A DNA stretch of 51,502 nucleotides from positions 1 to 51,502 of the forward strand of contig QIAU01000162.1 in the NCBI GenBank assembly GCA_003225055.1. Direction: 5' to 3'. Of this stretch, positions 1-51,502 are shown piece by piece. Source of the DNA: Acidobacteriota bacterium (GTDB taxonomy: Bacteria; Acidobacteriota; Terriglobia; Terriglobales; Acidobacteriaceae). How positions within the stretch are numbered: the first letter of the stretch is position 1; each line of letters opens with the position of its first letter. A model generated the notes under the pieces. The model saw only the letters and a list, made by a program, of their open reading frames with translations. It ran no database searches and was not told where the DNA came from. The position numbers and the translations under genes are program-made.

Positions 1-691
1 CGGACGGACTTTTCCGTATCCACGCTGAAATAGCGCTGTGCCATCGAGCTGGTGTTGTATCCGAACGAAACCATGATCGTCCATGCCAGGAGGTATTACC
101 CAACCGAATTCGCCCGAAACATGCATAGTCTTCATCTCTGGGGGCAGGAATGAATGAGCCCGCTTATCCCACCGACGCGGGCAAGAGATGTGATCACCAA
201 GACCAGGCAAAACGGCATGAGAATGGACGCTTGCAGGAAATCGGTGACCACCACAGCCCATAGGCCGCCCAGTACGCAATAAAAAATGATGATTGCCCCT
301 GCGCTGAGAATGGTCCAGGTGACGGAAAAGCCGCACGCGGAGGAAACAAATAGGCTGAGTCCATACAGCGTGCTTGCGCTGGTGAAGAGTTGAAAAACAA
401 TGGTACTCCAGGAAAAAGTCTGGTGCGTAGCCAGGTTGGAGCGGCCGGATAGATACTCCATCACGGTCGTAATACGGCTACGTCGCCAGCGTCTTGCGAA
501 CACAAAAACTCCAAGCAGGAAGCTCAGCGCATTTCCTAGGTACAGCCCGGTGGCGGCCAATCCAGCACGGTAAGCTACTCCGGCCGCCCCCGCGAACGTC
601 CACGCGCTGAAGCCCGACATGAAACAGCTTCAGCCTGCGACCAACCAGGGTACGCGGCCGCAGTTATTCGAGTTGGCCGTTTTTGAAGGTG
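1..691 (-). pseudogene. sodium/solute symporter (SSS family), decayed and cut by window edge
   Basis: Minus-strand translation gives a recognisable SSS-type segment: GRVPWLVAG, an in-frame TGA at about 632, SCFMSGFSAWTFAGAAG, several hydrophobic helices, then PPEMKTMHVSGEFGW and finally WTIMVSFGYNTSSMAQRYFS running off the left edge. The PPEMKTMH stretch (about 88-134) lies in a different frame from the flanks, so there is one indel on each side that cancel out; read straight through, the frame meets a TGA at 132-134. The N-terminus upstream of about 690 is also absent. SSS proteins are inner-membrane sodium-coupled importers of sugars and similar solutes, normally 500 residues or more. A real pseudogene is most likely; sequencing error could explain the paired indels but not easily all defects. 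Confidence 0.7.
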
Positions 692-902
692 ATCACCGAG
701 GCTCTTGCAGTGCAAGACCCTCCCGCTGGGTTAGACCTCGTCGCTTCAGTCTCTACGGCCAACTCGAGCATCCTCTTCGCGTTTTCGTCCGGCACGTCAC
801 CAAAGTGCGTTTCGTCCTTATGTCGTCGTCTTCCGCAAGTCTTTCCATAATGCTATAAACTACAGGCGTTTCGTCTTTTCGGAGGATAACGGTTCACTGC
901 CG

Positions 903-1163
903 ATGCCGAAAACTGAAACCGCAGGACGCAAGCTACGACGGCTGCGCGAAAGCTTGGGTTTGACTATGCACGATGTCTACGCGGCGAGCAAGTTAGTTGC
1001 AGGTGCCAAGCGCAGCCGAAGGTTCCTGCTCCCGCCCGGTCGGCTGTCGGTCATCGAAAGCGGAAAAACGGTGCCCAGCATTTATCGACTGTACACGCTG
1101 GCTTTCGCGTACAATACGCGGATGCGAAAGCTGCTGGCGCTCTACGGCGCGTGGTGGCGTTGA
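903..1163 (+). CDS. XRE-family helix-turn-helix DNA-binding protein
   Basis: 86-residue protein made almost entirely of one Cro/CI-type HTH domain. Visible elements are the first helix GRKLRRLRESLGLTMHDVY (residues 8-26), a longer-than-usual basic insertion, then RLSVIESGKTVPSIYRLYTLA (about 49-69), matching the acidobacterial XRE subgroup. The C-terminus continues as a short basic helix and there is no sensor domain. It probably acts as a small transcriptional regulator; its target is unknown. A GGAGG lies 17 bases upstream of the ATG, too far for a good ribosome site, so translation may be weak or the mRNA leaderless. It stands alone, after the decayed symporter and before a small membrane-protein gene. 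Confidence 0.8.
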   Translation: MPKTETAGRKLRRLRESLGLTMHDVYAASKLVAGAKRSRRFLLPPGRLSVIESGKTVPSIYRLYTLAFAYNTRMRKLLALYGAWWR

Positions 1164-1248
1164 GTGCAGCGGGAAAGAACCAATCCTGCGCGGGAGTTCA
1201 TTTTTTGGCTAGCCACGACTTGATCAGTTGATCTGCCGTTTCCGATGC

Positions 1249-1434
1249 ATGAAAGCTTCGACAGAAAACACCTTAAGGGCGACCGGGGTTGCGATTGCGG
1301 TAGGCACGGGGGCATGGCTTTTTGGCTTCGCACAGAGAATTTGGCCCGCGCATCCGGTACTTGCTCTACTCCTTCTTACCATTGCCGTCACTGTGATTGT
1401 CAAAGTGTGGCCAACGACTAAGTCAAATCTGTAG
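1249..1434 (+). CDS. small two-helix membrane protein, unknown function
   Basis: 61 residues starting at MKASTENTL. There are two hydrophobic segments, roughly residues 11-27 (TGVAIAVGTGAWLFGFA) and 34-52 (HPVLALLLLTIAVTVIVKV), separated by a short turn and followed by a basic tail. It is probably an inner-membrane peptide. No family was recognised. An in-frame start 21 bases upstream is possible but gives an unlikely Cys/Arg-rich leader. Only the hydrophobic pattern supports it, so it could be a chance ORF. Confidence 0.4.
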   Translation: MKASTENTLRATGVAIAVGTGAWLFGFAQRIWPAHPVLALLLLTIAVTVIVKVWPTTKSNL

Positions 1435-1943
1435 TGTGGACCGACACTTTGGAGCTAGGCCGCCACGGCCTTGAGGAGTTGGGCCTGCACCATTTCAGAG
1501 TTCCTGCACCCGGAGACTCCAGCGAGGCTGCGTCCCTCCACAACCTGGCATTGTTGTACGCGAACCGCAAACTGCCCATCACGTCCGTCAGCTACTGCCA
1601 CCGTAAGAAGTCGTGCTCGCTCAAGGTTGGCCCTAGTCTCTCTCTAGAGAATTGCCGAACTGACACCGAGTTCACCGTCCGAACCGTATTGCCCAGATGG
1701 CGATAATAGTGGTAATAGTGGACTGTTCACATGGATCCAGACCTCCTTCTGCTATACTGTTGATAACGCATTTGTACGGTTTGCTTGTTTACGCGGTGGT
1801 CCTGCCGTTGGATCAGCTTTATCTCCGCCTTTCTTGCCCGCCGTTTTGTTAAGCGTTAAATCTAAATTGAAGAGGAACCGCGTGAAGAACTCGGACGTGT
1901 GTCTGAGTGTCTGGCGACCGGCCCCTAGAAAGAAACCATTCAA
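1435..1943. other. long intergenic region / leader of the DEAD-box helicase gene
   Basis: About 500 bases with no convincing gene; open frames here resemble no protein family. A possible -10 (TATACT at 1753-1758) would give a leader of roughly 180 nt before the helicase start. Long structured leaders are common for cold-inducible RNA helicase genes, so this stretch may carry post-transcriptional control. No clear -35 at normal spacing was found. Confidence 0.4.
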
Positions 1944-3140
1944 ATGACTACATTCTTAGAGTTGCCCCTCTCTGATGCGTTACGGCAGAGGCTGGCGGCA
2001 GCTCAATTCAAAACCTTGACCCCGATCCAGGAGCAAGCCATTCCTCCTGCCCTTGCCGGGAAAGACGTGATCGGTACGGCGCAGACGGGGACCGGCAAGA
2101 CACTCGCCTTCCTGCTTCCGCTCATCGAGATGCTGGGGCGTGAACTATCACGACAGGCAAACGCACTGGTCCTCTTGCCGACGCGCGAGCTGGCCATGCA
2201 AGTCCACGAGCAATACGAGCAACTGCGCTGCGACAGGATGGCCAAGGCTGCGCTGGTAATCGGCGGCGTATCGGAAAAAACGCAGATCCTGAGTCTCCGT
2301 GCGGGGTGCGGGCTAATCATCGCCACTCCGGGTAGGCTGCAGGACTTTATTGATCGAAAGCTGGTGGACCTGCGTCAGATCAAACTGCTGGTGCTCGACG
2401 AGGCCGACCGCATGCTGGATATGGGCTTTCTGCCGGCCATCCGGCGAATTGTGGCCGTGCTGCCCCACGCCCGCCAGACGTTGTGTTTCTCAGCCACCAT
2501 GGAACAGTCCGCGGCGGTTCTGGTGCATGACTACATGCGCGACCCGGTACGGGTGGCGCTGGGCTCGGTGCTCAAGCCGGCGGAGAGCGTTCAGCTCACA
2601 GCATACGAGCTGCGGCCCATGGAGAAAATGGACGCGCTGCGGCAATTGCTGCATGCAGAAACCGGGCAGACTTTGGTGTTCGCCCGCACCAAGCGCGGCG
2701 CGGAACGGATTGTGAGGTCATTGGTCCGCGATGGCTTCAACGCCGCCGTTATTCATGGCGACCGCTCGCAATCACAGCGGAACAAGGCCCTGAATGGATT
2801 TCAGGAGGGCCACTACCAAGTACTGGTGGCTACCGACATCGCTTCGCGTGGTCTGCACCTGGACGACGTGGCCCATGTCATCAACTATGACCTGCCGAAG
2901 ATGGCGGAGGACTTCATCCATCGCGTCGGGCGCACCGGCCGCGCTGAATCGCGAGGCTATGCCTCCACTCTGGTCGCAGGCGCCGAGCTCATCGAACTTC
3001 GTGACATCGAGCGCACCCTGAAGCTTCGTATCGAACGCAGGCGGGTGAATGCATTCGAGGCTGAGCTGCCGAGGCGATCGATTGAAAACACTCTTACCAC
3101 CAGGACGCTGGTCGCGTTGCCGGGCGAGGTCTTTGTATAG
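1944..3140 (+). CDS. DEAD-box ATP-dependent RNA helicase (RhlE-like)
   Basis: 398 residues with all superfamily 2 motifs in order: Q motif FKTLTPIQEQAIP (22-34), motif I AQTGTGKT (46-53), Ia PTRELA, Ib TPGRL, motif II DEAD (about 152-155), motif III SAT, IV LVFARTK, V ATDIASRGLH, VI HRVGRTGR. It unwinds short RNA duplexes with ATP, in cold adaptation, ribosome assembly or mRNA decay. It has only a short C-terminal extension, so it is close to the minimal RhlE core rather than DeaD/CsdA with its RNA-binding tail. It lies in the same few kilobases as RRM proteins and CspA, which supports a cold-shock/RNA-chaperone role. The ATG follows a long leader. Confidence 0.95.
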   Translation: MTTFLELPLSDALRQRLAAAQFKTLTPIQEQAIPPALAGKDVIGTAQTGTGKTLAFLLPLIEMLGRELSRQANALVLLPTRELAMQVHEQYEQLRCDRMAKAALVIGGVSEKTQILSLRAGCGLIIATPGRLQDFIDRKLVDLRQIKLLVLDEADRMLDMGFLPAIRRIVAVLPHARQTLCFSATMEQSAAVLVHDYMRDPVRVALGSVLKPAESVQLTAYELRPMEKMDALRQLLHAETGQTLVFARTKRGAERIVRSLVRDGFNAAVIHGDRSQSQRNKALNGFQEGHYQVLVATDIASRGLHLDDVAHVINYDLPKMAEDFIHRVGRTGRAESRGYASTLVAGAELIELRDIERTLKLRIERRRVNAFEAELPRRSIENTLTTRTLVALPGEVFV

Positions 3141-3189
3141 AAGGAATCTGCAGCAAGAACTGTTGGACCCACGAACGAATCGCTACTCG

Positions 3190-3490
3190 CGGACAGCACT
3201 ATTTCGCCGTTGCATATAAAGCCTTGCGAGTTGCCGCCAGAGTATTGACGAGCGACTCCAGTGGTCTTGTGATTGTCGTAGTCCTGGATTTAGTCCTGGA
3301 TCAGTTCCAACGTGTCGGCCGCGGTTGTCTCAGGAATGGCGGCGGCAGCGATCCAGTCGTGGATCAGACCATCGGGCTGCCTTGCGAATATAAACATCAA
3401 AATGCCGCAAGGGTTTGTGGTTTCAACCGCATAGGCTTTGCGGTCTGTGCCATGGCTTCCGCTCGTATTGCGAGTCGTGATCCGGCCTTA
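3190..3490 (-). pseudogene. fragment of a conserved acidobacterial protein, broken by a 12-bp tandem duplication
   Basis: The minus-strand frame reads GLIHDWIAAAAIP, then TLELIQD, a stop, and IQDYDNHKTTG. The stop arises from a 12-base tandem duplication (3279-3290 and 3291-3302, 11 of 12 identical); removing one copy restores LIQDYDNH, which resembles the LIHDWIG...LVQDYDHH signature I recall from an uncharacterised acidobacterial family of exported proteins with a START-like fold. Both ends of the usual protein are missing. The family assignment is from memory of the motif and is tentative. The remaining bases to about 3818 hold nothing I can recognise. Confidence 0.4.
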
Positions 3491-3818
3491 CCTGCTTGTC
3501 AAGCCAGTCTGCGATGCAACCGCTGGACCGCACCTCTGTCCAAGTCTCCATTGTGGATGCGCATTGGTTCTGACCTACAGTAGCTCAGCGACTCCAGGGA
3601 GGAGAACTCGCGTGCGCGGGAAGAGTTGTAGTCCCACAATTCGCCCTCAGAAATTGCTACAACAGGAATTTTGCATTGCCTTGAGGGCATCTTGGGCAGC
3701 AAATTTTCCCATCACTAGCGCGAGCTTGCAATTCGGCCTCATCTGGACGGGCCCCCTCCACCCGGCACACGCATTGAGGAGTGAGCGCTCCTTTTCGGTT
3801 CAGCTTCACACAAATTTA

Positions 3819-3839
3819 ATAGGGGTCATTTTCCCCTAT
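3819..3839 (-). terminator. hairpin at the 3' end of the small basic-protein gene
   Basis: Perfect 7-base stem ATAGGGG / CCCCTAT with a 7-base loop, followed on the minus strand by TTAAATTT. It overlaps the stop codon of the gene at 3826-4122 and would end the minus-strand RRM/small-protein transcript. The U-tract is weak, so Rho-independent termination is likely but not certain. Confidence 0.5.
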
Positions 3840-4122
3840 CTTCATAATCAGCTTCGTGAGCTTTGGCGTTCCCTTCAGACACTTGATCTGGTACCTCGCC
3901 GTACTCTGCTCTTGGCTGGACGAGACTCGGCTGGCCGGGTCCGATCCTGAACATTGCAGCCTGGGCTTCCGCGTGCTCACGTAGTTCACGCATCTCGTCA
4001 TCCGGACTGACTTCGTGTTTTTCCTGCCTGCGCCGGTTCCTGCGCTCGGCTTTATCGCGTTGTTTCTGTTGCCGTGCTTGCTCTTTCTGGCGCTTGTTAA
4101 ATGTGGATCGTCCTCTCGGCAT
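3826..4122 (-). CDS. small basic protein encoded with the RRM gene
   Basis: 98 residues. The first 35 are extremely rich in Lys, Arg and Gln (MPRGRSTFNKRQKEQARQQK and onward) and should form one charged helix; the rest is acidic and probably disordered. An AGGAGG lies about 7 bases before the ATG, supporting the start. No named family, but I recall short proteins with this N-terminus beside RRM genes in acidobacteria. It lies 79 bases downstream of the RRM gene on the same strand and ahead of a hairpin terminator, so the two are probably cotranscribed. An RNA- or ribosome-binding role is a guess from its charge. Confidence 0.65.
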   Translation of the reverse strand: MPRGRSTFNKRQKEQARQQKQRDKAERRNRRRQEKHEVSPDDEMRELREHAEAQAAMFRIGPGQPSLVQPRAEYGEVPDQVSEGNAKAHEADYEDRGK

Positions 4123-4201
4123 TCAGAGATCCTCCTGTCCTTTAGTTATTGTTGCAGCTCGGAACGCTGCCCTCGACCCCTGCACCAAGAGGGCCGAAGA
4201 G

Positions 4202-4552
4202 CTACCATCGGGGCTCTCGCGGCTGGCGCGCATGACCGCGATAATCGTCCCGTCCGCGTCCTCCGCCACCAAATCGTCGTCCACCGCCGCCAGTGTGGGG
4301 CCGGTCAGTCTTTGGTTTGGCCTCATTGATGGTCAGGGTGCGGCCGCCTAATTGGGTGCCGTTGAGAGCTGCGATAGCTTTATCCGCTTCTCCCGCATTG
4401 GTCATTTCAACGAACGCAAAACCGCGGGAACGTCCGGTTTCGCGGTCGGTCACCATGTTGACTCTTTCCACGTCGCCGTGCGGCTGGAAAAGAGTGCGCA
4501 ATTCCGTCTCGGTTGTACTGTGGGGCAGATTACCAACGTAAAGGTTCTTCAT
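4202..4552 (-). CDS. RRM-domain RNA-binding protein with Gly/Arg-rich tail
   Basis: 116 residues. A single RNA recognition motif occupies about 1-80 with RNP2 LYVGNL (4-9) and RNP1 RGFAFVEM (43-50), including the aromatic residues that stack on RNA. The tail (about 85-116) is rich in Gly and Arg (GGGGRRFGGGGRGRDDYRG). This is the architecture of cyanobacterial and plant cold-induced glycine-rich RNA-binding proteins. It likely acts as an RNA chaperone in the cytosol. A GGAG precedes the ATG at short spacing, and the mRNA leader carries hairpins (see 4553-4828). It is followed by a small basic-protein gene on the same strand. Confidence 0.92.
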   Translation of the reverse strand: MKNLYVGNLPHSTTETELRTLFQPHGDVERVNMVTDRETGRSRGFAFVEMTNAGEADKAIAALNGTQLGGRTLTINEAKPKTDRPHTGGGGRRFGGGGRGRDDYRGHARQPREPRW

Positions 4553-4828
4553 AGCAGCTCCGTGCGCCGGTTAAAACCGGCAAGGTGTAGTGAATGAAAG
4601 TTTCATAGGTTGAAGGCTTAGCAAACCGCAACGGCCCGAGTCATGCAGAACCGCTCGCGAGGGCGGCGTCGAAGCGTTGACAGAGGAATGTACAGGCGCC
4701 GGTTTCCATCGGCTCGCGTTTGTCATCCCTATCCTCTCGTGCGCTTGGGCGTTTACACCCAAGGTGGGAGCCGGATGCAGTAAAACCGCTTGTCCGGACT
4801 GGGGAGGGGTCGTGAGCAATCATGGTTC
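4553..4828 (-). promoter_or_regulatory. structured leader upstream of the RRM gene
   Basis: 276 bases without a gene between the receiver-domain gene and the RRM start. Two hairpins are visible: 4566-4581, arms GCCGGTT/AACCGGC with a 2-base loop, 13 bases upstream of the RRM start codon; and 4744-4763, arms CTTGGG/CCCAAG. A hairpin this close to the ribosome site could make translation depend on temperature or on an RNA chaperone. The promoter was not located. Confidence 0.4.
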
Positions 4829-5434
4829 CTACTCCGATACTTTTTGTAGTTCGGATGCAAGTTGAGACATGACTTCTGCGCGTCTGGAGGCTCTAACCTC
4901 AAGATCGCGCGGCGGTGTGGGGCGGTTACGCATGGCGGTGGAACGAGCAGCCGAAACCGAGCGGACAGCCGAGATTCGTCGGGAAGCTTCCATAATTCCC
5001 CATGGTTGAGTTGTGCTTCCGGAGGCATCGCTTGCGGGCGACGCTTTCGCCTCGCCTCCGAGTTTCGTGTCGCTATCTCGCAGCGCTGCCGACGCACCAG
5101 GCAGATTGGGCAAGTCTGCGAGATAGTCAGGCTTGCCGACGAGGAATGCGAGTTGCTGCCGTGGCGTGGCGGCCCGAATGTCGTCGCAGAATTTGTCCCG
5201 ATGGCCCTGGTCGTCTTCCAGATTGATGAGTACGAGGTTGTACAAATCAGCGCGCCACCAGGAACGCGCTTCGCTGATATCACAGGCGCAATCGACGTCC
5301 ATACCCAGCTTGCGCATGACCTCGGCGCGCAATTCGCGCGTGGCCGGAGATGCGTCCACCAGAAGGACTCGTTTTCGCTTGACCGGACCAGGGACCGAAC
5401 TGGAAGGCGGCAACGTAAGCGGGAACGTGGTCAT
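4829..5434 (-). CDS. degenerate response-regulator receiver protein
   Basis: 201 residues. Residues about 20-125 fit a CheY-like receiver fold: RVLLVDASPATRELRAEVM (22-40) for the first strand and helix, YNLVLINLED (65-74) for strand 3, and AFLVGKP for strands 4-5 with the conserved Lys. The normal phospho-acceptor Asp is replaced by Asn71, and only one Asp (D27) remains of the usual acidic pair, so phosphorylation looks impossible. The C-terminal 75 residues are Ala/Ser/Arg-rich with a final helix and no DNA-binding domain. The start overlaps the stop of the 52-residue gene upstream as ATGA, implying translational coupling. It may be a phosphorylation-independent protein-interaction module. 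Confidence 0.7.
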   Translation of the reverse strand: MTTFPLTLPPSSSVPGPVKRKRVLLVDASPATRELRAEVMRKLGMDVDCACDISEARSWWRADLYNLVLINLEDDQGHRDKFCDDIRAATPRQQLAFLVGKPDYLADLPNLPGASAALRDSDTKLGGEAKASPASDASGSTTQPWGIMEASRRISAVRSVSAARSTAMRNRPTPPRDLEVRASRRAEVMSQLASELQKVSE

Positions 5435-5589
5435 GCCGATTTCTCCCTTGATCTAGTCTGAGAGCGGGGAACCACCGCATCCGCTTGCTTGGGCAGCGAC
5501 CCAAACATCGCCCGCTGCCGCGCTCGGCGATGGATCTTCTCCCTTCGTCTTCGGTTGAATCGGGCCTTGTCGCCATTGATTCCCGACAT
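5431..5589 (-). CDS. 52-residue Arg-rich small protein coupled to the receiver gene
   Basis: Starts MSGINGDKARFNRRRREKIH and ends in SREKSA. About a quarter of residues are Arg or Lys, concentrated in residues 8-27, predicted as a basic helix. AGGAG lies 7 bases before the ATG. Its TGA overlaps the ATG of the receiver-domain gene (ATGA, 5431-5434), a classic coupling arrangement. I do not recognise a family with certainty. The charge suggests a nucleic-acid or ribosome partner. The good ribosome site and the overlap make it more likely real than its length alone would suggest. Confidence 0.6.
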   Translation of the reverse strand: MSGINGDKARFNRRRREKIHRRARQRAMFGSLPKQADAVVPRSQTRSREKSA

Positions 5590-5824
5590 AGTTCAACTCC
5601 TTAGGTTGCTGAAGTGTTGCGACTGATCTGTTCTGCCGCACGGTGCTGCGAATCCCGCCGCCGTGCAACGGCCAGCGCCCAATGAAAACACCGGATGAGC
5701 CCGCGGGCTGTCGGGACAGGAAGGAAAAGTCACGTGCCTCCTGGCTGGTTTCTCAATCCGAAGGCGCCGTGTCTAGAAAGTGTCTTCGAGGTTAAGAGTT
5801 GTAGGCGAACGCGTCCAGCGCCGG

Positions 5825-5986
5825 TTACTTGCGGTTGGATGCGTTTTTCCGGGTTTCGATGAGATCGAGCTGTTCGATGAGATCGAGAGTCCTTTGAGAA
5901 TCGCGGTCGTCCATTGCGTCTGCGTACTGAACTGACTCAACCGGGTCTTGACGCATCTGCACTCCATTCTCACTTGCCAACTCCAT
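5825..5986 (-). CDS. 53-residue acidic small protein
   Basis: Starts MELASENGVQMRQDPVESVQ and ends NASNRK. It contains an internal amphipathic repeat, LDLIEQLDLIET, encoded by a 14-base direct repeat (TCGATGAGATCGAG twice on the plus strand). AAGAGG precedes the ATG by about 6 bases. No family recognised. It may share a transcript with the 52-residue gene and receiver gene downstream (235-base gap). Confidence rests on the ribosome site and ordered sequence character. Confidence 0.45.
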   Translation of the reverse strand: MELASENGVQMRQDPVESVQYADAMDDRDSQRTLDLIEQLDLIETRKNASNRK

Positions 5987-6046
5987 ATTACCTCTTATCT
6001 TCAGAAAGCCCTAATCGCTTTGGACTTCTGGTGCAAACAAACGGGT

Positions 6047-6219
6047 TACAATTGCCGGCGGCAATTTCGCTTGCGAACGCTGCAGTTTAAGCGTAGCATC
6101 GCGCCTGTACGTTAGACAGAATCGGTCGTGAGCAGTTCTCGCCTCAACAGCCAGTAACCTGCGCAGGTTTCTTCCGACTCCCTCCAGCGTAAATACACAA
6201 AAAGGAACACAAGTACAAC
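6047..6219 (+). promoter_or_regulatory. cspA promoter region with palindrome and long leader
   Basis: A -10-like TACAAT (6047-6052) is immediately followed and overlapped by a perfect palindrome, AATTGCC-GGC-GGCAATT (6050-6066). If transcription starts near 6059, the leader is about 160 nt, the length typical of cold-shock cspA leaders. The palindrome could be an operator or the first hairpin of the leader. No good -35 at 17-base spacing was found. Confidence 0.4.
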
Positions 6220-6420
6220 ATGGAACAAGGAACTGTGAAGTGGTTCAACGATGCCAAGGGCTACGGTTTCATCAGCCGGCAGTCGGGCGAAGATGTTTTC
6301 GTGCATTTCTCCGCCATCCAAGCAGGCGGTTTCAAGAGCCTGCAAGAAGGCCAGACGGTGGAATTCGACGTGACCAAGGGTCCGAAGGGCTGGCAGGCGG
6401 AAAACGTCCGGCCGGTCTAA
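6220..6420 (+). CDS. cspA: cold-shock protein (CspA family)
   Basis: 66-residue single cold-shock domain. It starts [18 protein letters not shown] with RNP1 KGYGFI (13-18) and RNP2 VFVHF (26-30), followed by the [24 protein letters not shown] pattern. It binds single-stranded RNA/DNA and melts secondary structure. The length is exactly that of the family. An AAAGGAA site lies upstream of the ATG and a long leader precedes it. A strong hairpin terminator follows, so it is monocistronic. The neighbouring helicase and RRM genes suggest a shared RNA-remodelling theme. Confidence 0.96.
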
Positions 6421-6432
6421 CCTCGATGTGGA

Positions 6433-6460
6433 AGAAGCGATTCGGCTGCGGATCGCTTCT
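6433..6460 (+). terminator. Rho-independent terminator of cspA
   Basis: Perfect 9-base stem AGAAGCGAT / ATCGCTTCT with a 10-base loop, followed by TTTC, beginning 12 bases after the cspA stop codon. Confidence 0.7.
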
Positions 6461-6519
6461 TTCGGCTTCCTGCGACAGCACACCACCAAGGGCAAACGCT
6501 GAGGAGTCCCACCTAAGCC

Positions 6520-6824
6520 ATGGTGAACATTTTCATTCGGAATCTTGACTTCGAAGAACCAAAGACCAATTGCGAACGGTCATTGAGCCCTATGGCACGG
6601 TCGAGAGTGTCACAATCGTAAAGGATCCTGATACGGGTCAACCCCGCGGTTTTGCCTTCATTGAGACAACCAGTGCCGAAGAGGCTTGGGCTGCGATCTC
6701 AGCCCTGGACGGAGCACCTGCGAATCACCGCCCTCTGCGAGTGAACGAAGCCCGCCCAAAACTTGTTCATGATCCTGATAGCGTGTCAACCGGAACCAGA
6801 GACCATCGGCGCCATCCAATCTAG
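6520..6824 (+). pseudogene. second RRM RNA-binding protein, one-base frameshift near its N-terminus
   Basis: ATG at 6520 opens MVNIFIRNLDFEE (RNP2-like IFIRNL) but the frame is lost at about 6558. The rest of the RRM continues one frame over as TKDQLRTVIEPYGTVESV and carries RNP1 RGFAFIET, ending at 6824. Adding one A to the AAGAA run at 6554-6558 restores a continuous 101-residue RRM. A GAGGAG is found about 14 bases upstream of the ATG. Either the gene is freshly inactivated or one base was dropped from the sequence. If intact it would be a short RRM without the Gly-rich tail. An internal TTG at 6570 is an unlikely alternative start because it would delete the first RRM strand. Confidence 0.75.
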
Positions 6825-6845
6825 CCGGCTCCAATCTAGCCGGCT
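6816..6845 (+). repeat. 15-bp perfect tandem duplication
   Basis: CCAATCTAGCCGGCT occurs twice head to tail. The first copy contains the TAG stop of the RRM frame. It is a simple slippage product; no function is implied. Confidence 0.9.
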
Positions 6846-6889
6846 CCCGGTAAGAAAGAGCCAGCCTGTGCGCCAGAGAGGCGAGGAAA

Positions 6890-7108
6890 ATGAAAGCAAC
6901 CGGCACCATGCACGATCCGGGGCCGCGAGACAATCGAATCTCAAAACGGGTGCTTGTCCTCAGCGGGCAAGTTCAAGACATCGTAGATTCGAGCGCACGA
7001 TATCGGGCGAAGGCCGTGCATACGAAGATCGATCGTTCGGCTAATCAGTTGCGCGAGCTTCGACTACTGCAAATTCGAGAAGAACTGGGACTACTGCTCA
7101 AGAAGTAA
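6890..7108 (+). CDS. small hypothetical protein
   Basis: 72 residues, starting MKATGTMHDPGPRDNRISKR and ending in LRLLQIREELGLLLKK. The second half is a Leu/Arg/Glu-rich helix. AGGCGAGG lies a few bases upstream of the ATG. No family recognised. It lies 65 bases after the broken RRM gene on the same strand, so it may be its former operon partner. Confidence 0.5.
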   Translation: MKATGTMHDPGPRDNRISKRVLVLSGQVQDIVDSSARYRAKAVHTKIDRSANQLRELRLLQIREELGLLLKK

Positions 7109-7289
7109 GCGGAAGAGGAAGTACACGGCTTGCTGGGCTCAGCCATCACTTGTAGGTCGGTCAATAGCCTCTCTGATCGGAGTGAGTGAGACTCCGGCAT
7201 AGCGCTGGTGCGCGGCCCGGCGCGCTGGAGTAAGTTCGGGCAGTCTCTCGATGGGAACATCGGCCAGTCCTGGAAGAATTGCAGCCAAG

Positions 7290-7721
7290 CAGATCTGGGC
7301 GGTGAAAAACCTGCTGCCTTTGTTAGAAGACCTCGCCAAGACGGGCAAATCCTTGCTGGTGATTGCGGAAGAAGTGGATGGGGAAGCCTTGGCCACTCTG
7401 GATGCCAAGAAGCTGCGCGGAACTCTCAAAGCATGCGCCGTAAAGCCCCGGCTTACGGTGACTGTAGGAAGGCCATGTTGGAGGACCGGTGGCAAGGCCT
7501 TCACCGAGAATCTCGGCATCAAGCTGGAAACCCGAAGCTGAGCGATCGGGCAGGCTAAGAAGGTCACCGTCGACAAGGACAATACGACGATCGTCGAGGG
7601 CGACAGCAGGCAGGCGGCAATTCAGAATCGGGTCAAGGAGATTCGTAACGAAATCGAGAAGACCACCAGGCACTACAACCGCGAAAAGCTCGAGGAGTGG
7701 CTGGCCGCTGTGAGCCCATAG
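7290..7721 (+). pseudogene. groEL fragment (apical/intermediate region only)
   Basis: Translation across frames gives LLPLLEDLAKTGKSLLVIAEE, DGEALATLDAKKLRGTLKACAVK, then in another frame YGDCRKAMLED, TGGKAFTENLGIKLE, and finally AKKVTVDKDNTTIVEG...NREKLEEW before a TAG. This follows chaperonin GroEL from about residue 275 to 395 in order, with at least two frameshifts. The N-terminal ATPase half and the C-terminal third are missing. It is a dead relic of an extra groEL copy. It abuts an IS110 fragment of opposite strand at about 7720, suggesting transposon-linked rearrangement. Confidence 0.85.
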
Positions 7722-7940
7722 CTGTCGCCTGGTGCGCAAAGGGTGAGGTATCTGCAGCAATACCACCAACAAGGCAGCCCGAAGCGGACCAATCGAAGGA
7801 ATCTGAGGAACTAACTTGACGGCAGGATGCTTCCGGCTTTCAACTAGGAGTTCGCGTTGTGCCTGCGGACGCAGCGGTTGGAGCCCATCCAGTTGCTGAT
7901 TTAGCCGTTCGGCTCGAAGATCAACTCCAGCGCTCTGGGA
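7722..7940 (-). pseudogene. IS110-family transposase fragment (C-terminal Transposase_20 region)
   Basis: The minus-strand frame carries LDGLQPLRPQAQREL, ESRKHPAVKLVPQIPSIGP, RAALLVVLLQIPHPLRTRRQ and LWAHSG. This is the helix-hairpin-helix and following segment typical of the IS110 C-terminal domain (Q-I-P-G-I-G-P...R-T-K-R-Q-L-W-A-Y-S-G). The DEDD catalytic half and the element ends are absent. It is fused in frame downstream of the FG-GAP remnant, with the junction near 7940, and stops at the groEL relic near 7721. Confidence 0.75.
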
Positions 7941-8114
7941 AGAGTAAATATCCATCCAGCCATCTTTGTCGTAGTCGAGAAAAGCGCAGCCCGGCCCCTG
8001 TGGCTTCAGGCAAATACTTCTCGGGGACTTGCCGGCGCTATGTTCCACGTGATGCCGTTCACCGTCAGCGGAACTTCTTCAAAGGCAGGGCGAAAACGGG
8101 GAGAGCGCCGGCAA

Positions 8115-9265
8115 TATTAGTCGTTGCATAAGTAAGTACATAGTTACACCACCAGTGCCGCGTACTTAGTACTTGGAAGCTGAAAGAAAGATCGTACTAA
8201 CTGACGCGTGCGCTGGATGGAAAACATGATCGAAAACAGGGCAGCTTTGAATTCTTCTTTGGTGGCCACGAACAGCTTGCCCAGTCGTGCCTTGGCATGG
8301 TTCCACACTTGTTCATCCGGATTCAGATCCGGAGAATACGCGGGTAAATGCTCCACAATGACTTGTCCCTTGGTTTCCTTTGTATAGCGTTGCACCGGCC
8401 CGCTGCCGTGATAGCTGGCACCATCGGCGATCACAATAATCGGTCCGCCGGTATCGGTGTGAAGTTTCTGGAGAAACTCTATAAACCGGGGGCCGTTCAT
8501 GCGTCCTTCGAAACACTGGAACCGCATATCCCCTCGCGGGCTCACTGCGCTGATCAACTTTAGGCTAAAACGATCGCCACTATCCTCGACCTCCGGGGTT
8601 TGTCCGATCTTGCCCCAGGTCGTGCCCCGATGGGCGTCGGAGCGCACCACCGATTCATCCACAAAGTAAATCACCGCTCCCATACGCCGCGCTTGGGCCT
8701 GCAATCCAGGAAAGGTTTTCTCCAGATAATCCTTCATCTTTTGCGGGTCGCGCTTGTAGCTTTTGTAGATCGGCCGTTGCGGGCTCAAGCCTAAATGCCG
8801 CAGCAGCCGGCTGACTCCACTTTTGCTCAGTTCCACCCCAAACTTGCGCTTCAGCAGAATTCGCACCACTCCCAGGGTCCACAGGCAGAAAGGAAAGTGA
8901 TATTGCCGGGGATCGTGTTGCGTGATGGCCTCATACAGCCAGCGCAGCAGTTTCGAATCCACCTTGCGCTGGCGCCCACTGCGTTGCCCTTCGCGCAGGG
9001 CGTCATAGCCACCGTGGCGATATCGTTCCAACCATTTAAAAATGGCTCGCACGGAAGTCTTGAGGACCCGCGCCACGGTGGCAACCGAATCTCCGGAACG
9101 GACCGCGTCCACGGCTGCTCGGCGTTTCTGATATCGAGCTTCCAGTGCGGGACTAATGGGCTTAGGTTTGCTGTTGTTTTTCTTAGCCATGCGCCCATTA
9201 TGCCCGAAACATTGGCCTTATGCAAGTACTTATGCAACAGGTATATACTTATGCAACAATTGATA
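8115..9265 (-). mobile_element. intact IS630-type insertion sequence with TA target duplication
   Basis: Element of about 1147 bp (8117-9263) flanked by TA on both sides (8115-8116 and 9264-9265), the target choice of IS630/Tc1-mariner elements. The two ends read from their TA match over TATnAnTnGTTGCATAAGTA (8115 rightward, 9265 leftward). The right end also carries three CTTATGCAA boxes at 9217, 9229 and 9248, likely transposase binding sites. It contains one intact transposase gene. It sits inside the signal-peptide region of the ASPIC/UnbV gene. Confidence 0.85.
8144..9190 (-). CDS. IS630-family transposase (DDE)
   Basis: 348 residues. N-terminal helix-turn-helix domains (about 20-130) include SVATVARVLKTSVRAIFKWLERY. 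The DDE catalytic domain follows: D178 in YFVDES, D256 in VIADGASYHG, E293 in SPDLNPDEQVWN. It is full length with no frameshift, unlike its degraded surroundings, which indicates a recent insertion. It catalyses cut-and-paste transposition into TA sites. The start follows the three CTTATGCAA boxes of the element's right end. Confidence 0.95.
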   Translation of the reverse strand: MAKKNNSKPKPISPALEARYQKRRAAVDAVRSGDSVATVARVLKTSVRAIFKWLERYRHGGYDALREGQRSGRQRKVDSKLLRWLYEAITQHDPRQYHFPFCLWTLGVVRILLKRKFGVELSKSGVSRLLRHLGLSPQRPIYKSYKRDPQKMKDYLEKTFPGLQAQARRMGAVIYFVDESVVRSDAHRGTTWGKIGQTPEVEDSGDRFSLKLISAVSPRGDMRFQCFEGRMNGPRFIEFLQKLHTDTGGPIIVIADGASYHGSGPVQRYTKETKGQVIVEHLPAYSPDLNPDEQVWNHAKARLGKLFVATKEEFKAALFSIMFSIQRTRQLVRSFFQLPSTKYAALVV

Positions 9266-9334
9266 CGATGCAAGCCCAGGCACCGGCGGCACCGACTAAT
9301 CTGCACAAAAACTGACGACGGGAAAAACGCCAGT

Positions 9335-10304
9335 TCACTCGGGAGTATCCTGCCCCCGGGGTTCTTTCTGCGTCATTTGGCGATGGATGGCGGATTCTTT
9401 CTCTGCGTCCTGCTTGCGTCCGGTTCGGCTATAGGCGGTGGCCAGATTATAGTGCGCAGCTGGATTCTGAGGCTCGAGTTTGACTGCGGTTTCCAGCGGC
9501 TCGATGGCCTCGGAAAACTTCTTCGTTGAAATCAGAGATTGACCAGACCCAGGTAGGCATCGCCAAAACTCGCATCCAGCTTAGATTTTAGGAGCACGCG
9601 AGAAGTGCTGGACGGCGTCGTCCCACTGTTGGTTCTCCCGCGCGAGTTCCCCGAGAACGTATTCCGCCCCGGCATTACGCGGGTCAATCTTGAGTTCTTC
9701 CTTGAATTCCTTCTTCGCCTGCTCAGCAACGTCGGGCCCTGGATTGGGCTTAGACAAAAGAAGCCGGCCAAGCCGGAAATGAATTCCCGGGACTTCCGGA
9801 TTCTGCTTTAGAGCCGCTTCGTATTCCTCTTGCGCCTGGTCCCACTTTCCCTGAATCTCAAGGGCCTCAGCATTCAGTTCGTGTGCCTGGTGGGTATCAG
9901 GTGCCGTTCGGGCCAGATCCTGTGCAGCGCGCGTAGACAAGTCCGAATAAGCATGCGTGGAGACGTAGAGCACCTCAGGACTGGCCGGGAACTCACGGTT
10001 CAACCACCGCAGGGCTGCCAGAGCGGCATCGCGGTTGTCGGAAGTCATGGCACAGCGGACAGTCGCGAGACCAGCCTTGAGCTTGAGACCTGTATCGGCA
10101 AGGTGTACTGCCGACTTCGTCAGAACGGGCAACGCCTGGCTGCGGTGGCCGCTCTCGAGCCAGAGTGATGCCCTTCTGAGCCGAGGCTGCAGAATCGGCG
10201 GTGGAGTGCTTGGAATCTCGCGCAAGGGAGATCTCGCTAAGGAGTGCAAGCACGAGGAAACAGCCTATGCTGGGCCCTCGGCTTATGCCGAGGATCTTGG
10301 GCAT
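9335..10304 (-). pseudogene. exported TPR-repeat protein, frameshifted
   Basis: ATG at 10304 starts MPKILGISRGPSIGCFLVLA, a Sec signal peptide. The frame changes near 10165, continues through TPR repeats (QAHELNAEALEIQGKWDQAQ, PGIHFRLGRLLLSKP, AGAEYVLGELARENQQWDDA), changes again near 9590 and returns near 9546. It ends with another TPR unit (FSEAIEPLETAVKLEPQNPA) and a TGA at 9335. Merged, it would be about 320 residues. It lies 45 bases after the TonB-receptor gene and its stop overlaps the GTG of the ASPIC/UnbV gene, so it was the middle gene of that operon. Three shifts plus the IS-killed neighbour favour real decay. Confidence 0.75.
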
Positions 10305-10349
10305 AGAAGTAGGGCAGAGGCTAAGGAACCCCTGGCCCATGATACGCGA

Positions 10350-13300
10350 TCAGAAATAGAACTTCAGAGCGAACTGAATGTTTCTTGGATCTTGCGAACT
10401 ATTGATCAGCCCCATGTTCGTTCCCAAAGCTGTCGCCGGAGCGTTCAGGTTCACGTGGTTGAAAGCGTTGACGAAGTCAGTACGGAACTGGAATCTCATC
10501 CTTTCTGTCACACGGAAGTCCTTCTGCAGGCTAAGGTCAATATCGGCGTACCCTGACCCGCGTAGCGGACCTTGTGCCGGGCAATTGCCGAACTGACCTG
10601 TTGCCGGTGCGGAGTACGCGCTTGCGTCAAACCACTGGTAGCCAGTGAATGCCCCTGTGCTGGGATCAAGAGCCGGCTTTCTTCCGAATACATGTGATGT
10701 TCCATTGCAGTTCGGTCGGAGGCCGCGAGAGCCGGTTCCGGTCGGGTCGTCACCGAAGTCATACAGCGCTAACGGGAAGCCGGTGTGAAGAGAGAGAATC
10801 GGGTTGATTGACCAGCCGCCTGCCACGGCGTCGACGATCTTGGGAGCGTCTTTGCCCAACCGCTTGCCTCGCCCGAAAGGAATCTCGTAAACGGTGTAGG
10901 CAGAGAGAATGTTGGCGGAGTCGAAGTAGCAGGGGGCCCAATCGGCATGTGGGTTGTAGAGATTCTGATAATAGGGGCTGGCCGGCGTAGCCTGAGTAGA
11001 ACCCCAGGTGCCATAGTAACCGCTATTATCGGTCATGCACTTGGAGTAGGTGTAAGCCACTTGGTACTGCAGGCCATTGGAATAGCGCTTCTGCAGGAGC
11101 GCTTGAAGAGCATCGTAACGCATGCTGCCCACCGAGGCCGTCCCAGAGATCTGCGCCAAGTCGCGTTGCAGAGCCGGATTCCCGGATAGGTACAAGCTAG
11201 GAGCGGTGCACGGCGGTTTCGAGCATACACTGTTGGGCAGTGACTGCTTTTGCAAATAGGGCATCGGAACCATCAGATGCGTCCCGTGCTCGCCTACGTA
11301 GCCGACCTGGAAGGTCGTCGTATTGTTGAACTGCTGCTGAACCGTGAGGTTCCACTGATGAGTCACGGCGGGCTGAACGTGAGGATCCCACATCCGGAAC
11401 AGAGACTTGGCAAGCGGGTCGGTGCCGGAGGTTGACGGAGGAACGATGCCCTCTTGAGTTAGAGTCGGGAATTGGTCGCCATTGAACTGGGAGAGTATTT
11501 CGGCCGGACTGAACGGGGCATTGATGGGAAGCCGCAAGTTAGTGCCGGTGCCCTCCATATAGCTGGAAATTGTGAACGCACCGCGAACCACAGTTTTCCC
11601 GCCGAGAGCTCCCGGGGTCCAAGCAAATCCAAAACGAGGTTGGAAATCAGGCAGGCCATAGGTCCCCTGGTACAGGCCTCGGCTGCTGCTCTGGCACGAG
11701 AAGGGAACTGAGCCCAGCAGCGAGCAATTCGGGGCAATCAGCTGGCCGCTGAAGAGGGTGATGTTATCCTCCCGGTCGTTCCGCTCTACCCACGGGGTAA
11801 ACGCCTGGTAGCGAAGGCCGAGATTCAGGGTCAAATTGTCCGTAATGCGCCAATCGTCCTGAACATACCCGGCATAGATACTCTGACGTTGCCCCCAGCC
11901 ACCGCTCGAAATGCCGTGCCCAGTCGCATCCGGCATGCCGAGAAAGAAATCGGCTCCGCCGTAGCCCGTGCCACTGGTGGGGTTGGTGCCGCTGTCTGCC
12001 GTGTACTCACCGCTGAAATTCAGGCCGCCCCATTTTCCGCTATTACCGCTGTAGAAGATGTTGATACGGTTACGCCAGAACTCAAAGCCGGAGTGGATCA
12101 CGTGCCGGCCGTAGGTCAGCACGGCGTTGTCAGAAAATTGAATTACGGCGCTGCGAAAGTTCTGCTCGATACCGAGTGCGCCGATATTCCTCAGGGTTCC
12201 GGTTCCGCCTTGGCTAGGAGTGCCCCCGTTGAAATTCAGGGACAGTAGGCCTGGCCCGATCGGGTTCCCGTTAGCAATGCCAAGTTGTTCGGCGAGCTTG
12301 CCAACGGAACTCGGAAAGCTGTCGCCGTTGTGCAACTTGATGTAGTTAATGCCAAAACGAACGTCATTCAGTAACCTCGTACTGAAGGTGTGAGTCCAGT
12401 CTGCGACTTCGTTATTGATAGGCGCCTGCGAGAAACCTCCCGCGATAACCGCCGCGGAGTTGGTACGCGGATTGTTCTGGTTGGCATGGGAATACCGACC
12501 GTAGATGTGGTCCTTCTGGGTCGCGTTCCAGTCGCCTTTTATGTCGAACTGATTATTGTCGAAAATCTGGGTCACTGTGTTAAATGCGTTGTTCTGGACA
12601 TTGCCGTTCGCCGGCTTCGGATAGAGGGAAGAATTGAAAAGCGCCTGCGCAACCGGGTCAATCATGGAGACGGGAATTTGATTGTTGGCAAAAGGCACCC
12701 GGGAGCTGGGAACAAACGTCGCCTGTGTGCAGGGGGCGTTTGTCGGCGTGGGGCACGGGTTGTAGAGCTGTTGGGCGATATCGCTGAAGTCACCGTTTCG
12801 TTCCTTGGCTGTGAAGACAGTGAAGAACTCGGTGGATGCGGGATGATCGAAACGCTGCCCCTGGTAATCGAAGAAGAAGAACAGCTTGTTTTTCATAACT
12901 GGGCCGCCGATCGTGCCACCAAACATGTTCCAGCGCAGCGGTGCTCTCTTCACCTGTGGGATGGCGAAGTTGTTTTCCCAACTGTTCGCGTTCAACTTGT
13001 CGTTGCGGAAGAATTCCCACAGGTCGCCATGGAACTGGTTGGTACCCGACTTAATGCTCGTGCTGACGATGCCCCCCTGGAAGTTGCCGAACTCGGCGGA
13101 GGCGTTCTGGGTGATTAGATTGAATTCCTGGATCGCATCGGGCGCCGGAGTATACCCCAGCAAATTGTCCGAAACCTGGTTGTTGTCCATTCCATCAAGG
13201 ATGAAATTGTTGGCTTGCTCACGATTGCCATTGATGTAAGGCCGGGCACCGCTGGCAGTGTTGTCACCATTATTGAACGAGGTGACCGACGGATGAACGG

Positions 13301-13802
13301 CGCCGGGCGACAGCAGCGTCAACTGGACATAGTTGCGCGTCGCCAGCGGGAGTTTGTCGGCGGAAATTGAGTCCACGACGGAGCTGATCATCGCCGTTTC
13401 CGTCTGCAGCAATGGTGCCGTCCCCGTGACTTCAACCGTCTCACTTACCTGGCCAACTTTAAGGGTGATCTCGATACGAGCGGTCTGATTCAAGACCAGC
13501 GTGAAGGCAGGATAGACCGCCGTCCGGAAGCCTTGGGCGCTTGCCTTTACCGTGTAGTTCCCGACGGGAATTCGCTGAATAGTGTACGCACCCACGTCGT
13601 TCGTCTTTGTACGGTAATCGACGCCACGCGCATTATCCGTTGCCGCAACATCCGCATTAGCAATGGGCGCACCGCTCGGGTCGGTAATCGTCCCGACAAT
13701 GCTCGCCGTTACTTCCTGGGCCCAAGCCGGCTGCAAGGCAGACAGCAAACCTACTAACGCAATTAGGACGAGGCCAAACCTCATCCACTCTCGCCTGTTC
13801 AT
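10350..13802 (-). CDS. TonB-dependent receptor with carboxypeptidase-regulatory-like N-domain (Oar-like)
   Basis: 1150 residues from ATG 13802, chosen because AGGAGG lies 6 bases upstream and it opens a signal peptide (MNRREWMRFGLVLIALVGLL, then AWAQE). A CarboxypepD_reg-like beta-sandwich (about 35-120, ASIVGTITDPSGAPIANADV) is followed by a plug region (DGMDNNQVSDN) and a long outer-membrane barrel ending in ...FALKFYF with the terminal aromatic of beta-barrel proteins. This class transports oligosaccharides or large ligands across the outer membrane in acidobacteria; the ligand is unknown. Downstream TPR and ASPIC/UnbV genes are broken, but the receptor itself is intact. The promoter and palindrome lie at 13880-13909. 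Confidence 0.95.
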   Translation of the reverse strand: MNRREWMRFGLVLIALVGLLSALQPAWAQEVTASIVGTITDPSGAPIANADVAATDNARGVDYRTKTNDVGAYTIQRIPVGNYTVKASAQGFRTAVYPAFTLVLNQTARIEITLKVGQVSETVEVTGTAPLLQTETAMISSVVDSISADKLPLATRNYVQLTLLSPGAVHPSVTSFNNGDNTASGARPYINGNREQANNFILDGMDNNQVSDNLLGYTPAPDAIQEFNLITQNASAEFGNFQGGIVSTSIKSGTNQFHGDLWEFFRNDKLNANSWENNFAIPQVKRAPLRWNMFGGTIGGPVMKNKLFFFFDYQGQRFDHPASTEFFTVFTAKERNGDFSDIAQQLYNPCPTPTNAPCTQATFVPSSRVPFANNQIPVSMIDPVAQALFNSSLYPKPANGNVQNNAFNTVTQIFDNNQFDIKGDWNATQKDHIYGRYSHANQNNPRTNSAAVIAGGFSQAPINNEVADWTHTFSTRLLNDVRFGINYIKLHNGDSFPSSVGKLAEQLGIANGNPIGPGLLSLNFNGGTPSQGGTGTLRNIGALGIEQNFRSAVIQFSDNAVLTYGRHVIHSGFEFWRNRINIFYSGNSGKWGGLNFSGEYTADSGTNPTSGTGYGGADFFLGMPDATGHGISSGGWGQRQSIYAGYVQDDWRITDNLTLNLGLRYQAFTPWVERNDREDNITLFSGQLIAPNCSLLGSVPFSCQSSSRGLYQGTYGLPDFQPRFGFAWTPGALGGKTVVRGAFTISSYMEGTGTNLRLPINAPFSPAEILSQFNGDQFPTLTQEGIVPPSTSGTDPLAKSLFRMWDPHVQPAVTHQWNLTVQQQFNNTTTFQVGYVGEHGTHLMVPMPYLQKQSLPNSVCSKPPCTAPSLYLSGNPALQRDLAQISGTASVGSMRYDALQALLQKRYSNGLQYQVAYTYSKCMTDNSGYYGTWGSTQATPASPYYQNLYNPHADWAPCYFDSANILSAYTVYEIPFGRGKRLGKDAPKIVDAVAGGWSINPILSLHTGFPLALYDFGDDPTGTGSRGLRPNCNGTSHVFGRKPALDPSTGAFTGYQWFDASAYSAPATGQFGNCPAQGPLRGSGYADIDLSLQKDFRVTERMRFQFRTDFVNAFNHVNLNAPATALGTNMGLINSSQDPRNIQFALKFYF

Positions 13803-13879
13803 CACAAACCTCCTGGAAGCTTCACCGCACCGAAGCACAACCAAACGTGACGTAAATCGCCCACCAAAGAGATGGCGTA

Positions 13880-13909
13880 TGCTATATAGCACATGACGAA
13901 GCAGGTCAA
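13880..13909 (-). promoter_or_regulatory. TonB-receptor promoter overlapped by a 12-bp palindrome
   Basis: On the minus strand, TTGACC (13909-13904), a 17-base spacer and TATAGC (13886-13881) form a sigma70-like promoter about 80 bases before the start codon. The perfect palindrome TGCTATATAGCA (13880-13891) covers the -10, as expected for a repressor operator. A copy with one mismatch, TGCTCTATAGCA, lies at 14238-14249, 358 bases upstream. Confidence 0.6.
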
Positions 13910-14384
13910 GAAAAAAATGCAAGATTTTTTGCCACGCGGAAAGTTCCCGGGTGTAGACGCTGGCTGGCGGGCTTGTCAAATATGAAAAATGGTATAGCCG
14001 GTTCCATGGGGATCTTATTATTGGAAGAATACGAGCAAGAGGCAGGTGTGGATCATAGGCTGCATTTCTCGCCTTCCTATTTGCCCTAACGCGCCTGTTG
14101 CACGACAACCGCTCGTTACTGCGGAAGATATACGGGAGACCCGAACTGGGAAGTGGCTTCGGCAAGCCACCAATGGCAGGCGCCATGCGAAGGAGCTATT
14201 TCGGTCCCCAAGTCCCTTATATGAAGGATCTTGAATATGCTCTATAGCAGTTCGGGGCAGAGGCACGTGGTGACACTCTTAGCACAGATCTTTTTCCTCC
14301 TAAGGGCAAGCCGACCTTTATACCCGCTCGGCTCCTACCGGTCCGATAGCCGCACGCTGCTGATCCGCAGGTTCCGCTGACCGA
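13910..14384. other. intergenic region between lactonase operon end and TonB receptor
   Basis: No gene was recognised. The only structured signal is the second TGCTnTATAGCA palindrome at 14238-14249; paired operators at this distance can support DNA looping. The open frame extending the TonB receptor N-terminus through this region lacks a signal peptide or ribosome site and was not used. Confidence 0.5.
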
Positions 14385-15554
14385 CTACTCCGCCGCAATA
14401 AACACCACTGAGACGGGCGTGGGGACCTGCAGCATTTGCCCAGTCGCTTTGAGCCGGCCGGTTTTCGAATCGATGTGAAAGATCACGATGTTATTGGACC
14501 CCTGGTTGCCAGCGAACAGATAAGAACCTGTGCGATCGAGCGCGAAGCCACGCGGCGTCTTGCCCCCCGTCAGGACGTGCTCAAGGATTGAGAGCCTTCC
14601 ATCGGGACCAATGGCAAAAACGGCAATGCTGTCATGGCCGCGATTTGAGGCATACACAAACTTGCCCGAAGGATGTACCACGATCTCAGCCGCTTCCTTT
14701 TCGCCGTTGAAATCCTTCGGCAAGCTGGAAATCGTCTGCAGCTTGCGCAGCGTACCAGTTTGAGCATCGTAGGAGAATGTGGTGACGGCGGAGCGCATTT
14801 CCTCCAGCACGTACACAAATCTGCCATTCGGCGTGAAGGCGAAATGGCGGGGGCCGGAACCGGCGTCCACCTCCGCAAAGGCAGGGTTGTTGGCTGCGAG
14901 GGCTCCCTTGGCAGGATCGAATTTGTAGATCAGCAACTTATCCAGTCCTAGATCGGCCGCAATGGCGAAACGATTGTCGGATGAGACTTCAATCTGGTGG
15001 GCATGCGGACTGTCCTGGCGTTCCGGATCGGCGCCGTGACCTGCGTGCTGCACAAACGCCGAAGCTTCCCCGAGCTTGCCATCGTTGAGCACCGGAAACA
15101 CGGCAACTGTCCCGGAATCGTAGTTCGCAACCAGAACATATTTGTCGTTCTTGTCCAGACTCACGTAACAAGGGCCCGCTCCTCGCGAGGAGACTTGATT
15201 CAACAACGTGAGCTTGCCGCTCGCGTGATCAATGGAAAAAGCGCTGACCGCTCCGCTCTTGTGCCCCTGATAATCGGAGACTTCATTCACGGCGTAGAGA
15301 AAACGGCCGCTGCGGCCCGCTGCCAGGAATGAGGGATTCCTGGTTTCTGCCGCCAGCTCCGGCGAACTCGCCTGCCCTGTCGCTGGATCGAAGCGGAAAA
15401 CGTAGATGCCCTTGCTGACCGGGCCGGTATACGTACCGACATAAACGAAGTACGAGTGTTTTACGGTGCGGTCCTTAGCCGCATGCAGAAAAGAGGTTGA
15501 AAGCAGAAGGGCTAAGGAGACAAGCAGCCGGGATGTCCGCCAGTTTGATTTCAT
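14385..15554 (-). CDS. exported lactonase-family beta-propeller (6-phosphogluconolactonase-like)
   Basis: 389 residues. N-terminal Sec signal (about 1-25, RLLVSLALLLSTSFLHA) followed by a seven-bladed propeller of the YbhE/Pgl lactonase family: YFVYVGTYTGPVSKGIYVFRF at the start and repeated blades such as HPSGKFVYASNRGHDSIAVF and DRTGSYLFAGNQGSNNIVIF. The cytosolic relatives hydrolyse 6-phosphogluconolactone. An exported form more likely opens unphosphorylated sugar lactones made by periplasmic dehydrogenases, though some propellers of this family are not enzymes. It is the last gene of a five-gene operon, 14 bases after the previous stop. Ends just before the TonB-receptor upstream region. 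Confidence 0.88.
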   Translation of the reverse strand: MKSNWRTSRLLVSLALLLSTSFLHAAKDRTVKHSYFVYVGTYTGPVSKGIYVFRFDPATGQASSPELAAETRNPSFLAAGRSGRFLYAVNEVSDYQGHKSGAVSAFSIDHASGKLTLLNQVSSRGAGPCYVSLDKNDKYVLVANYDSGTVAVFPVLNDGKLGEASAFVQHAGHGADPERQDSPHAHQIEVSSDNRFAIAADLGLDKLLIYKFDPAKGALAANNPAFAEVDAGSGPRHFAFTPNGRFVYVLEEMRSAVTTFSYDAQTGTLRKLQTISSLPKDFNGEKEAAEIVVHPSGKFVYASNRGHDSIAVFAIGPDGRLSILEHVLTGGKTPRGFALDRTGSYLFAGNQGSNNIVIFHIDSKTGRLKATGQMLQVPTPVSVVFIAAE

Positions 15555-15568
15555 CGTTGGAGCTCACC

Positions 15569-17005
15569 TCAATGGATCGTCGAAGATCGGCTGTCCCTGG
15601 CAGCAGGGGTCAGCCGTACTCGCCCGGCGATATAAAGCGACGGAATAACAAACTCTGTGAATCCGTCACGTTGAGCCGGAGGCAGCAACTGACAGCAAGC
15701 TTGGTCGGGACTCTCGTAGCGGATCGAGGCAAACGATCCTTTCAGCCTCACCTGGATGCGCAGAGGCTCTTCCGCGTAATTCACCAGCTCAACCAAGATT
15801 TCGCCGCTGCGGAGGTTGCGATACGGGATCGCAATGGTCGTCAACGCATTCCAGAGACCGATCAGGACTTTATCTTTTTCGATTAATCGGCGCACATCCT
15901 GAGCAAAGGTTTCCGGGTCGCCGACCGGCTCCGCCAACTCGATAACCCGGCCTTTCCCGACGGCGTAAGACAACGCGTGGTCAGCCGTTGGCACAGGCTG
16001 GGCCGATTGCCATGGGTACGTTCCTTTCAAGTTAATGAGGACTACGGTTCCACCCTGGTCGGCGAAAGCAGTGAGTTGGGAAAGCGCCTGCTTATCGGGA
16101 CGACTGAACACGGTAATCACGTCAAGGCCCTCCAGATTGCGAGCGGCCACGCTGGTGGCGCGCAGGACGCGATACGGAATGTTATGGCGCCCCATTAAAT
16201 TCATGGGCTCGTATGCTGCCTCGTAATTATCGGTAATTACCCCGACATTGGCCCAAGGTTGCAGCGATCCGTGTAATTTACTCGATGGAAAGGAAAGATG
16301 CTGCTTTACCTTGTTCCATATTGCCCAAGAGGCAGGTTGATTCTCTAGGAGGCCTTTCTGCAGCTTCTCGTCCACGGCCAGAATGAGGTCGGCGTGAATC
16401 GCGCCTGCCTCGGCGATGGCGAGCGAATAGTCCTCGGCACTAGGACCGTTTGCCTGCTCGACCGAGTCGCCTGCTTCCCATTGAAACGCGTAGAGAGGCG
16501 GCTGGTCTGGGTGAAACTCCTGCTCAAACCTGGCTGCGGGCAAGTTCGAGTCAAGCCACGGCTGGGCGGTCGGGCTGGAAACCTGAAGCATGCCATTGCG
16601 AGTTGCAATCATTTGGCCGCGCATCTGCGGCTGCTTCCCATTCGAATCGAGCAACCAGATTGCAAGCTTAGGATGGGCCGAACGAAGAGTGCGCAAAGTT
16701 GAGTCCAGCTCTTCCTGTTGCCCCTGGCCTCGATCCATAATCATTCCGGTGACCGGCTGCCTGGAAATCAGTTCCGCTGCCAAGATCGCCTGCTCGAACG
16801 GGAGTTCCGCGTAAACCTCATAGCCTTGCGCGCGGGCGCGACGTACTGCCGAAGCCGCATTGCTGCCCCAGAAAACCACAAGTTTGCGTACTCCTAGTGC
16901 CTTTTGCGGCGGCACGGATAATTCGCTCCAGCGCACCAGCACGTCGCCCCAAGCCGGTGGCACCAGCAGGAGGCTTGACCAAAGAACTACGGTTCGAATC
17001 CGCAT
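15569..17005 (-). CDS. exported protein of unknown function, TIM-barrel-like plus glutamine-amidotransferase-like fold
   Basis: 478 residues from ATG 17005, chosen for its signal peptide (MRIRTVVLWSSLLLVPPAWG). Residues about 30-270 alternate strands and helices (KLVVFWGSNAASAVRRARAQ, AELISRQPVTGMIMDRG) like a TIM barrel or GH-like domain. About 275-380 resemble a flavodoxin/GATase-like domain (NVGVITDNYEAAYEPMNLMG, LDVITVFSRPDKQALSQLTA, GGTVVLINL), as in beta-galactosidase trimerisation domains, followed by a beta-sandwich tail. No catalytic residues can be assigned. It starts 7 bases after the apbE stop, so it is cotranscribed with apbE and the lactonase. It could be a glycosidase or a carbohydrate-binding partner. 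Confidence 0.75.
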   Translation of the reverse strand: MRIRTVVLWSSLLLVPPAWGDVLVRWSELSVPPQKALGVRKLVVFWGSNAASAVRRARAQGYEVYAELPFEQAILAAELISRQPVTGMIMDRGQGQQEELDSTLRTLRSAHPKLAIWLLDSNGKQPQMRGQMIATRNGMLQVSSPTAQPWLDSNLPAARFEQEFHPDQPPLYAFQWEAGDSVEQANGPSAEDYSLAIAEAGAIHADLILAVDEKLQKGLLENQPASWAIWNKVKQHLSFPSSKLHGSLQPWANVGVITDNYEAAYEPMNLMGRHNIPYRVLRATSVAARNLEGLDVITVFSRPDKQALSQLTAFADQGGTVVLINLKGTYPWQSAQPVPTADHALSYAVGKGRVIELAEPVGDPETFAQDVRRLIEKDKVLIGLWNALTTIAIPYRNLRSGEILVELVNYAEEPLRIQVRLKGSFASIRYESPDQACCQLLPPAQRDGFTEFVIPSLYIAGRVRLTPAARDSRSSTIH

Positions 17006-17012
17006 GAATTGG

Positions 17013-18071
17013 TCACTCACAACCCTTCCTGTGCAGCCCAACAACCCCAGGCAGCCGCGCTCGGAATTGATGTCCAAGCACAATCGCCGGACCGGTTGAG
17101 ACGGTGCACAACTCACCTTGCGGCGTGATCCAGATTGCGGCGGTGTCAGCAATTTTCGCGAGAATGCGTTTCCCTGCCTCGGGGCCCAAAAGCAACAGCG
17201 TGGTGGAGAGCGCGTCGGTGGCCGTTGCTGTCCTCGCAACAACACTAACGGCAAAGTGCGTCTTCAACGGAACTCCGGTTTCAGGATCGATGATGTGTCC
17301 GGCAGAAATAGTCGCCAAGAGGCTCGGGGGCGTCTGCTCCGAGGTCGAAAGGCTCTCGTCAGACATCACAATTGTGGGATCAACCTGACGCGACGGGTCT
17401 CGCATGTGCACCAACCACCCAGTCTGGCCGGGCGGAGATCCCATGGCATAAATGGTGCTTCCTCCAGCGTCGATCAGGGCTGTCTTAATCCCGGCCGCCT
17501 CCAGTATCTCGGCGGCGCGATCCACGGCGTAGCCTTTTCCGATTCCTCCCAGATCAATGCTCAGACAGGGAGAAACGAACGCAACCTGATTGGGCGCAAC
17601 CAAATGGATCTTCTCATACCCGACGCAAGCCCGTACGGCGACTTGTTGGGCTGTGGATGGCGTCCCATTTCCGAGAATTGCAGCCTTCCACAAATCCACG
17701 AGCGGGCCGACCGTGACATCAAACCTTCCGCCAGAGATATGGGAATATTCCAACGACTGCTCGATCACGCGATAAAGATCTGCCGAAACCATTTGACTAT
17801 GGAGCTTAGCCGAGCTATTGAGCTTCGTCAGTTCACTGTTCGGCTCATAATTGCTCATGAGGTGGTCGAGGCGAGCGATCGCGTCAAAGGCTTGATCGAT
17901 GGCGGTTGAGGCATGCGCGGGAGAGGCATCGTAGACAACCATTTCGAACACCGTCCCCATCGCGTACTTTTTCCTGTGAACGAAAGGGCTCGCCGGGCCA
18001 GAGGCTATCGCTGGCAGGGCAGAAAAGGACAACAGGATGAGGGCTGCGGCAAGTGGCTTACTCGAGCGCAT
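17013..18071 (-). CDS. apbE: FAD:protein FMN transferase (ApbE)
   Basis: 352 residues with a signal peptide (about 1-23). ApbE motifs are present in order: YAMGTVFEMVVY near 40, SGGRFDVTVGPLVDLW, SIDLGGIGKGYAVD, TALIDAGGSTIYAMG, HIIDPETGVP and TATATDALSTTLLLLG, which binds Mg and FAD. The enzyme transfers FMN from FAD to a Thr/Ser of an exported redox protein. None of the operon partners shows an obvious FMN_bind domain, so the target is either elsewhere or atypical. The start overlaps the stop of the propeller gene by 14 bases, so the two are coupled. Confidence 0.94.
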   Translation of the reverse strand: MRSSKPLAAALILLSFSALPAIASGPASPFVHRKKYAMGTVFEMVVYDASPAHASTAIDQAFDAIARLDHLMSNYEPNSELTKLNSSAKLHSQMVSADLYRVIEQSLEYSHISGGRFDVTVGPLVDLWKAAILGNGTPSTAQQVAVRACVGYEKIHLVAPNQVAFVSPCLSIDLGGIGKGYAVDRAAEILEAAGIKTALIDAGGSTIYAMGSPPGQTGWLVHMRDPSRQVDPTIVMSDESLSTSEQTPPSLLATISAGHIIDPETGVPLKTHFAVSVVARTATATDALSTTLLLLGPEAGKRILAKIADTAAIWITPQGELCTVSTGPAIVLGHQFRARLPGVVGLHRKGCE

Positions 18072-19101
18072 ACACCTCCCCGTCCGAACTGGCGATGTAG
18101 ATCACTTCGCCGGTCAACACCGGGACGGACTGGACCGCTCCTCCCAAACCCGCTCTCCAAAGCATTTTGCCAGTTGCAACATCGAATGCGCTCAGGCCCG
18201 CGGCTTGGATGCAAACCGCGCCCTGGCCAAAAACCGGAGGCGCAGTGACGACCTCCCCGGCTCGGACCCGCCAGTGTAATCGCCCAGTGGCGGTGTAGAG
18301 CGCGTAGAGGTAGCCATCTTTGCTGCCGATCACCGCGATGCCATCGCCAATGGCCGGCGAAGAGAGGATGCCGAGTCCGGTTTCATACTTCCAATGAACC
18401 GCACCGGTGGTTGCATCGAGTGCGTAAAGGTAGAAATCCTCCGATCCGATCAGAACCTTATCTCCTTCGAGGGCGGGCGACGAATCGATGCCGTTTCCGG
18501 TCGATCTACTCCACAACACGTTGCCAGAGGATAGATCCAGGCTGTAGACCCTTCCATCTCCGCATCCCACATATAGCCGTTTCTCGCCCACGTAGGCCGT
18601 CGAATAAACCCGTCCTTCAAGCTGTGCGTTCCAGACCGCCGCTCCCGTAGCAGCCTCCACCGCATACACATGTTGGTCGGCACTGCCGAAATAGGCGATC
18701 CCGTTGCGAATGGACGGTGACGTCCACACTTCCGCCCGAGTAGGGGTCTCCCACACTTTCTTGCCCGAATGACAATTCACAGCATAGAGCTTGCCGTCAT
18801 CGCAGCCGAACAGTACAAGATCTCCGGAAATTGCGGGAGTGGAATGAATCTTGTCAGCAGCGTGAAATACCCACTTCGGGCGCCCTCGAGTCGCATCAAT
18901 GGCGTGCAGCGTTCCGGCCACAGAAGTCACATAAAGGGTGCTCTTGCGCAGCACGGGAGCCGAGCGAATCGAACGCGCGACCCGGAGTTGCCACCGCACG
19001 CGTGCCGGTGCATGAACTGAACACGGACCCTGTCCTCCCGTGCGCGCCTTGTCGCCCAGGAGAGTGATCCAATCGGTTGCGTTTGCTGGCTGGGATGCCA
19101 T
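18058..19101 (-). CDS. PQQ-binding-like beta-propeller protein
   Basis: 347 residues made of repeated propeller blades with the tryptophan-docking pattern: GTLHAIDATRGRPKWVFHAA, GKLYAVNCHSGKKVWETPTR, HVYAVEAATGAAVWNAQLEG, YLYALDATTGAVHWKYETGL, GYLYALYTATGRLHWRVRAG. Each blade has the A-x-D/N-x-x-T-G-x-x-x-W signature. There is no obvious signal peptide (starts MASQPANATDW), which is odd for this family; the start 8 bases after the DUF362 stop is the only good one. There is no haem motif or extra dehydrogenase region, so it may be a scaffold (BamB-like) or an electron-transfer quinoprotein. Second gene of the operon. Confidence 0.85.
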   Translation of the reverse strand: MASQPANATDWITLLGDKARTGGQGPCSVHAPARVRWQLRVARSIRSAPVLRKSTLYVTSVAGTLHAIDATRGRPKWVFHAADKIHSTPAISGDLVLFGCDDGKLYAVNCHSGKKVWETPTRAEVWTSPSIRNGIAYFGSADQHVYAVEAATGAAVWNAQLEGRVYSTAYVGEKRLYVGCGDGRVYSLDLSSGNVLWSRSTGNGIDSSPALEGDKVLIGSEDFYLYALDATTGAVHWKYETGLGILSSPAIGDGIAVIGSKDGYLYALYTATGRLHWRVRAGEVVTAPPVFGQGAVCIQAAGLSAFDVATGKMLWRAGLGGAVQSVPVLTGEVIYIASSDGEVYALE

Positions 19102-19109
19102 GCCTTGAC

Positions 19110-20270
19110 TCAGCTGACGCAGACAGTCCGGTGATCGATCCGATTGGGGTCAGATAAGCCTAAGCCCAGGGTGCCGGCTGCTGCGATATGTCCGGGTTGC
19201 CGGTAGAACAGGTTTTTGGTTGGGTCATGGAAAAATTCTTCGGTGTTCGCCGTTAGGCTTTTCGAATCGTGTTCCCAGACGGATGGTGCACCTTTCTCGC
19301 GACGCTTGTGTTCGATGGCCTGGAGTTCAACGGTATCCATGGCGACGGGGTCGGTACCAAAGTACAACGTGCCCACCTGTTCGATGAAGTCTTGCACTTG
19401 TGTGAGCGGACCTCCATGCCACACGAGGCGCATGCCGTCCATGATGTGCAATACGGCCTTGGAGCGCAGCGGTTCGGCTGAGCACATCAATCCAATCAGC
19501 GGATTGGTAAACGAAATGGGGGCGCGATGCGAACGCGCCACGTTGTTGAATGTACCGTACCCCAAATTCTTGAGGCATCCGGTGATGCCGGATGCCGAAT
19601 GATCCTTCGTGGTGGGAACGTTGATAATCTTCGTGACACCATGGGCAACTACATTAGCCATGTACGAACGCGTTTCCCATTCACCGAAAAAATTTGCTTC
19701 GCAGTACACGTCCAGATCGTATCCAGAGACATCCCCTACACCGTCTTCGATACCAACGACGCGAATTCCGGACGGTAGGAGAGCTTGATAGCTGCCAATA
19801 TCGATCTCGAACGCATACCGGTCCCACACGAGGATGTTCTCTCTCGGCACGCCTACCGCTTGCAGGCTGCCGATGATCTCGCGAATAATTTCCGGAGAGG
19901 AGCAACAGGCAGGTGCACCCGAGGGATTGATCTTGATGCCGACCACATCGGCCGGTTCGATGAATCTGGCCCATGCAGCACGGAGCGAACTGTCACCCGT
20001 TAAGTTCTTCATGCCGTGCTCGAGCATGCGGTGTATGACCGGCTGAGATACCCGATTGCCCTGTATGGCATTGGCACCTGAGACCTCGACGACCCGCCCT
20101 GGAAATAGCCCAGGCATGCCCAAAGGCGATGGCCTCGCCCCCGGACGGCCGTGAACCTCGACGGGCGGAGGTTGGGGCAACGAAATCTCGCCTTGCATTG
20201 CCTGATCGCGGCCCACATATAAGCTGGAAGGTCCCAGCAGGGCACACTTCACGAAGGCTCGTCTATCCAT
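19110..20270 (-). CDS. DUF362-family protein, exported
   Basis: 386 residues. N-terminus MDRRAFVKCALLGPSSL is Tat/Sec-like (one DRR-x-F motif). The body matches DUF362: VVGIKINPSGAPACCSSPEI (about 110-130), ENILVWDRY, KIINVPTTKDHSASGITGCL, and VGTLYFGTDPVAMDTVELQA near the C-terminus. The conserved Cys pair CC and the TKDH/GxTGxLKN block are kept. DUF362 proteins are linked to iron-sulphur or redox chemistry but the reaction is unknown. It heads a five-gene operon with the PQQ-type propeller, ApbE, an unknown protein and a lactonase, a set that points to extracytoplasmic redox work. Confidence 0.88.
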   Translation of the reverse strand: MDRRAFVKCALLGPSSLYVGRDQAMQGEISLPQPPPVEVHGRPGARPSPLGMPGLFPGRVVEVSGANAIQGNRVSQPVIHRMLEHGMKNLTGDSSLRAAWARFIEPADVVGIKINPSGAPACCSSPEIIREIIGSLQAVGVPRENILVWDRYAFEIDIGSYQALLPSGIRVVGIEDGVGDVSGYDLDVYCEANFFGEWETRSYMANVVAHGVTKIINVPTTKDHSASGITGCLKNLGYGTFNNVARSHRAPISFTNPLIGLMCSAEPLRSKAVLHIMDGMRLVWHGGPLTQVQDFIEQVGTLYFGTDPVAMDTVELQAIEHKRREKGAPSVWEHDSKSLTANTEEFFHDPTKNLFYRQPGHIAAAGTLGLGLSDPNRIDHRTVCVS

Positions 20271-20513
20271 GAATCGAGCTCCGAAGGTTTTTGCTGCGGC
20301 AGTCTGGAAAAAGCAACGGTCAGGCTACGTCACGGCCCTACGTTTTTCAAGAGCCACTGCGCCACTTGAGCCACTGAGCAGAGCAGGCAGGCGACTTGCG
20401 TGATGACAATCGTCGGGCGAGTGAGTAAACTGCCGGATATTTCCCGGCGTGCATACGTCGCAATGGACAACAACTTCCTCCACGAAATTTCGAAGGATAA
20501 CCAAGGACCGCAG

Positions 20514-21872
20514 ATGCGCAAATGGCTTAAATCGGTGATCGGCATGGTGGGTATCCTCGCACTCGTCTTCTGCATGCAACCACGATCCACGGCCCAGGCG
20601 GCACATTATGACCTGCTGCTGAAAGGGGGGCACGTCATTGACCCCGCCAATCGGGTCGATGGCGTCATGGATGTTGCAGTGTCGAACGGCAAGATCGCAG
20701 CCATCGAAAAAAATATTCCGGCGGAGCAAGCCGGAAAAGTCATAGATGCGTCTGGGCTGTACGTTACACCTGCTCTGATCGACATCCACTACCACATCGG
20801 TCATGGCGGAGCGCCGTTGAACTGGTTCACGCCCGAGGCGCGAGTACACGAAGCGCCGCTGGGACTTCCCCCAGACTTGGCGTTGCAATCGGGCGTGACG
20901 ACGGTGGTAGACGCAGGCACCGCGGGTGCCGATACATTTCTTCAGGAAAAAGAAGAAGCGATCGACACAGCCAAGGTACGTGTACTGGCATTTCTAAATA
21001 TCGTCGCGAACGGCATGCAAGGTGGCCTGGAGCAAACCGTCGACCAGATGGACCCCAAGCGCTGCGCCGAGACCATTCAGAGGTATAAGGACATCATTGT
21101 CGGGGTGAAGACAGCGCACTACTGGACGGGGGAACCGTGGGATCCGGAACACACGCCGTGGGCTGCGGTCGACCGGGCGGAAGAATGTGGCAAGACGGCG
21201 GGGGTGCCGGTGATGTTCGATTTCTGGCCACGGCCCGACCGCAGCTATGCCGACCTCATCTTAAAGAAGATGCGGCCCGGCGACATTCACACCCATGTTT
21301 TCGCTCAGCAGTTCCCGATCATCCTTCCCGATGGCAAGCTCAACCCGATCCTGATGGAGGCGCGCCAACGCGGAGTCATCTTCGATGTGGGGCATGGTGC
21401 GGGAAGTTTCTGGTTTCGTAACGCTGTGCCGGCGGTCAAGCAGGGATTTATTCCTGATTCGATCTCCACGGACTTGCACACGGGCAACTACCGAGTGCTC
21501 AGCATGGCGGAGGTTATGTCGAAATTCCTGGCGATGGGGGATCCTTTGCAGGATCTTATTCAACGGGCGACTGTAAATCCGGCCCGCGAAATTCGGCACC
21601 CTGAACTGGGTACGCTTTCTGTCGGCAAAGAGGCCGACATTGCGGTTTTTGAACTGCTGCGAGGAAATTTCGGGTACATCGATTGCGGTTACGCGAAGAT
21701 GAACGGGAATGTGAAGCTCGTGGCACGCATGACGGTGCGAGCCGGACGGATCCTTTATGATCCCTCCGGACTCAGCATGATGGAATGGGAGAAGGCAAGG
21801 CCCCAGTACTTCAATACACCTTCATACGGGCACTCAACTCCGGCCAAGGCGGACGATTATCCACGGGAATAG
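20514..21872 (+). CDS. exported amidohydrolase/deacetylase-family metallohydrolase (EF_0837-like)
   Basis: 452 residues from ATG 20514, preceded by AAGGA and opening a Sec signal (MRKWLKSVIGMVGILALVFC, cleavage after AQA). Amidohydrolase-superfamily motifs: DIHYH metal pair (about 93-97), GVKTA with the probable carbamylated Lys, IHTHVF, DVGHG and the active-site Asp in STDLH. The beta-sandwich domain is split (YDLLLKGGHVIDPANR at the front, KEADIAVFEL at the back). EF_0837-type enzymes are usually cytosolic and paired with a SelA-like PLP enzyme, exactly as here (8-base gap). A likely reaction is deacylation of an N-acyl amino acid or amino-sugar acid. Confidence 0.9.
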   Translation: MRKWLKSVIGMVGILALVFCMQPRSTAQAAHYDLLLKGGHVIDPANRVDGVMDVAVSNGKIAAIEKNIPAEQAGKVIDASGLYVTPALIDIHYHIGHGGAPLNWFTPEARVHEAPLGLPPDLALQSGVTTVVDAGTAGADTFLQEKEEAIDTAKVRVLAFLNIVANGMQGGLEQTVDQMDPKRCAETIQRYKDIIVGVKTAHYWTGEPWDPEHTPWAAVDRAEECGKTAGVPVMFDFWPRPDRSYADLILKKMRPGDIHTHVFAQQFPIILPDGKLNPILMEARQRGVIFDVGHGAGSFWFRNAVPAVKQGFIPDSISTDLHTGNYRVLSMAEVMSKFLAMGDPLQDLIQRATVNPAREIRHPELGTLSVGKEADIAVFELLRGNFGYIDCGYAKMNGNVKLVARMTVRAGRILYDPSGLSMMEWEKARPQYFNTPSYGHSTPAKADDYPRE

Positions 21873-21880
21873 GAGAACAC

Positions 21881-23140
21881 ATGCCACGAATCAGCCGTCG
21901 GAAGCTCCTGGGCAGCACGGTCATAACCGGTGCCGCCGCAGTGTTCGGCAGCTCGAGTCTGAACGCGAGTCAATCCCCATCTTCGGCTCCGGCGAATGGA
22001 GTCGACTACTACCAGAAGCTGGGTGTCACGCCGTTTATCAATGCGGCAGGAACTTACACGGTGCTTTCGGCATCGACTATGCCGCCGGAGGTGCAGGCGG
22101 CAGTCGCATTGGCTGCGCAGCATCCCGTTCATCTGAATGAGTTGCTGGTTGCCTCCGGCGAATATCTCGCCAAACGCTTGCGCTCGGAGGCTGCGCTGAT
22201 TACAGCGGGTGCCGCAGCCGCACTTACCCTGGGAACTGCGGCATGCGTCACGCTCGGCAATGCGGGTGCAATCCTCAGCATTCCTACCGACATGAAGGAG
22301 TTGAAGAACGAAGTCATCGTTCAGAAGACGCATCGTTACGACTACGACCATGCCATTCGGAACGCCGGCGTTCGTTTCGTCGAGGTGGCAACCGTGGGTG
22401 AATACGAGCATGCGTTCACTGACCGAACCGTGATGGCGCACTTCTTCAATGCCGGCGAGGGCAAGATTAGCCGCGAAGACTGGGTGCGGATCGCCCACCA
22501 GCATCGGGTTCCGTGCTTCAACGATGCCGCGGCCGACATACCTCCGATCTCGAATTTGTGGAACTACACTCTGATGGGTTTCGATCTGGTCACGTTTTCC
22601 GGGGGCAAAGGGCTACGCGGCCCGCAGTGCACGGGTCTGTTACTTGGGAGAAAAGATCTGATCGAAGCAGCGCGGCAGAACAACTCGCCTAATTCCAATA
22701 CCATCGGTCGTGGCATGAAAGTAGCCAAGGAAGAGATTGTGGGTCTCGTTGCTGCCGTGGACTGGGTGCTGGAACAGGATGAAGGCGCCATGCAAGCCGA
22801 GTTTCAGGGCCGCGCCGAGCGGATCGCCGATCGCCTAAAGAGTCTGCCGACACTCACAACCCGGATATTCGTTCCTGCGGTTGCGAATCGAGTTCCCCAC
22901 CTGCTGATTACTTACGATCCTTCCCGGATCAGAATCACAGGTGCCCAGGTAATCGAGAGAATGCGACAGGGCAATCCGCGCATCGAGCTGAACCCCGGAA
23001 CTGGCGGTGCTCCTGCCAGTGCGGGATTGCCGGGGGGCCCGAACACGATCATTGTGGGTGTTTGGATGATGCAGCCGGGCGAAGACATGATTGTCGCGGG
23101 GCGGCTCCGGGAGGTCCTCGAGGCGGCCGTGAACGCGTAA
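21881..23140 (+). CDS. Tat-exported SelA-like PLP-dependent enzyme
   Basis: 419 residues. AGGAGA lies 4 bases before the ATG. The N-terminus MPRISRRKLLGSTVITGAAA is a textbook Tat signal (S-R-R-K-L-L). The mature part is a fold-type I PLP enzyme of the SelA/L-seryl-tRNA synthase-like family: YYQKLGVTPFINAAGTYT, ITAGAAAALTLGTAACV for phosphate binding, FNDAAADIPP with the PLP-pyridine Asp, and FSGGKGLRGPQCTGLLLG with the Schiff-base Lys. Relatives include D-glucosaminate-6-phosphate ammonia-lyase (DgaE). Tat export fits folding with cofactor in the cytosol. Pairs with the amidohydrolase upstream; a paralogue is at 29479-30738. Confidence 0.93.
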   Translation: MPRISRRKLLGSTVITGAAAVFGSSSLNASQSPSSAPANGVDYYQKLGVTPFINAAGTYTVLSASTMPPEVQAAVALAAQHPVHLNELLVASGEYLAKRLRSEAALITAGAAAALTLGTAACVTLGNAGAILSIPTDMKELKNEVIVQKTHRYDYDHAIRNAGVRFVEVATVGEYEHAFTDRTVMAHFFNAGEGKISREDWVRIAHQHRVPCFNDAAADIPPISNLWNYTLMGFDLVTFSGGKGLRGPQCTGLLLGRKDLIEAARQNNSPNSNTIGRGMKVAKEEIVGLVAAVDWVLEQDEGAMQAEFQGRAERIADRLKSLPTLTTRIFVPAVANRVPHLLITYDPSRIRITGAQVIERMRQGNPRIELNPGTGGAPASAGLPGGPNTIIVGVWMMQPGEDMIVAGRLREVLEAAVNA

Positions 23141-23142
23141 TT

Positions 23143-26112
23143 CTATTGACAAGCCTGTTGGACTCCACTCATCGACCGTTTTGCCGACTCCGATATCGTG
23201 TACCGTGCCAGTCTCTCGGTGGTGAAAGGGACGGTGGCATTAGGGTCCTGTAACTGCGTCACAATTTGCAACGCGGTGACGCAGTTATGCTTGGCCGCGA
23301 GTGTTGCCGCGTGGTTCAATCTCAGAGTCACATAGGCCTGGCCCACGGTTGTGCCGCCTTCTTCTCTCGGCAAGAACCGACGCTCGAGCAGTTTTTCTGC
23401 CGATTCAAATTCTTCAGCCTGGCTCAGAACCTGGACCAAGCGAAACACAAACGCTGCCGGAGCAGATTCGAGATCGGGATAGCTCTGGAGTGCGCGGGCC
23501 CGCTCACCGGCCGGCTGGCCGGCCTTCTCCATGGCTTGTTCGAGTCCGAGAAAGACATCAACATTATGAGGGTCGTATTTCATTCCTTCGCGGAACAGGT
23601 CGATGGCCCGCTGGGGTGACTCGCCTGAGAGCAAGGCCGTGTAGCCCAGGTTGCGGTGAAGAGTCGGAATTGCCGGCTGTAGCCGGCGGGCGGCTTCCCA
23701 CTGCTCCAGTGCGTGGCCAGTTTCGCCTGCGGAAAGGTATAGCGAACCCAGGAGGAAGTGCGCGGTAGCGTCCTGCGGATTGACGTCGAGCGCACGCCGC
23801 AATACAGAAAACGACTCTTTACGGTTGGGGAAGACATAGGTCGTCGGCATAGCCGAGGCGGCATCGAAATCGGCGCGCCCGTCTTGACCCAGAAGGTAGT
23901 GGCAGTAACCTCGATAGTAAGCAATCAGCGGATAATAAGTTGGGTGAAGCGTTCCAGGTTCGCTGACAACTTGCGGGCCGGACGGGTATTTCTGCGAGAG
24001 CAGATCCAGCGCATCAGCATACAGACCCATGCTGATATATTCCGCAGCGATTTCAAGAATGCGCTGCGGGTCCCCGGCCAGATGTGCCAACAGCGCCTGA
24101 TCAGTGGCGCCCAGCTTCACGGCTTCGTATCGAAGGAAGGAATCAGCGGGGTCTTTTTTCTGCCAATATGGCACACGGGCTTGGGCGTCGGCTTGCCGAC
24201 CGAGATGGCGCAAAAATGCAAGTTCCATCTCTCCTGCACGGGTTAGATTAGGGGCAGCGTCTACCACCGCCTGGACCAATCCCAAGGCGCGCTGATAATT
24301 TCCCGCACCTGCTTCGAGCTCGGCCAAGGCCATCAACGCGGGACCGTGAAAGGTCTGCGATTGCTGGGCAAATTCCAGGTGTGTACGAGCGCTCCGATCA
24401 TGTTTTTCAGCCGCTTCGGCAAGTCCTAAGTAATAAGCAGCCTCATGATCATGGCTTACCCAGCTTAGAGCCTTTGAAAGATGCGGCAATGCGGCCCCAT
24501 ACTGCATCAGAACCACTTCAAGCCGTCCCGCGCCGCGATTCAGGGCAATGCTCTCTGGAAAGCGAGCAAGTCCGCGCTGGTAAGTGCTTAGCGCGACCAG
24601 CAGTTCCCCATTGCTCTCCTGGTCGGCCGCTAGCAGAACGAAATCATCCGCGCCAAAACTCGCTGCCGGCGGATAATTGTTGGAAGGCTGCTCACCAACG
24701 TGCACCTGGTCGCGAGCGACGAAGTCGTATTCGCCCTCAGTATGCCGAAGAACCGCTTCGCCAGAATCGCTCCGCAGTTCGACAGTGTAGGTGGCATTCG
24801 AGGGCAACCCCCGAAACAGCTTTCGGAACGTCTGCCGTGGCGATAAGGAGCCATCTGCCGTCGCCAGGGTTCTACTGCCGCCCAGAAGGCGCACCGAGGC
24901 ATTGCGAAATTCTCGCGTCACATTGAGAGCAACCTCGAGGTCCACTATGTCCTTGCCGCTGGTGCGGCGGCTCAGGTTAAGCACCGCCTGGGGATTGGCT
25001 CGCGCGACCCCACCCAAGTCGCGAATGGGAACCCAGTATTCGGTAAACGAGCGGCTTTCCTCAGGATCAAGGAACCCATACGTCTCCTGGTCGCGGAACA
25101 AGCCAGCCTGGATCTCGACATATGCACTGTTGTTGTCCGAAAGCGCACCACGCCATTCCAGTCCATCCGGATCACTGCCCCACGACCAAATCTTCTTGGC
25201 GGGAAGATCGAGCGATGAGGAGTAATGAACCACTCCGGCATTCGTATGGGGATGATAGACCGCCATGTACGGCTCGCGGCTTCCGTAGCTGAACCGAGAC
25301 ACTGGGCCATATTTGTGATTACCGACAATACTCTGATCGATTCCGGCGGAGTTGACTGGCCAGGTGTCTATGTCTCGAAACCCGTGGGCGGCCGTAAACT
25401 GCGTGGGATAGAGGACGCGGCTGTCGTCCCATACCTCGACTGCGGCATTCGTCCACCAGTAAAACCGGTGGCGAGTGTCGCTTCGGTTATACAGAACGGT
25501 CTTCTGCTCGAGATAGGCGCCGCCAGGACGAAGCGTGAGTTGGACCCGCCACTGCATCCCGTAGGGCCTGTCTATGTTGCCGACCCAAACCGATGCACCG
25601 CCGTCCGGTTCGCGGGTGGTGGCGAAGTCAACCGGGGACACCGTCATCCAATTGTGCGAAACCGGGAAATTAAACTCCACACCCAGGGCCGCCCACATGC
25701 CCCGATAGGCGATGCGGGCGAACTTGATGGTCGGATTCGCATAAAACATCGAGGCACCGTTGATCTTGTCAAGGCATGTGTAGAGATGGCCTCCAAGGTC
25801 CGGCAGAACAGTACATTTCAGGTATTCGTTTTCGAGATTCAGAGCCCGCCACTGCCTGGGTACGCGGCGATCCACCAGGTTGTGACGGAGCGTGTACGGA
25901 TAGTTATAAAATCTGCCCCGGTTAAAAAGGTCGAACGGTGGATTGGGGTCGGGTAGCCCCTCCTCAGAGGTGAGGATTGGCTTGGAATCTTCCCAGACTC
26001 GGACAGGCCCCGTCGGTGTTGGTTTGGTTTGGGCCGAGACTCTGGTATGAAAGATGGTAACAGTGAGCGCTACCACGTACAAAGTACACGTGGCTTTTTG
26101 CTTGATGGTCAT
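23143..26112 (-). CDS. exported DUF5107 protein with C-terminal TPR array
   Basis: 989 residues from ATG 26112 (signal peptide TIKQKATCTLYVVALTVTI; an upstream TTG at 26142 is less likely). Residues about 60-370 are DUF5107, related to the galactose-mutarotase fold: LENEYLKCTVLPDLGGHLYT, GVEFNFPVSHNWMTVSPVDF, GNIDRPYGMQWR and RFYWWTNAAVEVWDDSRVLY. From about 490 on, TPR repeats follow (AHFLLGSLYLSAGETGHALE, PTLHRNLGYTALLSGESPQR). DUF5107 proteins occur in glycan-degradation loci, with unproven function in carbohydrate binding or processing. It is the last gene of the minus-strand cluster, 110 bases after the ASPIC/UnbV stop, and ends 2 bases from the convergent SelA-like gene. Confidence 0.88.
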   Translation of the reverse strand: MTIKQKATCTLYVVALTVTIFHTRVSAQTKPTPTGPVRVWEDSKPILTSEEGLPDPNPPFDLFNRGRFYNYPYTLRHNLVDRRVPRQWRALNLENEYLKCTVLPDLGGHLYTCLDKINGASMFYANPTIKFARIAYRGMWAALGVEFNFPVSHNWMTVSPVDFATTREPDGGASVWVGNIDRPYGMQWRVQLTLRPGGAYLEQKTVLYNRSDTRHRFYWWTNAAVEVWDDSRVLYPTQFTAAHGFRDIDTWPVNSAGIDQSIVGNHKYGPVSRFSYGSREPYMAVYHPHTNAGVVHYSSSLDLPAKKIWSWGSDPDGLEWRGALSDNNSAYVEIQAGLFRDQETYGFLDPEESRSFTEYWVPIRDLGGVARANPQAVLNLSRRTSGKDIVDLEVALNVTREFRNASVRLLGGSRTLATADGSLSPRQTFRKLFRGLPSNATYTVELRSDSGEAVLRHTEGEYDFVARDQVHVGEQPSNNYPPAASFGADDFVLLAADQESNGELLVALSTYQRGLARFPESIALNRGAGRLEVVLMQYGAALPHLSKALSWVSHDHEAAYYLGLAEAAEKHDRSARTHLEFAQQSQTFHGPALMALAELEAGAGNYQRALGLVQAVVDAAPNLTRAGEMELAFLRHLGRQADAQARVPYWQKKDPADSFLRYEAVKLGATDQALLAHLAGDPQRILEIAAEYISMGLYADALDLLSQKYPSGPQVVSEPGTLHPTYYPLIAYYRGYCHYLLGQDGRADFDAASAMPTTYVFPNRKESFSVLRRALDVNPQDATAHFLLGSLYLSAGETGHALEQWEAARRLQPAIPTLHRNLGYTALLSGESPQRAIDLFREGMKYDPHNVDVFLGLEQAMEKAGQPAGERARALQSYPDLESAPAAFVFRLVQVLSQAEEFESAEKLLERRFLPREEGGTTVGQAYVTLRLNHAATLAAKHNCVTALQIVTQLQDPNATVPFTTERLARYTISESAKRSMSGVQQACQ

Positions 26113-26222
26113 AAGAGCGCGTGACCCTTTGACTCCTGACAATTAAACCAGCAGCAGTGTATCGTGCTTGAACAGCTAGATACCGCGGCTGCGGCGCCAA
26201 CCCAGAAATCCATCCATGAATT

Positions 26223-27944
26223 TCATTGCTGCTTCTTTTCCCCCGCGGAAGAGACCTTGCGCTTGCCTGTGGTGAACTGCTGAATGCTTAAGTTGGAGGT
26301 GCCTTCCGTAATCACGTAAAACTTGTCTGCTTCGACGTTCTGGAAAATCTGCTGTACGCCGCTGGGCCACTTCACCTCGACAGTTTCTGCCCGGGTAGCT
26401 TTTCCCATACCGACGTGAGCGCGGAGATCGCTCTGCGAAAGATAACTTCCTCCGCCCGCTATTTCGCGGATCTGCGCAATTCCGTTCCCGACTACCCGGA
26501 TTCGGGTGCCCATCGCATCGCGGTTGCTCTTGGTGCCGATCAGACGAAAACTGAGAAAGTGGTTGCCGCTGCCGCCACTGTTGTGGAGGAGGAGTGGAGG
26601 GTCACCGTTGTTCGCGGCCAGCACATCCACAAAACCGTCGTTATCGAAATCCGCGAATGCTACTCCGCGTCCGACGTAAGGGGTTCGGAAGCCCGGCCCA
26701 GCTTGCTTGGTGATCTCAACGAATTTGCCGTTGTGCTGGTTATGGAAGAGGGTGTTGATCTGTTTGTAGCGAACCTCGGAATTGGCCTTCTCAACTTCCG
26801 GATAAACGTGGCCATTGGCGATAAAAATGTCGAGCCAGCCATCATTGTCGTAATCGAAGAAGCCGCCACCAAAGCTGAGAACCTCGCGCGTGGGAATCGT
26901 GATACCCGCCGCGTCGCTGACTTCGTCGAAGAAGCCCTTGCCATCGTTATGCCAGAGGTGGTCGGAACTTTTTTGGAAATCGGAGATGTAAAGATCCAGG
27001 TTGCCATCGTTGTCAAGGTCGCCGAGCGAGATGCACATGGCCGCCATGGCCTGGCCCTGCCCGGCGAGCGCCATTCCGGTCAGGAGCCCAACCTCCTCGA
27101 ATGTGCCATTGCGGCGATTGTGATACAGGTAGGCATTCAGGCCATCGTTAGCAACAAAAAGGTCGGGCCACCCGTCGTTGTCGTAATCGGCGGCTCCGAC
27201 GGCGAGGTTCTTGCCTTCGGGTTGGTAGAGGTTGGCCTTTGCGGTCACGTTGGTAAACGTGCCGTCCCCATTGTTGTGATAAAGCGCGTCCGGGCTGCCG
27301 CGGTACACGCTGGGCGGGCAGCTGGTCTCGACTCCGCTGATGACGCAGTAGCGGCGGGCATTCGGGCCTAGCGTTACGTAGGATCCGACGTAGAGATCCA
27401 GGCGGCCATCGCGATCGTAATCGAAGAAGGTGGCACCGGAATGGAATGCGCCAGATTCGAGACCCGCCACACCCGCCTGGTCAGTGACGTCGGTGAACGT
27501 GCCATTCCGGTTGTTGTGATAAAGGACGTTGCGGCCGAATTGGGTCACGAACAGGTCGGGATAGCCGTCATTGTCGTAGTCTCCCCAGACACACCCCAGA
27601 CCATAGCCAGTGCCGGGCACACCCGCCGCCCCGGTCACGTCCGTGAATGTGCCGTCGCCATTGTTGTGGTACAGCGCGTTGCGAGCCAAGATACCACGGT
27701 TGTACAAGTCACGACCGTTGACGAAATAGATGTCCTGCCAGCCGTCGCCGTCAAAATCGGCCACGCACACGCCCGGGCCGAATTCCTCACGATTGATCGA
27801 GATTCCGTTAGCTCCCTTGTAATGCACGAATTTGATTCCCGCTTCGGCCGTTACATTGGTGAATTGAATGGCAGGCAGACTCTGTCCATCGAGGAGAAAC
27901 GGGGAAAACATCAGAACGAGATTTAGGAGATAGCGCCGCGCCAT
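26223..27944 (-). CDS. exported ASPIC/UnbV FG-GAP repeat protein
   Basis: 573 residues with a signal peptide (MARRYLLNLVLMFSPFLLDG). At least seven FG-GAP/VCBS blades carry calcium-binding D-x-D-x-D-G loops: CVADFDGDGWQDIYFVNG, VWGDYDNDGYPDLFVTQFG, FFDYDRDGRLDLYVGSY, GAADYDNDGWPDLFVAND, FFDYDNDGWLDIFIANG, FADFDNDGFVDVLAANN. The C-terminal ASPIC/UnbV domain is present (RVVGNGIAQIREIAGGGSY, then VKWPSGVQQIF). It forms a calcium-stabilised propeller outside the inner membrane, perhaps for ligand capture or surface assembly. This intact copy contrasts with the IS-disrupted copy at 7.9-9.3 kb. It lies between the MFS transporter and the DUF5107 gene in a probable operon. Confidence 0.93.
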   Translation of the reverse strand: MARRYLLNLVLMFSPFLLDGQSLPAIQFTNVTAEAGIKFVHYKGANGISINREEFGPGVCVADFDGDGWQDIYFVNGRDLYNRGILARNALYHNNGDGTFTDVTGAAGVPGTGYGLGCVWGDYDNDGYPDLFVTQFGRNVLYHNNRNGTFTDVTDQAGVAGLESGAFHSGATFFDYDRDGRLDLYVGSYVTLGPNARRYCVISGVETSCPPSVYRGSPDALYHNNGDGTFTNVTAKANLYQPEGKNLAVGAADYDNDGWPDLFVANDGLNAYLYHNRRNGTFEEVGLLTGMALAGQGQAMAAMCISLGDLDNDGNLDLYISDFQKSSDHLWHNDGKGFFDEVSDAAGITIPTREVLSFGGGFFDYDNDGWLDIFIANGHVYPEVEKANSEVRYKQINTLFHNQHNGKFVEITKQAGPGFRTPYVGRGVAFADFDNDGFVDVLAANNGDPPLLLHNSGGSGNHFLSFRLIGTKSNRDAMGTRIRVVGNGIAQIREIAGGGSYLSQSDLRAHVGMGKATRAETVEVKWPSGVQQIFQNVEADKFYVITEGTSNLSIQQFTTGKRKVSSAGEKKQQ

Positions 27945-28108
27945 GTGGTCAGGATGTGGATTGGACTGTTGCGCGGAAGCCGCGGGCAGAGTGAATTGCC
28001 CGCACCAGTTCTCTCGCAGCCGCTGCTATCTTTGCGACCTTTCTTGCACGCCGCGCAGCAATGGGGATACCGCCACTTCTCCGGTCCTGCGAGTTAGCTC
28101 CTGCGTAT

Positions 28109-29470
28109 TCACTTCCCGGATCGAACCGCGACCGTGGGTTCTGGCACATCGTATCGGCCCGGTGTGGCCGGTAAGCCCCGCTCCGGATTCACAAATAACC
28201 ATGCCAATGCGCCCACTGCGCACAGAGCTGCCGCGATCAGAAAAGAGGCACCCCACCCGAAGTGCTTGGCGATTACGGGAGTGAGTGATGCGGTAACCGC
28301 ACCGCCAATCTGGTTGCCCATATTCATAAAGCCAGAAACCGAACCGGAGGATTTGCCGGCAATATCAACTGTTACCGACCAGAACGAACTCTGCGATAGA
28401 TAAAGCGCTCCTGCCCCACCGGCCAAAACAATACTAGCAATCCGGGCACTGCTCGCTTCCGCACCGAGTGCGAGAAACGCGCCGGCGACAGCCATGGACA
28501 CACAAGCCAGAATGCAGCGTCCCACGCGCAGTCCGTATCGCCGGCTCAGCCTGTCATTGATGGCACCTCCCGCCAGGCAGCCAGTGGCCATGGCAATAAA
28601 CGGAAGCATCGCGTAGAAGGCGCTGGCCTTCAGATTCAGCTGGCGGGCTTGAGCGAGATAGATATAAAACCAGGAAAAGAAAATCCAGGCCACATAACCA
28701 TAGCAAAAGTAACTCAGCGCCAACCCACGCACTTCTTTGCTGGATACGACTTTAGCCCAATTGAGCGGAGACGCGAGCGCGCCGCTGGTGCCGGAGAAAT
28801 TTAGACCCGCCCGAATCCTGGCAAGTTCAGACGCCGAAACCCGCGGGTGATCCGCCGGCGTGTCCCTTGCCAACAGATACCACACCGCGCCCGCCGCAAA
28901 CCCTATCAACGCGCACACCCAAAACGAGGCACGCCAACCGTGACGAATCATTACGTATGTGATCAACGGAGGAGCGAAACCGGCGCCGACTCCGACACCG
29001 GCGAAAATCCAGCCATTCGCTATGCCACGCTCCTTTTGTGGAATCCACTGTGCCACGAATTGATTGGAAGCGGGATAAACGACGGCTTCTCCGGCCCCAA
29101 GCAAAAAGCGAACCGCGATCAAGATCCAAAGCGCTCCCGTGACCGCAGCAGGGATGGAGGCAGTGACGGCAGTGAATATTCCCCACCAAAGCACACCGGC
29201 CGCAAGCACGCGTCGTGGACCGAAGCGGTCGGCCAAGTATCCGCCGACCGTCTGGAACAAGGCATATCCCACGAGAAAAGCGCTAAACACCCAACCGAGC
29301 TGAATGTTTGAAAACCCGTATGCGTTCGCGATCGAGCCGCCCGCGACCGAGATGTTCACGCGATCCAGGTAAGCGACGGTGCTCAGCACGAAAAGCCAGA
29401 AGACCAGTAGCCAGCGCACCCTACTCCTCTGTGCTGCGTTCATGAGCGTTTCTCGCATGGTCGCAACCAT
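28109..29470 (-). CDS. MFS transporter, anion:cation (sugar-acid) symporter type
   Basis: 453 residues, twelve transmembrane helices. RVRWLLVFWLFVLSTVAYLD and RVNISVAGGSIANAYGFSN near the N-terminus, with the loop 2-3 signature GGYLADRFGPRR, match the ACS branch (ExuT, GudP, DgoT) that imports hexuronates, aldarates and aldonates with protons. It starts 8 bases after the SelA-like PLP gene stop, so it is cotranscribed with it and should import that pathway's product or substrate. A 164-base gap follows before the ASPIC/UnbV gene. The start at 29470 is the first of three close ATGs; none has a strong ribosome site. Confidence 0.9.
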   Translation of the reverse strand: MVATMRETLMNAAQRSRVRWLLVFWLFVLSTVAYLDRVNISVAGGSIANAYGFSNIQLGWVFSAFLVGYALFQTVGGYLADRFGPRRVLAAGVLWWGIFTAVTASIPAAVTGALWILIAVRFLLGAGEAVVYPASNQFVAQWIPQKERGIANGWIFAGVGVGAGFAPPLITYVMIRHGWRASFWVCALIGFAAGAVWYLLARDTPADHPRVSASELARIRAGLNFSGTSGALASPLNWAKVVSSKEVRGLALSYFCYGYVAWIFFSWFYIYLAQARQLNLKASAFYAMLPFIAMATGCLAGGAINDRLSRRYGLRVGRCILACVSMAVAGAFLALGAEASSARIASIVLAGGAGALYLSQSSFWSVTVDIAGKSSGSVSGFMNMGNQIGGAVTASLTPVIAKHFGWGASFLIAAALCAVGALAWLFVNPERGLPATPGRYDVPEPTVAVRSGK

Positions 29471-29478
29471 TCGGTCTG

Positions 29479-30738
29479 CTACACCGAGTGCGTAAGGAAC
29501 AGCTGGGCCATCTGCTGGGCTACGATATTTTCTTCCCCGGGCTGTAACTGGAACGAGTTCATCACCAGTCCGGGCCGGCCTTCACTGCCTTCCTTGCCGT
29601 GTCCGATAACGATGGATGGCTTGCCTTCGCGCAATAGCCGAGACATTTCTGGAGGCGTGAGGCGAATGCGATTCTCCTCCCAGGTAATGTTCATGTGGGG
29701 CACGTGGTTCGCAACCGGTGGCATGAAAAATGACGCGCTCACGCCGGGAATCTTGGTGACCTGGCTGGCGATGGTCTTGAGGCGCTGCTGCCATTCTCTT
29801 GCCAAGGCATCCTGATCCTCGGCCAGATGAATTTCGAGCGCCTTAATCATGGCCACAATTTCTTCTTTGCCGACTTTCTGACTGCGCCCGATCGTGTCTT
29901 CGTACGGACTATTGTTGAAGAGCGCATAGCGAACCAGGTCTTCGCGGCCGAGGAGCAAACCCGCGCACTGAGGACCACGAATGGCTTTTCCTCCGCTGAA
30001 GGTAACCAGGTCGTAGCCCATGTTGACGTAGTCCCACAAATGAGAGACGGGAGGAGTATCGGCTGCCGCATCATTCATGCAAGGTAGGTTGTATTGTTTC
30101 GCGAGCTTCACCCATTCGTCGACCTTGATCTGACCGTCCGGATTCGCGAAGTTTGAGAAGTGCATCATGGCAGTTCGATCGTTAACCGCCCGGCGTAGTT
30201 GTTCCCGTGTCTCAATCTCCACCAGTTTCACCCCCGTCGTTCGCAGCTGGTGATCGAATGGGTTGCGGTGTGACTTCTGAATGATCACTTCCGACTTCAT
30301 GCCGCTCAAATCCGGCAGTTGTCGGATGAAGGTCTCATTATCGCCTGTAAGGATCCCGGCAAGTCCGGATTGAATGGCTGCTGCCGCTCCCGACGTGACT
30401 ATGGCGCTGTACCCTTGTGGGAGCTTGAGCATCTGCGCAATCCGCTTTCCGGCGGCCATTTCAAGTTCGGGGATGCTAACGTAATGTCGCGCGGCCTGCT
30501 CAACCACCGCCTGAATCTCGGGATGCGGAAGAGAACCACCGAGCACCGTCATGGTCCCTTCGCAGTTGATGACAGAGGTCACGCCAAGTTCTTCGTACAC
30601 ATTGCCGCTCGCCCCAAACCCGGTCAGCTTAGGTGGCGGACTCCAGCCGAAGGATCTGCATGCTGCGACCACCGCGGCAGCAACTGTTCCCAGGCCCCCG
30701 AGAAAGCTGCGACGGTTCCACCGTCCATTGATTCCCAT
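29479..30738 (-). CDS. Tat-exported SelA-like PLP-dependent enzyme, second copy
   Basis: 419 residues, the same length as the copy at 21.9 kb. N-terminus WNRRSFLGGLGTVAAAVVAA is a Tat signal with a possible lipobox at VVAAC. Mature motifs: VYEELGVTSVINCEGTMTVL, TSGAAAAIQSGLAG, IIQKSHRNPFDHQLR, CMNDAAADTPPVSHLWDYV and the Schiff-base Lys in FSGGKAIRGPQCAGLLLG. Its neighbours are a RidA protein (16-base gap upstream), a quinoprotein dehydrogenase and an ACS-type MFS transporter (8-base gap downstream). It probably performs alpha,beta-elimination or deamination of a sugar-acid substrate. The two copies differ clearly in sequence, so they may use different epimers. Confidence 0.93.
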   Translation of the reverse strand: MGINGRWNRRSFLGGLGTVAAAVVAACRSFGWSPPPKLTGFGASGNVYEELGVTSVINCEGTMTVLGGSLPHPEIQAVVEQAARHYVSIPELEMAAGKRIAQMLKLPQGYSAIVTSGAAAAIQSGLAGILTGDNETFIRQLPDLSGMKSEVIIQKSHRNPFDHQLRTTGVKLVEIETREQLRRAVNDRTAMMHFSNFANPDGQIKVDEWVKLAKQYNLPCMNDAAADTPPVSHLWDYVNMGYDLVTFSGGKAIRGPQCAGLLLGREDLVRYALFNNSPYEDTIGRSQKVGKEEIVAMIKALEIHLAEDQDALAREWQQRLKTIASQVTKIPGVSASFFMPPVANHVPHMNITWEENRIRLTPPEMSRLLREGKPSIVIGHGKEGSEGRPGLVMNSFQLQPGEENIVAQQMAQLFLTHSV

Positions 30739-30754
30739 ATATAAGCTCCTCCGG

Positions 30755-31258
30755 CTAGTTGCGGGTTATCGCCGCGATATACAGTTGATTCCGAGCAGCG
30801 AGCGTCCGGGAACGCCGGCAACGGAAACGGTTGTACGCGCGCGGGCCACCATGAGGGAAGTGGGTCCTGAAGACTCTGTTCCGCCCATCGTAGTAATCCA
30901 AGTTGGCGAGATGCCCAGTTAGCTGAGGGATACTGTCCATGCTGCCGCCGCCTTCGACCAGCTTCTTGACATTATTCATGACTTTCGTCGTATGCGACTC
31001 GATATCACCCCGCTGGGCGGAGCCAGCATCGTTTGCGCCCTGGCCCGAGATGTAGTTCAGGCCTTTATGGACAATCAGGGGCGTGATCATCTGCGTGCCA
31101 TCCGCTGGCTTGCCATCATAATCGAGTTTCCGCACGCCTGACTTGTTCTCGCTGGTCGAGCCGTCGGCGTGCAGCAGCGTGGAAGTAAGCCCCCGTCCCG
31201 GCAGAAGTGAGGCCAAGCGGAGGGCAAACTTGCTGCGATGAAAGAGGCTGGTCATCAT
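30755..31258 (-). CDS. RidA-family protein with an internal compensated frameshift
   Basis: 167 residues. The centre is RidA/YjgF-like: LIVHKGLNYISGQG (about 60-73), TTKVMNNVKKLVEGGGSMDS and LTGHLANLDYYDG. After HFPHGG the displayed frame becomes nonsense for about 20 codons, while the adjacent frame reads PARTTVSVAGVPGRSLL-INC, the conserved RidA C-terminus with the substrate-binding Arg. The frame returns for the final IAAITRN. So two indels (about 30833 and 30785) destroy the active-site Arg segment unless they are sequence errors. The N-terminal 35 residues are extra and may be a weak export signal. The start overlaps the dehydrogenase stop by 4 bases. RidA hydrolyses enamine/imine products of PLP lyases, matching the gene next door. 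Confidence 0.75.
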   Translation of the reverse strand: MMTSLFHRSKFALRLASLLPGRGLTSTLLHADGSTSENKSGVRKLDYDGKPADGTQMITPLIVHKGLNYISGQGANDAGSAQRGDIESHTTKVMNNVKKLVEGGGSMDSIPQLTGHLANLDYYDGRNRVFRTHFPHGGPRAYNRFRCRRSRTLAARNQLYIAAITRN

Positions 31259-32931
31259 CTTTTATCGCCTGCGGATACCTGCCTTGAATCGAGCGAACCG
31301 GGCAAGGCAAAGCTGAAAATATCGCTGCCGGCGGCAATGGCCACATACTGGGTGTCTCCAATCGCGTAGCTCATAGGGGACGCATAAATACTTTGTCCGG
31401 TATTGAAGTGCCAAAGCGGTTCGCCACTGTGCGCATCGACCGCTTCAAAGGAATGAGAGTCGTCGCCGAAAAATACCAGTCCACCAGCCGTAGTCATGGT
31501 CCCTGCAGCGGACCAGTCATGGCTCACCTGTGGGTACCTCCAAGCGAATTTCTCCGTGCTCAAATCGAAGGCCAATAAGAAGCTTTGCCGCTCCTCGCCG
31601 GCAATGTGCTTAACCCCGGTCGCGTAATAGGTTTGTCCTTCGGCGAATTTCTGCGGCTTGCGAAAATATGTTTGGCACTCTTCCAGTGACTTGAAATAGA
31701 ACAGGTGCGTGCCTTCATTGTAGGAAGGAGCATACCAATTGGTGGCCCCCGCGTAACCTGGACACACCCGGGTGCCGGCGGCGGTAGGTTCGACATGGCT
31801 CGGAATCGGACGGCCCCGCTCGTCAATACCGCTGGCCCAGTTCAACTTCTCCACGAAGCGAACCGCTGACAGGAATTTGCCATTCTCCCGCTCGAGAATG
31901 TAGAGGAAACCGTTGCGGTTGGCCTCGACCACAAGCTTTCGCGGCTGTCCCTTGTAGACGGTGTCAATCAATACCGGGGTTTCGCTGGCGTCGTAATCGA
32001 ACAAGTCGTGAGGAGTAAACTGGAAATGCCACTTGAGCCTACCGGTATCCGGATCCAGCGCGAGAAGGCAATCGGTGTACAAGTCATCGCCGGGACGAAC
32101 CCTCCCGTCAAAATCGGGTGCGGGATTGCTGGTCCCCCAGTAAATGGTGTTCAGCTCAGGATCGTATGTTCCCGGCATCCAGGTCGTGCCACCGCCTCGG
32201 AGGTAGAGCTGCCCCGGCCAGCTGGAGGAACCAAATTCACCGGGAGCCGGAATGGTCCAGAAACGCCAAACCTCTTTGCCGCTTTCTGCATCAATAGCGG
32301 CCACAAATCCGCGCACACCATCGTCCCCACCGGATGTGCCAACCAGAACTGTGTTCTTTACCACCAGCGGAGCGCTGGTCGCGCCGTAATTCTTGTTTCC
32401 CGTGGCGTAGGCAACATCCCACAGTAAATGGCCGGAGCGAGCGTCAAGGCATAGCAAGTGAGCGTTGTCGGTTTCCATGTAGATCCGGTTGTGCCACACG
32501 CCGACTCCGCGATTGAGGTGCCCAGATGCGTCGTCGACCAGTCCTTCTGTCACCGGGCGCGAATAATGCCAGACCTGCCGTCCTGTGCGCGCGTCCAGCG
32601 CGAAGGCATGGTTAGCGGCGGTTACGAACATTAATCCGTTGATGACCACCGGCGTAACCTCAAGATGGCTTGTGTTGCCAGCATGGAAAACCCATTCCGC
32701 ACGTAGCTGGCTGACGTTGTGGGCATTGATTTGTGACAGCGTGCTGAAACGGCGTCCCGTGTAGTCGCCATTGTAGGAAACCCAATTTCTGCCAATGGGC
32801 CGGGCCGCGAGCTCAGAGGGGCCTACATTGACGGTCGTCGAGGTGCTGGACGACGTGGTCTCGGAAATGGCCAACATCAGCAGGCAGGTGCAAAATAAGA
32901 ACAAACACGCAGGTTGGCATGCGCGCTCCAT
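31255..32931 (-). CDS. PQQ-dependent (quinoprotein) alcohol/sugar dehydrogenase
   Basis: 558 residues from ATG 32931 (hydrophobic leader ACQPACLFLFCTCLLMLAIS). Eight-bladed propeller: IGRNWVSYNGDYTGRRFSTL at the start, then NRGVGVWHNRIYMETDNAHL, KEVWRFWTIPAPGEFGSSSW, PELNTIYWGTSNPAPDFDG and PHDLFDYDASETPVLID, where the catalytic Asp lies. The adjacent-cysteine pair seen in methanol and ethanol dehydrogenases is absent at the expected place before NRG, so electron flow may differ. No fused haem domain; a separate cytochrome c is at 37.2 kb. It oxidises alcohols or aldoses in the periplasm. Its stop overlaps the RidA start (ATGA), linking it to PLP chemistry. Confidence 0.9.
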   Translation of the reverse strand: MERACQPACLFLFCTCLLMLAISETTSSSTSTTVNVGPSELAARPIGRNWVSYNGDYTGRRFSTLSQINAHNVSQLRAEWVFHAGNTSHLEVTPVVINGLMFVTAANHAFALDARTGRQVWHYSRPVTEGLVDDASGHLNRGVGVWHNRIYMETDNAHLLCLDARSGHLLWDVAYATGNKNYGATSAPLVVKNTVLVGTSGGDDGVRGFVAAIDAESGKEVWRFWTIPAPGEFGSSSWPGQLYLRGGGTTWMPGTYDPELNTIYWGTSNPAPDFDGRVRPGDDLYTDCLLALDPDTGRLKWHFQFTPHDLFDYDASETPVLIDTVYKGQPRKLVVEANRNGFLYILERENGKFLSAVRFVEKLNWASGIDERGRPIPSHVEPTAAGTRVCPGYAGATNWYAPSYNEGTHLFYFKSLEECQTYFRKPQKFAEGQTYYATGVKHIAGEERQSFLLAFDLSTEKFAWRYPQVSHDWSAAGTMTTAGGLVFFGDDSHSFEAVDAHSGEPLWHFNTGQSIYASPMSYAIGDTQYVAIAAGSDIFSFALPGSLDSRQVSAGDKR

Positions 32932-33655
32932 ATGTTCAAATGAGTTGCTCACAATTTTCAAGTTGCCAGTCCGCCCGATAACAAGGGAGCGTTTCCGCTC
33001 TGAAAGCAGCCGATCGCGGATCGTTTTAAATGCTTTTACGCAAAAATGAAAGTGAAAATTAACAGGGAGGTCCACCCTCGACTCTTTTTCCGCGGAACAT
33101 AATTGCAAAGTTTGGGGATGGATTTGCACTTATTCAATGCATAGATCAATTGATCCTTCTTTGAAATCGGCGCGCTCAGGCAGGGTCGGAATTCTCAGCT
33201 CACGCGCCTTCCCGAGGACGACAAGCTGCGGCCTCATGGAAGGCCTCAGACGGCGTGCTGGTCACGCACACAACACACCAGCTTCACCGATATACCGAGG
33301 TCCGATCTGCGCACTTGGACACGAGCCGGGGACCGAGACAATGCTCATCAGTCAAGTGAAAATAGTCGGTTGCAAGGTAAACGCGTGACGAAGGCCGCGG
33401 GCTCATTCACCGGCGGAGATTGTTTCCCAACCTCAGCCGCGGGTGAAGGGCTATTTGTAGGATGCGGAACCAGCAACTACCTGGCGCTTTCTGCGGCCGC
33501 GTCCTGGATCGCGACCACCGGACGGCGTGCACGCGCGGCTCCACCTTCTGAGCTATCATTCTTCCCCGATTCGGTGCGGAAGGGTTGGCAAACCCTCGCC
33601 GCGGTCGCGCGTGAGCGGCTGGTTAATCCGCCTAGCCGCCTGGTCCATGGATGGT
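32932..33655. other. intergenic region upstream of the dehydrogenase operon
   Basis: About 720 bases between the GH36-like gene's stop and the dehydrogenase start, both on the minus strand. The dehydrogenase frame stays open to 33129 but that extension has no signal-peptide character and was left out. A half-operator-like GTAAACG at 33377 lacks a matching second half. No gene, repeat or convincing promoter was identified. Confidence 0.5.
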
Positions 33656-35893
33656 TTACTTCATCACTTCTAACAACAGATGTTCTTGAAACGTGGTTTT
33701 TAGGTGCGGGGCCTTGTCAGCCGTCGCTTCTACGGTACCGAGATCTTGGTTTTCGTCGTAGTTTACGATGTGATAGGTCCCCGGTTTCAAGCCGCGCAAC
33801 TCGACTTCGCCGCTCCAGGGTCCTGCGGCCGGTGGGAAGAAGGCGTAAAACATTTTGCCGTCCTTCTCGATCGCGTATCCTTCAGGTACGTCGTAGCCGT
33901 AGACGTAGAGGTTGCGAAAAGTCCCCCGGGAAAGCATTTTGTTGTTATAGATGCCGATCCATTTCTTCCAGTGTGCTTCCTTCTCAGACGTTAGCAGCAC
34001 CGGTTTAAACTTGGGCCCGGGATCCGGCCACACGAACTTGGTTCCCACCACACCGCCAGTGCCGATGGTGGAGGCGAAATCGGAGCCGTGCTCGCTCCAC
34101 CCTTTGCTGACGCGAGTCATTGCAGAGAGTTCGACATGATCCCCATAGACGGCGGCTTCGGGGCCGAGTAACGCTTTGTACATCTTGATTCGGCGGCGGA
34201 CCTGCACAGCTCCGATCGGATCAGCCGTCACCGCCTGATCCATGTACGGTAACCAGGCCAGTGACGGCGGTGTCCCGCAGGGACAGCTCTGGGTCACGCT
34301 TTCCGGTTTGATGGCGCGGGTGGTTTGGAAGATCGTCTTGTAGACTTCGCCCATCGCGTTCACCGCATCCTGCGGTGACCGGTGGTGGTGACGAGGGTTG
34401 TAGCACATGGGCACGGTGTAGATATTGTCAAGTTTGGAGCCGTCGAATCCCCAGTCCCGGATGAACTTCTCGGTGAGCCGCTTATAGTAGGCCTGCACTT
34501 CGGGAAGGGCAGGACAGAGCGCGGCCAGGCCTCGCGTCATGCGCGCGTGAGTGCCATTTTTGTTGAGAATAAGCCAGTCGGGATGCTCCTGGGCGACCTT
34601 GGAAACAACGTATCTGTGCGAACTGTATGTCCCCTGTCCATCTTCCACGCCCAAAGGAAGCCACCAGAGCTGTACCAGCTCGCCTTGCTTGTGGAATTCG
34701 TCGACCATCTTCTTAATGGAATTGCCGGGGAAAGTATCCGAGCGCGGATTCCAGTCGCCATAGGTATCAAACCAGCGGTCATCCAGCGTGGCCCACTTAA
34801 TGCCCAACTCTTTCAGCTTCGGAATCGTGTCCACCATCTGCGCGGGCGTGACGTTGAATTCATAACCCCATCCGCACCAGCTCACGTTGTAGGCTTCGCC
34901 GGAAGGCTTAGGAAGGTTCCATCCTTCCTTGGCGAGGACACTCGACCAGAGTCGCAAGGGCTCGTAATAGTCACCGGCGAATACCGAGATGAAGCTGCGG
35001 GGCGTGGAGAAGCTTTCCCCGGGTTTGAGGGTGACATTGGCGGGCATGACCATCGAGGCGCTGACTCGCGAATCGGAGGTCACTTTTACCGGGAGAGAAA
35101 GCGTCAACGGCAAAGTCTCAATGTGTCCGATAGCTTCGCCAACAGAACCCGTCCAGAAAGCTATTAGCGGAATCCCGCCGCCGAAGCCGCCTTTGCCGAT
35201 GGCCCCCATTTCATTCGGCTGGAAAAAGGGGGCACGTAGTTTAAGGACGTCGTCTTTTCCCCATTCATAACTGGATCCCTGGAAGGACCACATGTCATAG
35301 GGGGCTGAGTTGGCCAGGTGAGAATTGAAACGATGTCGTTGCGCTACCACCTGATCGAGGGTGATCAATCCGATGCCGCCGTTCTTGTATTCCACGGAGG
35401 TTAGGGCAACATTGGGAAAATCGTCATAGGCCTCGAGGACCAGTGTGGCCTGCAGGTTGGCGTCGGATGGCCCGAGTGGACGGGCAGGGATTTCGACACG
35501 CTTTCCCCGTCCCAACTTGCCGATCGCCTCCAGGTTTTTGGCCGCGCCGAAATCAAGCAAAAAATGAACTTCTTTGCCGGAGATCAGGAGATAGTTGCTG
35601 TCCATCGGCTTACCTTGTTCGGGCTCATCAAGCGTGGCGTGTTCGCCGTTCTTGATCAGCCAAGCCTGAATATAGCCAGAGGGCTGCACCTGGAATTCTG
35701 CCGCGCTGGTCTGGAGGATGATCGGGCCGCCGCTATTGAACAAGACTCTGACGGCGGAGGGTAGAGAAGCCGGCTGAGTGGGCTTTTTCACACCGGACTG
35801 GCAGCTTGTGTTCAGCGTGAGTCCAACCGTGAGCAGAACGAGAAGAGAGATTGCGATCGCGGAAGAAGGATGATTGCGCAGTTCGCGTTTCAT
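33656..35893 (-). CDS. GH36-like alpha-galactosidase family lipoprotein
   Basis: 745 residues. The N-terminus ISLLVLLTVGLTLNTSC is a lipoprotein-like signal (Cys about 31). An N-terminal beta-sandwich (about 50-320) precedes a TIM barrel of the GH36/melibiase group: VSWCGWGYEFNVTPAQM, ELGIKWATLDDRWFDTYGDW, LVQLWWLPLGV, then WGFDGSKLDNIY, where the Asp in KLD fits the catalytic nucleophile, and DQAVTADPIGA further on. A C-terminal sandwich closes it. It likely cleaves alpha-linked galactose or related glycans outside the cytoplasm. It starts 8 bases after the stop of a deleted amidohydrolase, so the two formed an operon. The exact linkage is not predictable. Confidence 0.85.
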   Translation of the reverse strand: MKRELRNHPSSAIAISLLVLLTVGLTLNTSCQSGVKKPTQPASLPSAVRVLFNSGGPIILQTSAAEFQVQPSGYIQAWLIKNGEHATLDEPEQGKPMDSNYLLISGKEVHFLLDFGAAKNLEAIGKLGRGKRVEIPARPLGPSDANLQATLVLEAYDDFPNVALTSVEYKNGGIGLITLDQVVAQRHRFNSHLANSAPYDMWSFQGSSYEWGKDDVLKLRAPFFQPNEMGAIGKGGFGGGIPLIAFWTGSVGEAIGHIETLPLTLSLPVKVTSDSRVSASMVMPANVTLKPGESFSTPRSFISVFAGDYYEPLRLWSSVLAKEGWNLPKPSGEAYNVSWCGWGYEFNVTPAQMVDTIPKLKELGIKWATLDDRWFDTYGDWNPRSDTFPGNSIKKMVDEFHKQGELVQLWWLPLGVEDGQGTYSSHRYVVSKVAQEHPDWLILNKNGTHARMTRGLAALCPALPEVQAYYKRLTEKFIRDWGFDGSKLDNIYTVPMCYNPRHHHRSPQDAVNAMGEVYKTIFQTTRAIKPESVTQSCPCGTPPSLAWLPYMDQAVTADPIGAVQVRRRIKMYKALLGPEAAVYGDHVELSAMTRVSKGWSEHGSDFASTIGTGGVVGTKFVWPDPGPKFKPVLLTSEKEAHWKKWIGIYNNKMLSRGTFRNLYVYGYDVPEGYAIEKDGKMFYAFFPPAAGPWSGEVELRGLKPGTYHIVNYDENQDLGTVEATADKAPHLKTTFQEHLLLEVMK

Positions 35894-35901
35894 TTTGCCC
35901 C

Positions 35902-36363
35902 TTACTGTCGACCCCCAGTGCCTCGGAATTGGCGGAAGACCCGTTCTGCATTGAGGTGATAAATCTTTTCTAACACCTGGTCCGGGGGTTCGAGCCCATA
36001 GATTTTCCAGCGGCCCGGTGCGGGGTAGCCCCGCTAATCAAGTATTCATCTCGTGTTTCGAGCCAGCGGAAATGGTTGCGATACAACTCCTCTTTCATGC
36101 CATTGTCGGTTCCGAACTCCGATCCCTTGAGCGTCGTTTACGTGATTGTGGACGTCTGTAACGCACAATCTGGCGCGGTCGACATGGTTCGCAACGGCGT
36201 GCAGGATCGATACAGGATGGAAGTCCTTCAACAGCAGGGTTTTCTTCTGGTCAGCAACTGCGGCGGGTTGGTAGGCGATTGGTTCCTCAGGGCGGCTGAC
36301 GTTCTGTGCTCCTGTCATCACTGCAGCGACGATGAAACCGTGTTCCAGGGCACGCTTGCCCAC
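35902..36363 (-). pseudogene. exported amidohydrolase with a large internal deletion
   Basis: GTG at 36363, with GGGAGG 5 bases upstream, opens an N-terminal half: VAAVMTGAQNVSRPEEP (export signal), TLLLKDFHPVSILHAVANHV and VTDVHNHVNDAQGI with the metal-binding HxH. The sequence then jumps directly to the C-terminal end of the same family: FGTDNGMKEELYRNHFRWLE in the next frame, then GRWKIYGLEPPDQVLEKIYH and AERVFRQFRG in a third, ending with TAA at 35902. Some 200 or more central residues (most of the TIM barrel) are missing, and frames shift twice. The gene is dead. It preceded the GH36-like gene. Confidence 0.8.
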
Positions 36364-36683
36364 GATGACCTCCCTTGATGGAGACCAGGCCGGTTAGCGT
36401 TTGACAGCGGATCGGAATGAAGTAGAAGAACTGCTCGTAAGTATACAGTCGAAAGGCAAGGGAACGATCGTGCAAGCGATGCTGTTCGTACCATGAATTC
36501 ACAGTTGTGGTTGCTTGGGTGTCGGCAGAGGCGACTATTTGTAGATACCTCGCTCCTGGTTGTATAAATGTGCGCGCAAGCACCGTGAACGTGTCCTAAA
36601 ACGCTTATCTTTTATGCGCCGTGCCGAATTTGTCGCTTTCGGCGAGTGATCTTCCCAAATATCCGAAAGGAGAAAGAGCACAC
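36364..36683. other. divergent intergenic region between amidohydrolase relic and RidA
   Basis: 320 bases that should hold divergent promoters for the minus-strand amidohydrolase/GH36 pair and the plus-strand RidA/cytochrome/CBM9 genes. No consensus promoter or palindrome was convincing by eye. Confidence 0.4.
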
Positions 36684-37136
36684 ATGCACCGCAAACAGGC
36701 AATTATGGCGTCAGGTATTCTGCTGGCGCTATTGGCGGCTGTTCCGTCATTTGCGCAGCAGAAACGCGCTATCGTAGTCGGAGAGGCCAAAGGGCTGCCC
36801 TTCAGCGACGGAATTGTGGCCGGAAACACGCTGTATATCGCCGGCACCGAAGGCACCGATGAGAACAACAAACTAAGACCCGGTGGAATCGGGCCGGAGA
36901 CGCAGGCGGCATTGGACAATATTCAGAAGGTTCTGAAAAAAGCCGCCTTCGAATTGCAAGATATTGTCTCAGTAACCGTATACCTCGCTGACATCAAAGA
37001 TTTTCCCGAGATGAACAAGGTTTACAAAACCGTCATCCCTGATCCCAAACCTGCGCGTGCAACCATACAAGCCGCGGGCTTGGTCAACGATGCACGTATT
37101 GAGATCTCAGCTATTGCCGTGAAACAGAAGAAATAG
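36684..37136 (+). CDS. exported RidA-family (YjgF/YER057c/UK114) protein
   Basis: 150 residues from ATG 36684 with AAAGGAGAAAG just upstream. It has a clear Sec signal (MHRKQAIMASGILLALLAAV, cleavage after SFAQ). The mature domain is complete: FSDGIVAGNTLYIAGTEGTD, ETQAALDNIQKVLKKAAFEL, IVSVTVYLADIKDFPEMNKV, then PARATIQAAGLVNDARIEIS with the conserved Arg of the active site and the E-I-x-A-I-A end. RidA normally hydrolyses 2-aminoacrylate-type imines in the cytosol; an exported form implies imine or enamine intermediates outside the inner membrane. It is followed 34 bases later by cytochrome c and then a CBM9-like gene. Confidence 0.92.
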   Translation: MHRKQAIMASGILLALLAAVPSFAQQKRAIVVGEAKGLPFSDGIVAGNTLYIAGTEGTDENNKLRPGGIGPETQAALDNIQKVLKKAAFELQDIVSVTVYLADIKDFPEMNKVYKTVIPDPKPARATIQAAGLVNDARIEISAIAVKQKK

Positions 37137-37170
37137 GAGTTCTGCCATCATCGAGAACTCGCGAGTACGG

Positions 37171-37968
37171 TTGTGGATGGTCATTGCGGTTGGGTGTGCC
37201 GGCAGCCTGGTCGCGGCCACAGGATCGATGGCCAACAACCCGGGGTCGGAATCCGAACCAATCGCTTCCGGGCACAAAATCTTCGCTTCCATGTGCGCCA
37301 GCTGTCATGGGCTAGACGGCAAGGGAGGCGAACGCGCTCCCGATATCGCTCGAGCCCCTGCCATACAGCGGCTCTCGGACGAGAGGTTGAAGCGTGTCGT
37401 CGAAGAAGGTGTACCGGGGACAGGCATGCCGGCATTTCATGTGCTGGGCAGCTCAGGCGCTAAGGCCGTGGTTAGATACTTGCGTGTCTTGCAAGGTCGG
37501 GGAAGACTTTCTGCATTACCCGGTGATGCGGCACGCGGCAGGGCGCTATTTTTCGGAAGCGCAGGATGTTCTGGTTGCCACATGGTCGCCGGCGCGGGTG
37601 GGTTCATTGCAAGTGACCTATCTGCCTACGCCAGCGGGCATACGGTTCGGGAAATCAGGGAAGCCATGACCCACGCGGGCATCTATTCCGAGACCGCGAC
37701 CCGGCACGTTGTCGTAACAACCCGGGACGGCGAGCGATACGATGGGATCATTCGCAACGAGGACAATTTCTCGATTCAATTCCAGATGCTGGATGGCACA
37801 TTCCAATTCTTCACGAAGAGGGATGTAAGCCAGGTGCAGCGCCGGCCACCTGTGATGCCGATTGGCACCACGATTGCCATGACGGAGGCGGGGTTGAATG
37901 ATGTAACCAAGTTCCTCATTTCTGCTGCCAAGACCAGCGACGATGAGACCGCTTCGGACGCCCAGTGA
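37171..37968 (+). CDS. dihaem cytochrome c
   Basis: 265 residues. N-terminal signal (VIAVGCAGSLVAATGSMA). Two haem-c sites: CASCH (about 42-46) with a following GTGMPAF Met ligand, and CSGCH (133-137). The C-terminal 100 residues (VVVTTRDGERYDGIIRNEDN, FSIQFQMLDGTFQFFTKRDV) form a beta-rich domain found in some acidobacterial cytochromes and PQQ-linked proteins. It should take electrons from a periplasmic dehydrogenase such as the one at 31.3 kb. The start is odd: TTG 37171 or ATG 37177 lack a ribosome site, whereas GGAG at 37137 is well placed for an in-frame ATC at 37147, giving a better basic n-region (IENSRVRLW). Confidence 0.9.
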   Translation: MWMVIAVGCAGSLVAATGSMANNPGSESEPIASGHKIFASMCASCHGLDGKGGERAPDIARAPAIQRLSDERLKRVVEEGVPGTGMPAFHVLGSSGAKAVVRYLRVLQGRGRLSALPGDAARGRALFFGSAGCSGCHMVAGAGGFIASDLSAYASGHTVREIREAMTHAGIYSETATRHVVVTTRDGERYDGIIRNEDNFSIQFQMLDGTFQFFTKRDVSQVQRRPPVMPIGTTIAMTEAGLNDVTKFLISAAKTSDDETASDAQ

Positions 37969-37994
37969 TCACGCCTCCCATGGAGGATCGTGCT

Positions 37995-38762
37995 ATGCCG
38001 CGACTGCCGGGCAGCGATACAGTCCAGCACTCCAAGTTAGGCGCCCGATTCGGAATCTATGTCTTGTCCACCTCTCTCTTGTGCATACCTGTTGCAGGGC
38101 GGACTGCGACTTCCCGATGTCGGAACCGAGCGGGCGTGATCGTGGCTGGTCATTTAAGTCATGAAATCCAGTTGGACGCGGTTCATCCCGCGAAGGAATG
38201 GGCGAAGGCGACACCTATGACATTTTGCTCGGACTGGCAGGGTAGGAATGCCGATCCGCAGCGACAGACAACGGTACGCGTCCTTTGGTCCGCGCAGAAT
38301 CTCTATTTGCGGTTCGAATGCCGGTATCGGGAGCTCTACGTGTTCGACGATGGCGATCCAAACGGTCGACGGGATCACTTGTGGGAGCGCGATGTCGCCG
38401 AGGCATTCGTTCAGTCCGACCCACTGCAGCCTCATTATTACAAAGAGTTCGAAGTCGCTCCGAATGGGTTTTGGATCGACCTGGACATTTCTCCAGCTCC
38501 GTCGCGCGACCTCAAGAGCGGACTCGAGCACTCGACATTTCTCGATAAGCGGCAGAACAGATGGTTTGCCGAACTGGCCATTCCGCTCAAGTCTTTGACT
38601 TCTGACTTCAACCCAGGCGCCGTTTGGCGCGCCAATTTCTATCGTGTGGAAGGCCGAGCGGAGCCGCGTTTTTACTCTGCGTGGCGACCTACCCACACGC
38701 CCCAGCCCAATTTTCATGTTCCCCGCGCATTTGGCGAACTTCGTTTCGCTCCAGCACGATAG
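37995..38762 (+). CDS. exported CBM9-like carbohydrate-binding protein
   Basis: 255 residues from ATG 37995 with GGAGG 9 bases upstream. A hydrophobic signal-like stretch (FGIYVLSTSLLCIPVAG) precedes a single family 9-like beta-sandwich: VHPAKEWAKATPMTFCSDWQ, VRVLWSAQNLYLRFECRYRE, LWERDVAEAFVQSDPLQP, YKEFEVAPNGFWIDLDI, RWFAELAIPLKSL and VWRANFYRVEG. CBM9 domains bind reducing ends of xylan and cellulose; stand-alone copies are common in acidobacterial and Bacteroidetes carbohydrate loci. It starts 26 bases after the cytochrome stop, so it is likely cotranscribed with RidA and the cytochrome. Confidence 0.85.
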   Translation: MPRLPGSDTVQHSKLGARFGIYVLSTSLLCIPVAGRTATSRCRNRAGVIVAGHLSHEIQLDAVHPAKEWAKATPMTFCSDWQGRNADPQRQTTVRVLWSAQNLYLRFECRYRELYVFDDGDPNGRRDHLWERDVAEAFVQSDPLQPHYYKEFEVAPNGFWIDLDISPAPSRDLKSGLEHSTFLDKRQNRWFAELAIPLKSLTSDFNPGAVWRANFYRVEGRAEPRFYSAWRPTHTPQPNFHVPRAFGELRFAPAR

Positions 38763-38885
38763 GTATTTTCAGCAAGCTTGGAGTGCGGCAGGACGATAGG
38801 GGTAAAAAAGACGACGGGGAGCAAGTTTTTGACTTCCTCGCTGACATTGGCACCGGCGATCAGCTCGGAGCTGCGATCGCAAGTC

Positions 38886-39668
38886 TCAGAGGCGGCCGAA
38901 CTTCTTTACCGCTTCCTCAATCGACCTGAGCTTTTCGATGTACGCGTACATGGAATGCTCTTTGAAATCCATTTCCTGTGCGGTCGCAAGGACCTCTGCC
39001 GCTCTGGCGCGCGGAACCACAATCACGCCATCTGCATCTGCGACCACAAGGTCATCGGGCGCAACCGTGACCCCGTCGCACACCACAGGAACGTTGGCAG
39101 AGGCAAAGCGATAGTGACCTACCGAGGTGGAGGGCACAATCCCGACCGCAAAGACGGGGAAGCCAATTTTTGTTAGATAACCGACATCGCGAACTCCGCC
39201 ATCAATCACCGCACCAGCAAAATCCCGCGCCTGCATGGCAGTTCCCATCAATCCCCCCATGCCGGCGATGTCGGCTCCGTCTTCAACGAACATTACGTAA
39301 ACTGAATTCGGGGCTCCCTGATCGATCGCGGTCAACATCCCTTGCAGGGCGTCGGGATCGTGGTTTTCTTCTTTCTTCAGTTTCACGGTAACTGCAAATC
39401 CGGCGAACTTTGCGGGGAAGATCGGGCGCATGCGATGCGACAAATAGGTGCGCTGACCTGTAACTTTCTCCATGGCGTCGGACACGGATGCAACTTCGAC
39501 GTGACGGTATCCATCTAGAAGTGCGGAATCGGATTTCAGGTCAGGGGGATAGGAAGACGCGCGCGGAATCGCAATAAAGGCGATAACCAGAAAACTCGCG
39601 GCAAGAAAAAGGAATGCAGTAGCGAAGATACTCGTAACTGGCCTGTTTCCGAACAGTCTCTTTACCAT
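38886..39668 (-). CDS. membrane-anchored RraA-family aldolase-like protein
   Basis: 260 residues from ATG 39668 with GAGGAG 7 bases upstream. Residues about 10-34 (VTSIFATAFLFLAASFLVIA) form a signal anchor or signal peptide. The RraA/HMG-aldolase fold follows: HVEVASVSDAMEKVTGQ, GLMGTAMQARDFAGAVIDGG, VRDVGYLTKIGFPVFAVG with the metal/substrate R-D pair, and VTVAPDDLVVADADGVIVVP. Relatives are cytosolic 4-hydroxy-4-methyl-2-oxoglutarate/4-carboxy-4-hydroxy-2-oxoadipate aldolases and oxaloacetate decarboxylases. Export suggests cleavage of 2-oxo-4-hydroxy acids outside the inner membrane. Divergently transcribed from a second RraA gene (209-base gap). Confidence 0.88.
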   Translation of the reverse strand: MVKRLFGNRPVTSIFATAFLFLAASFLVIAFIAIPRASSYPPDLKSDSALLDGYRHVEVASVSDAMEKVTGQRTYLSHRMRPIFPAKFAGFAVTVKLKKEENHDPDALQGMLTAIDQGAPNSVYVMFVEDGADIAGMGGLMGTAMQARDFAGAVIDGGVRDVGYLTKIGFPVFAVGIVPSTSVGHYRFASANVPVVCDGVTVAPDDLVVADADGVIVVPRARAAEVLATAQEMDFKEHSMYAYIEKLRSIEEAVKKFGRL

Positions 39669-39877
39669 TCTGTGCTCCTCAAGTTCGCAGGGATGTTGCA
39701 TCTCGTGCTGCCAGACTGGCCCCACTTGAAAGTTGTAACAATCGAGAGCAGCGCGCCGATACTACACAATCCTGCTGCCACAAAGAAGGAAATTTCCCAG
39801 CCTCCCCGGCCCTTGCGATTGACAAATCATAATCAATTTGAGAGGTTCGGAAGCCGATTCCCCGTGGAGGTAAACAC

Positions 39878-40810
39878 TTGAAGATGAATCGCGACTTGGT
39901 CCGATTGTGTGTTGCCGCAATCCTTTATGGATGTGCTTGGTTCGTGTTCATGCCTGCATCTGTCGCCCAATTGCTCAGCTTTCCCCCCCAGGAACTGGTG
40001 GACTACTCGCCGCAGAATCCTTTTGATCGCCTGGCCGATGGCAGACCAAAGGTCCCTGATGATCTGATCGAGCAGGCACGCGGGTTGTCTTCGGAGGAAG
40101 TGTGGGCAGTTCTCGAAGGGAAGGGGCTTCATAATCAATACGCGGATGGATTTCAAGTCCTGCATCCGGGAAAGACCATGGTTGGACGCGCGTTTACCGT
40201 CCAGTTCATGCCCATGCGCTCGGATGTGGACGATGTCGCTAAGGCAAAGGCGAGAGCACGCGGTATCAGGCGGCTTACCAACCAGACAGCGATTGACATG
40301 CTGCAGCCCGGCGACGTGCTGGTAGTTGATTTGTTCGGCAAAAAAGTGAATGGAACGATTGTCGGCGACAACCTCTTTTATTACGTCATGCAGGCCACGC
40401 ACGGGGCCGGATTAGTTGTGGACGGCAGCGTACGCGACCTGGATGGAATTTCAGAAATCGATATGCCTGCTTACTTCCGATCCGTCGATCCCACGCCGAT
40501 CGGAGACGTCATGCTGACCGGAATCAATCTTCCGATTCGTATGGGTGGAGTGACCGTAATGCCAGGCGATCTTGTAGTCGGCGATCGCGAAGGCGTGTAT
40601 TTCATTCCTCCCCAGTTCGTGCGTGAAATCCTCGACACGGCTGATGAAACCCACATTCACGACGAGTGGACGAAAAAGAAGTTCGCGGAAGGGAAATATA
40701 GATCCAGTGAGATTTACAGTTCGCCGACTGATCCTAAACTGCAGCAGGAATACCGAGAGTACCTAAAAAAGCGGCTGGAAGAAATTCGCAAGCAGCGGAG
40801 TTCCAAGTAA
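39878..40810 (+). CDS. exported RraA-family aldolase-like protein, second copy
   Basis: 310 residues. GGAGG at 39866 is 7 bases before TTG 39878 and 13 before ATG 39884, so TTG is the better-spaced start. The signal peptide is LCVAAILYGCAWFVFMPASV. The mature protein has an N-terminal helical extension, then the RraA fold: MVGRAFTVQFMPMRSDVDDV, LQPGDVLVVDLFGKKVNGTI, HGAGLVVDGSVRDLDGISEI with the R-D pair, and VTVMPGDLVVGDREGVYFIP. A charged C-terminal helix ends it. It differs strongly from the divergent copy, so it probably has a different substrate. Both face the RidA/cytochrome/CBM9 genes. Confidence 0.9.
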   Translation: MKMNRDLVRLCVAAILYGCAWFVFMPASVAQLLSFPPQELVDYSPQNPFDRLADGRPKVPDDLIEQARGLSSEEVWAVLEGKGLHNQYADGFQVLHPGKTMVGRAFTVQFMPMRSDVDDVAKAKARARGIRRLTNQTAIDMLQPGDVLVVDLFGKKVNGTIVGDNLFYYVMQATHGAGLVVDGSVRDLDGISEIDMPAYFRSVDPTPIGDVMLTGINLPIRMGGVTVMPGDLVVGDREGVYFIPPQFVREILDTADETHIHDEWTKKKFAEGKYRSSEIYSSPTDPKLQQEYREYLKKRLEEIRKQRSSK

Positions 40811-41356
40811 GGGGAGCATGTGTGACGGCGGGATGGCTCGATCACTCTCAAACAGAGGGCGCTCGGAGGTCCATACGAAGCGACGATGAACCCCCGGCTT
40901 GGGGCAGCCATTCGAGGACTCACAAACAACTCAGACTGAGGTGATTGAACGGGAATGACCGAATGAATGAATGAATGAATGAATGAACCGGTTGAAGCAC
41001 CACCGCATGAGATTGAAAAAGTTCAGCACGACTCCCGAGTCCCCCCTTTCGGGACCAGGGGTTCGTAGGCACGGATGCTGGATCACACGTTCAGCCTTGG
41101 ACTGACTGTTGCGGGCGCTTTGACTCAATCGGGAATTGGCCGCTGTGTTTTCAGACGACTGCAAGGCGCTTCCCTGCGGGACTGGCTAATGACAAGAGGG
41201 CGTAGGATTGACCCGGAGACTCGGTGCTGAACTGCAGCACACACGGAGCGCCTAATGAGTTCATGGATACTCTTCCGCGAACCCGAGCGTCGTAAGCACC
41301 GATGGGCCACCACCGAGGCATGAGACCTGGGAGATCAGCTGGCTTCTGTTAAACGC
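40811..41356. other. non-coding region beside an IS110 remnant
   Basis: 546 bases with no recognisable gene. It holds the GAAT microsatellite (40961-40987) and imperfectly repeated text (TCGTAGGCACGGATG near 41060 and TCGTAAGCACCGATG near 41290). It lies immediately 3' of an IS110 transposase C-terminus, so part of it may be the element's right-end non-coding segment, where some IS110 elements encode their bridge RNA; this is inference. Confidence 0.35.
40961..40987 (+). repeat. GAAT tetranucleotide microsatellite, 6.75 copies
   Basis: Uninterrupted GAAT repeats over 27 bases, directly after a related GGAATGACC. Prone to slippage; no gene reads through it. Confidence 0.95.
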
Positions 41357-41575
41357 TCAAGCTGCTTTCAGTTGTTCTGCGTCGAAACGTTCTCCTCTCT
41401 TCCAAAGTGTTAAAGTAATGGCCGCGATCTTGCGCGCCAGCGTCAGACGTGCCCTCTCCGGCTTCATCCCCCTTGGCCAGCAAAGCCACGTTGAAGTCGT
41501 CGTGAGCGCAATCGCCTGTCTTCGACAGTTATCCGTCGCCGAGCGAGGGCAAAGTCTCGATTCTAGAATCTCCAA
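41357..41575 (-). pseudogene. IS110-family transposase C-terminal fragment
   Basis: The minus-strand frame gives WPRGMKPERARLTLARKIAA and ITLTLWKRGERFDAEQLKAA, the usual C-terminus of IS110 transposases. Just upstream the adjacent frame reads DDFNVALLAKG, the expected preceding residues, so there is a frameshift near 41470. The rest of the transposase is gone. Together with the piece at 7.7-7.9 kb it shows past IS110 activity in the region. Confidence 0.75.
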
Positions 41576-41578
41576 TAG

Positions 41579-41887
41579 CTAGCGTCCGAATCGCCCAACC
41601 ACCACACCGATGATGGCTCCGCCGATTGCTCCCATTCCGACGATTGGCGTGTACGCCTTGGTGATGATTGCATCCGGGATGCTCAAGAGCAATCCGAAGG
41701 TTAGGCCCACGACCCAGCCGGGCCAAGGCAGGCGAGCCGCGCCAATGACGAACCCAATTGCAAAGCGCGCAATGAAAGCCGCCGTGATCGCCGCTCTCTT
41801 GTCGGAAAACGTCATCGGCAGCATAATTGCGACGTCTAGAGCACCAAACACCAATCCACAGATCACGCCAAGGATGACTCTGGACAT
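41579..41887 (-). CDS. small Gly-rich membrane protein, unknown function
   Basis: 102 residues from ATG 41887, preceded by AAGGAG. Four hydrophobic segments: RVILGVICGLVFGALDVAIM, ITAAFIARFAIGFVIGAA, GWVVGLTFGLLLSIPDAII and VGMGAIGGAIIGVVVGRFG, with glycine-zipper spacing. No named family recognised. It ends 4 bases from the IS110 relic, so its 3' neighbour was probably replaced. Divergent from the GH43 relic. Confidence 0.65.
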   Translation of the reverse strand: MSRVILGVICGLVFGALDVAIMLPMTFSDKRAAITAAFIARFAIGFVIGAARLPWPGWVVGLTFGLLLSIPDAIITKAYTPIVGMGAIGGAIIGVVVGRFGR

Positions 41888-41904
41888 GTCTCGCTCCTTA
41901 GTTA

Positions 41905-41916
41905 GAAAACGTTTAC
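41905..41916 (-). promoter_or_regulatory. LacI-type operator-like site before the GH43 relic
   Basis: On the minus strand it reads GTAAACGTTTTC, 10 of 12 identical to the GTAAACGATTAC found upstream of araD and the TonB receptor at 50.3 kb, with the same central CG. It is 63 bases before the GH43 start codon. Confidence 0.5.
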
Positions 41917-41979
41917 CATGCACGAGCGTGCGCAGGAATCCTGGCTGTCAAACGAGGAACTCGCAACGAGGTTGCGCCA

Positions 41980-42800
41980 ATGAATATTTCCTGGCGGATC
42001 ATAATTCTCGTAATTGCATGCATCGCACTCGGGGTCCCGCGCCTGGCGGAGGACACACGCCATGTCATTCCCGTCGAAGGCGACGTCGAAGGCACGCACC
42101 ACCCGTCCATAGTATCCATCGTAAAGGAGGGGAATAGGTGGTATTTGTTTCCGACCGTTACCGGTCCTAACCCGCAGGGACAGTTCCCGATTCGCTGCTC
42201 GCAGGACCTGCACCACTGGAAGATTTGCGGCTTCGTCTTCCAGCAGGTTCCCGGCTGGATCAAGAAAGAGAGCCCCGAAACAAAGGAACTCTGGGCGCTC
42301 CGGGCTCCCGACCCTTCCTACTTTAACGGCAAGTACAATCTGTACTACGCATTTTCGGCATTCGGAAGAACACATCTGGAATCGCGCTTGCCTCCAGACT
42401 GACAAGCCATTGAGGGTCCGTTTGTCATCCATCATGGTGGATGGTTCTTTCTTTTCGCGTCATGGCACCTCGCTGTCGCGGCACAAAGAGCAACTATAAG
42501 GTCGTGGTCGGCCGCTCCCACAACCTTACCGGGCCATGTGTGGATGCCAGGGGGAAGCCCATGTTGGACGGTGCCGGGACTGCTCTGTTGGCCGGAAATC
42601 ATCGCTGGGCTGGTCCCGGCGGCCAGTCGCTCCTTCCGCAAAAGGATGGGGACATCATGGTGTTCCACGCGTACGATGCGGTGACAGGAAGACCGTCGCT
42701 GCGGATTTCGACCATTACGTGGCAGGGTGGCCGGCCCCACCTGACTCTCGAAGGCGATTCCGGTGAAGTAAAGCGAGGCTGCTTGGCTGGCCTGAACTGA
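41980..42800 (+). pseudogene. GH43 arabinanase-type glycosidase, internally deleted and frameshifted
   Basis: ATG 41980 starts a signal peptide (MNISWRIIILVIACIALGVP), then THHPSIVSIVKEGNRWYLFP, SQDLHHWKICGFVF and LRAPDPSYFNGKYNLYYAFS, the first half of a GH43 arabinan endo-1,5-alpha-arabinosidase-like propeller. The sequence then skips to the second half, QAIEGPFVIHHGGWFFLFAS (after an in-frame TGA at 42400), and shifts frame to CRGTKSNYKVVVGRSHNLTG, HRWAGPGGQSLLPQKDGDIM and VFHAYDAVTGRP, ending at 42800. The blade carrying the middle catalytic Asp is lost, and the catalytic-base HDPS motif reads HHPS. The acid Glu in IEGP remains. Clearly inactive. Its place before the araD operon fits a former arabinan-degrading role. 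Confidence 0.85.
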
Positions 42801-42925
42801 GCATGGTTCGGTCTGGGCACATCAGTCTTTGGGATATGCGCGGCGTTTTCCTCGATTTCCTGCCACGTCAGCGCAGTCTTGAATCGGGGAAGGCATCGGT
42901 GAATCAGGAATCGGCGAATCAGGAA

Positions 42926-42976
42926 TTGACAAAGCCAAGGCGCTGGTCTAGTTTGTTGCGTTTGGTAAACGATTAC
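42926..42976 (+). promoter_or_regulatory. araD operon promoter with LacI-type operator
   Basis: TTGACA (42926-42931), 17-base spacer and TAGTTT (42949-42954) form the promoter. GTAAACGATTAC (42965-42976) begins 11 bases after the -10, over the likely transcription start, and has the central CG and near-dyad symmetry of LacI/GalR-family operators. The same 12 bases occur in inverted orientation before the TonB receptor at 50.3 kb. Confidence 0.7.
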
Positions 42977-43016
42977 TTGCCGGAGCTTGCTTTCATTCGG
43001 CGAGTTCTGAATCGAC

Positions 43017-43721
43017 ATGCTTCTGCAACGCCTACGGGAAGAGGTTTTCGAAGCCAACCTGGAGTTGGTGCGAAAGAATCTGGTGCTGTATACGTTTGGG
43101 AATGCCAGCGGAATTTCGCGCGAAGAGAGCTTAGTCGTAATCAAGCCGAGCGGCGTTCCTTACGAAGAAATGCGACCGGAGCACCTGGTGGTGACAGACC
43201 TTGAAGGCAAGATGGTTGAGGGCAAGCTTCGGCCTTCCTCGGACCTCGCGACACATCTGGTCCTTTACCAGGCTTTTCCGGCGATTGGCGGTGTTGCCCA
43301 CACCCACTCCGAATATGCAACCTCGTGGGCTCAGGCCCGGCGGCCGATTCCTTGCTTCGGCACGACGCACGCGGACTATTTTCACGGGTGCGTCCCTGTC
43401 ACCCCTGCCATGTCGGATGATGAGATTCGAGAGGAGTACGAGAAAAACACGGGAAACGTGATCGTGCGGGCTCTGAACAAACTCGATACTTCCGCCACCC
43501 CGGGTATTCTGGTGGCGAACCATGGTCCCTTCACTTGGGGGCCGGATCCTCGAACAGCGGCCCACAATGCGGTCATTCTGGAATCGCTGGCACGCATGGC
43601 CTACTTCACGGTGACGCTGAACAGTGCCGCGCAACCCATCGGCAGCACTCTGCATGACAAGCATTATCTGCGCAAACACGGCAAGAACGCATACTACGGC
43701 CAGACCAGGAAAGGAAACTGA
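43017..43721 (+). CDS. araD: L-ribulose-5-phosphate 4-epimerase (class II aldolase/AraD family)
   Basis: 234 residues, the normal length of AraD. MLLQRLREEVFEANLELVRK, then VLYTFGNASGISREESLVVI, IKPSGVPYEEM, SSDLATHLVLYQAFPAIGG, the zinc ligands in VAHTHSEYATSWAQ, FGTTHADYFHG and the third His in LVANHGPFTWG. The DKHYLRKHGKNAYYGQ C-terminus is characteristic of AraD rather than other class II aldolases. It interconverts L-ribulose 5-phosphate and D-xylulose 5-phosphate in the cytosol. First gene of the arabinose operon, behind a promoter with a LacI-type operator; its TGA overlaps the next ATG. Confidence 0.95.
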   Translation: MLLQRLREEVFEANLELVRKNLVLYTFGNASGISREESLVVIKPSGVPYEEMRPEHLVVTDLEGKMVEGKLRPSSDLATHLVLYQAFPAIGGVAHTHSEYATSWAQARRPIPCFGTTHADYFHGCVPVTPAMSDDEIREEYEKNTGNVIVRALNKLDTSATPGILVANHGPFTWGPDPRTAAHNAVILESLARMAYFTVTLNSAAQPIGSTLHDKHYLRKHGKNAYYGQTRKGN

Positions 43722-45421
43722 TGCCATTCTTGGCGCTCTATGCTGCACCGCGGCTGGTGAGCCTTTCCCCCGTTGACCTGGTCATTGTCGTTTTCTATTT
43801 CGCATTGGTACTGAGCATCGGCTGGTATCTGCGGGGCCATGCTCGCACGGGCGAGGATTACTTCATGGCCGGCCGGGAGATGACTGCTTGGATCGCCGGC
43901 CTCAGCTTCCTTTCCGCCAACCTGGGTTCACTGGAACTGATGGGCTGGGCGGCAGCGGCTTACCAGTACGGCATTCTGGCCACGCACTGGTACTGGATCG
44001 GCGCCATTCCGGCAATGCTGTTTCTGGCGCTGGTAATGATGCCGTTCTACTACATTTCCCGGACGCACTCGGTGCCGGGTTATCTCAAGCTGCGCTTTGG
44101 AGAGAGCAGCCGCGCGCTCTCCGCGATTTCCTTCGCCTTCATGACGGTGTTGATGAGCGGTATCAACATGTACTCCATGGCGCTGGTGATGAAGGTGGTG
44201 CTGGGTTGGGACATCCACTTCAGCATCTGGGTTTCGTCTATCACCGTGGCGATTTACGTGGCGCTCGGCGGACTACGTTCCGCGATCTTCAACGAGGTCC
44301 TGCAGTTCATCCTGATCTGGGCGGGAGCGCTGCTCATCCCGATTCTCGGTTTGATAGAAGCGGGCGGCTGGACGAACCTCAAGCTACAAATTGCTCATAA
44401 TGCCTCAGCCCAGTACACGCATTTGTGGTCCACGATGGGCTCTTTCACCGACAATCCGATGGGTATTCACTGGACCGGCATCGTTTTCGGGTTGGGCTTC
44501 GTGATTTCCTTTGGCTATTGGACAACGGATTTCCTGGTGGTGCAGCGCGTGCTTTCCGCTAAGGACATGCGCGCTGCGGAACTGGCACCCATCATCGGGG
44601 CGGCGTTCAAGAGCCTGGTGCCGTTCATCGTCATTCTCCCCGGATTGCTGGGTTTGGCGGTGCTGCCGATGAAGCTTACAGGGGAAACTGCCGCGGTCGC
44701 CAGCGGCGGTCACAGCTATAACGAGGTGCTTCCCCTGATGCTGGCTCGCTACTGCGGTCCGGGACTGCTGGGATTGGGGATCACCGCGCTCATTGCCGGA
44801 TTTATGTCGGGCATGGCGGGCAACGTCAGCGCGTTTACCACGGTGTGGACCTATGACATCTATCGTGCCCTAATTAAGAAAGATGGCAGCGACCACCACT
44901 ACGTCAATATGGGGCGCTGGACGACTATTCTAGGCGTGCTGATTAGCGTCGGCACCGCTTACCTCGTGATGCAGTTTGCCAGCATCATGGATTACGTGCA
45001 GGCATTGTTCAGCTTCTTTATCGCGCCACTGTTCGGTACCGTGCTCTTGGGTATGCTGTGGAAGCGAGCGACCGGCCCAGCCGGTTTCTGGGGTCTGTTG
45101 GCTGGAACGCTCTCCTCTATTGGCATGTATGCCTGGGTGAAAGTAGACCATACTGCGCTACGCTATGTGGCGCTTTCCCCCAACGCTCGCGATATGGCCG
45201 AGAATATGTATCGTGCCTTGTGGTCGTGGGTTGTGTGCGTGCTGGTGACGGTTGTGGTCAGCTATCTGACCTCACCGAAGCCGGAAAGTGAACTGGACGG
45301 CCTGGTTTATGGGGTGACGAAAATCCCCGAGCAGGGAGAGTATCCCCTGTTCCATCGACCGGCATTCTGGGCGACCGTGGTGGGCATCGGATTTGTGGTG
45401 CTTAACATCCTGGTGTGGTGA
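43721..45421 (+). CDS. sodium:solute symporter (SSS family), probable arabinose importer
   Basis: 566 residues with about fourteen transmembrane helices. DLVIVVFYFALVLSIGWYLR and TGEDYFMAGREMTAWIAGLS are the SSS opening, followed by SANLGSLELMGWAAAAYQYG and the sodium-site helix region GYWTTDFLVVQRVLSAKDMR. It belongs to the sugar-transporting SGLT-like branch. Its start shares a base with the araD stop (ATGA-type overlap), so it is translated together with araD; arabinose or an arabinose product is the obvious substrate. The SSS relic at the left window edge belongs to the same superfamily but a different branch. Confidence 0.93.
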   Translation: MPFLALYAAPRLVSLSPVDLVIVVFYFALVLSIGWYLRGHARTGEDYFMAGREMTAWIAGLSFLSANLGSLELMGWAAAAYQYGILATHWYWIGAIPAMLFLALVMMPFYYISRTHSVPGYLKLRFGESSRALSAISFAFMTVLMSGINMYSMALVMKVVLGWDIHFSIWVSSITVAIYVALGGLRSAIFNEVLQFILIWAGALLIPILGLIEAGGWTNLKLQIAHNASAQYTHLWSTMGSFTDNPMGIHWTGIVFGLGFVISFGYWTTDFLVVQRVLSAKDMRAAELAPIIGAAFKSLVPFIVILPGLLGLAVLPMKLTGETAAVASGGHSYNEVLPLMLARYCGPGLLGLGITALIAGFMSGMAGNVSAFTTVWTYDIYRALIKKDGSDHHYVNMGRWTTILGVLISVGTAYLVMQFASIMDYVQALFSFFIAPLFGTVLLGMLWKRATGPAGFWGLLAGTLSSIGMYAWVKVDHTALRYVALSPNARDMAENMYRALWSWVVCVLVTVVVSYLTSPKPESELDGLVYGVTKIPEQGEYPLFHRPAFWATVVGIGFVVLNILVW

Positions 45422-45428
45422 TGCATAA

Positions 45429-45650
45429 ATGAAGAATATGCGGCGCGAACTCCCGATCTGGTTGTTTGCCGGCATCTCTCTTTTGGTCAACGGTATTCTG
45501 ATTACTGCGGCGGGCATATGGGAGATCGTTCATCCACCTGCCAATCCCGTGGTGCTCTTCCGGTTGCATGCCAATGTGTGGTGGGGAGCTGTACTGGCGG
45601 CGCTGGGACTCTTTTTTTGTATTCGTTTCGCGCCCAAGAGGGAGCCCTGA
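45429..45650 (+). CDS. small membrane protein between transporter and isomerase genes
   Basis: 73 residues. Two transmembrane helices (about 10-30, LFAGISLLVNGILITAAGIW, and 48-65, VWWGAVLAALGLFFCIRFA) separated by a short loop, with a basic N-terminus and C-terminus. It begins 7 bases after the symporter stop and ends 25 before the isomerase start, so it is part of the operon. No family recognised. It could be a small partner of the symporter, as some SSS transporters have; there is no direct evidence. Confidence 0.7.
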   Translation: MKNMRRELPIWLFAGISLLVNGILITAAGIWEIVHPPANPVVLFRLHANVWWGAVLAALGLFFCIRFAPKREP

Positions 45651-45675
45651 AAAGCTGTCTGGATAAGGATTTGTT

Positions 45676-47109
45676 ATGGCGAAGAACAGAATGATGACGA
45701 TGGGCCTCATCGTGGGCAATCGGGGTTTCTTTCCCGACCATTTGGCCAAGAGCGGCCGGGAAGAGATGCTGAAAGCGCTGGAAAAGGCGGGCATGGATGT
45801 GGTCGCGCTCACCCCGCAGGAAAGCAAGCATGGAGCGGTGGAAACGCGTGAAGAAGCCAAGCGTTGCGCCGATCTGTTCAAACGTAATCGCGACCGCATC
45901 GATGGGATCATTGTTACTCTGCCGAATTTTGGAGATGAACGGGCCATCGCTGACAGCCTGCGGCTTGCTGATCTCAAGGTTCCGGTTCTGGTGCAGGCGA
46001 CCCCCGATGATCCACAGAAAATGACGATAGCTGCCCGGAGGGATAGCTTTTGCGGCAAGATGTCGGCCTGCAACAATCTGCGCCAATACGGCATTCCCTT
46101 TTCGATTACGAGCCTGCACACCGAGAGTCCTGCCTCTCCAGAATTTGCCCGAGACCTCGAGTGGTTTGCGGCCGTCTGCCGGGTGGTGACGGGTTTCCGA
46201 AATCTGCGCGTGGGGGCCATTGGCGCACGCCCGACCGCATTCAACACCGTGCGCTACAGCGAAAAGATTCTTGAGTCGCAGGGGATCTCGATCGAGACCC
46301 TGGACCTCTCCGAGGTGCTGGGCCGTATCGAACGCATGAAAGATGACAGCGATGCCGCCCAGGCCAAGCTTGCCGCCATCCAGAAATACGTGGATTCCAG
46401 CAACGTGCCGAAACCGGCGCTGCTGAAGATGGCCAAGCTGGGGGCGGTGGTTGATGAATGGATGGCGGCCACTGAAGTGACCATCAGCGCCGTACAGTGC
46501 TGGACTTCGCTCGAGGAAAATCTCGGTGTGGTGCCCTGCACGGTGATGAGCATGATGAGCAATGAGCTGCTGTCGAGCGCCTGCGAAGTGGATATCTGCG
46601 GTGTGCTCGGCATGCATGCGCTGCGGCTGGCTTCGGGAACTCCGTCAGCGCTGCTCGATTGGAACAACAACTATGGTTCCGATCCCAATAAAGCCGTGTG
46701 CTTCCATTGCTCCAATCTGCCCAAGCATTTCTTCCGTTCGGTGAAGATGGATTTCCAGGAGATCATTGCCGGAACCGTGGGGAAAGAGAACACGTTCGGC
46801 ACCTGCGTAGGTCTGATCCGGCCGGAAAAGATGAGCTTTGCGCGATTCTCCACCGACGACACTTCCGGCGCGATGCGCGGCTATGTGGGGGAGGGCCGGT
46901 TCACCGACGATCCACTGAACACGTTTGGCGGCGCAGGCGTCGTCGAAATTCCTGAGATGCAAAAACTGCTGCGCTATATCTGCCGCGAGGGCTTCGAACA
47001 CCACGTGGCCGCGAATCTTTCTACGGTCGCGGCGTCGGTCCATGAGGCCGCTACGCAGTACCTGGGCTGGCCTACGTACTGGCACGCATCACCGAACGGA
47101 GTTTGCTGA
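45676..47109 (+). CDS. L-fucose/L-arabinose isomerase-family protein, probable arabinose isomerase
   Basis: 477 residues. MTMGLIVGNRGFFPDHLAKS and DGIIVTLPNFGDERAIADSL form the N-terminal Rossmann-like domain; RVGAIGARPTAFNTVRYSEK, SLEENLGVVPCTVMSMMSNE, EVDICGVLGMHALRLASG and LDWNNNYGSDPNKAVCFHCS belong to the fucose/arabinose isomerase core, with the metal-site Glu and Asp in CEVDICG and LDWNN. It resembles FucI-like isomerases more than classical AraA, but its position between a symporter and AraB makes L-arabinose to L-ribulose the likely reaction. Its stop overlaps the araB start by one base. Confidence 0.85.
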   Translation: MAKNRMMTMGLIVGNRGFFPDHLAKSGREEMLKALEKAGMDVVALTPQESKHGAVETREEAKRCADLFKRNRDRIDGIIVTLPNFGDERAIADSLRLADLKVPVLVQATPDDPQKMTIAARRDSFCGKMSACNNLRQYGIPFSITSLHTESPASPEFARDLEWFAAVCRVVTGFRNLRVGAIGARPTAFNTVRYSEKILESQGISIETLDLSEVLGRIERMKDDSDAAQAKLAAIQKYVDSSNVPKPALLKMAKLGAVVDEWMAATEVTISAVQCWTSLEENLGVVPCTVMSMMSNELLSSACEVDICGVLGMHALRLASGTPSALLDWNNNYGSDPNKAVCFHCSNLPKHFFRSVKMDFQEIIAGTVGKENTFGTCVGLIRPEKMSFARFSTDDTSGAMRGYVGEGRFTDDPLNTFGGAGVVEIPEMQKLLRYICREGFEHHVAANLSTVAASVHEAATQYLGWPTYWHASPNGVC

Positions 47110-48746
47110 TGGCAATCGTGGCGGGAGTCGATTTTGGCACACTCAGCGTACGCGTGTCCCTGGTTGACAGCGAACGGGGGCTGCTGGAGTCGGCGGTGGC
47201 TGAATATCCTCTGCACCGCAAGCGCGAGGACCCGGAATATGCCACGCAATCGCATGAAGATCAGCTGCGGGGACTGGTAGCAGCGACCGGGGAGGTTCTC
47301 AGGAAGGCTCGGATTCGCGGAGAACAGGTGGAGGCGATCGCTCTTGATACCACCGGCTCCAGCGTAATCCCAGTCGGAGAGAAACTGACGCCACTCGGCG
47401 AGTACTACTTGTGGTGCGACCACCGTGCCAAGGGCGAAGCCGCCGAGATTACCGAGGCTGCTCACCGCGAAGGTCTGGAGGCGATCCGGTGGTGCGGCGG
47501 CGTGTACTCCTCGGAGTGGGGCTTCTCGAAACTCCTGCACTGGTTGCGTCACAACCCGGACAAGCGCTCCCAGTTTGTTTCGGCTTTCGAGCACTGCGAC
47601 ATGATTGCGGCCACCCTCGCTGGCATCAGCGATGCAAAAAAGGTTAAGCGCAGCGTTTGCGCCATGGGCCACAAGTGGCTCTGGAATCGGAAACTGGGCG
47701 GGCTGCCTCCGGAAGAATTCCTGGTCAAAGTAGACCCCCTCTTGGCGGGGATAGGGGAGAAGCTTGCCGGGGAATATGCCACGTCCGATCAAATCGCCGG
47801 ACGGCTCTCGCCGCATTGGGCCGAGAAGTTGGGGCTTAAAGCCGGCATTCCTATCCCGGTAGGCGCTTTCGATGCGCACTGGGATGCCATCGGCGCCGGT
47901 TGCCGCACCGATGATGTGGTGAATGTGGTCGGCACCTCCACCTGCATTATCGGGATTACTCCTTCTGTGAACCTGGTGCCCGGAGTCTGCGGTGTGGTCG
48001 AGGGAAGCGTGCATCCGCTGCGCACCGGAATCGAAGCGGGTCTGTCGGCGGTCGGTGATATCTTTAGCGCGATTTCGACGCGCGCGGCGACCGATGTGCA
48101 GACCTTGAGCCAGGGACTTGAGAAGTACCGCGCCGGGCAGACAGGCCTGCTCCGGCTCACCTGGGACAACGGCGACCGCACGGTCCTGGTCAATCCCAAT
48201 CTGCGCGGCATCACGCTGGGCTGGAATTTGCAGAGCACCGCGCAAGATGAATTGTTTGCCGCGATTGAAGGCACAGCGCTCCATACGCGGGTTATTCTCG
48301 ACCGCATGGAGAAACACGGTGTCGACATCCGGCGAATTATCAATGCCGGCGGCATTCCCCCGAAGAATGAGGTTCTCAATCAGGTCTACGCGAATGTGCT
48401 CGGGCGACCGGTGCTGGTTCCCAGTAAGAGCGTGACCAGCCTCGGATCGGCAATTTTTGCCTTTCTGGCAGCGGGAACTTTCAAAACGATTGAGGAGGCG
48501 CAAGACAAAATCTGCCCGCCGCACAAGGTCTATCGGCCCAACCCGTCGGAACAGTCCATTTACGATGAGCTCTATACGCTCTACAGCAAGCTGTATTTTG
48601 CCTTCGGACCACCTGACGCAAAGGAGTTTGGCGATGTGCTGCCAAAACTGATTCAGCTTGCGGGATTCGGAGAACAGAAGAGGCGGGAAAAGTCTGAGGG
48701 AGCAAATCGCGGGAACAAGGTCGCGCTGCGTTCTGCCGGCGATTGA
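47109..48746 (+). CDS. araB: ribulokinase (FGGY family)
   Basis: 545 residues. The start ATG 47109 overlaps the isomerase stop (TGATG). VAGVDFGTLSVRVSLVDSER is the first ATPase motif of FGGY kinases in its ribulokinase form; ALDTTGSSVIPVGEKLTPLG, WCDHRAKGEAAEI, GGVYSSEWGFSKLLHWL, VGAFDAHWDAIGAG and VVGTSTCIIG follow, then IINAGGIPPKNEVLNQVYAN and VTSLGSAIFAFLAAG in the second domain. It phosphorylates L-ribulose at O5 with ATP. With AraD and the isomerase it completes L-arabinose entry into the pentose phosphate pathway. Confidence 0.95.
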   Translation: MAIVAGVDFGTLSVRVSLVDSERGLLESAVAEYPLHRKREDPEYATQSHEDQLRGLVAATGEVLRKARIRGEQVEAIALDTTGSSVIPVGEKLTPLGEYYLWCDHRAKGEAAEITEAAHREGLEAIRWCGGVYSSEWGFSKLLHWLRHNPDKRSQFVSAFEHCDMIAATLAGISDAKKVKRSVCAMGHKWLWNRKLGGLPPEEFLVKVDPLLAGIGEKLAGEYATSDQIAGRLSPHWAEKLGLKAGIPIPVGAFDAHWDAIGAGCRTDDVVNVVGTSTCIIGITPSVNLVPGVCGVVEGSVHPLRTGIEAGLSAVGDIFSAISTRAATDVQTLSQGLEKYRAGQTGLLRLTWDNGDRTVLVNPNLRGITLGWNLQSTAQDELFAAIEGTALHTRVILDRMEKHGVDIRRIINAGGIPPKNEVLNQVYANVLGRPVLVPSKSVTSLGSAIFAFLAAGTFKTIEEAQDKICPPHKVYRPNPSEQSIYDELYTLYSKLYFAFGPPDAKEFGDVLPKLIQLAGFGEQKRREKSEGANRGNKVALRSAGD

Positions 48747-48773
48747 GATTGCTACACCTAAAACGGGGAATTC

Positions 48774-49901
48774 ATGAAAATCTTAATGACCGTTACGGTG
48801 AGCGTAATGGGGCTCATCCTATGTGCCATTACGGCGGAGGCCAAGACCAACGTGACCTCACAACCATTTGGAAAATTGCCGGACGGAACTCCTATCGAGA
48901 TTTATACCTTAAACGATGGGCGGGTTGAGGCCCGGATCATGACCTACGGCGGGACGGTGGTTTCCCTCAGGGTTCCGGACCGGAAAGGTCAGGCCGCCGA
49001 TGTTGTGCTGGGATTCGACAATCTCGATGGCTATGTGGCAAACAATAATAATAAAGGTACCGCGTTTTTTGGCGCGCTGATCGGCCGCTACGCGAATCGA
49101 ATCGCTCACGCCACCTTTACCCTGGATGGAAAGAAGTACGAGGTCCCCAAGAACGACGGGGACCATTCTCTCCACGGCGGGACGCATGGCTTTAACAATG
49201 TCGTCTGGAAAGCGAAGACGATCGCGAACGGAATTGAGCTGACTTATCTGAGCAAGGACGGGGAAGCCGGGTACCCGGGCAATCTGACGACAGTGGTTCG
49301 TTACACGCTGGTTAAGGGAAACTTGCGCATTGACTACTCCGCGACTACTGATAAGGATACTGTCCTCAACCTTACGAATCATTCCTATTTCAACCTGGCG
49401 GGACAAGGGAACGGCGATATTCTCGGGCATCAGCTGACGCTCGATGCCTCTCGGTTTACTCCGGTCGATGCGACCCTGATTCCGACGGGCGAACTCAAGT
49501 CAGTTGAGTTGACACCGTTTGACTTCCGCAAGCCTACAGCTATCGGGAGCCGCATCAACGCCGACGATGAGCAACTCCATCGCGGTCGTGGTTACGACCA
49601 TAACTGGGTGCTGGACGCGAAGGGTGGGACTCTGGCAGAAGCCGCGCAAGTGTACGAACCGAACTCTGGGCGCGTGCTGCGCGTTCTTACCGACCAACCT
49701 GGAATCCAGTTTTACAGCGGCAACTTTCTCGACGGAACGATCAAGGGAAAAGGCGGCGTGGCCTATCAGCATCGCAGTGGGCTATGCCTCGAAACGCAGC
49801 ACTTTCCCGATTCTCCGAATCACCCGGCTTTTCCATCGACTGAGCTGAAGCCGGGCCAAAAGTTCCACAGCGTTACCGTCTACAGCTTCTCTGCCAAATA
49901 G
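48774..49901 (+). CDS. galM: exported aldose 1-epimerase (mutarotase)
   Basis: 375 residues, with a Sec signal (MKILMTVTVSVMGLILCAIT, cleavage near AEA). GalM fold: IMTYGGTVVSLRVPDRKGQA, FFGALIGRYANRIAHATFTL with the conserved N-R, HSLHGGTHGFNNVVW with the catalytic His, LNLTNHSYFNLAGQGNGDIL with the second His, and VYSFSAK at the end after the catalytic Glu in CLETQHFPDSPNHPAFPS. It interconverts alpha and beta anomers of aldoses. Its export suggests that it prepares arabinose released outside the inner membrane for the symporter. Last gene of the operon, 27 bases after araB. Confidence 0.93.
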   Translation: MKILMTVTVSVMGLILCAITAEAKTNVTSQPFGKLPDGTPIEIYTLNDGRVEARIMTYGGTVVSLRVPDRKGQAADVVLGFDNLDGYVANNNNKGTAFFGALIGRYANRIAHATFTLDGKKYEVPKNDGDHSLHGGTHGFNNVVWKAKTIANGIELTYLSKDGEAGYPGNLTTVVRYTLVKGNLRIDYSATTDKDTVLNLTNHSYFNLAGQGNGDILGHQLTLDASRFTPVDATLIPTGELKSVELTPFDFRKPTAIGSRINADDEQLHRGRGYDHNWVLDAKGGTLAEAAQVYEPNSGRVLRVLTDQPGIQFYSGNFLDGTIKGKGGVAYQHRSGLCLETQHFPDSPNHPAFPSTELKPGQKFHSVTVYSFSAK

Positions 49902-50206
49902 GCCCAGTCGAGCGACTCGGCGAATGGGGCTCGAATCGTGGGCTACGGCGGGCTGCGAAGGCGTCGCCCGGCGCCTGGCTGGATTCAGAAAACGAGTTCC
50001 CCACTCTCTGTCGCCTGTTCTGCGCCGGAGGGGTTCTTTGCAGGAGCAAGACCTGTATGACTCGGTCGAGCCATGGAGAGCGCTCCGAAGTGTTGGCAGC
50101 ATCGGCTTCCAAGTATCAGATACCCAATTAAATAGCGTGTTGTGTGCCGATGAAGGACGCGAGTAAGCACCCCGCGGGGCGCTAGTATAAAAGTACTAAA
50201 TTTTCC

Positions 50207-50261
50207 TTGACAATCAATGGAGGCGGGAATATTCTGCGGCGCCGATGCGGTAATCGTTTAC
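50207..50261 (+). promoter_or_regulatory. TonB-receptor promoter with LacI-type operator
   Basis: TTGACA (50207-50212), a 17-base spacer and TATTCT (50230-50235), then GTAATCGTTTAC (50250-50261), the exact reverse complement of the operator at 42965-42976. The layout (perfect -35, 17-base spacer, operator 11-15 bases after the -10) is the same as at the araD promoter. The rest of the 49902-50304 gap holds no gene I recognise. Confidence 0.75.
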
Positions 50262-50304
50262 TCAACAACAAGTGCCCAAGGAAACGGCGCTGGTGGGGGA
50301 AACC

Positions 50305-51502
50305 ATGAGAACACCCAACCGGGTTGCGTGGCTTGTTGGATTCGTCGCTTGGATTTGCCTGGCGAGTTCCGTTCAGGCACAGCGTGCTGACCGCGGCCTT
50401 GTCACCGGAATCGTGACTGATCCGACCGGTTCGGCGGTCGCGGGGGCAACGGTTAAAGTGCGCAATGACAGTACTGGCGTCGAAACTGTTCTCACGACCA
50501 ACGAGGCCGGCGCGTATACGACGCCGCCGCTGATTCTCGGCACTTATTCAATCACAGTCGATCATGCCGGCTTCAAGGCGGCGCTTCGCAGCGGCGTTCA
50601 GGTAATGGGCGCCGAAACCATACGCCAGGACGTCACGCTGGCAGTCGGCGCAGTCAGCGAGACGGTCGAAGTGAAGGGCGAAGCTGAGACTCTCAATACC
50701 ACGACTGCCGACGTAAGCCACACCGTGGACGAGAACTATTACAAAGCTCTGCCAGTTATCATGGGGGCTGATGTGCGCTTAGCCGAATCGGTTCTCCAGA
50801 TGCAACCCGGCTATCTGCCCATGAAACCCAACGGTGATCCGATGTTCCGTGGCAGCCAGTTCAACTCCCGCATCAATGGCGGGCAGACTCGGGCCACGGA
50901 GAACTTCTTCGATGGCGCTGCGTTCGGCTATGCCAGTGGACACCAGCAGAGCCAGGAAAGCGCACCTTCGGTCGAGGCGGTTCAGGAAGTGAAGGTCATT
51001 ACTACGAGCTATTTGGCGCAGTATGGCCACACCAGCGGCGGCTTCATTGAGTACACCTCCAAGTCGGGCACCAACACCCTGCACGGAAGCGCCTATGAGT
51101 ACTTTGGAAATGATGCCCTCAATGCCGCCGGCTTCTTCGGCAAGGCGGGCAAGACGCCATATCGCAACAATGACTTCGGGTTCACCGTCGGCGGTCCGGT
51201 CGTCATTCCGAAAGTCTATGACGGACACAACAAGACGCACTTCTTTGTGAACATCGACTGGACGCGTTTCCGCTCTGGCGTCCTGCCCGGTTTTGGCAAC
51301 ACGACTCCGACGGACGCGTTCAAAGCTGGGAACTTCAGTTCTCTGCTGACTGGCAACCAAGCCAAAATGACACTCTGCGATGGCAGGGTAGTCAATGCCG
51401 TCGATGCCCTCGGGAACCCCATCATGGAGGGTGCAATTTACAATCCGCTCGTCACGGCGACGGTGCCGACCACCGACTGCAAGGGGAATCCCGTCAATGT
51501 TC
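50305..51502 (+). CDS. TonB-dependent receptor with carboxypeptidase-regulatory-like domain, cut by window end
   Basis: About 399 residues are visible, no stop before the edge. Signal peptide (MRTPNRVAWLVGFVAWICLA, then SSVQAQ). CarboxypepD_reg domain at about 33-120 (GLVTGIVTDPTGSAVAGATV, GAYTTPPLILGTYSITVDHA), then the plug: MFRGSQFNSRINGGQTRATE, NFFDGAAFGYASGHQQSQES, VEAVQEVKVITTSYLAQYGH, SGGFIEYTSKSGTNTLHGSA. GGGGGA lies just before the ATG. It is an outer-membrane importer; the operator shared with the araD operon suggests arabinan or arabino-oligosaccharides as ligand. It belongs to the same broad class as the receptor at 10.4 kb but is clearly different. Confidence 0.93.
   Translation, partial: MRTPNRVAWLVGFVAWICLASSVQAQRADRGLVTGIVTDPTGSAVAGATVKVRNDSTGVETVLTTNEAGAYTTPPLILGTYSITVDHAGFKAALRSGVQVMGAETIRQDVTLAVGAVSETVEVKGEAETLNTTTADVSHTVDENYYKALPVIMGADVRLAESVLQMQPGYLPMKPNGDPMFRGSQFNSRINGGQTRATENFFDGAAFGYASGHQQSQESAPSVEAVQEVKVITTSYLAQYGHTSGGFIEYTSKSGTNTLHGSAYEYFGNDALNAAGFFGKAGKTPYRNNDFGFTVGGPVVIPKVYDGHNKTHFFVNIDWTRFRSGVLPGFGNTTPTDAFKAGNFSSLLTGNQAKMTLCDGRVVNAVDALGNPIMEGAIYNPLVTATVPTTDCKGNPVNV

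Follow-up and report, generated by a model that had tools for sequence, protein, structure and literature searches.

Predicted export of normally cytosolic enzymes in a conserved acidobacterial gene cluster and a possible periplasmic route for amino sugars

The stretch of DNA analysed here (the window) comprises the 51,502 nucleotides of contig QIAU01000162.1, from an acidobacterium of the family Acidobacteriaceae (assembly GCA_003225055.1). Gene families were assigned by Pfam and NCBIfam profile matches, and all those named in a first-pass annotation of this DNA (an amidohydrolase, two SelA-like enzymes, RidAs, RraAs, a quinoprotein, a cytochrome, an MFS carrier and a lactonase) are present. 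On the plus strand, an exported EF_0837-like amidohydrolase/deacetylase (20514..21872, in an open frame beginning at 20400), recognized by NF006689, by matches to PDB 2ogj and 8je0 and by its start and motifs, is followed after 8 nt by SelA1 (21881..23140), a DgaE-like PLP enzyme with a Tat signal (start SRRKLLG); by spacing, the two form an operon. A second operon by spacing, on the minus strand, consists of an exported quinoprotein dehydrogenase-like propeller with a D-Y-D motif (31255..33129), RidA2 (30755..31258), the Tat-signal DgaE-like PLP enzyme SelA2 (29479..30738) and an ACS-type MFS importer (28109..29470), with gaps of -4, 16 and 8 nt. A third, on the plus strand and with its genes spaced by 34 and -4 nt, joins RidA1 (36621..37136), a dihaem cytochrome c (37171..37968; PF13442 and TIGR02603, CxxCH at residues 42 and 133) and an exported CBM9-like protein (37965..38762; PF06452/PF16011). 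Beyond it lie two RraA-family proteins, RraA1 (38886..39725, minus strand; PF03737, 127 bits), membrane-anchored or exported, and the exported RraA2 (39878..40810, plus strand; PF03737, 98 bits). An exported glycosidase (33656..35893, minus strand), which we take to be melibiase-like and of GH36 type, adjoins the cluster; its PDB matches are the alpha-galactosidase 8x1b (3.4e-68) and the alpha-galactosaminidase 9awt (2e-66). This gene and a deoxy-sugar operon flank the cluster in the window.

Export was judged from N-termini read directly and from their conservation against 59 cytosolic control ORFs (KdgK, Eda, IclR and NagB), not by a signal predictor. A twin-arginine pattern occurs in 94/97 SelA2-class ORFs (two of 99, cut at contig ends, were dropped) and in 6/6 SelA1-class ORFs, window copies included, against 0/59 controls; 6 of the 47 RraA1 proteins have it too. 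A hydrophobic N-terminus, defined as an 11-residue mean of at least 2.0, was found in 46/47 RraA1, 16/17 RraA2, 21/23 RidA1, 33/35 gluconolactonase and 41/50 quinoprotein sequences, and in 2/59 controls. Just 18/97 SelA2 and 15/48 RidA2 sequences pass this threshold, so that the case for their export rests on the twin-arginine motif, which appears near the N-terminus of RidA2 relatives as RRx[FL] (46/48). TatC is encoded in the source genome (242.7 bits). SelA2 and SelA1 thus carry the signature of Tat substrates, a conserved N-terminal arginine pair in a genome with the Tat machinery, and their export is predicted. The export signals initially read on these normally cytosolic enzymes are, then, conserved across relatives.

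Both SelA-like enzymes match the same profiles: SelA2 scores 178 bits with TIGR01437 (cut-off 385.3) and 140.2 with a second profile (cut-off 600), SelA1 169.7 and 135.5. Identity as L-seryl-tRNA selenium transferase was rejected (TIGR00474 scores of 49.4 and 36.8 against a cut-off of 267.9); a separate SelA with a start free of the arginine pair lies on contig C23 (PF03841, 363.9 bits). In an alignment of 50 SelA2 rows, R9, R10 and the PLP lysine K251 are invariant. The AF2 model of SelA2 (pLDDT 89.4) has DgaE (7lc0) as its first Foldseek match, with 25% identity and TM 0.75/0.85; an equally close fold is that of Cap15, an O2-dependent decarboxylase (8t7j, chain B; TM 0.78/0.89). DgaE is a related PLP enzyme, through which ammonia is lost from a glucosaminate to give a 2-keto-3-deoxy acid that then goes to an aldolase (PMC9529869).

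When DgaE positions were mapped by hand on the alignment, none of the 50 SelA2 rows had arginine at those of the phosphate cluster (Arg-301, Arg-332 and Arg-346), which fits an unphosphorylated substrate; 16/50 rows have an arginine two residues past the Arg-301 position. The Arg-226 position holds R or K in 49/50. Histidine is missing from the aligned 162/163 loop in 49/50 rows, a gap making the placement of His-163 ambiguous, and His-193, just ahead of the loop in 33/50 rows, could stand in for it. Since the H163A variant of DgaE gives off free enamine and RidA clears such enamines (PMC9529869), a SelA2 devoid of the aligned proton donor would explain the co-exported RidA. We propose that SelA2 is an amino-sugar-acid ammonia-lyase. 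It would differ from DgaE in its Tat signal, in the loss, by alignment, of the phosphate-cluster arginines and His-163, and in its linkage to RidA, quinoprotein, lactonase and MFS genes, DgaE being linked to a PTS (PMC9529869).

We regard it as quite improbable that SelA2 is instead a Cap15-type PLP decarboxylase requiring O2, or a PvdN-like enzyme, tailoring a secreted metabolite. Cap15 is one of its two closest solved folds, and PvdN and PtaA of pyoverdine maturation likewise bind PLP in the cytoplasm, are exported folded by Tat and work in the periplasm; theirs, however, are other reactions in biosynthetic tailoring, and the available part of that source describes no RidA partner (PMC6206403). 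Moreover, Cap15 has arginine at the three phosphate positions that lack it in SelA2 (as read from the alignment), and its activity is phosphate-dependent according to the part of its report available (PMC6384614). The recurrent neighbours of SelA2 are catabolic, and an enamine-releasing lyase suits RidA better.

Next, we examined the surroundings of SelA2 in relatives. Seventy-nine related loci were fetched, the best of 416 relatives; 44 have wide flanks and 35 lack the flank needed for counting. Within the 44, SelA2 is accompanied by the quinoprotein in 32, RidA2 in 30 (any RidA in 33), RraA1 in 30, the cytochrome and the MFS carrier in 29 each, an exported SMP-30 gluconolactonase in 22, IclR in 14, KdgK in 9, a NagB-like protein in 8 and Eda in 7. 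Quinoprotein, RidA, RraA and MFS genes occur together in 25/44, and RidA is present in 30 of the 32 quinoprotein loci. The co-occurrence check proposed at first pass thus found the cluster in many other acidobacteria: a gene cluster in which normally cytosolic enzymes bear export signals is conserved among soil acidobacteria. Alternatively, there may be no single pathway, and exported enzymes of unrelated function may just share a carbohydrate region. In favour of this are the flanking deoxy-sugar operon and melibiase-like gene, the 35/79 loci short of flank and the 11/44 free of any RidA (including the quinoprotein-bearing L076, KBS 96, and L082). We consider it very improbable, as the same genes recur across dozens of loci, often in the same order, with the four-gene set in 25/44, and as a second arrangement was found in G061, G036 and G125. 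In G061, of the same family, one 19 kb stretch holds RraA, three SelA-like, two RidA, two MFS, an amidohydrolase and two lactonase genes; SelA1 of the window groups in one clade with the G061 and G036 SelA proteins.

Two RidAs had been claimed, and both were found, RidA2 as a frameshifted copy (read in two frames by tblastn). Its frameshift precedes the ARTT motif, and its arginine pair is altered to HRSK. RidA1 is intact and of the Sec-exported type; it scores 108 bits with PF01042 (cut-off 27.3), below the cut-off with TIGR00004 (91.8 against 106.25), and its relatives keep the catalytic arginine in 23/23 cases, so that by profile and residue it is a RidA. RidA2 is also absent from L036, where RidA1 is present; this locus is the sister of the window SelA2 (SH-aLRT 100 in a quick tree), and its genes for SelA2, an oppositely oriented RraA2, MFS, KdgK, Eda, a NagA scoring 321 bits (cut-off 225.65) and an SIS protein of GlmS type stand in a row.

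Dehydrogenase activity is predicted for the quinoprotein, which reaches 487 bits with TIGR03075, the PQQ alcohol dehydrogenase profile (cut-off 480.05); its best NCBIfam model is TIGR04528, 'acido-empty-quinoprotein' group A (532.6, below the cut-off of 650). The PQQ-site Trp and Asn, the catalytic Asp, the second Asp and the Arg are each kept in 46/46 homologues, the Glu metal ligand is replaced by Asp in 46/46, and a vicinal Cys pair is found in 0/46. The source genome encodes PqqE above its cut-off, with PqqB-like and PqqC-type genes adjoining. The dihaem cytochrome c is proposed as electron acceptor. The expected lactonase near the quinoprotein is borne out by the exported gluconolactonase of the 22/44 relatives, and lactonase-like genes border the cluster in G061 and G036. 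An SMP-30 orthologue is absent from the window (the best in the genome has 38% identity); its possible counterpart is an exported 7-bladed lactonase (14385..15554, minus strand; PF10282, 417 bits; N-terminal signal read).

The amidohydrolase, proposed as N-deacetylase of an N-acetyl amino-sugar acid, scores 373.7 with NF006689 (cut-off 371) and 206.2 with TIGR03583 (cut-off 432.15). The first-pass annotation had made it a pathway member; it lies near SelA2 in only 3 of the 79 loci (best 79 of 416), L040, L087 and L090, with paralogues in G061 and G036, and is thus better seen as an optional module. Three associated minus-strand genes precede it in the window, for an ApbE-type flavin transferase (17013..18071; PF02424, 222 bits), a PQQ-like beta-propeller (18058..19101; PF13360/PF13570) and a DUF362 protein with an N-terminal arginine pair (19110..20270; PF04015, 66 bits; start MDRRAFVK), and the same set follows the amidohydrolase of L090. 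D-aminoacylases (1m7j, 3gip) are distant matches of the amidohydrolase, and OngC, a functional analogue of the lyase, takes D-serine and D-threonine in addition to glucosaminate (PMC9537276). The exported PLP enzymes might accordingly deaminate beta-hydroxy amino acids of the D-serine or D-threonine type, RidA clearing 2-aminoacrylate-type enamines and the sugar genes being mere neighbours; this is rather unlikely, as it leaves gluconolactonase, KdgK, Eda, NagB-like, NagA, quinoprotein and cytochrome genes without a role.

The MFS protein (best match TIGR00893, 224 bits, below the cut-off of 395) is proposed to carry 2-keto-3-deoxygluconate (KDG) or another sugar acid. A KDG kinase (KdgK) lies at most 1.5 kb downstream of it in 11 of 33 SelA2-MFS loci, nine of which also have KDPG aldolase (Eda; 197 bits, cut-off 156); KdgK is not directly after MFS in 22/33 and is absent within 9 kb in 21/33. 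The best NCBIfam match of the relatives' IclR is KdgR (183.7, cut-off 275). Neither KdgK nor Eda is encoded in the window; contig C276 of the source genome has KdgK (72%) and Eda (51%), the former in a KduI locus and so serving other KDG sources. KdgK just after MFS makes import and phosphorylation the more likely fate of KDG. This does not fit the earlier claim that no phosphorylation is involved and that every step takes place outside the inner membrane; what stands is the proposal of an extracytoplasmic route for amino-sugar acids.

With the same lyase chemistry, RraA might mainly split or change the keto acid in the periplasm, to pyruvate and glyceraldehyde, and MFS import the fragments. 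The motif checked in RraA was the acidic residue and Arg-Asp pair of HMG/CHA aldolase at their usual spacing. RraA1 is linked more widely than KdgK (30/44 against 9/44) and keeps the Arg-Asp pair in 45/45, but has Gly at the aligned first acidic residue of aldolase 3noj in 45/45; RraA2 has Arg-Asp in 17/17 and the acidic Asp, within GDN, in 15/17. RraA-like FlDet, a dehydratase/decarboxylase, is one member of the family that acts on such an acid, its substrate being a 2-keto-3-deoxy hexarate; it belongs to an alginate pathway, and export is not mentioned in the available part of its report (PMC8563752). As the 11/33 loci with KdgK right after MFS suggest that KDG itself is imported, we find this possibility unlikely.

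We favour, at a probability of roughly one half (about 0.48), a periplasmic oxidative amino-sugar route that supplies the cytoplasm with KDG or with the galacto-epimer of KDG. Families, conserved signals, linkage and active-site changes are the computed basis; reactions, sugar and order are our reconstruction. The exported PQQ-type dehydrogenase would oxidise a free amino sugar at C1, with the dihaem cytochrome c taking up the electrons, and the exported lactonase would open the lactone to a 2-amino-2-deoxy-aldonate of the glucosaminate type, the exported amidohydrolase, where present, stripping the N-acetyl group. After folding with bound PLP and export through Tat, SelA2 (and SelA1) would eliminate water across C2-C3, and SelA2, being without the DgaE proton donor, would release an enamine. 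Exported RidA would hydrolyse the enamine/imine to KDG and ammonia, the ACS-type MFS would import KDG, and KdgK and Eda, adjoining MFS in some relatives and encoded on C276 here, would yield pyruvate and glyceraldehyde 3-phosphate. RraA1 and RraA2 may form a side or salvage branch, as aldolase or dehydratase on the 2-keto-3-deoxy acid. Only tentatively do we extend this to a complete periplasmic route, with a D-x-D (lanthanide-type) quinoprotein, lactone opening, optional deacetylation and a Tat-exported lyase with RidA, in which only KDG crosses the inner membrane and a co-exported RidA would have taken the place of the lyase's own proton donor.

In acetic acid bacteria, hexosamine oxidation is periplasmic. 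There, hexosamines become hexosaminates, and glucosamine glucosaminate, by incomplete oxidation, as the first step would do here; the available part of the source describes no deaminase step (PMC9171043). The ong pathway, by which Pseudoalteromonas handles oxidised chitin sugars with deacetylase OngB, deaminase OngC, RidA OngD and KdgK, follows the same logic: an aldonate is deacetylated, a PLP enzyme deaminates it to KDG with the help of a RidA that is essential, and KdgK follows (PMC9537276). OngB and OngC, however, are predicted to be cytoplasmic, acting after SSS import, whereas export signals are found here and import is proposed after deamination; OngC is of fold-type III and OngB nearest to D-aminoacylases, in contrast to the SelA/DgaE relatives of the window (PMC9537276). 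Membership of SelA2 in the ong pathway was rejected, as it shows a SelA/DgaE fold and an arginine pair, not the fold-type III of cytoplasmic OngC.

If the proposed route is true, PLP-dependent ammonia elimination and RidA repair, known from the cytoplasm, would take place in the periplasm of bacteria common in soil. An exported DgaE relative apparently lacking the histidine whose loss makes DgaE release free enamine would offer an experiment of nature on why certain lyases depend on RidA (PMC9529869). Should the complete periplasmic route hold, the nitrogen would be set free before reaching the cytoplasm, and the periplasm would have a RidA devoted to catabolism. Amino sugars of the chitin or chitosan type would be usable without phosphorylation at uptake, ammonium being released outside the inner membrane.

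The window makes up a complete contig (C104, 51,502 bases). The gene families that the first-pass annotation had named in the window were borne out by Pfam and NCBIfam matches. Two gene strings in which no gap exceeds 16 nt were delimited, an amidohydrolase-SelA1 string (20514-23140, +) and a PQQ dehydrogenase-RidA2-SelA2-MFS string running on the minus strand from 33129 down to 28109, in which SelA1 and SelA2 are SelA-like PLP enzymes and the carrier is of what we take to be the ACS type. RidA1, dihaem cytochrome c and CBM9 genes occupy 36621-38762, and the divergent RraA1/RraA2 pair comes after them. The window RidA2 (30755-31258, -) is read in two frames, its Tat RR altered to RS, and reflects either gene decay or a fault in the assembly. 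The same genome (7.4 Mb, given as 98.73% complete) has a further Tat RidA2 (63%), an intact one, at G000:C55:56427.

Several neighbouring features were also recorded. One set (15569-20270, -) comprises ApbE, a propeller of PQQ-like type, a DUF362 protein that starts with an RR motif, and an unnamed protein; it is found in identical order after the amidohydrolase in locus L090. Class II aldolase, SSS carrier, fucose-isomerase-like protein, FGGY kinase and aldose epimerase (43017-49901, +) make up a deoxy-sugar operon adjoining the cluster. A GH43-like protein (41980-42402, +) has an open frame for its start only (140 aa), possibly a second frameshift in the contig or a gene remnant. An IS630-like transposase ORF lies at 8144-9190 (-); the names IS630, KduD, cupin and response regulator were assigned by eye. 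The melibiase-like gene, presumably GH36, fits alpha-galactosidase and alpha-galactosaminidase about equally.

Scanning genome contigs, we found 416 relatives of the SelA pair and kept the best 80 of these, in 79 loci. Neighbours were assigned by best BLAST match above 70 bits and counted up to 8.5 kb from SelA2 in those loci, 44 of the 79, that have wide flanks (at least 6 kb upstream and at least 4 kb downstream). The quinoprotein is found near SelA2 in 32 of these 44, RidA2 and RraA1 in 30 each, the cytochrome and the MFS carrier in 29 each; RidA1 (11), RraA2 (7) and the amidohydrolase (1) are rarer. Any RidA is present in 33 of the 44, and in 30 of the 32 quinoprotein loci. Recurrence of the genes in other acidobacteria, as anticipated by the first-pass annotation, is evident from the locus maps, quinoprotein, RidA, an RraA and MFS carrier all being present in 25/44; chance grouping is rejected by the same maps. 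Eleven of the 44 loci are devoid of RidA, mostly those with more distant SelA (44-52% identity), and four RidA-less loci have SelA2 at 63-66% (L067, L076, L081, L082). L076, from KBS 96, carries a shortened set at 5173-11993 (SelA1, SMP-30, cytochrome, quinoprotein, SelA2, CBM9-like), with RidA, RraA and MFS all absent from its 21 kb. A SelA2 match with E <1e-20 occurs in 15 of 149 genomes across the phylum, our own included, and the system is thus patchy.

As many as 77 of the 79 loci are labelled acidobacterial. The remaining MAG contigs, L079 and L114, are labelled Betaproteobacteria and Arcobacter; their SelA genes nest within acidobacterial clades, and the contigs are probably mislabelled or misbinned. 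At L073 3542-4792 and in 9 other loci we noticed a protein of 416 aa whose N-terminus resembles a signal and which, by eye, comprises about three RidA-like units; in L072, L073, L083 and L088 a RidA-like stretch comes after another SelA-like gene. The genome under study holds the remnant of a second cluster (L144, G000:C55:46001-65000, 10026-16270), with a 132-aa ORF bearing a PQQ fragment, a Tat-type RidA2 and two F5/8C glycoside hydrolases around a polysaccharide deacetylase. It also holds a sister system (L129, G000:C270, 8934-14385), where its third Tat SelA-like gene is adjoined by cupin-like (by eye), DUF4380-like and quinoprotein (64%) genes.

Export was judged by N-terminal conservation against internal controls from the same loci, namely ORFs of KdgK (2-keto-3-deoxygluconate, or KDG, kinase), Eda (KDPG aldolase), IclR and NagB. 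The twin-arginine pattern is carried by 94/97 SelA2-class and 6/6 SelA1-class ORFs, window copies counted in, versus 0/59 controls; it also turns up in 6/47 RraA1. R9, R10 and the PLP lysine are found in every row of a 50-row SelA alignment (48 of the 80 relatives kept plus both window copies), and 46 of 48 RidA2 relatives carry RRx[FL]. A hydrophobic N-terminus (threshold 2.0) was found in 116/122 RidA1, RraA1, RraA2 and lactonase relatives and in 2/59 controls. Since SelA2 reaches this threshold in 18/97 cases and RidA2 in 15/48, export of these two is argued from the RR motif. Hydrophobicity is lower in Tat signals than in those of the Sec route, and TatC is encoded in the genome. The export signals originally proposed are thus conserved, as RR motifs or hydrophobic N-termini, in relatives relative to controls, and export is predicted on this sequence basis. 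PvdN and PtaA are precedents of Tat-exported PLP enzymes (PMC6206403, in excerpt).

True SelA function was rejected for both SelA2 and SelA1, because scores fall far below the cut-off and a full SelA sits elsewhere in the genome. The closest solved relatives of SelA2, by sequence profile and by fold (AlphaFold model, mean pLDDT 89.4), are DgaE (7lc0) and Cap15 (8t7j). In DgaE the substrate phosphate lies near Arg-301, 332 and 346 and the carboxylate near Arg-226, while the H163A mutant is still active but frees enamine, and RidA is the named kind of enzyme that clears enamines (PMC9529869, in excerpt). When DgaE positions were transferred by hand on the sequence-profile alignment, none of the phosphate arginines was found at the aligned positions in any of the 50 rows; in that profile alignment all three are Arg in Cap15. 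At the position of Arg-226, 49/50 rows have R or K. Judging from these arginine positions, a phosphorylated substrate like that of DgaE is unlikely. His appears in the aligned His-162/163 loop in 1/50 rows, the alignment gap there being ambiguous; His-193, just ahead of the loop, is present in 33/50 and could be a stand-in proton donor. With the phosphate arginines and the loop His apparently gone, SelA2 resembles a DgaE relative whose substrate would be an unphosphorylated amino-sugar acid and which, to judge by these residues, would need an outside enamine hydrolase. The ambiguous gap and His-193 speak against this reading, as does an Arg that occurs two residues past the Arg-301 position in 16/50 rows.

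The quinoprotein (31255-33129, -) passes the PQQ alcohol dehydrogenase cut-off. All 46 homologues keep Trp, Asn, the catalytic Asp, another Asp two positions further along and Arg, have Asp in place of the usual Glu ligand and are without the Cys pair; residue roles are presumed to follow methanol dehydrogenase. The D-x-D arrangement is a lanthanide sign. A name such as TIGR04528, which we take to mean an 'empty' quinoprotein, could be read as inactivity; we did not adopt this reading, since five of seven site features are invariant in the 46 homologues and the genome has PQQ genes (PqqE above cut-off, adjoined by PqqB-like and PqqC-type genes). The quinoprotein may be active, and a gluconolactonase close to cytochrome and quinoprotein fits aldose oxidation.

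The two RraA proteins differ at the acidic-residue position of HMG/CHA aldolase, located by the motif spacing we assume: RraA1 has Gly (45/45), RraA2 keeps Asp (15/17), and Arg-Asp is retained in both. In the aldolase, Arg-123 and Asp-124 serve in catalysis and in metal binding (PMC5065237, in excerpt), and the RraA-like protein FlDet is able to act on a 2-keto-3-deoxy sugar acid (PMC8563752, in excerpt).

The amidohydrolase is an optional part, as it is near SelA2 in 3/79 loci (L040, L087, L090: beside SelA2 or one gene off). A second arrangement joins it to SelA, RidA and RraA. G061, a genome from the same family, shows this order within 19 kb: lactonase, MFS, histidine kinase, regulator, RraA, SelA1, RidA, a third SelA-like gene, then MFS, RidA, SelA2, amidohydrolase and lactonase. 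In G036 the genes are split between two contigs, one with SelA1, RidA, a SelA-like gene, amidohydrolase and lactonases, the other with RidA2-SelA2. G125, which is more distant, carries RraA, amidohydrolase, RidA, SelA1 and RidA together with one more SelA-like gene. Residue roles in amidohydrolases are here our assumption.

In 11 loci (L054 11289-13523, L048 11263-13422 and nine others) the cluster is linked to a family of secreted proteins that resemble glycoside hydrolases and bear an F5/8C domain, and on contig C55 of the genome two such genes lie on either side of the polysaccharide deacetylase. No catalytic-domain Pfam match was obtained for this family; the F5/8C domain matched a chitosanase domain with E 0.0025 only, and the nearest fold to a low-confidence model (pLDDT 62.4) was an Acidobacterium beta-glucuronidase at TM ~0.35. 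Given this E-value and distant fold, the hydrolase names no substrate, and a chitosan link stayed weak.

The nearest known system in logic is the ong pathway of marine bacteria, which combines a deacetylase, a PLP deaminase, KdgK and a RidA that is essential though its role is unknown; unlike here, the first two enzymes are predicted to stay in the cytoplasm, and the deaminase differs from SelA2 in fold type (PMC9537276, in excerpt). Acetic acid bacteria convert hexosamines to hexosaminates by oxidation (PMC9171043, in excerpt). Among the open-access matches listed (titles, abstract openings) there was no exported SelA, RidA or RraA and no periplasmic glucosaminate or deamination route.

Clustering all ORFs of the relatives' loci revealed genes that the window is without: exported SMP-30 gluconolactonase (22/44 wide-flank loci), an IclR regulator with KdgR as best model (14/44), a PfkB kinase of KDG-kinase type (9/44), a NagB-like gene (8/44) and KDPG aldolase (7/44). 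KdgK follows MFS within 1.5 kb in 11 of the 33 loci where this is visible, not in 22, and 9 of these 11 also have Eda. KdgK loci (14) and NagB-like loci (10) have one in common; the NagB-like genes, and the best NagB match of the genome under study, all score below the NagB cut-off. L036, sister of the window SelA2 (80% identity), carries in succession SelA2, RraA2 (encoded on the other strand), MFS, KdgK, Eda, NagA and a SIS protein of GlmS type, without RidA2. The window MFS carrier (28109-29470, -) is of sugar-acid type, yet below every NCBIfam cut-off among the models shown. In its genome KdgK (72%) and Eda (51%) lie ~3 kb apart on C276 within a KduI locus, so KDG metabolism exists there and is not devoted to the cluster.

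The first-pass annotation had envisaged a pathway without phosphorylation, wholly outside the inner membrane. Its extracytoplasmic route finds partial support; its end point gives way, as the relatives suggest, to import of KDG, which would then pass through KdgK and Eda. To this route, whose substrate and every reaction we infer, we assign a probability just under one half (about 0.48). More tentatively, the amino-sugar route may be complete in the periplasm, so that only deaminated KDG would cross the inner membrane.
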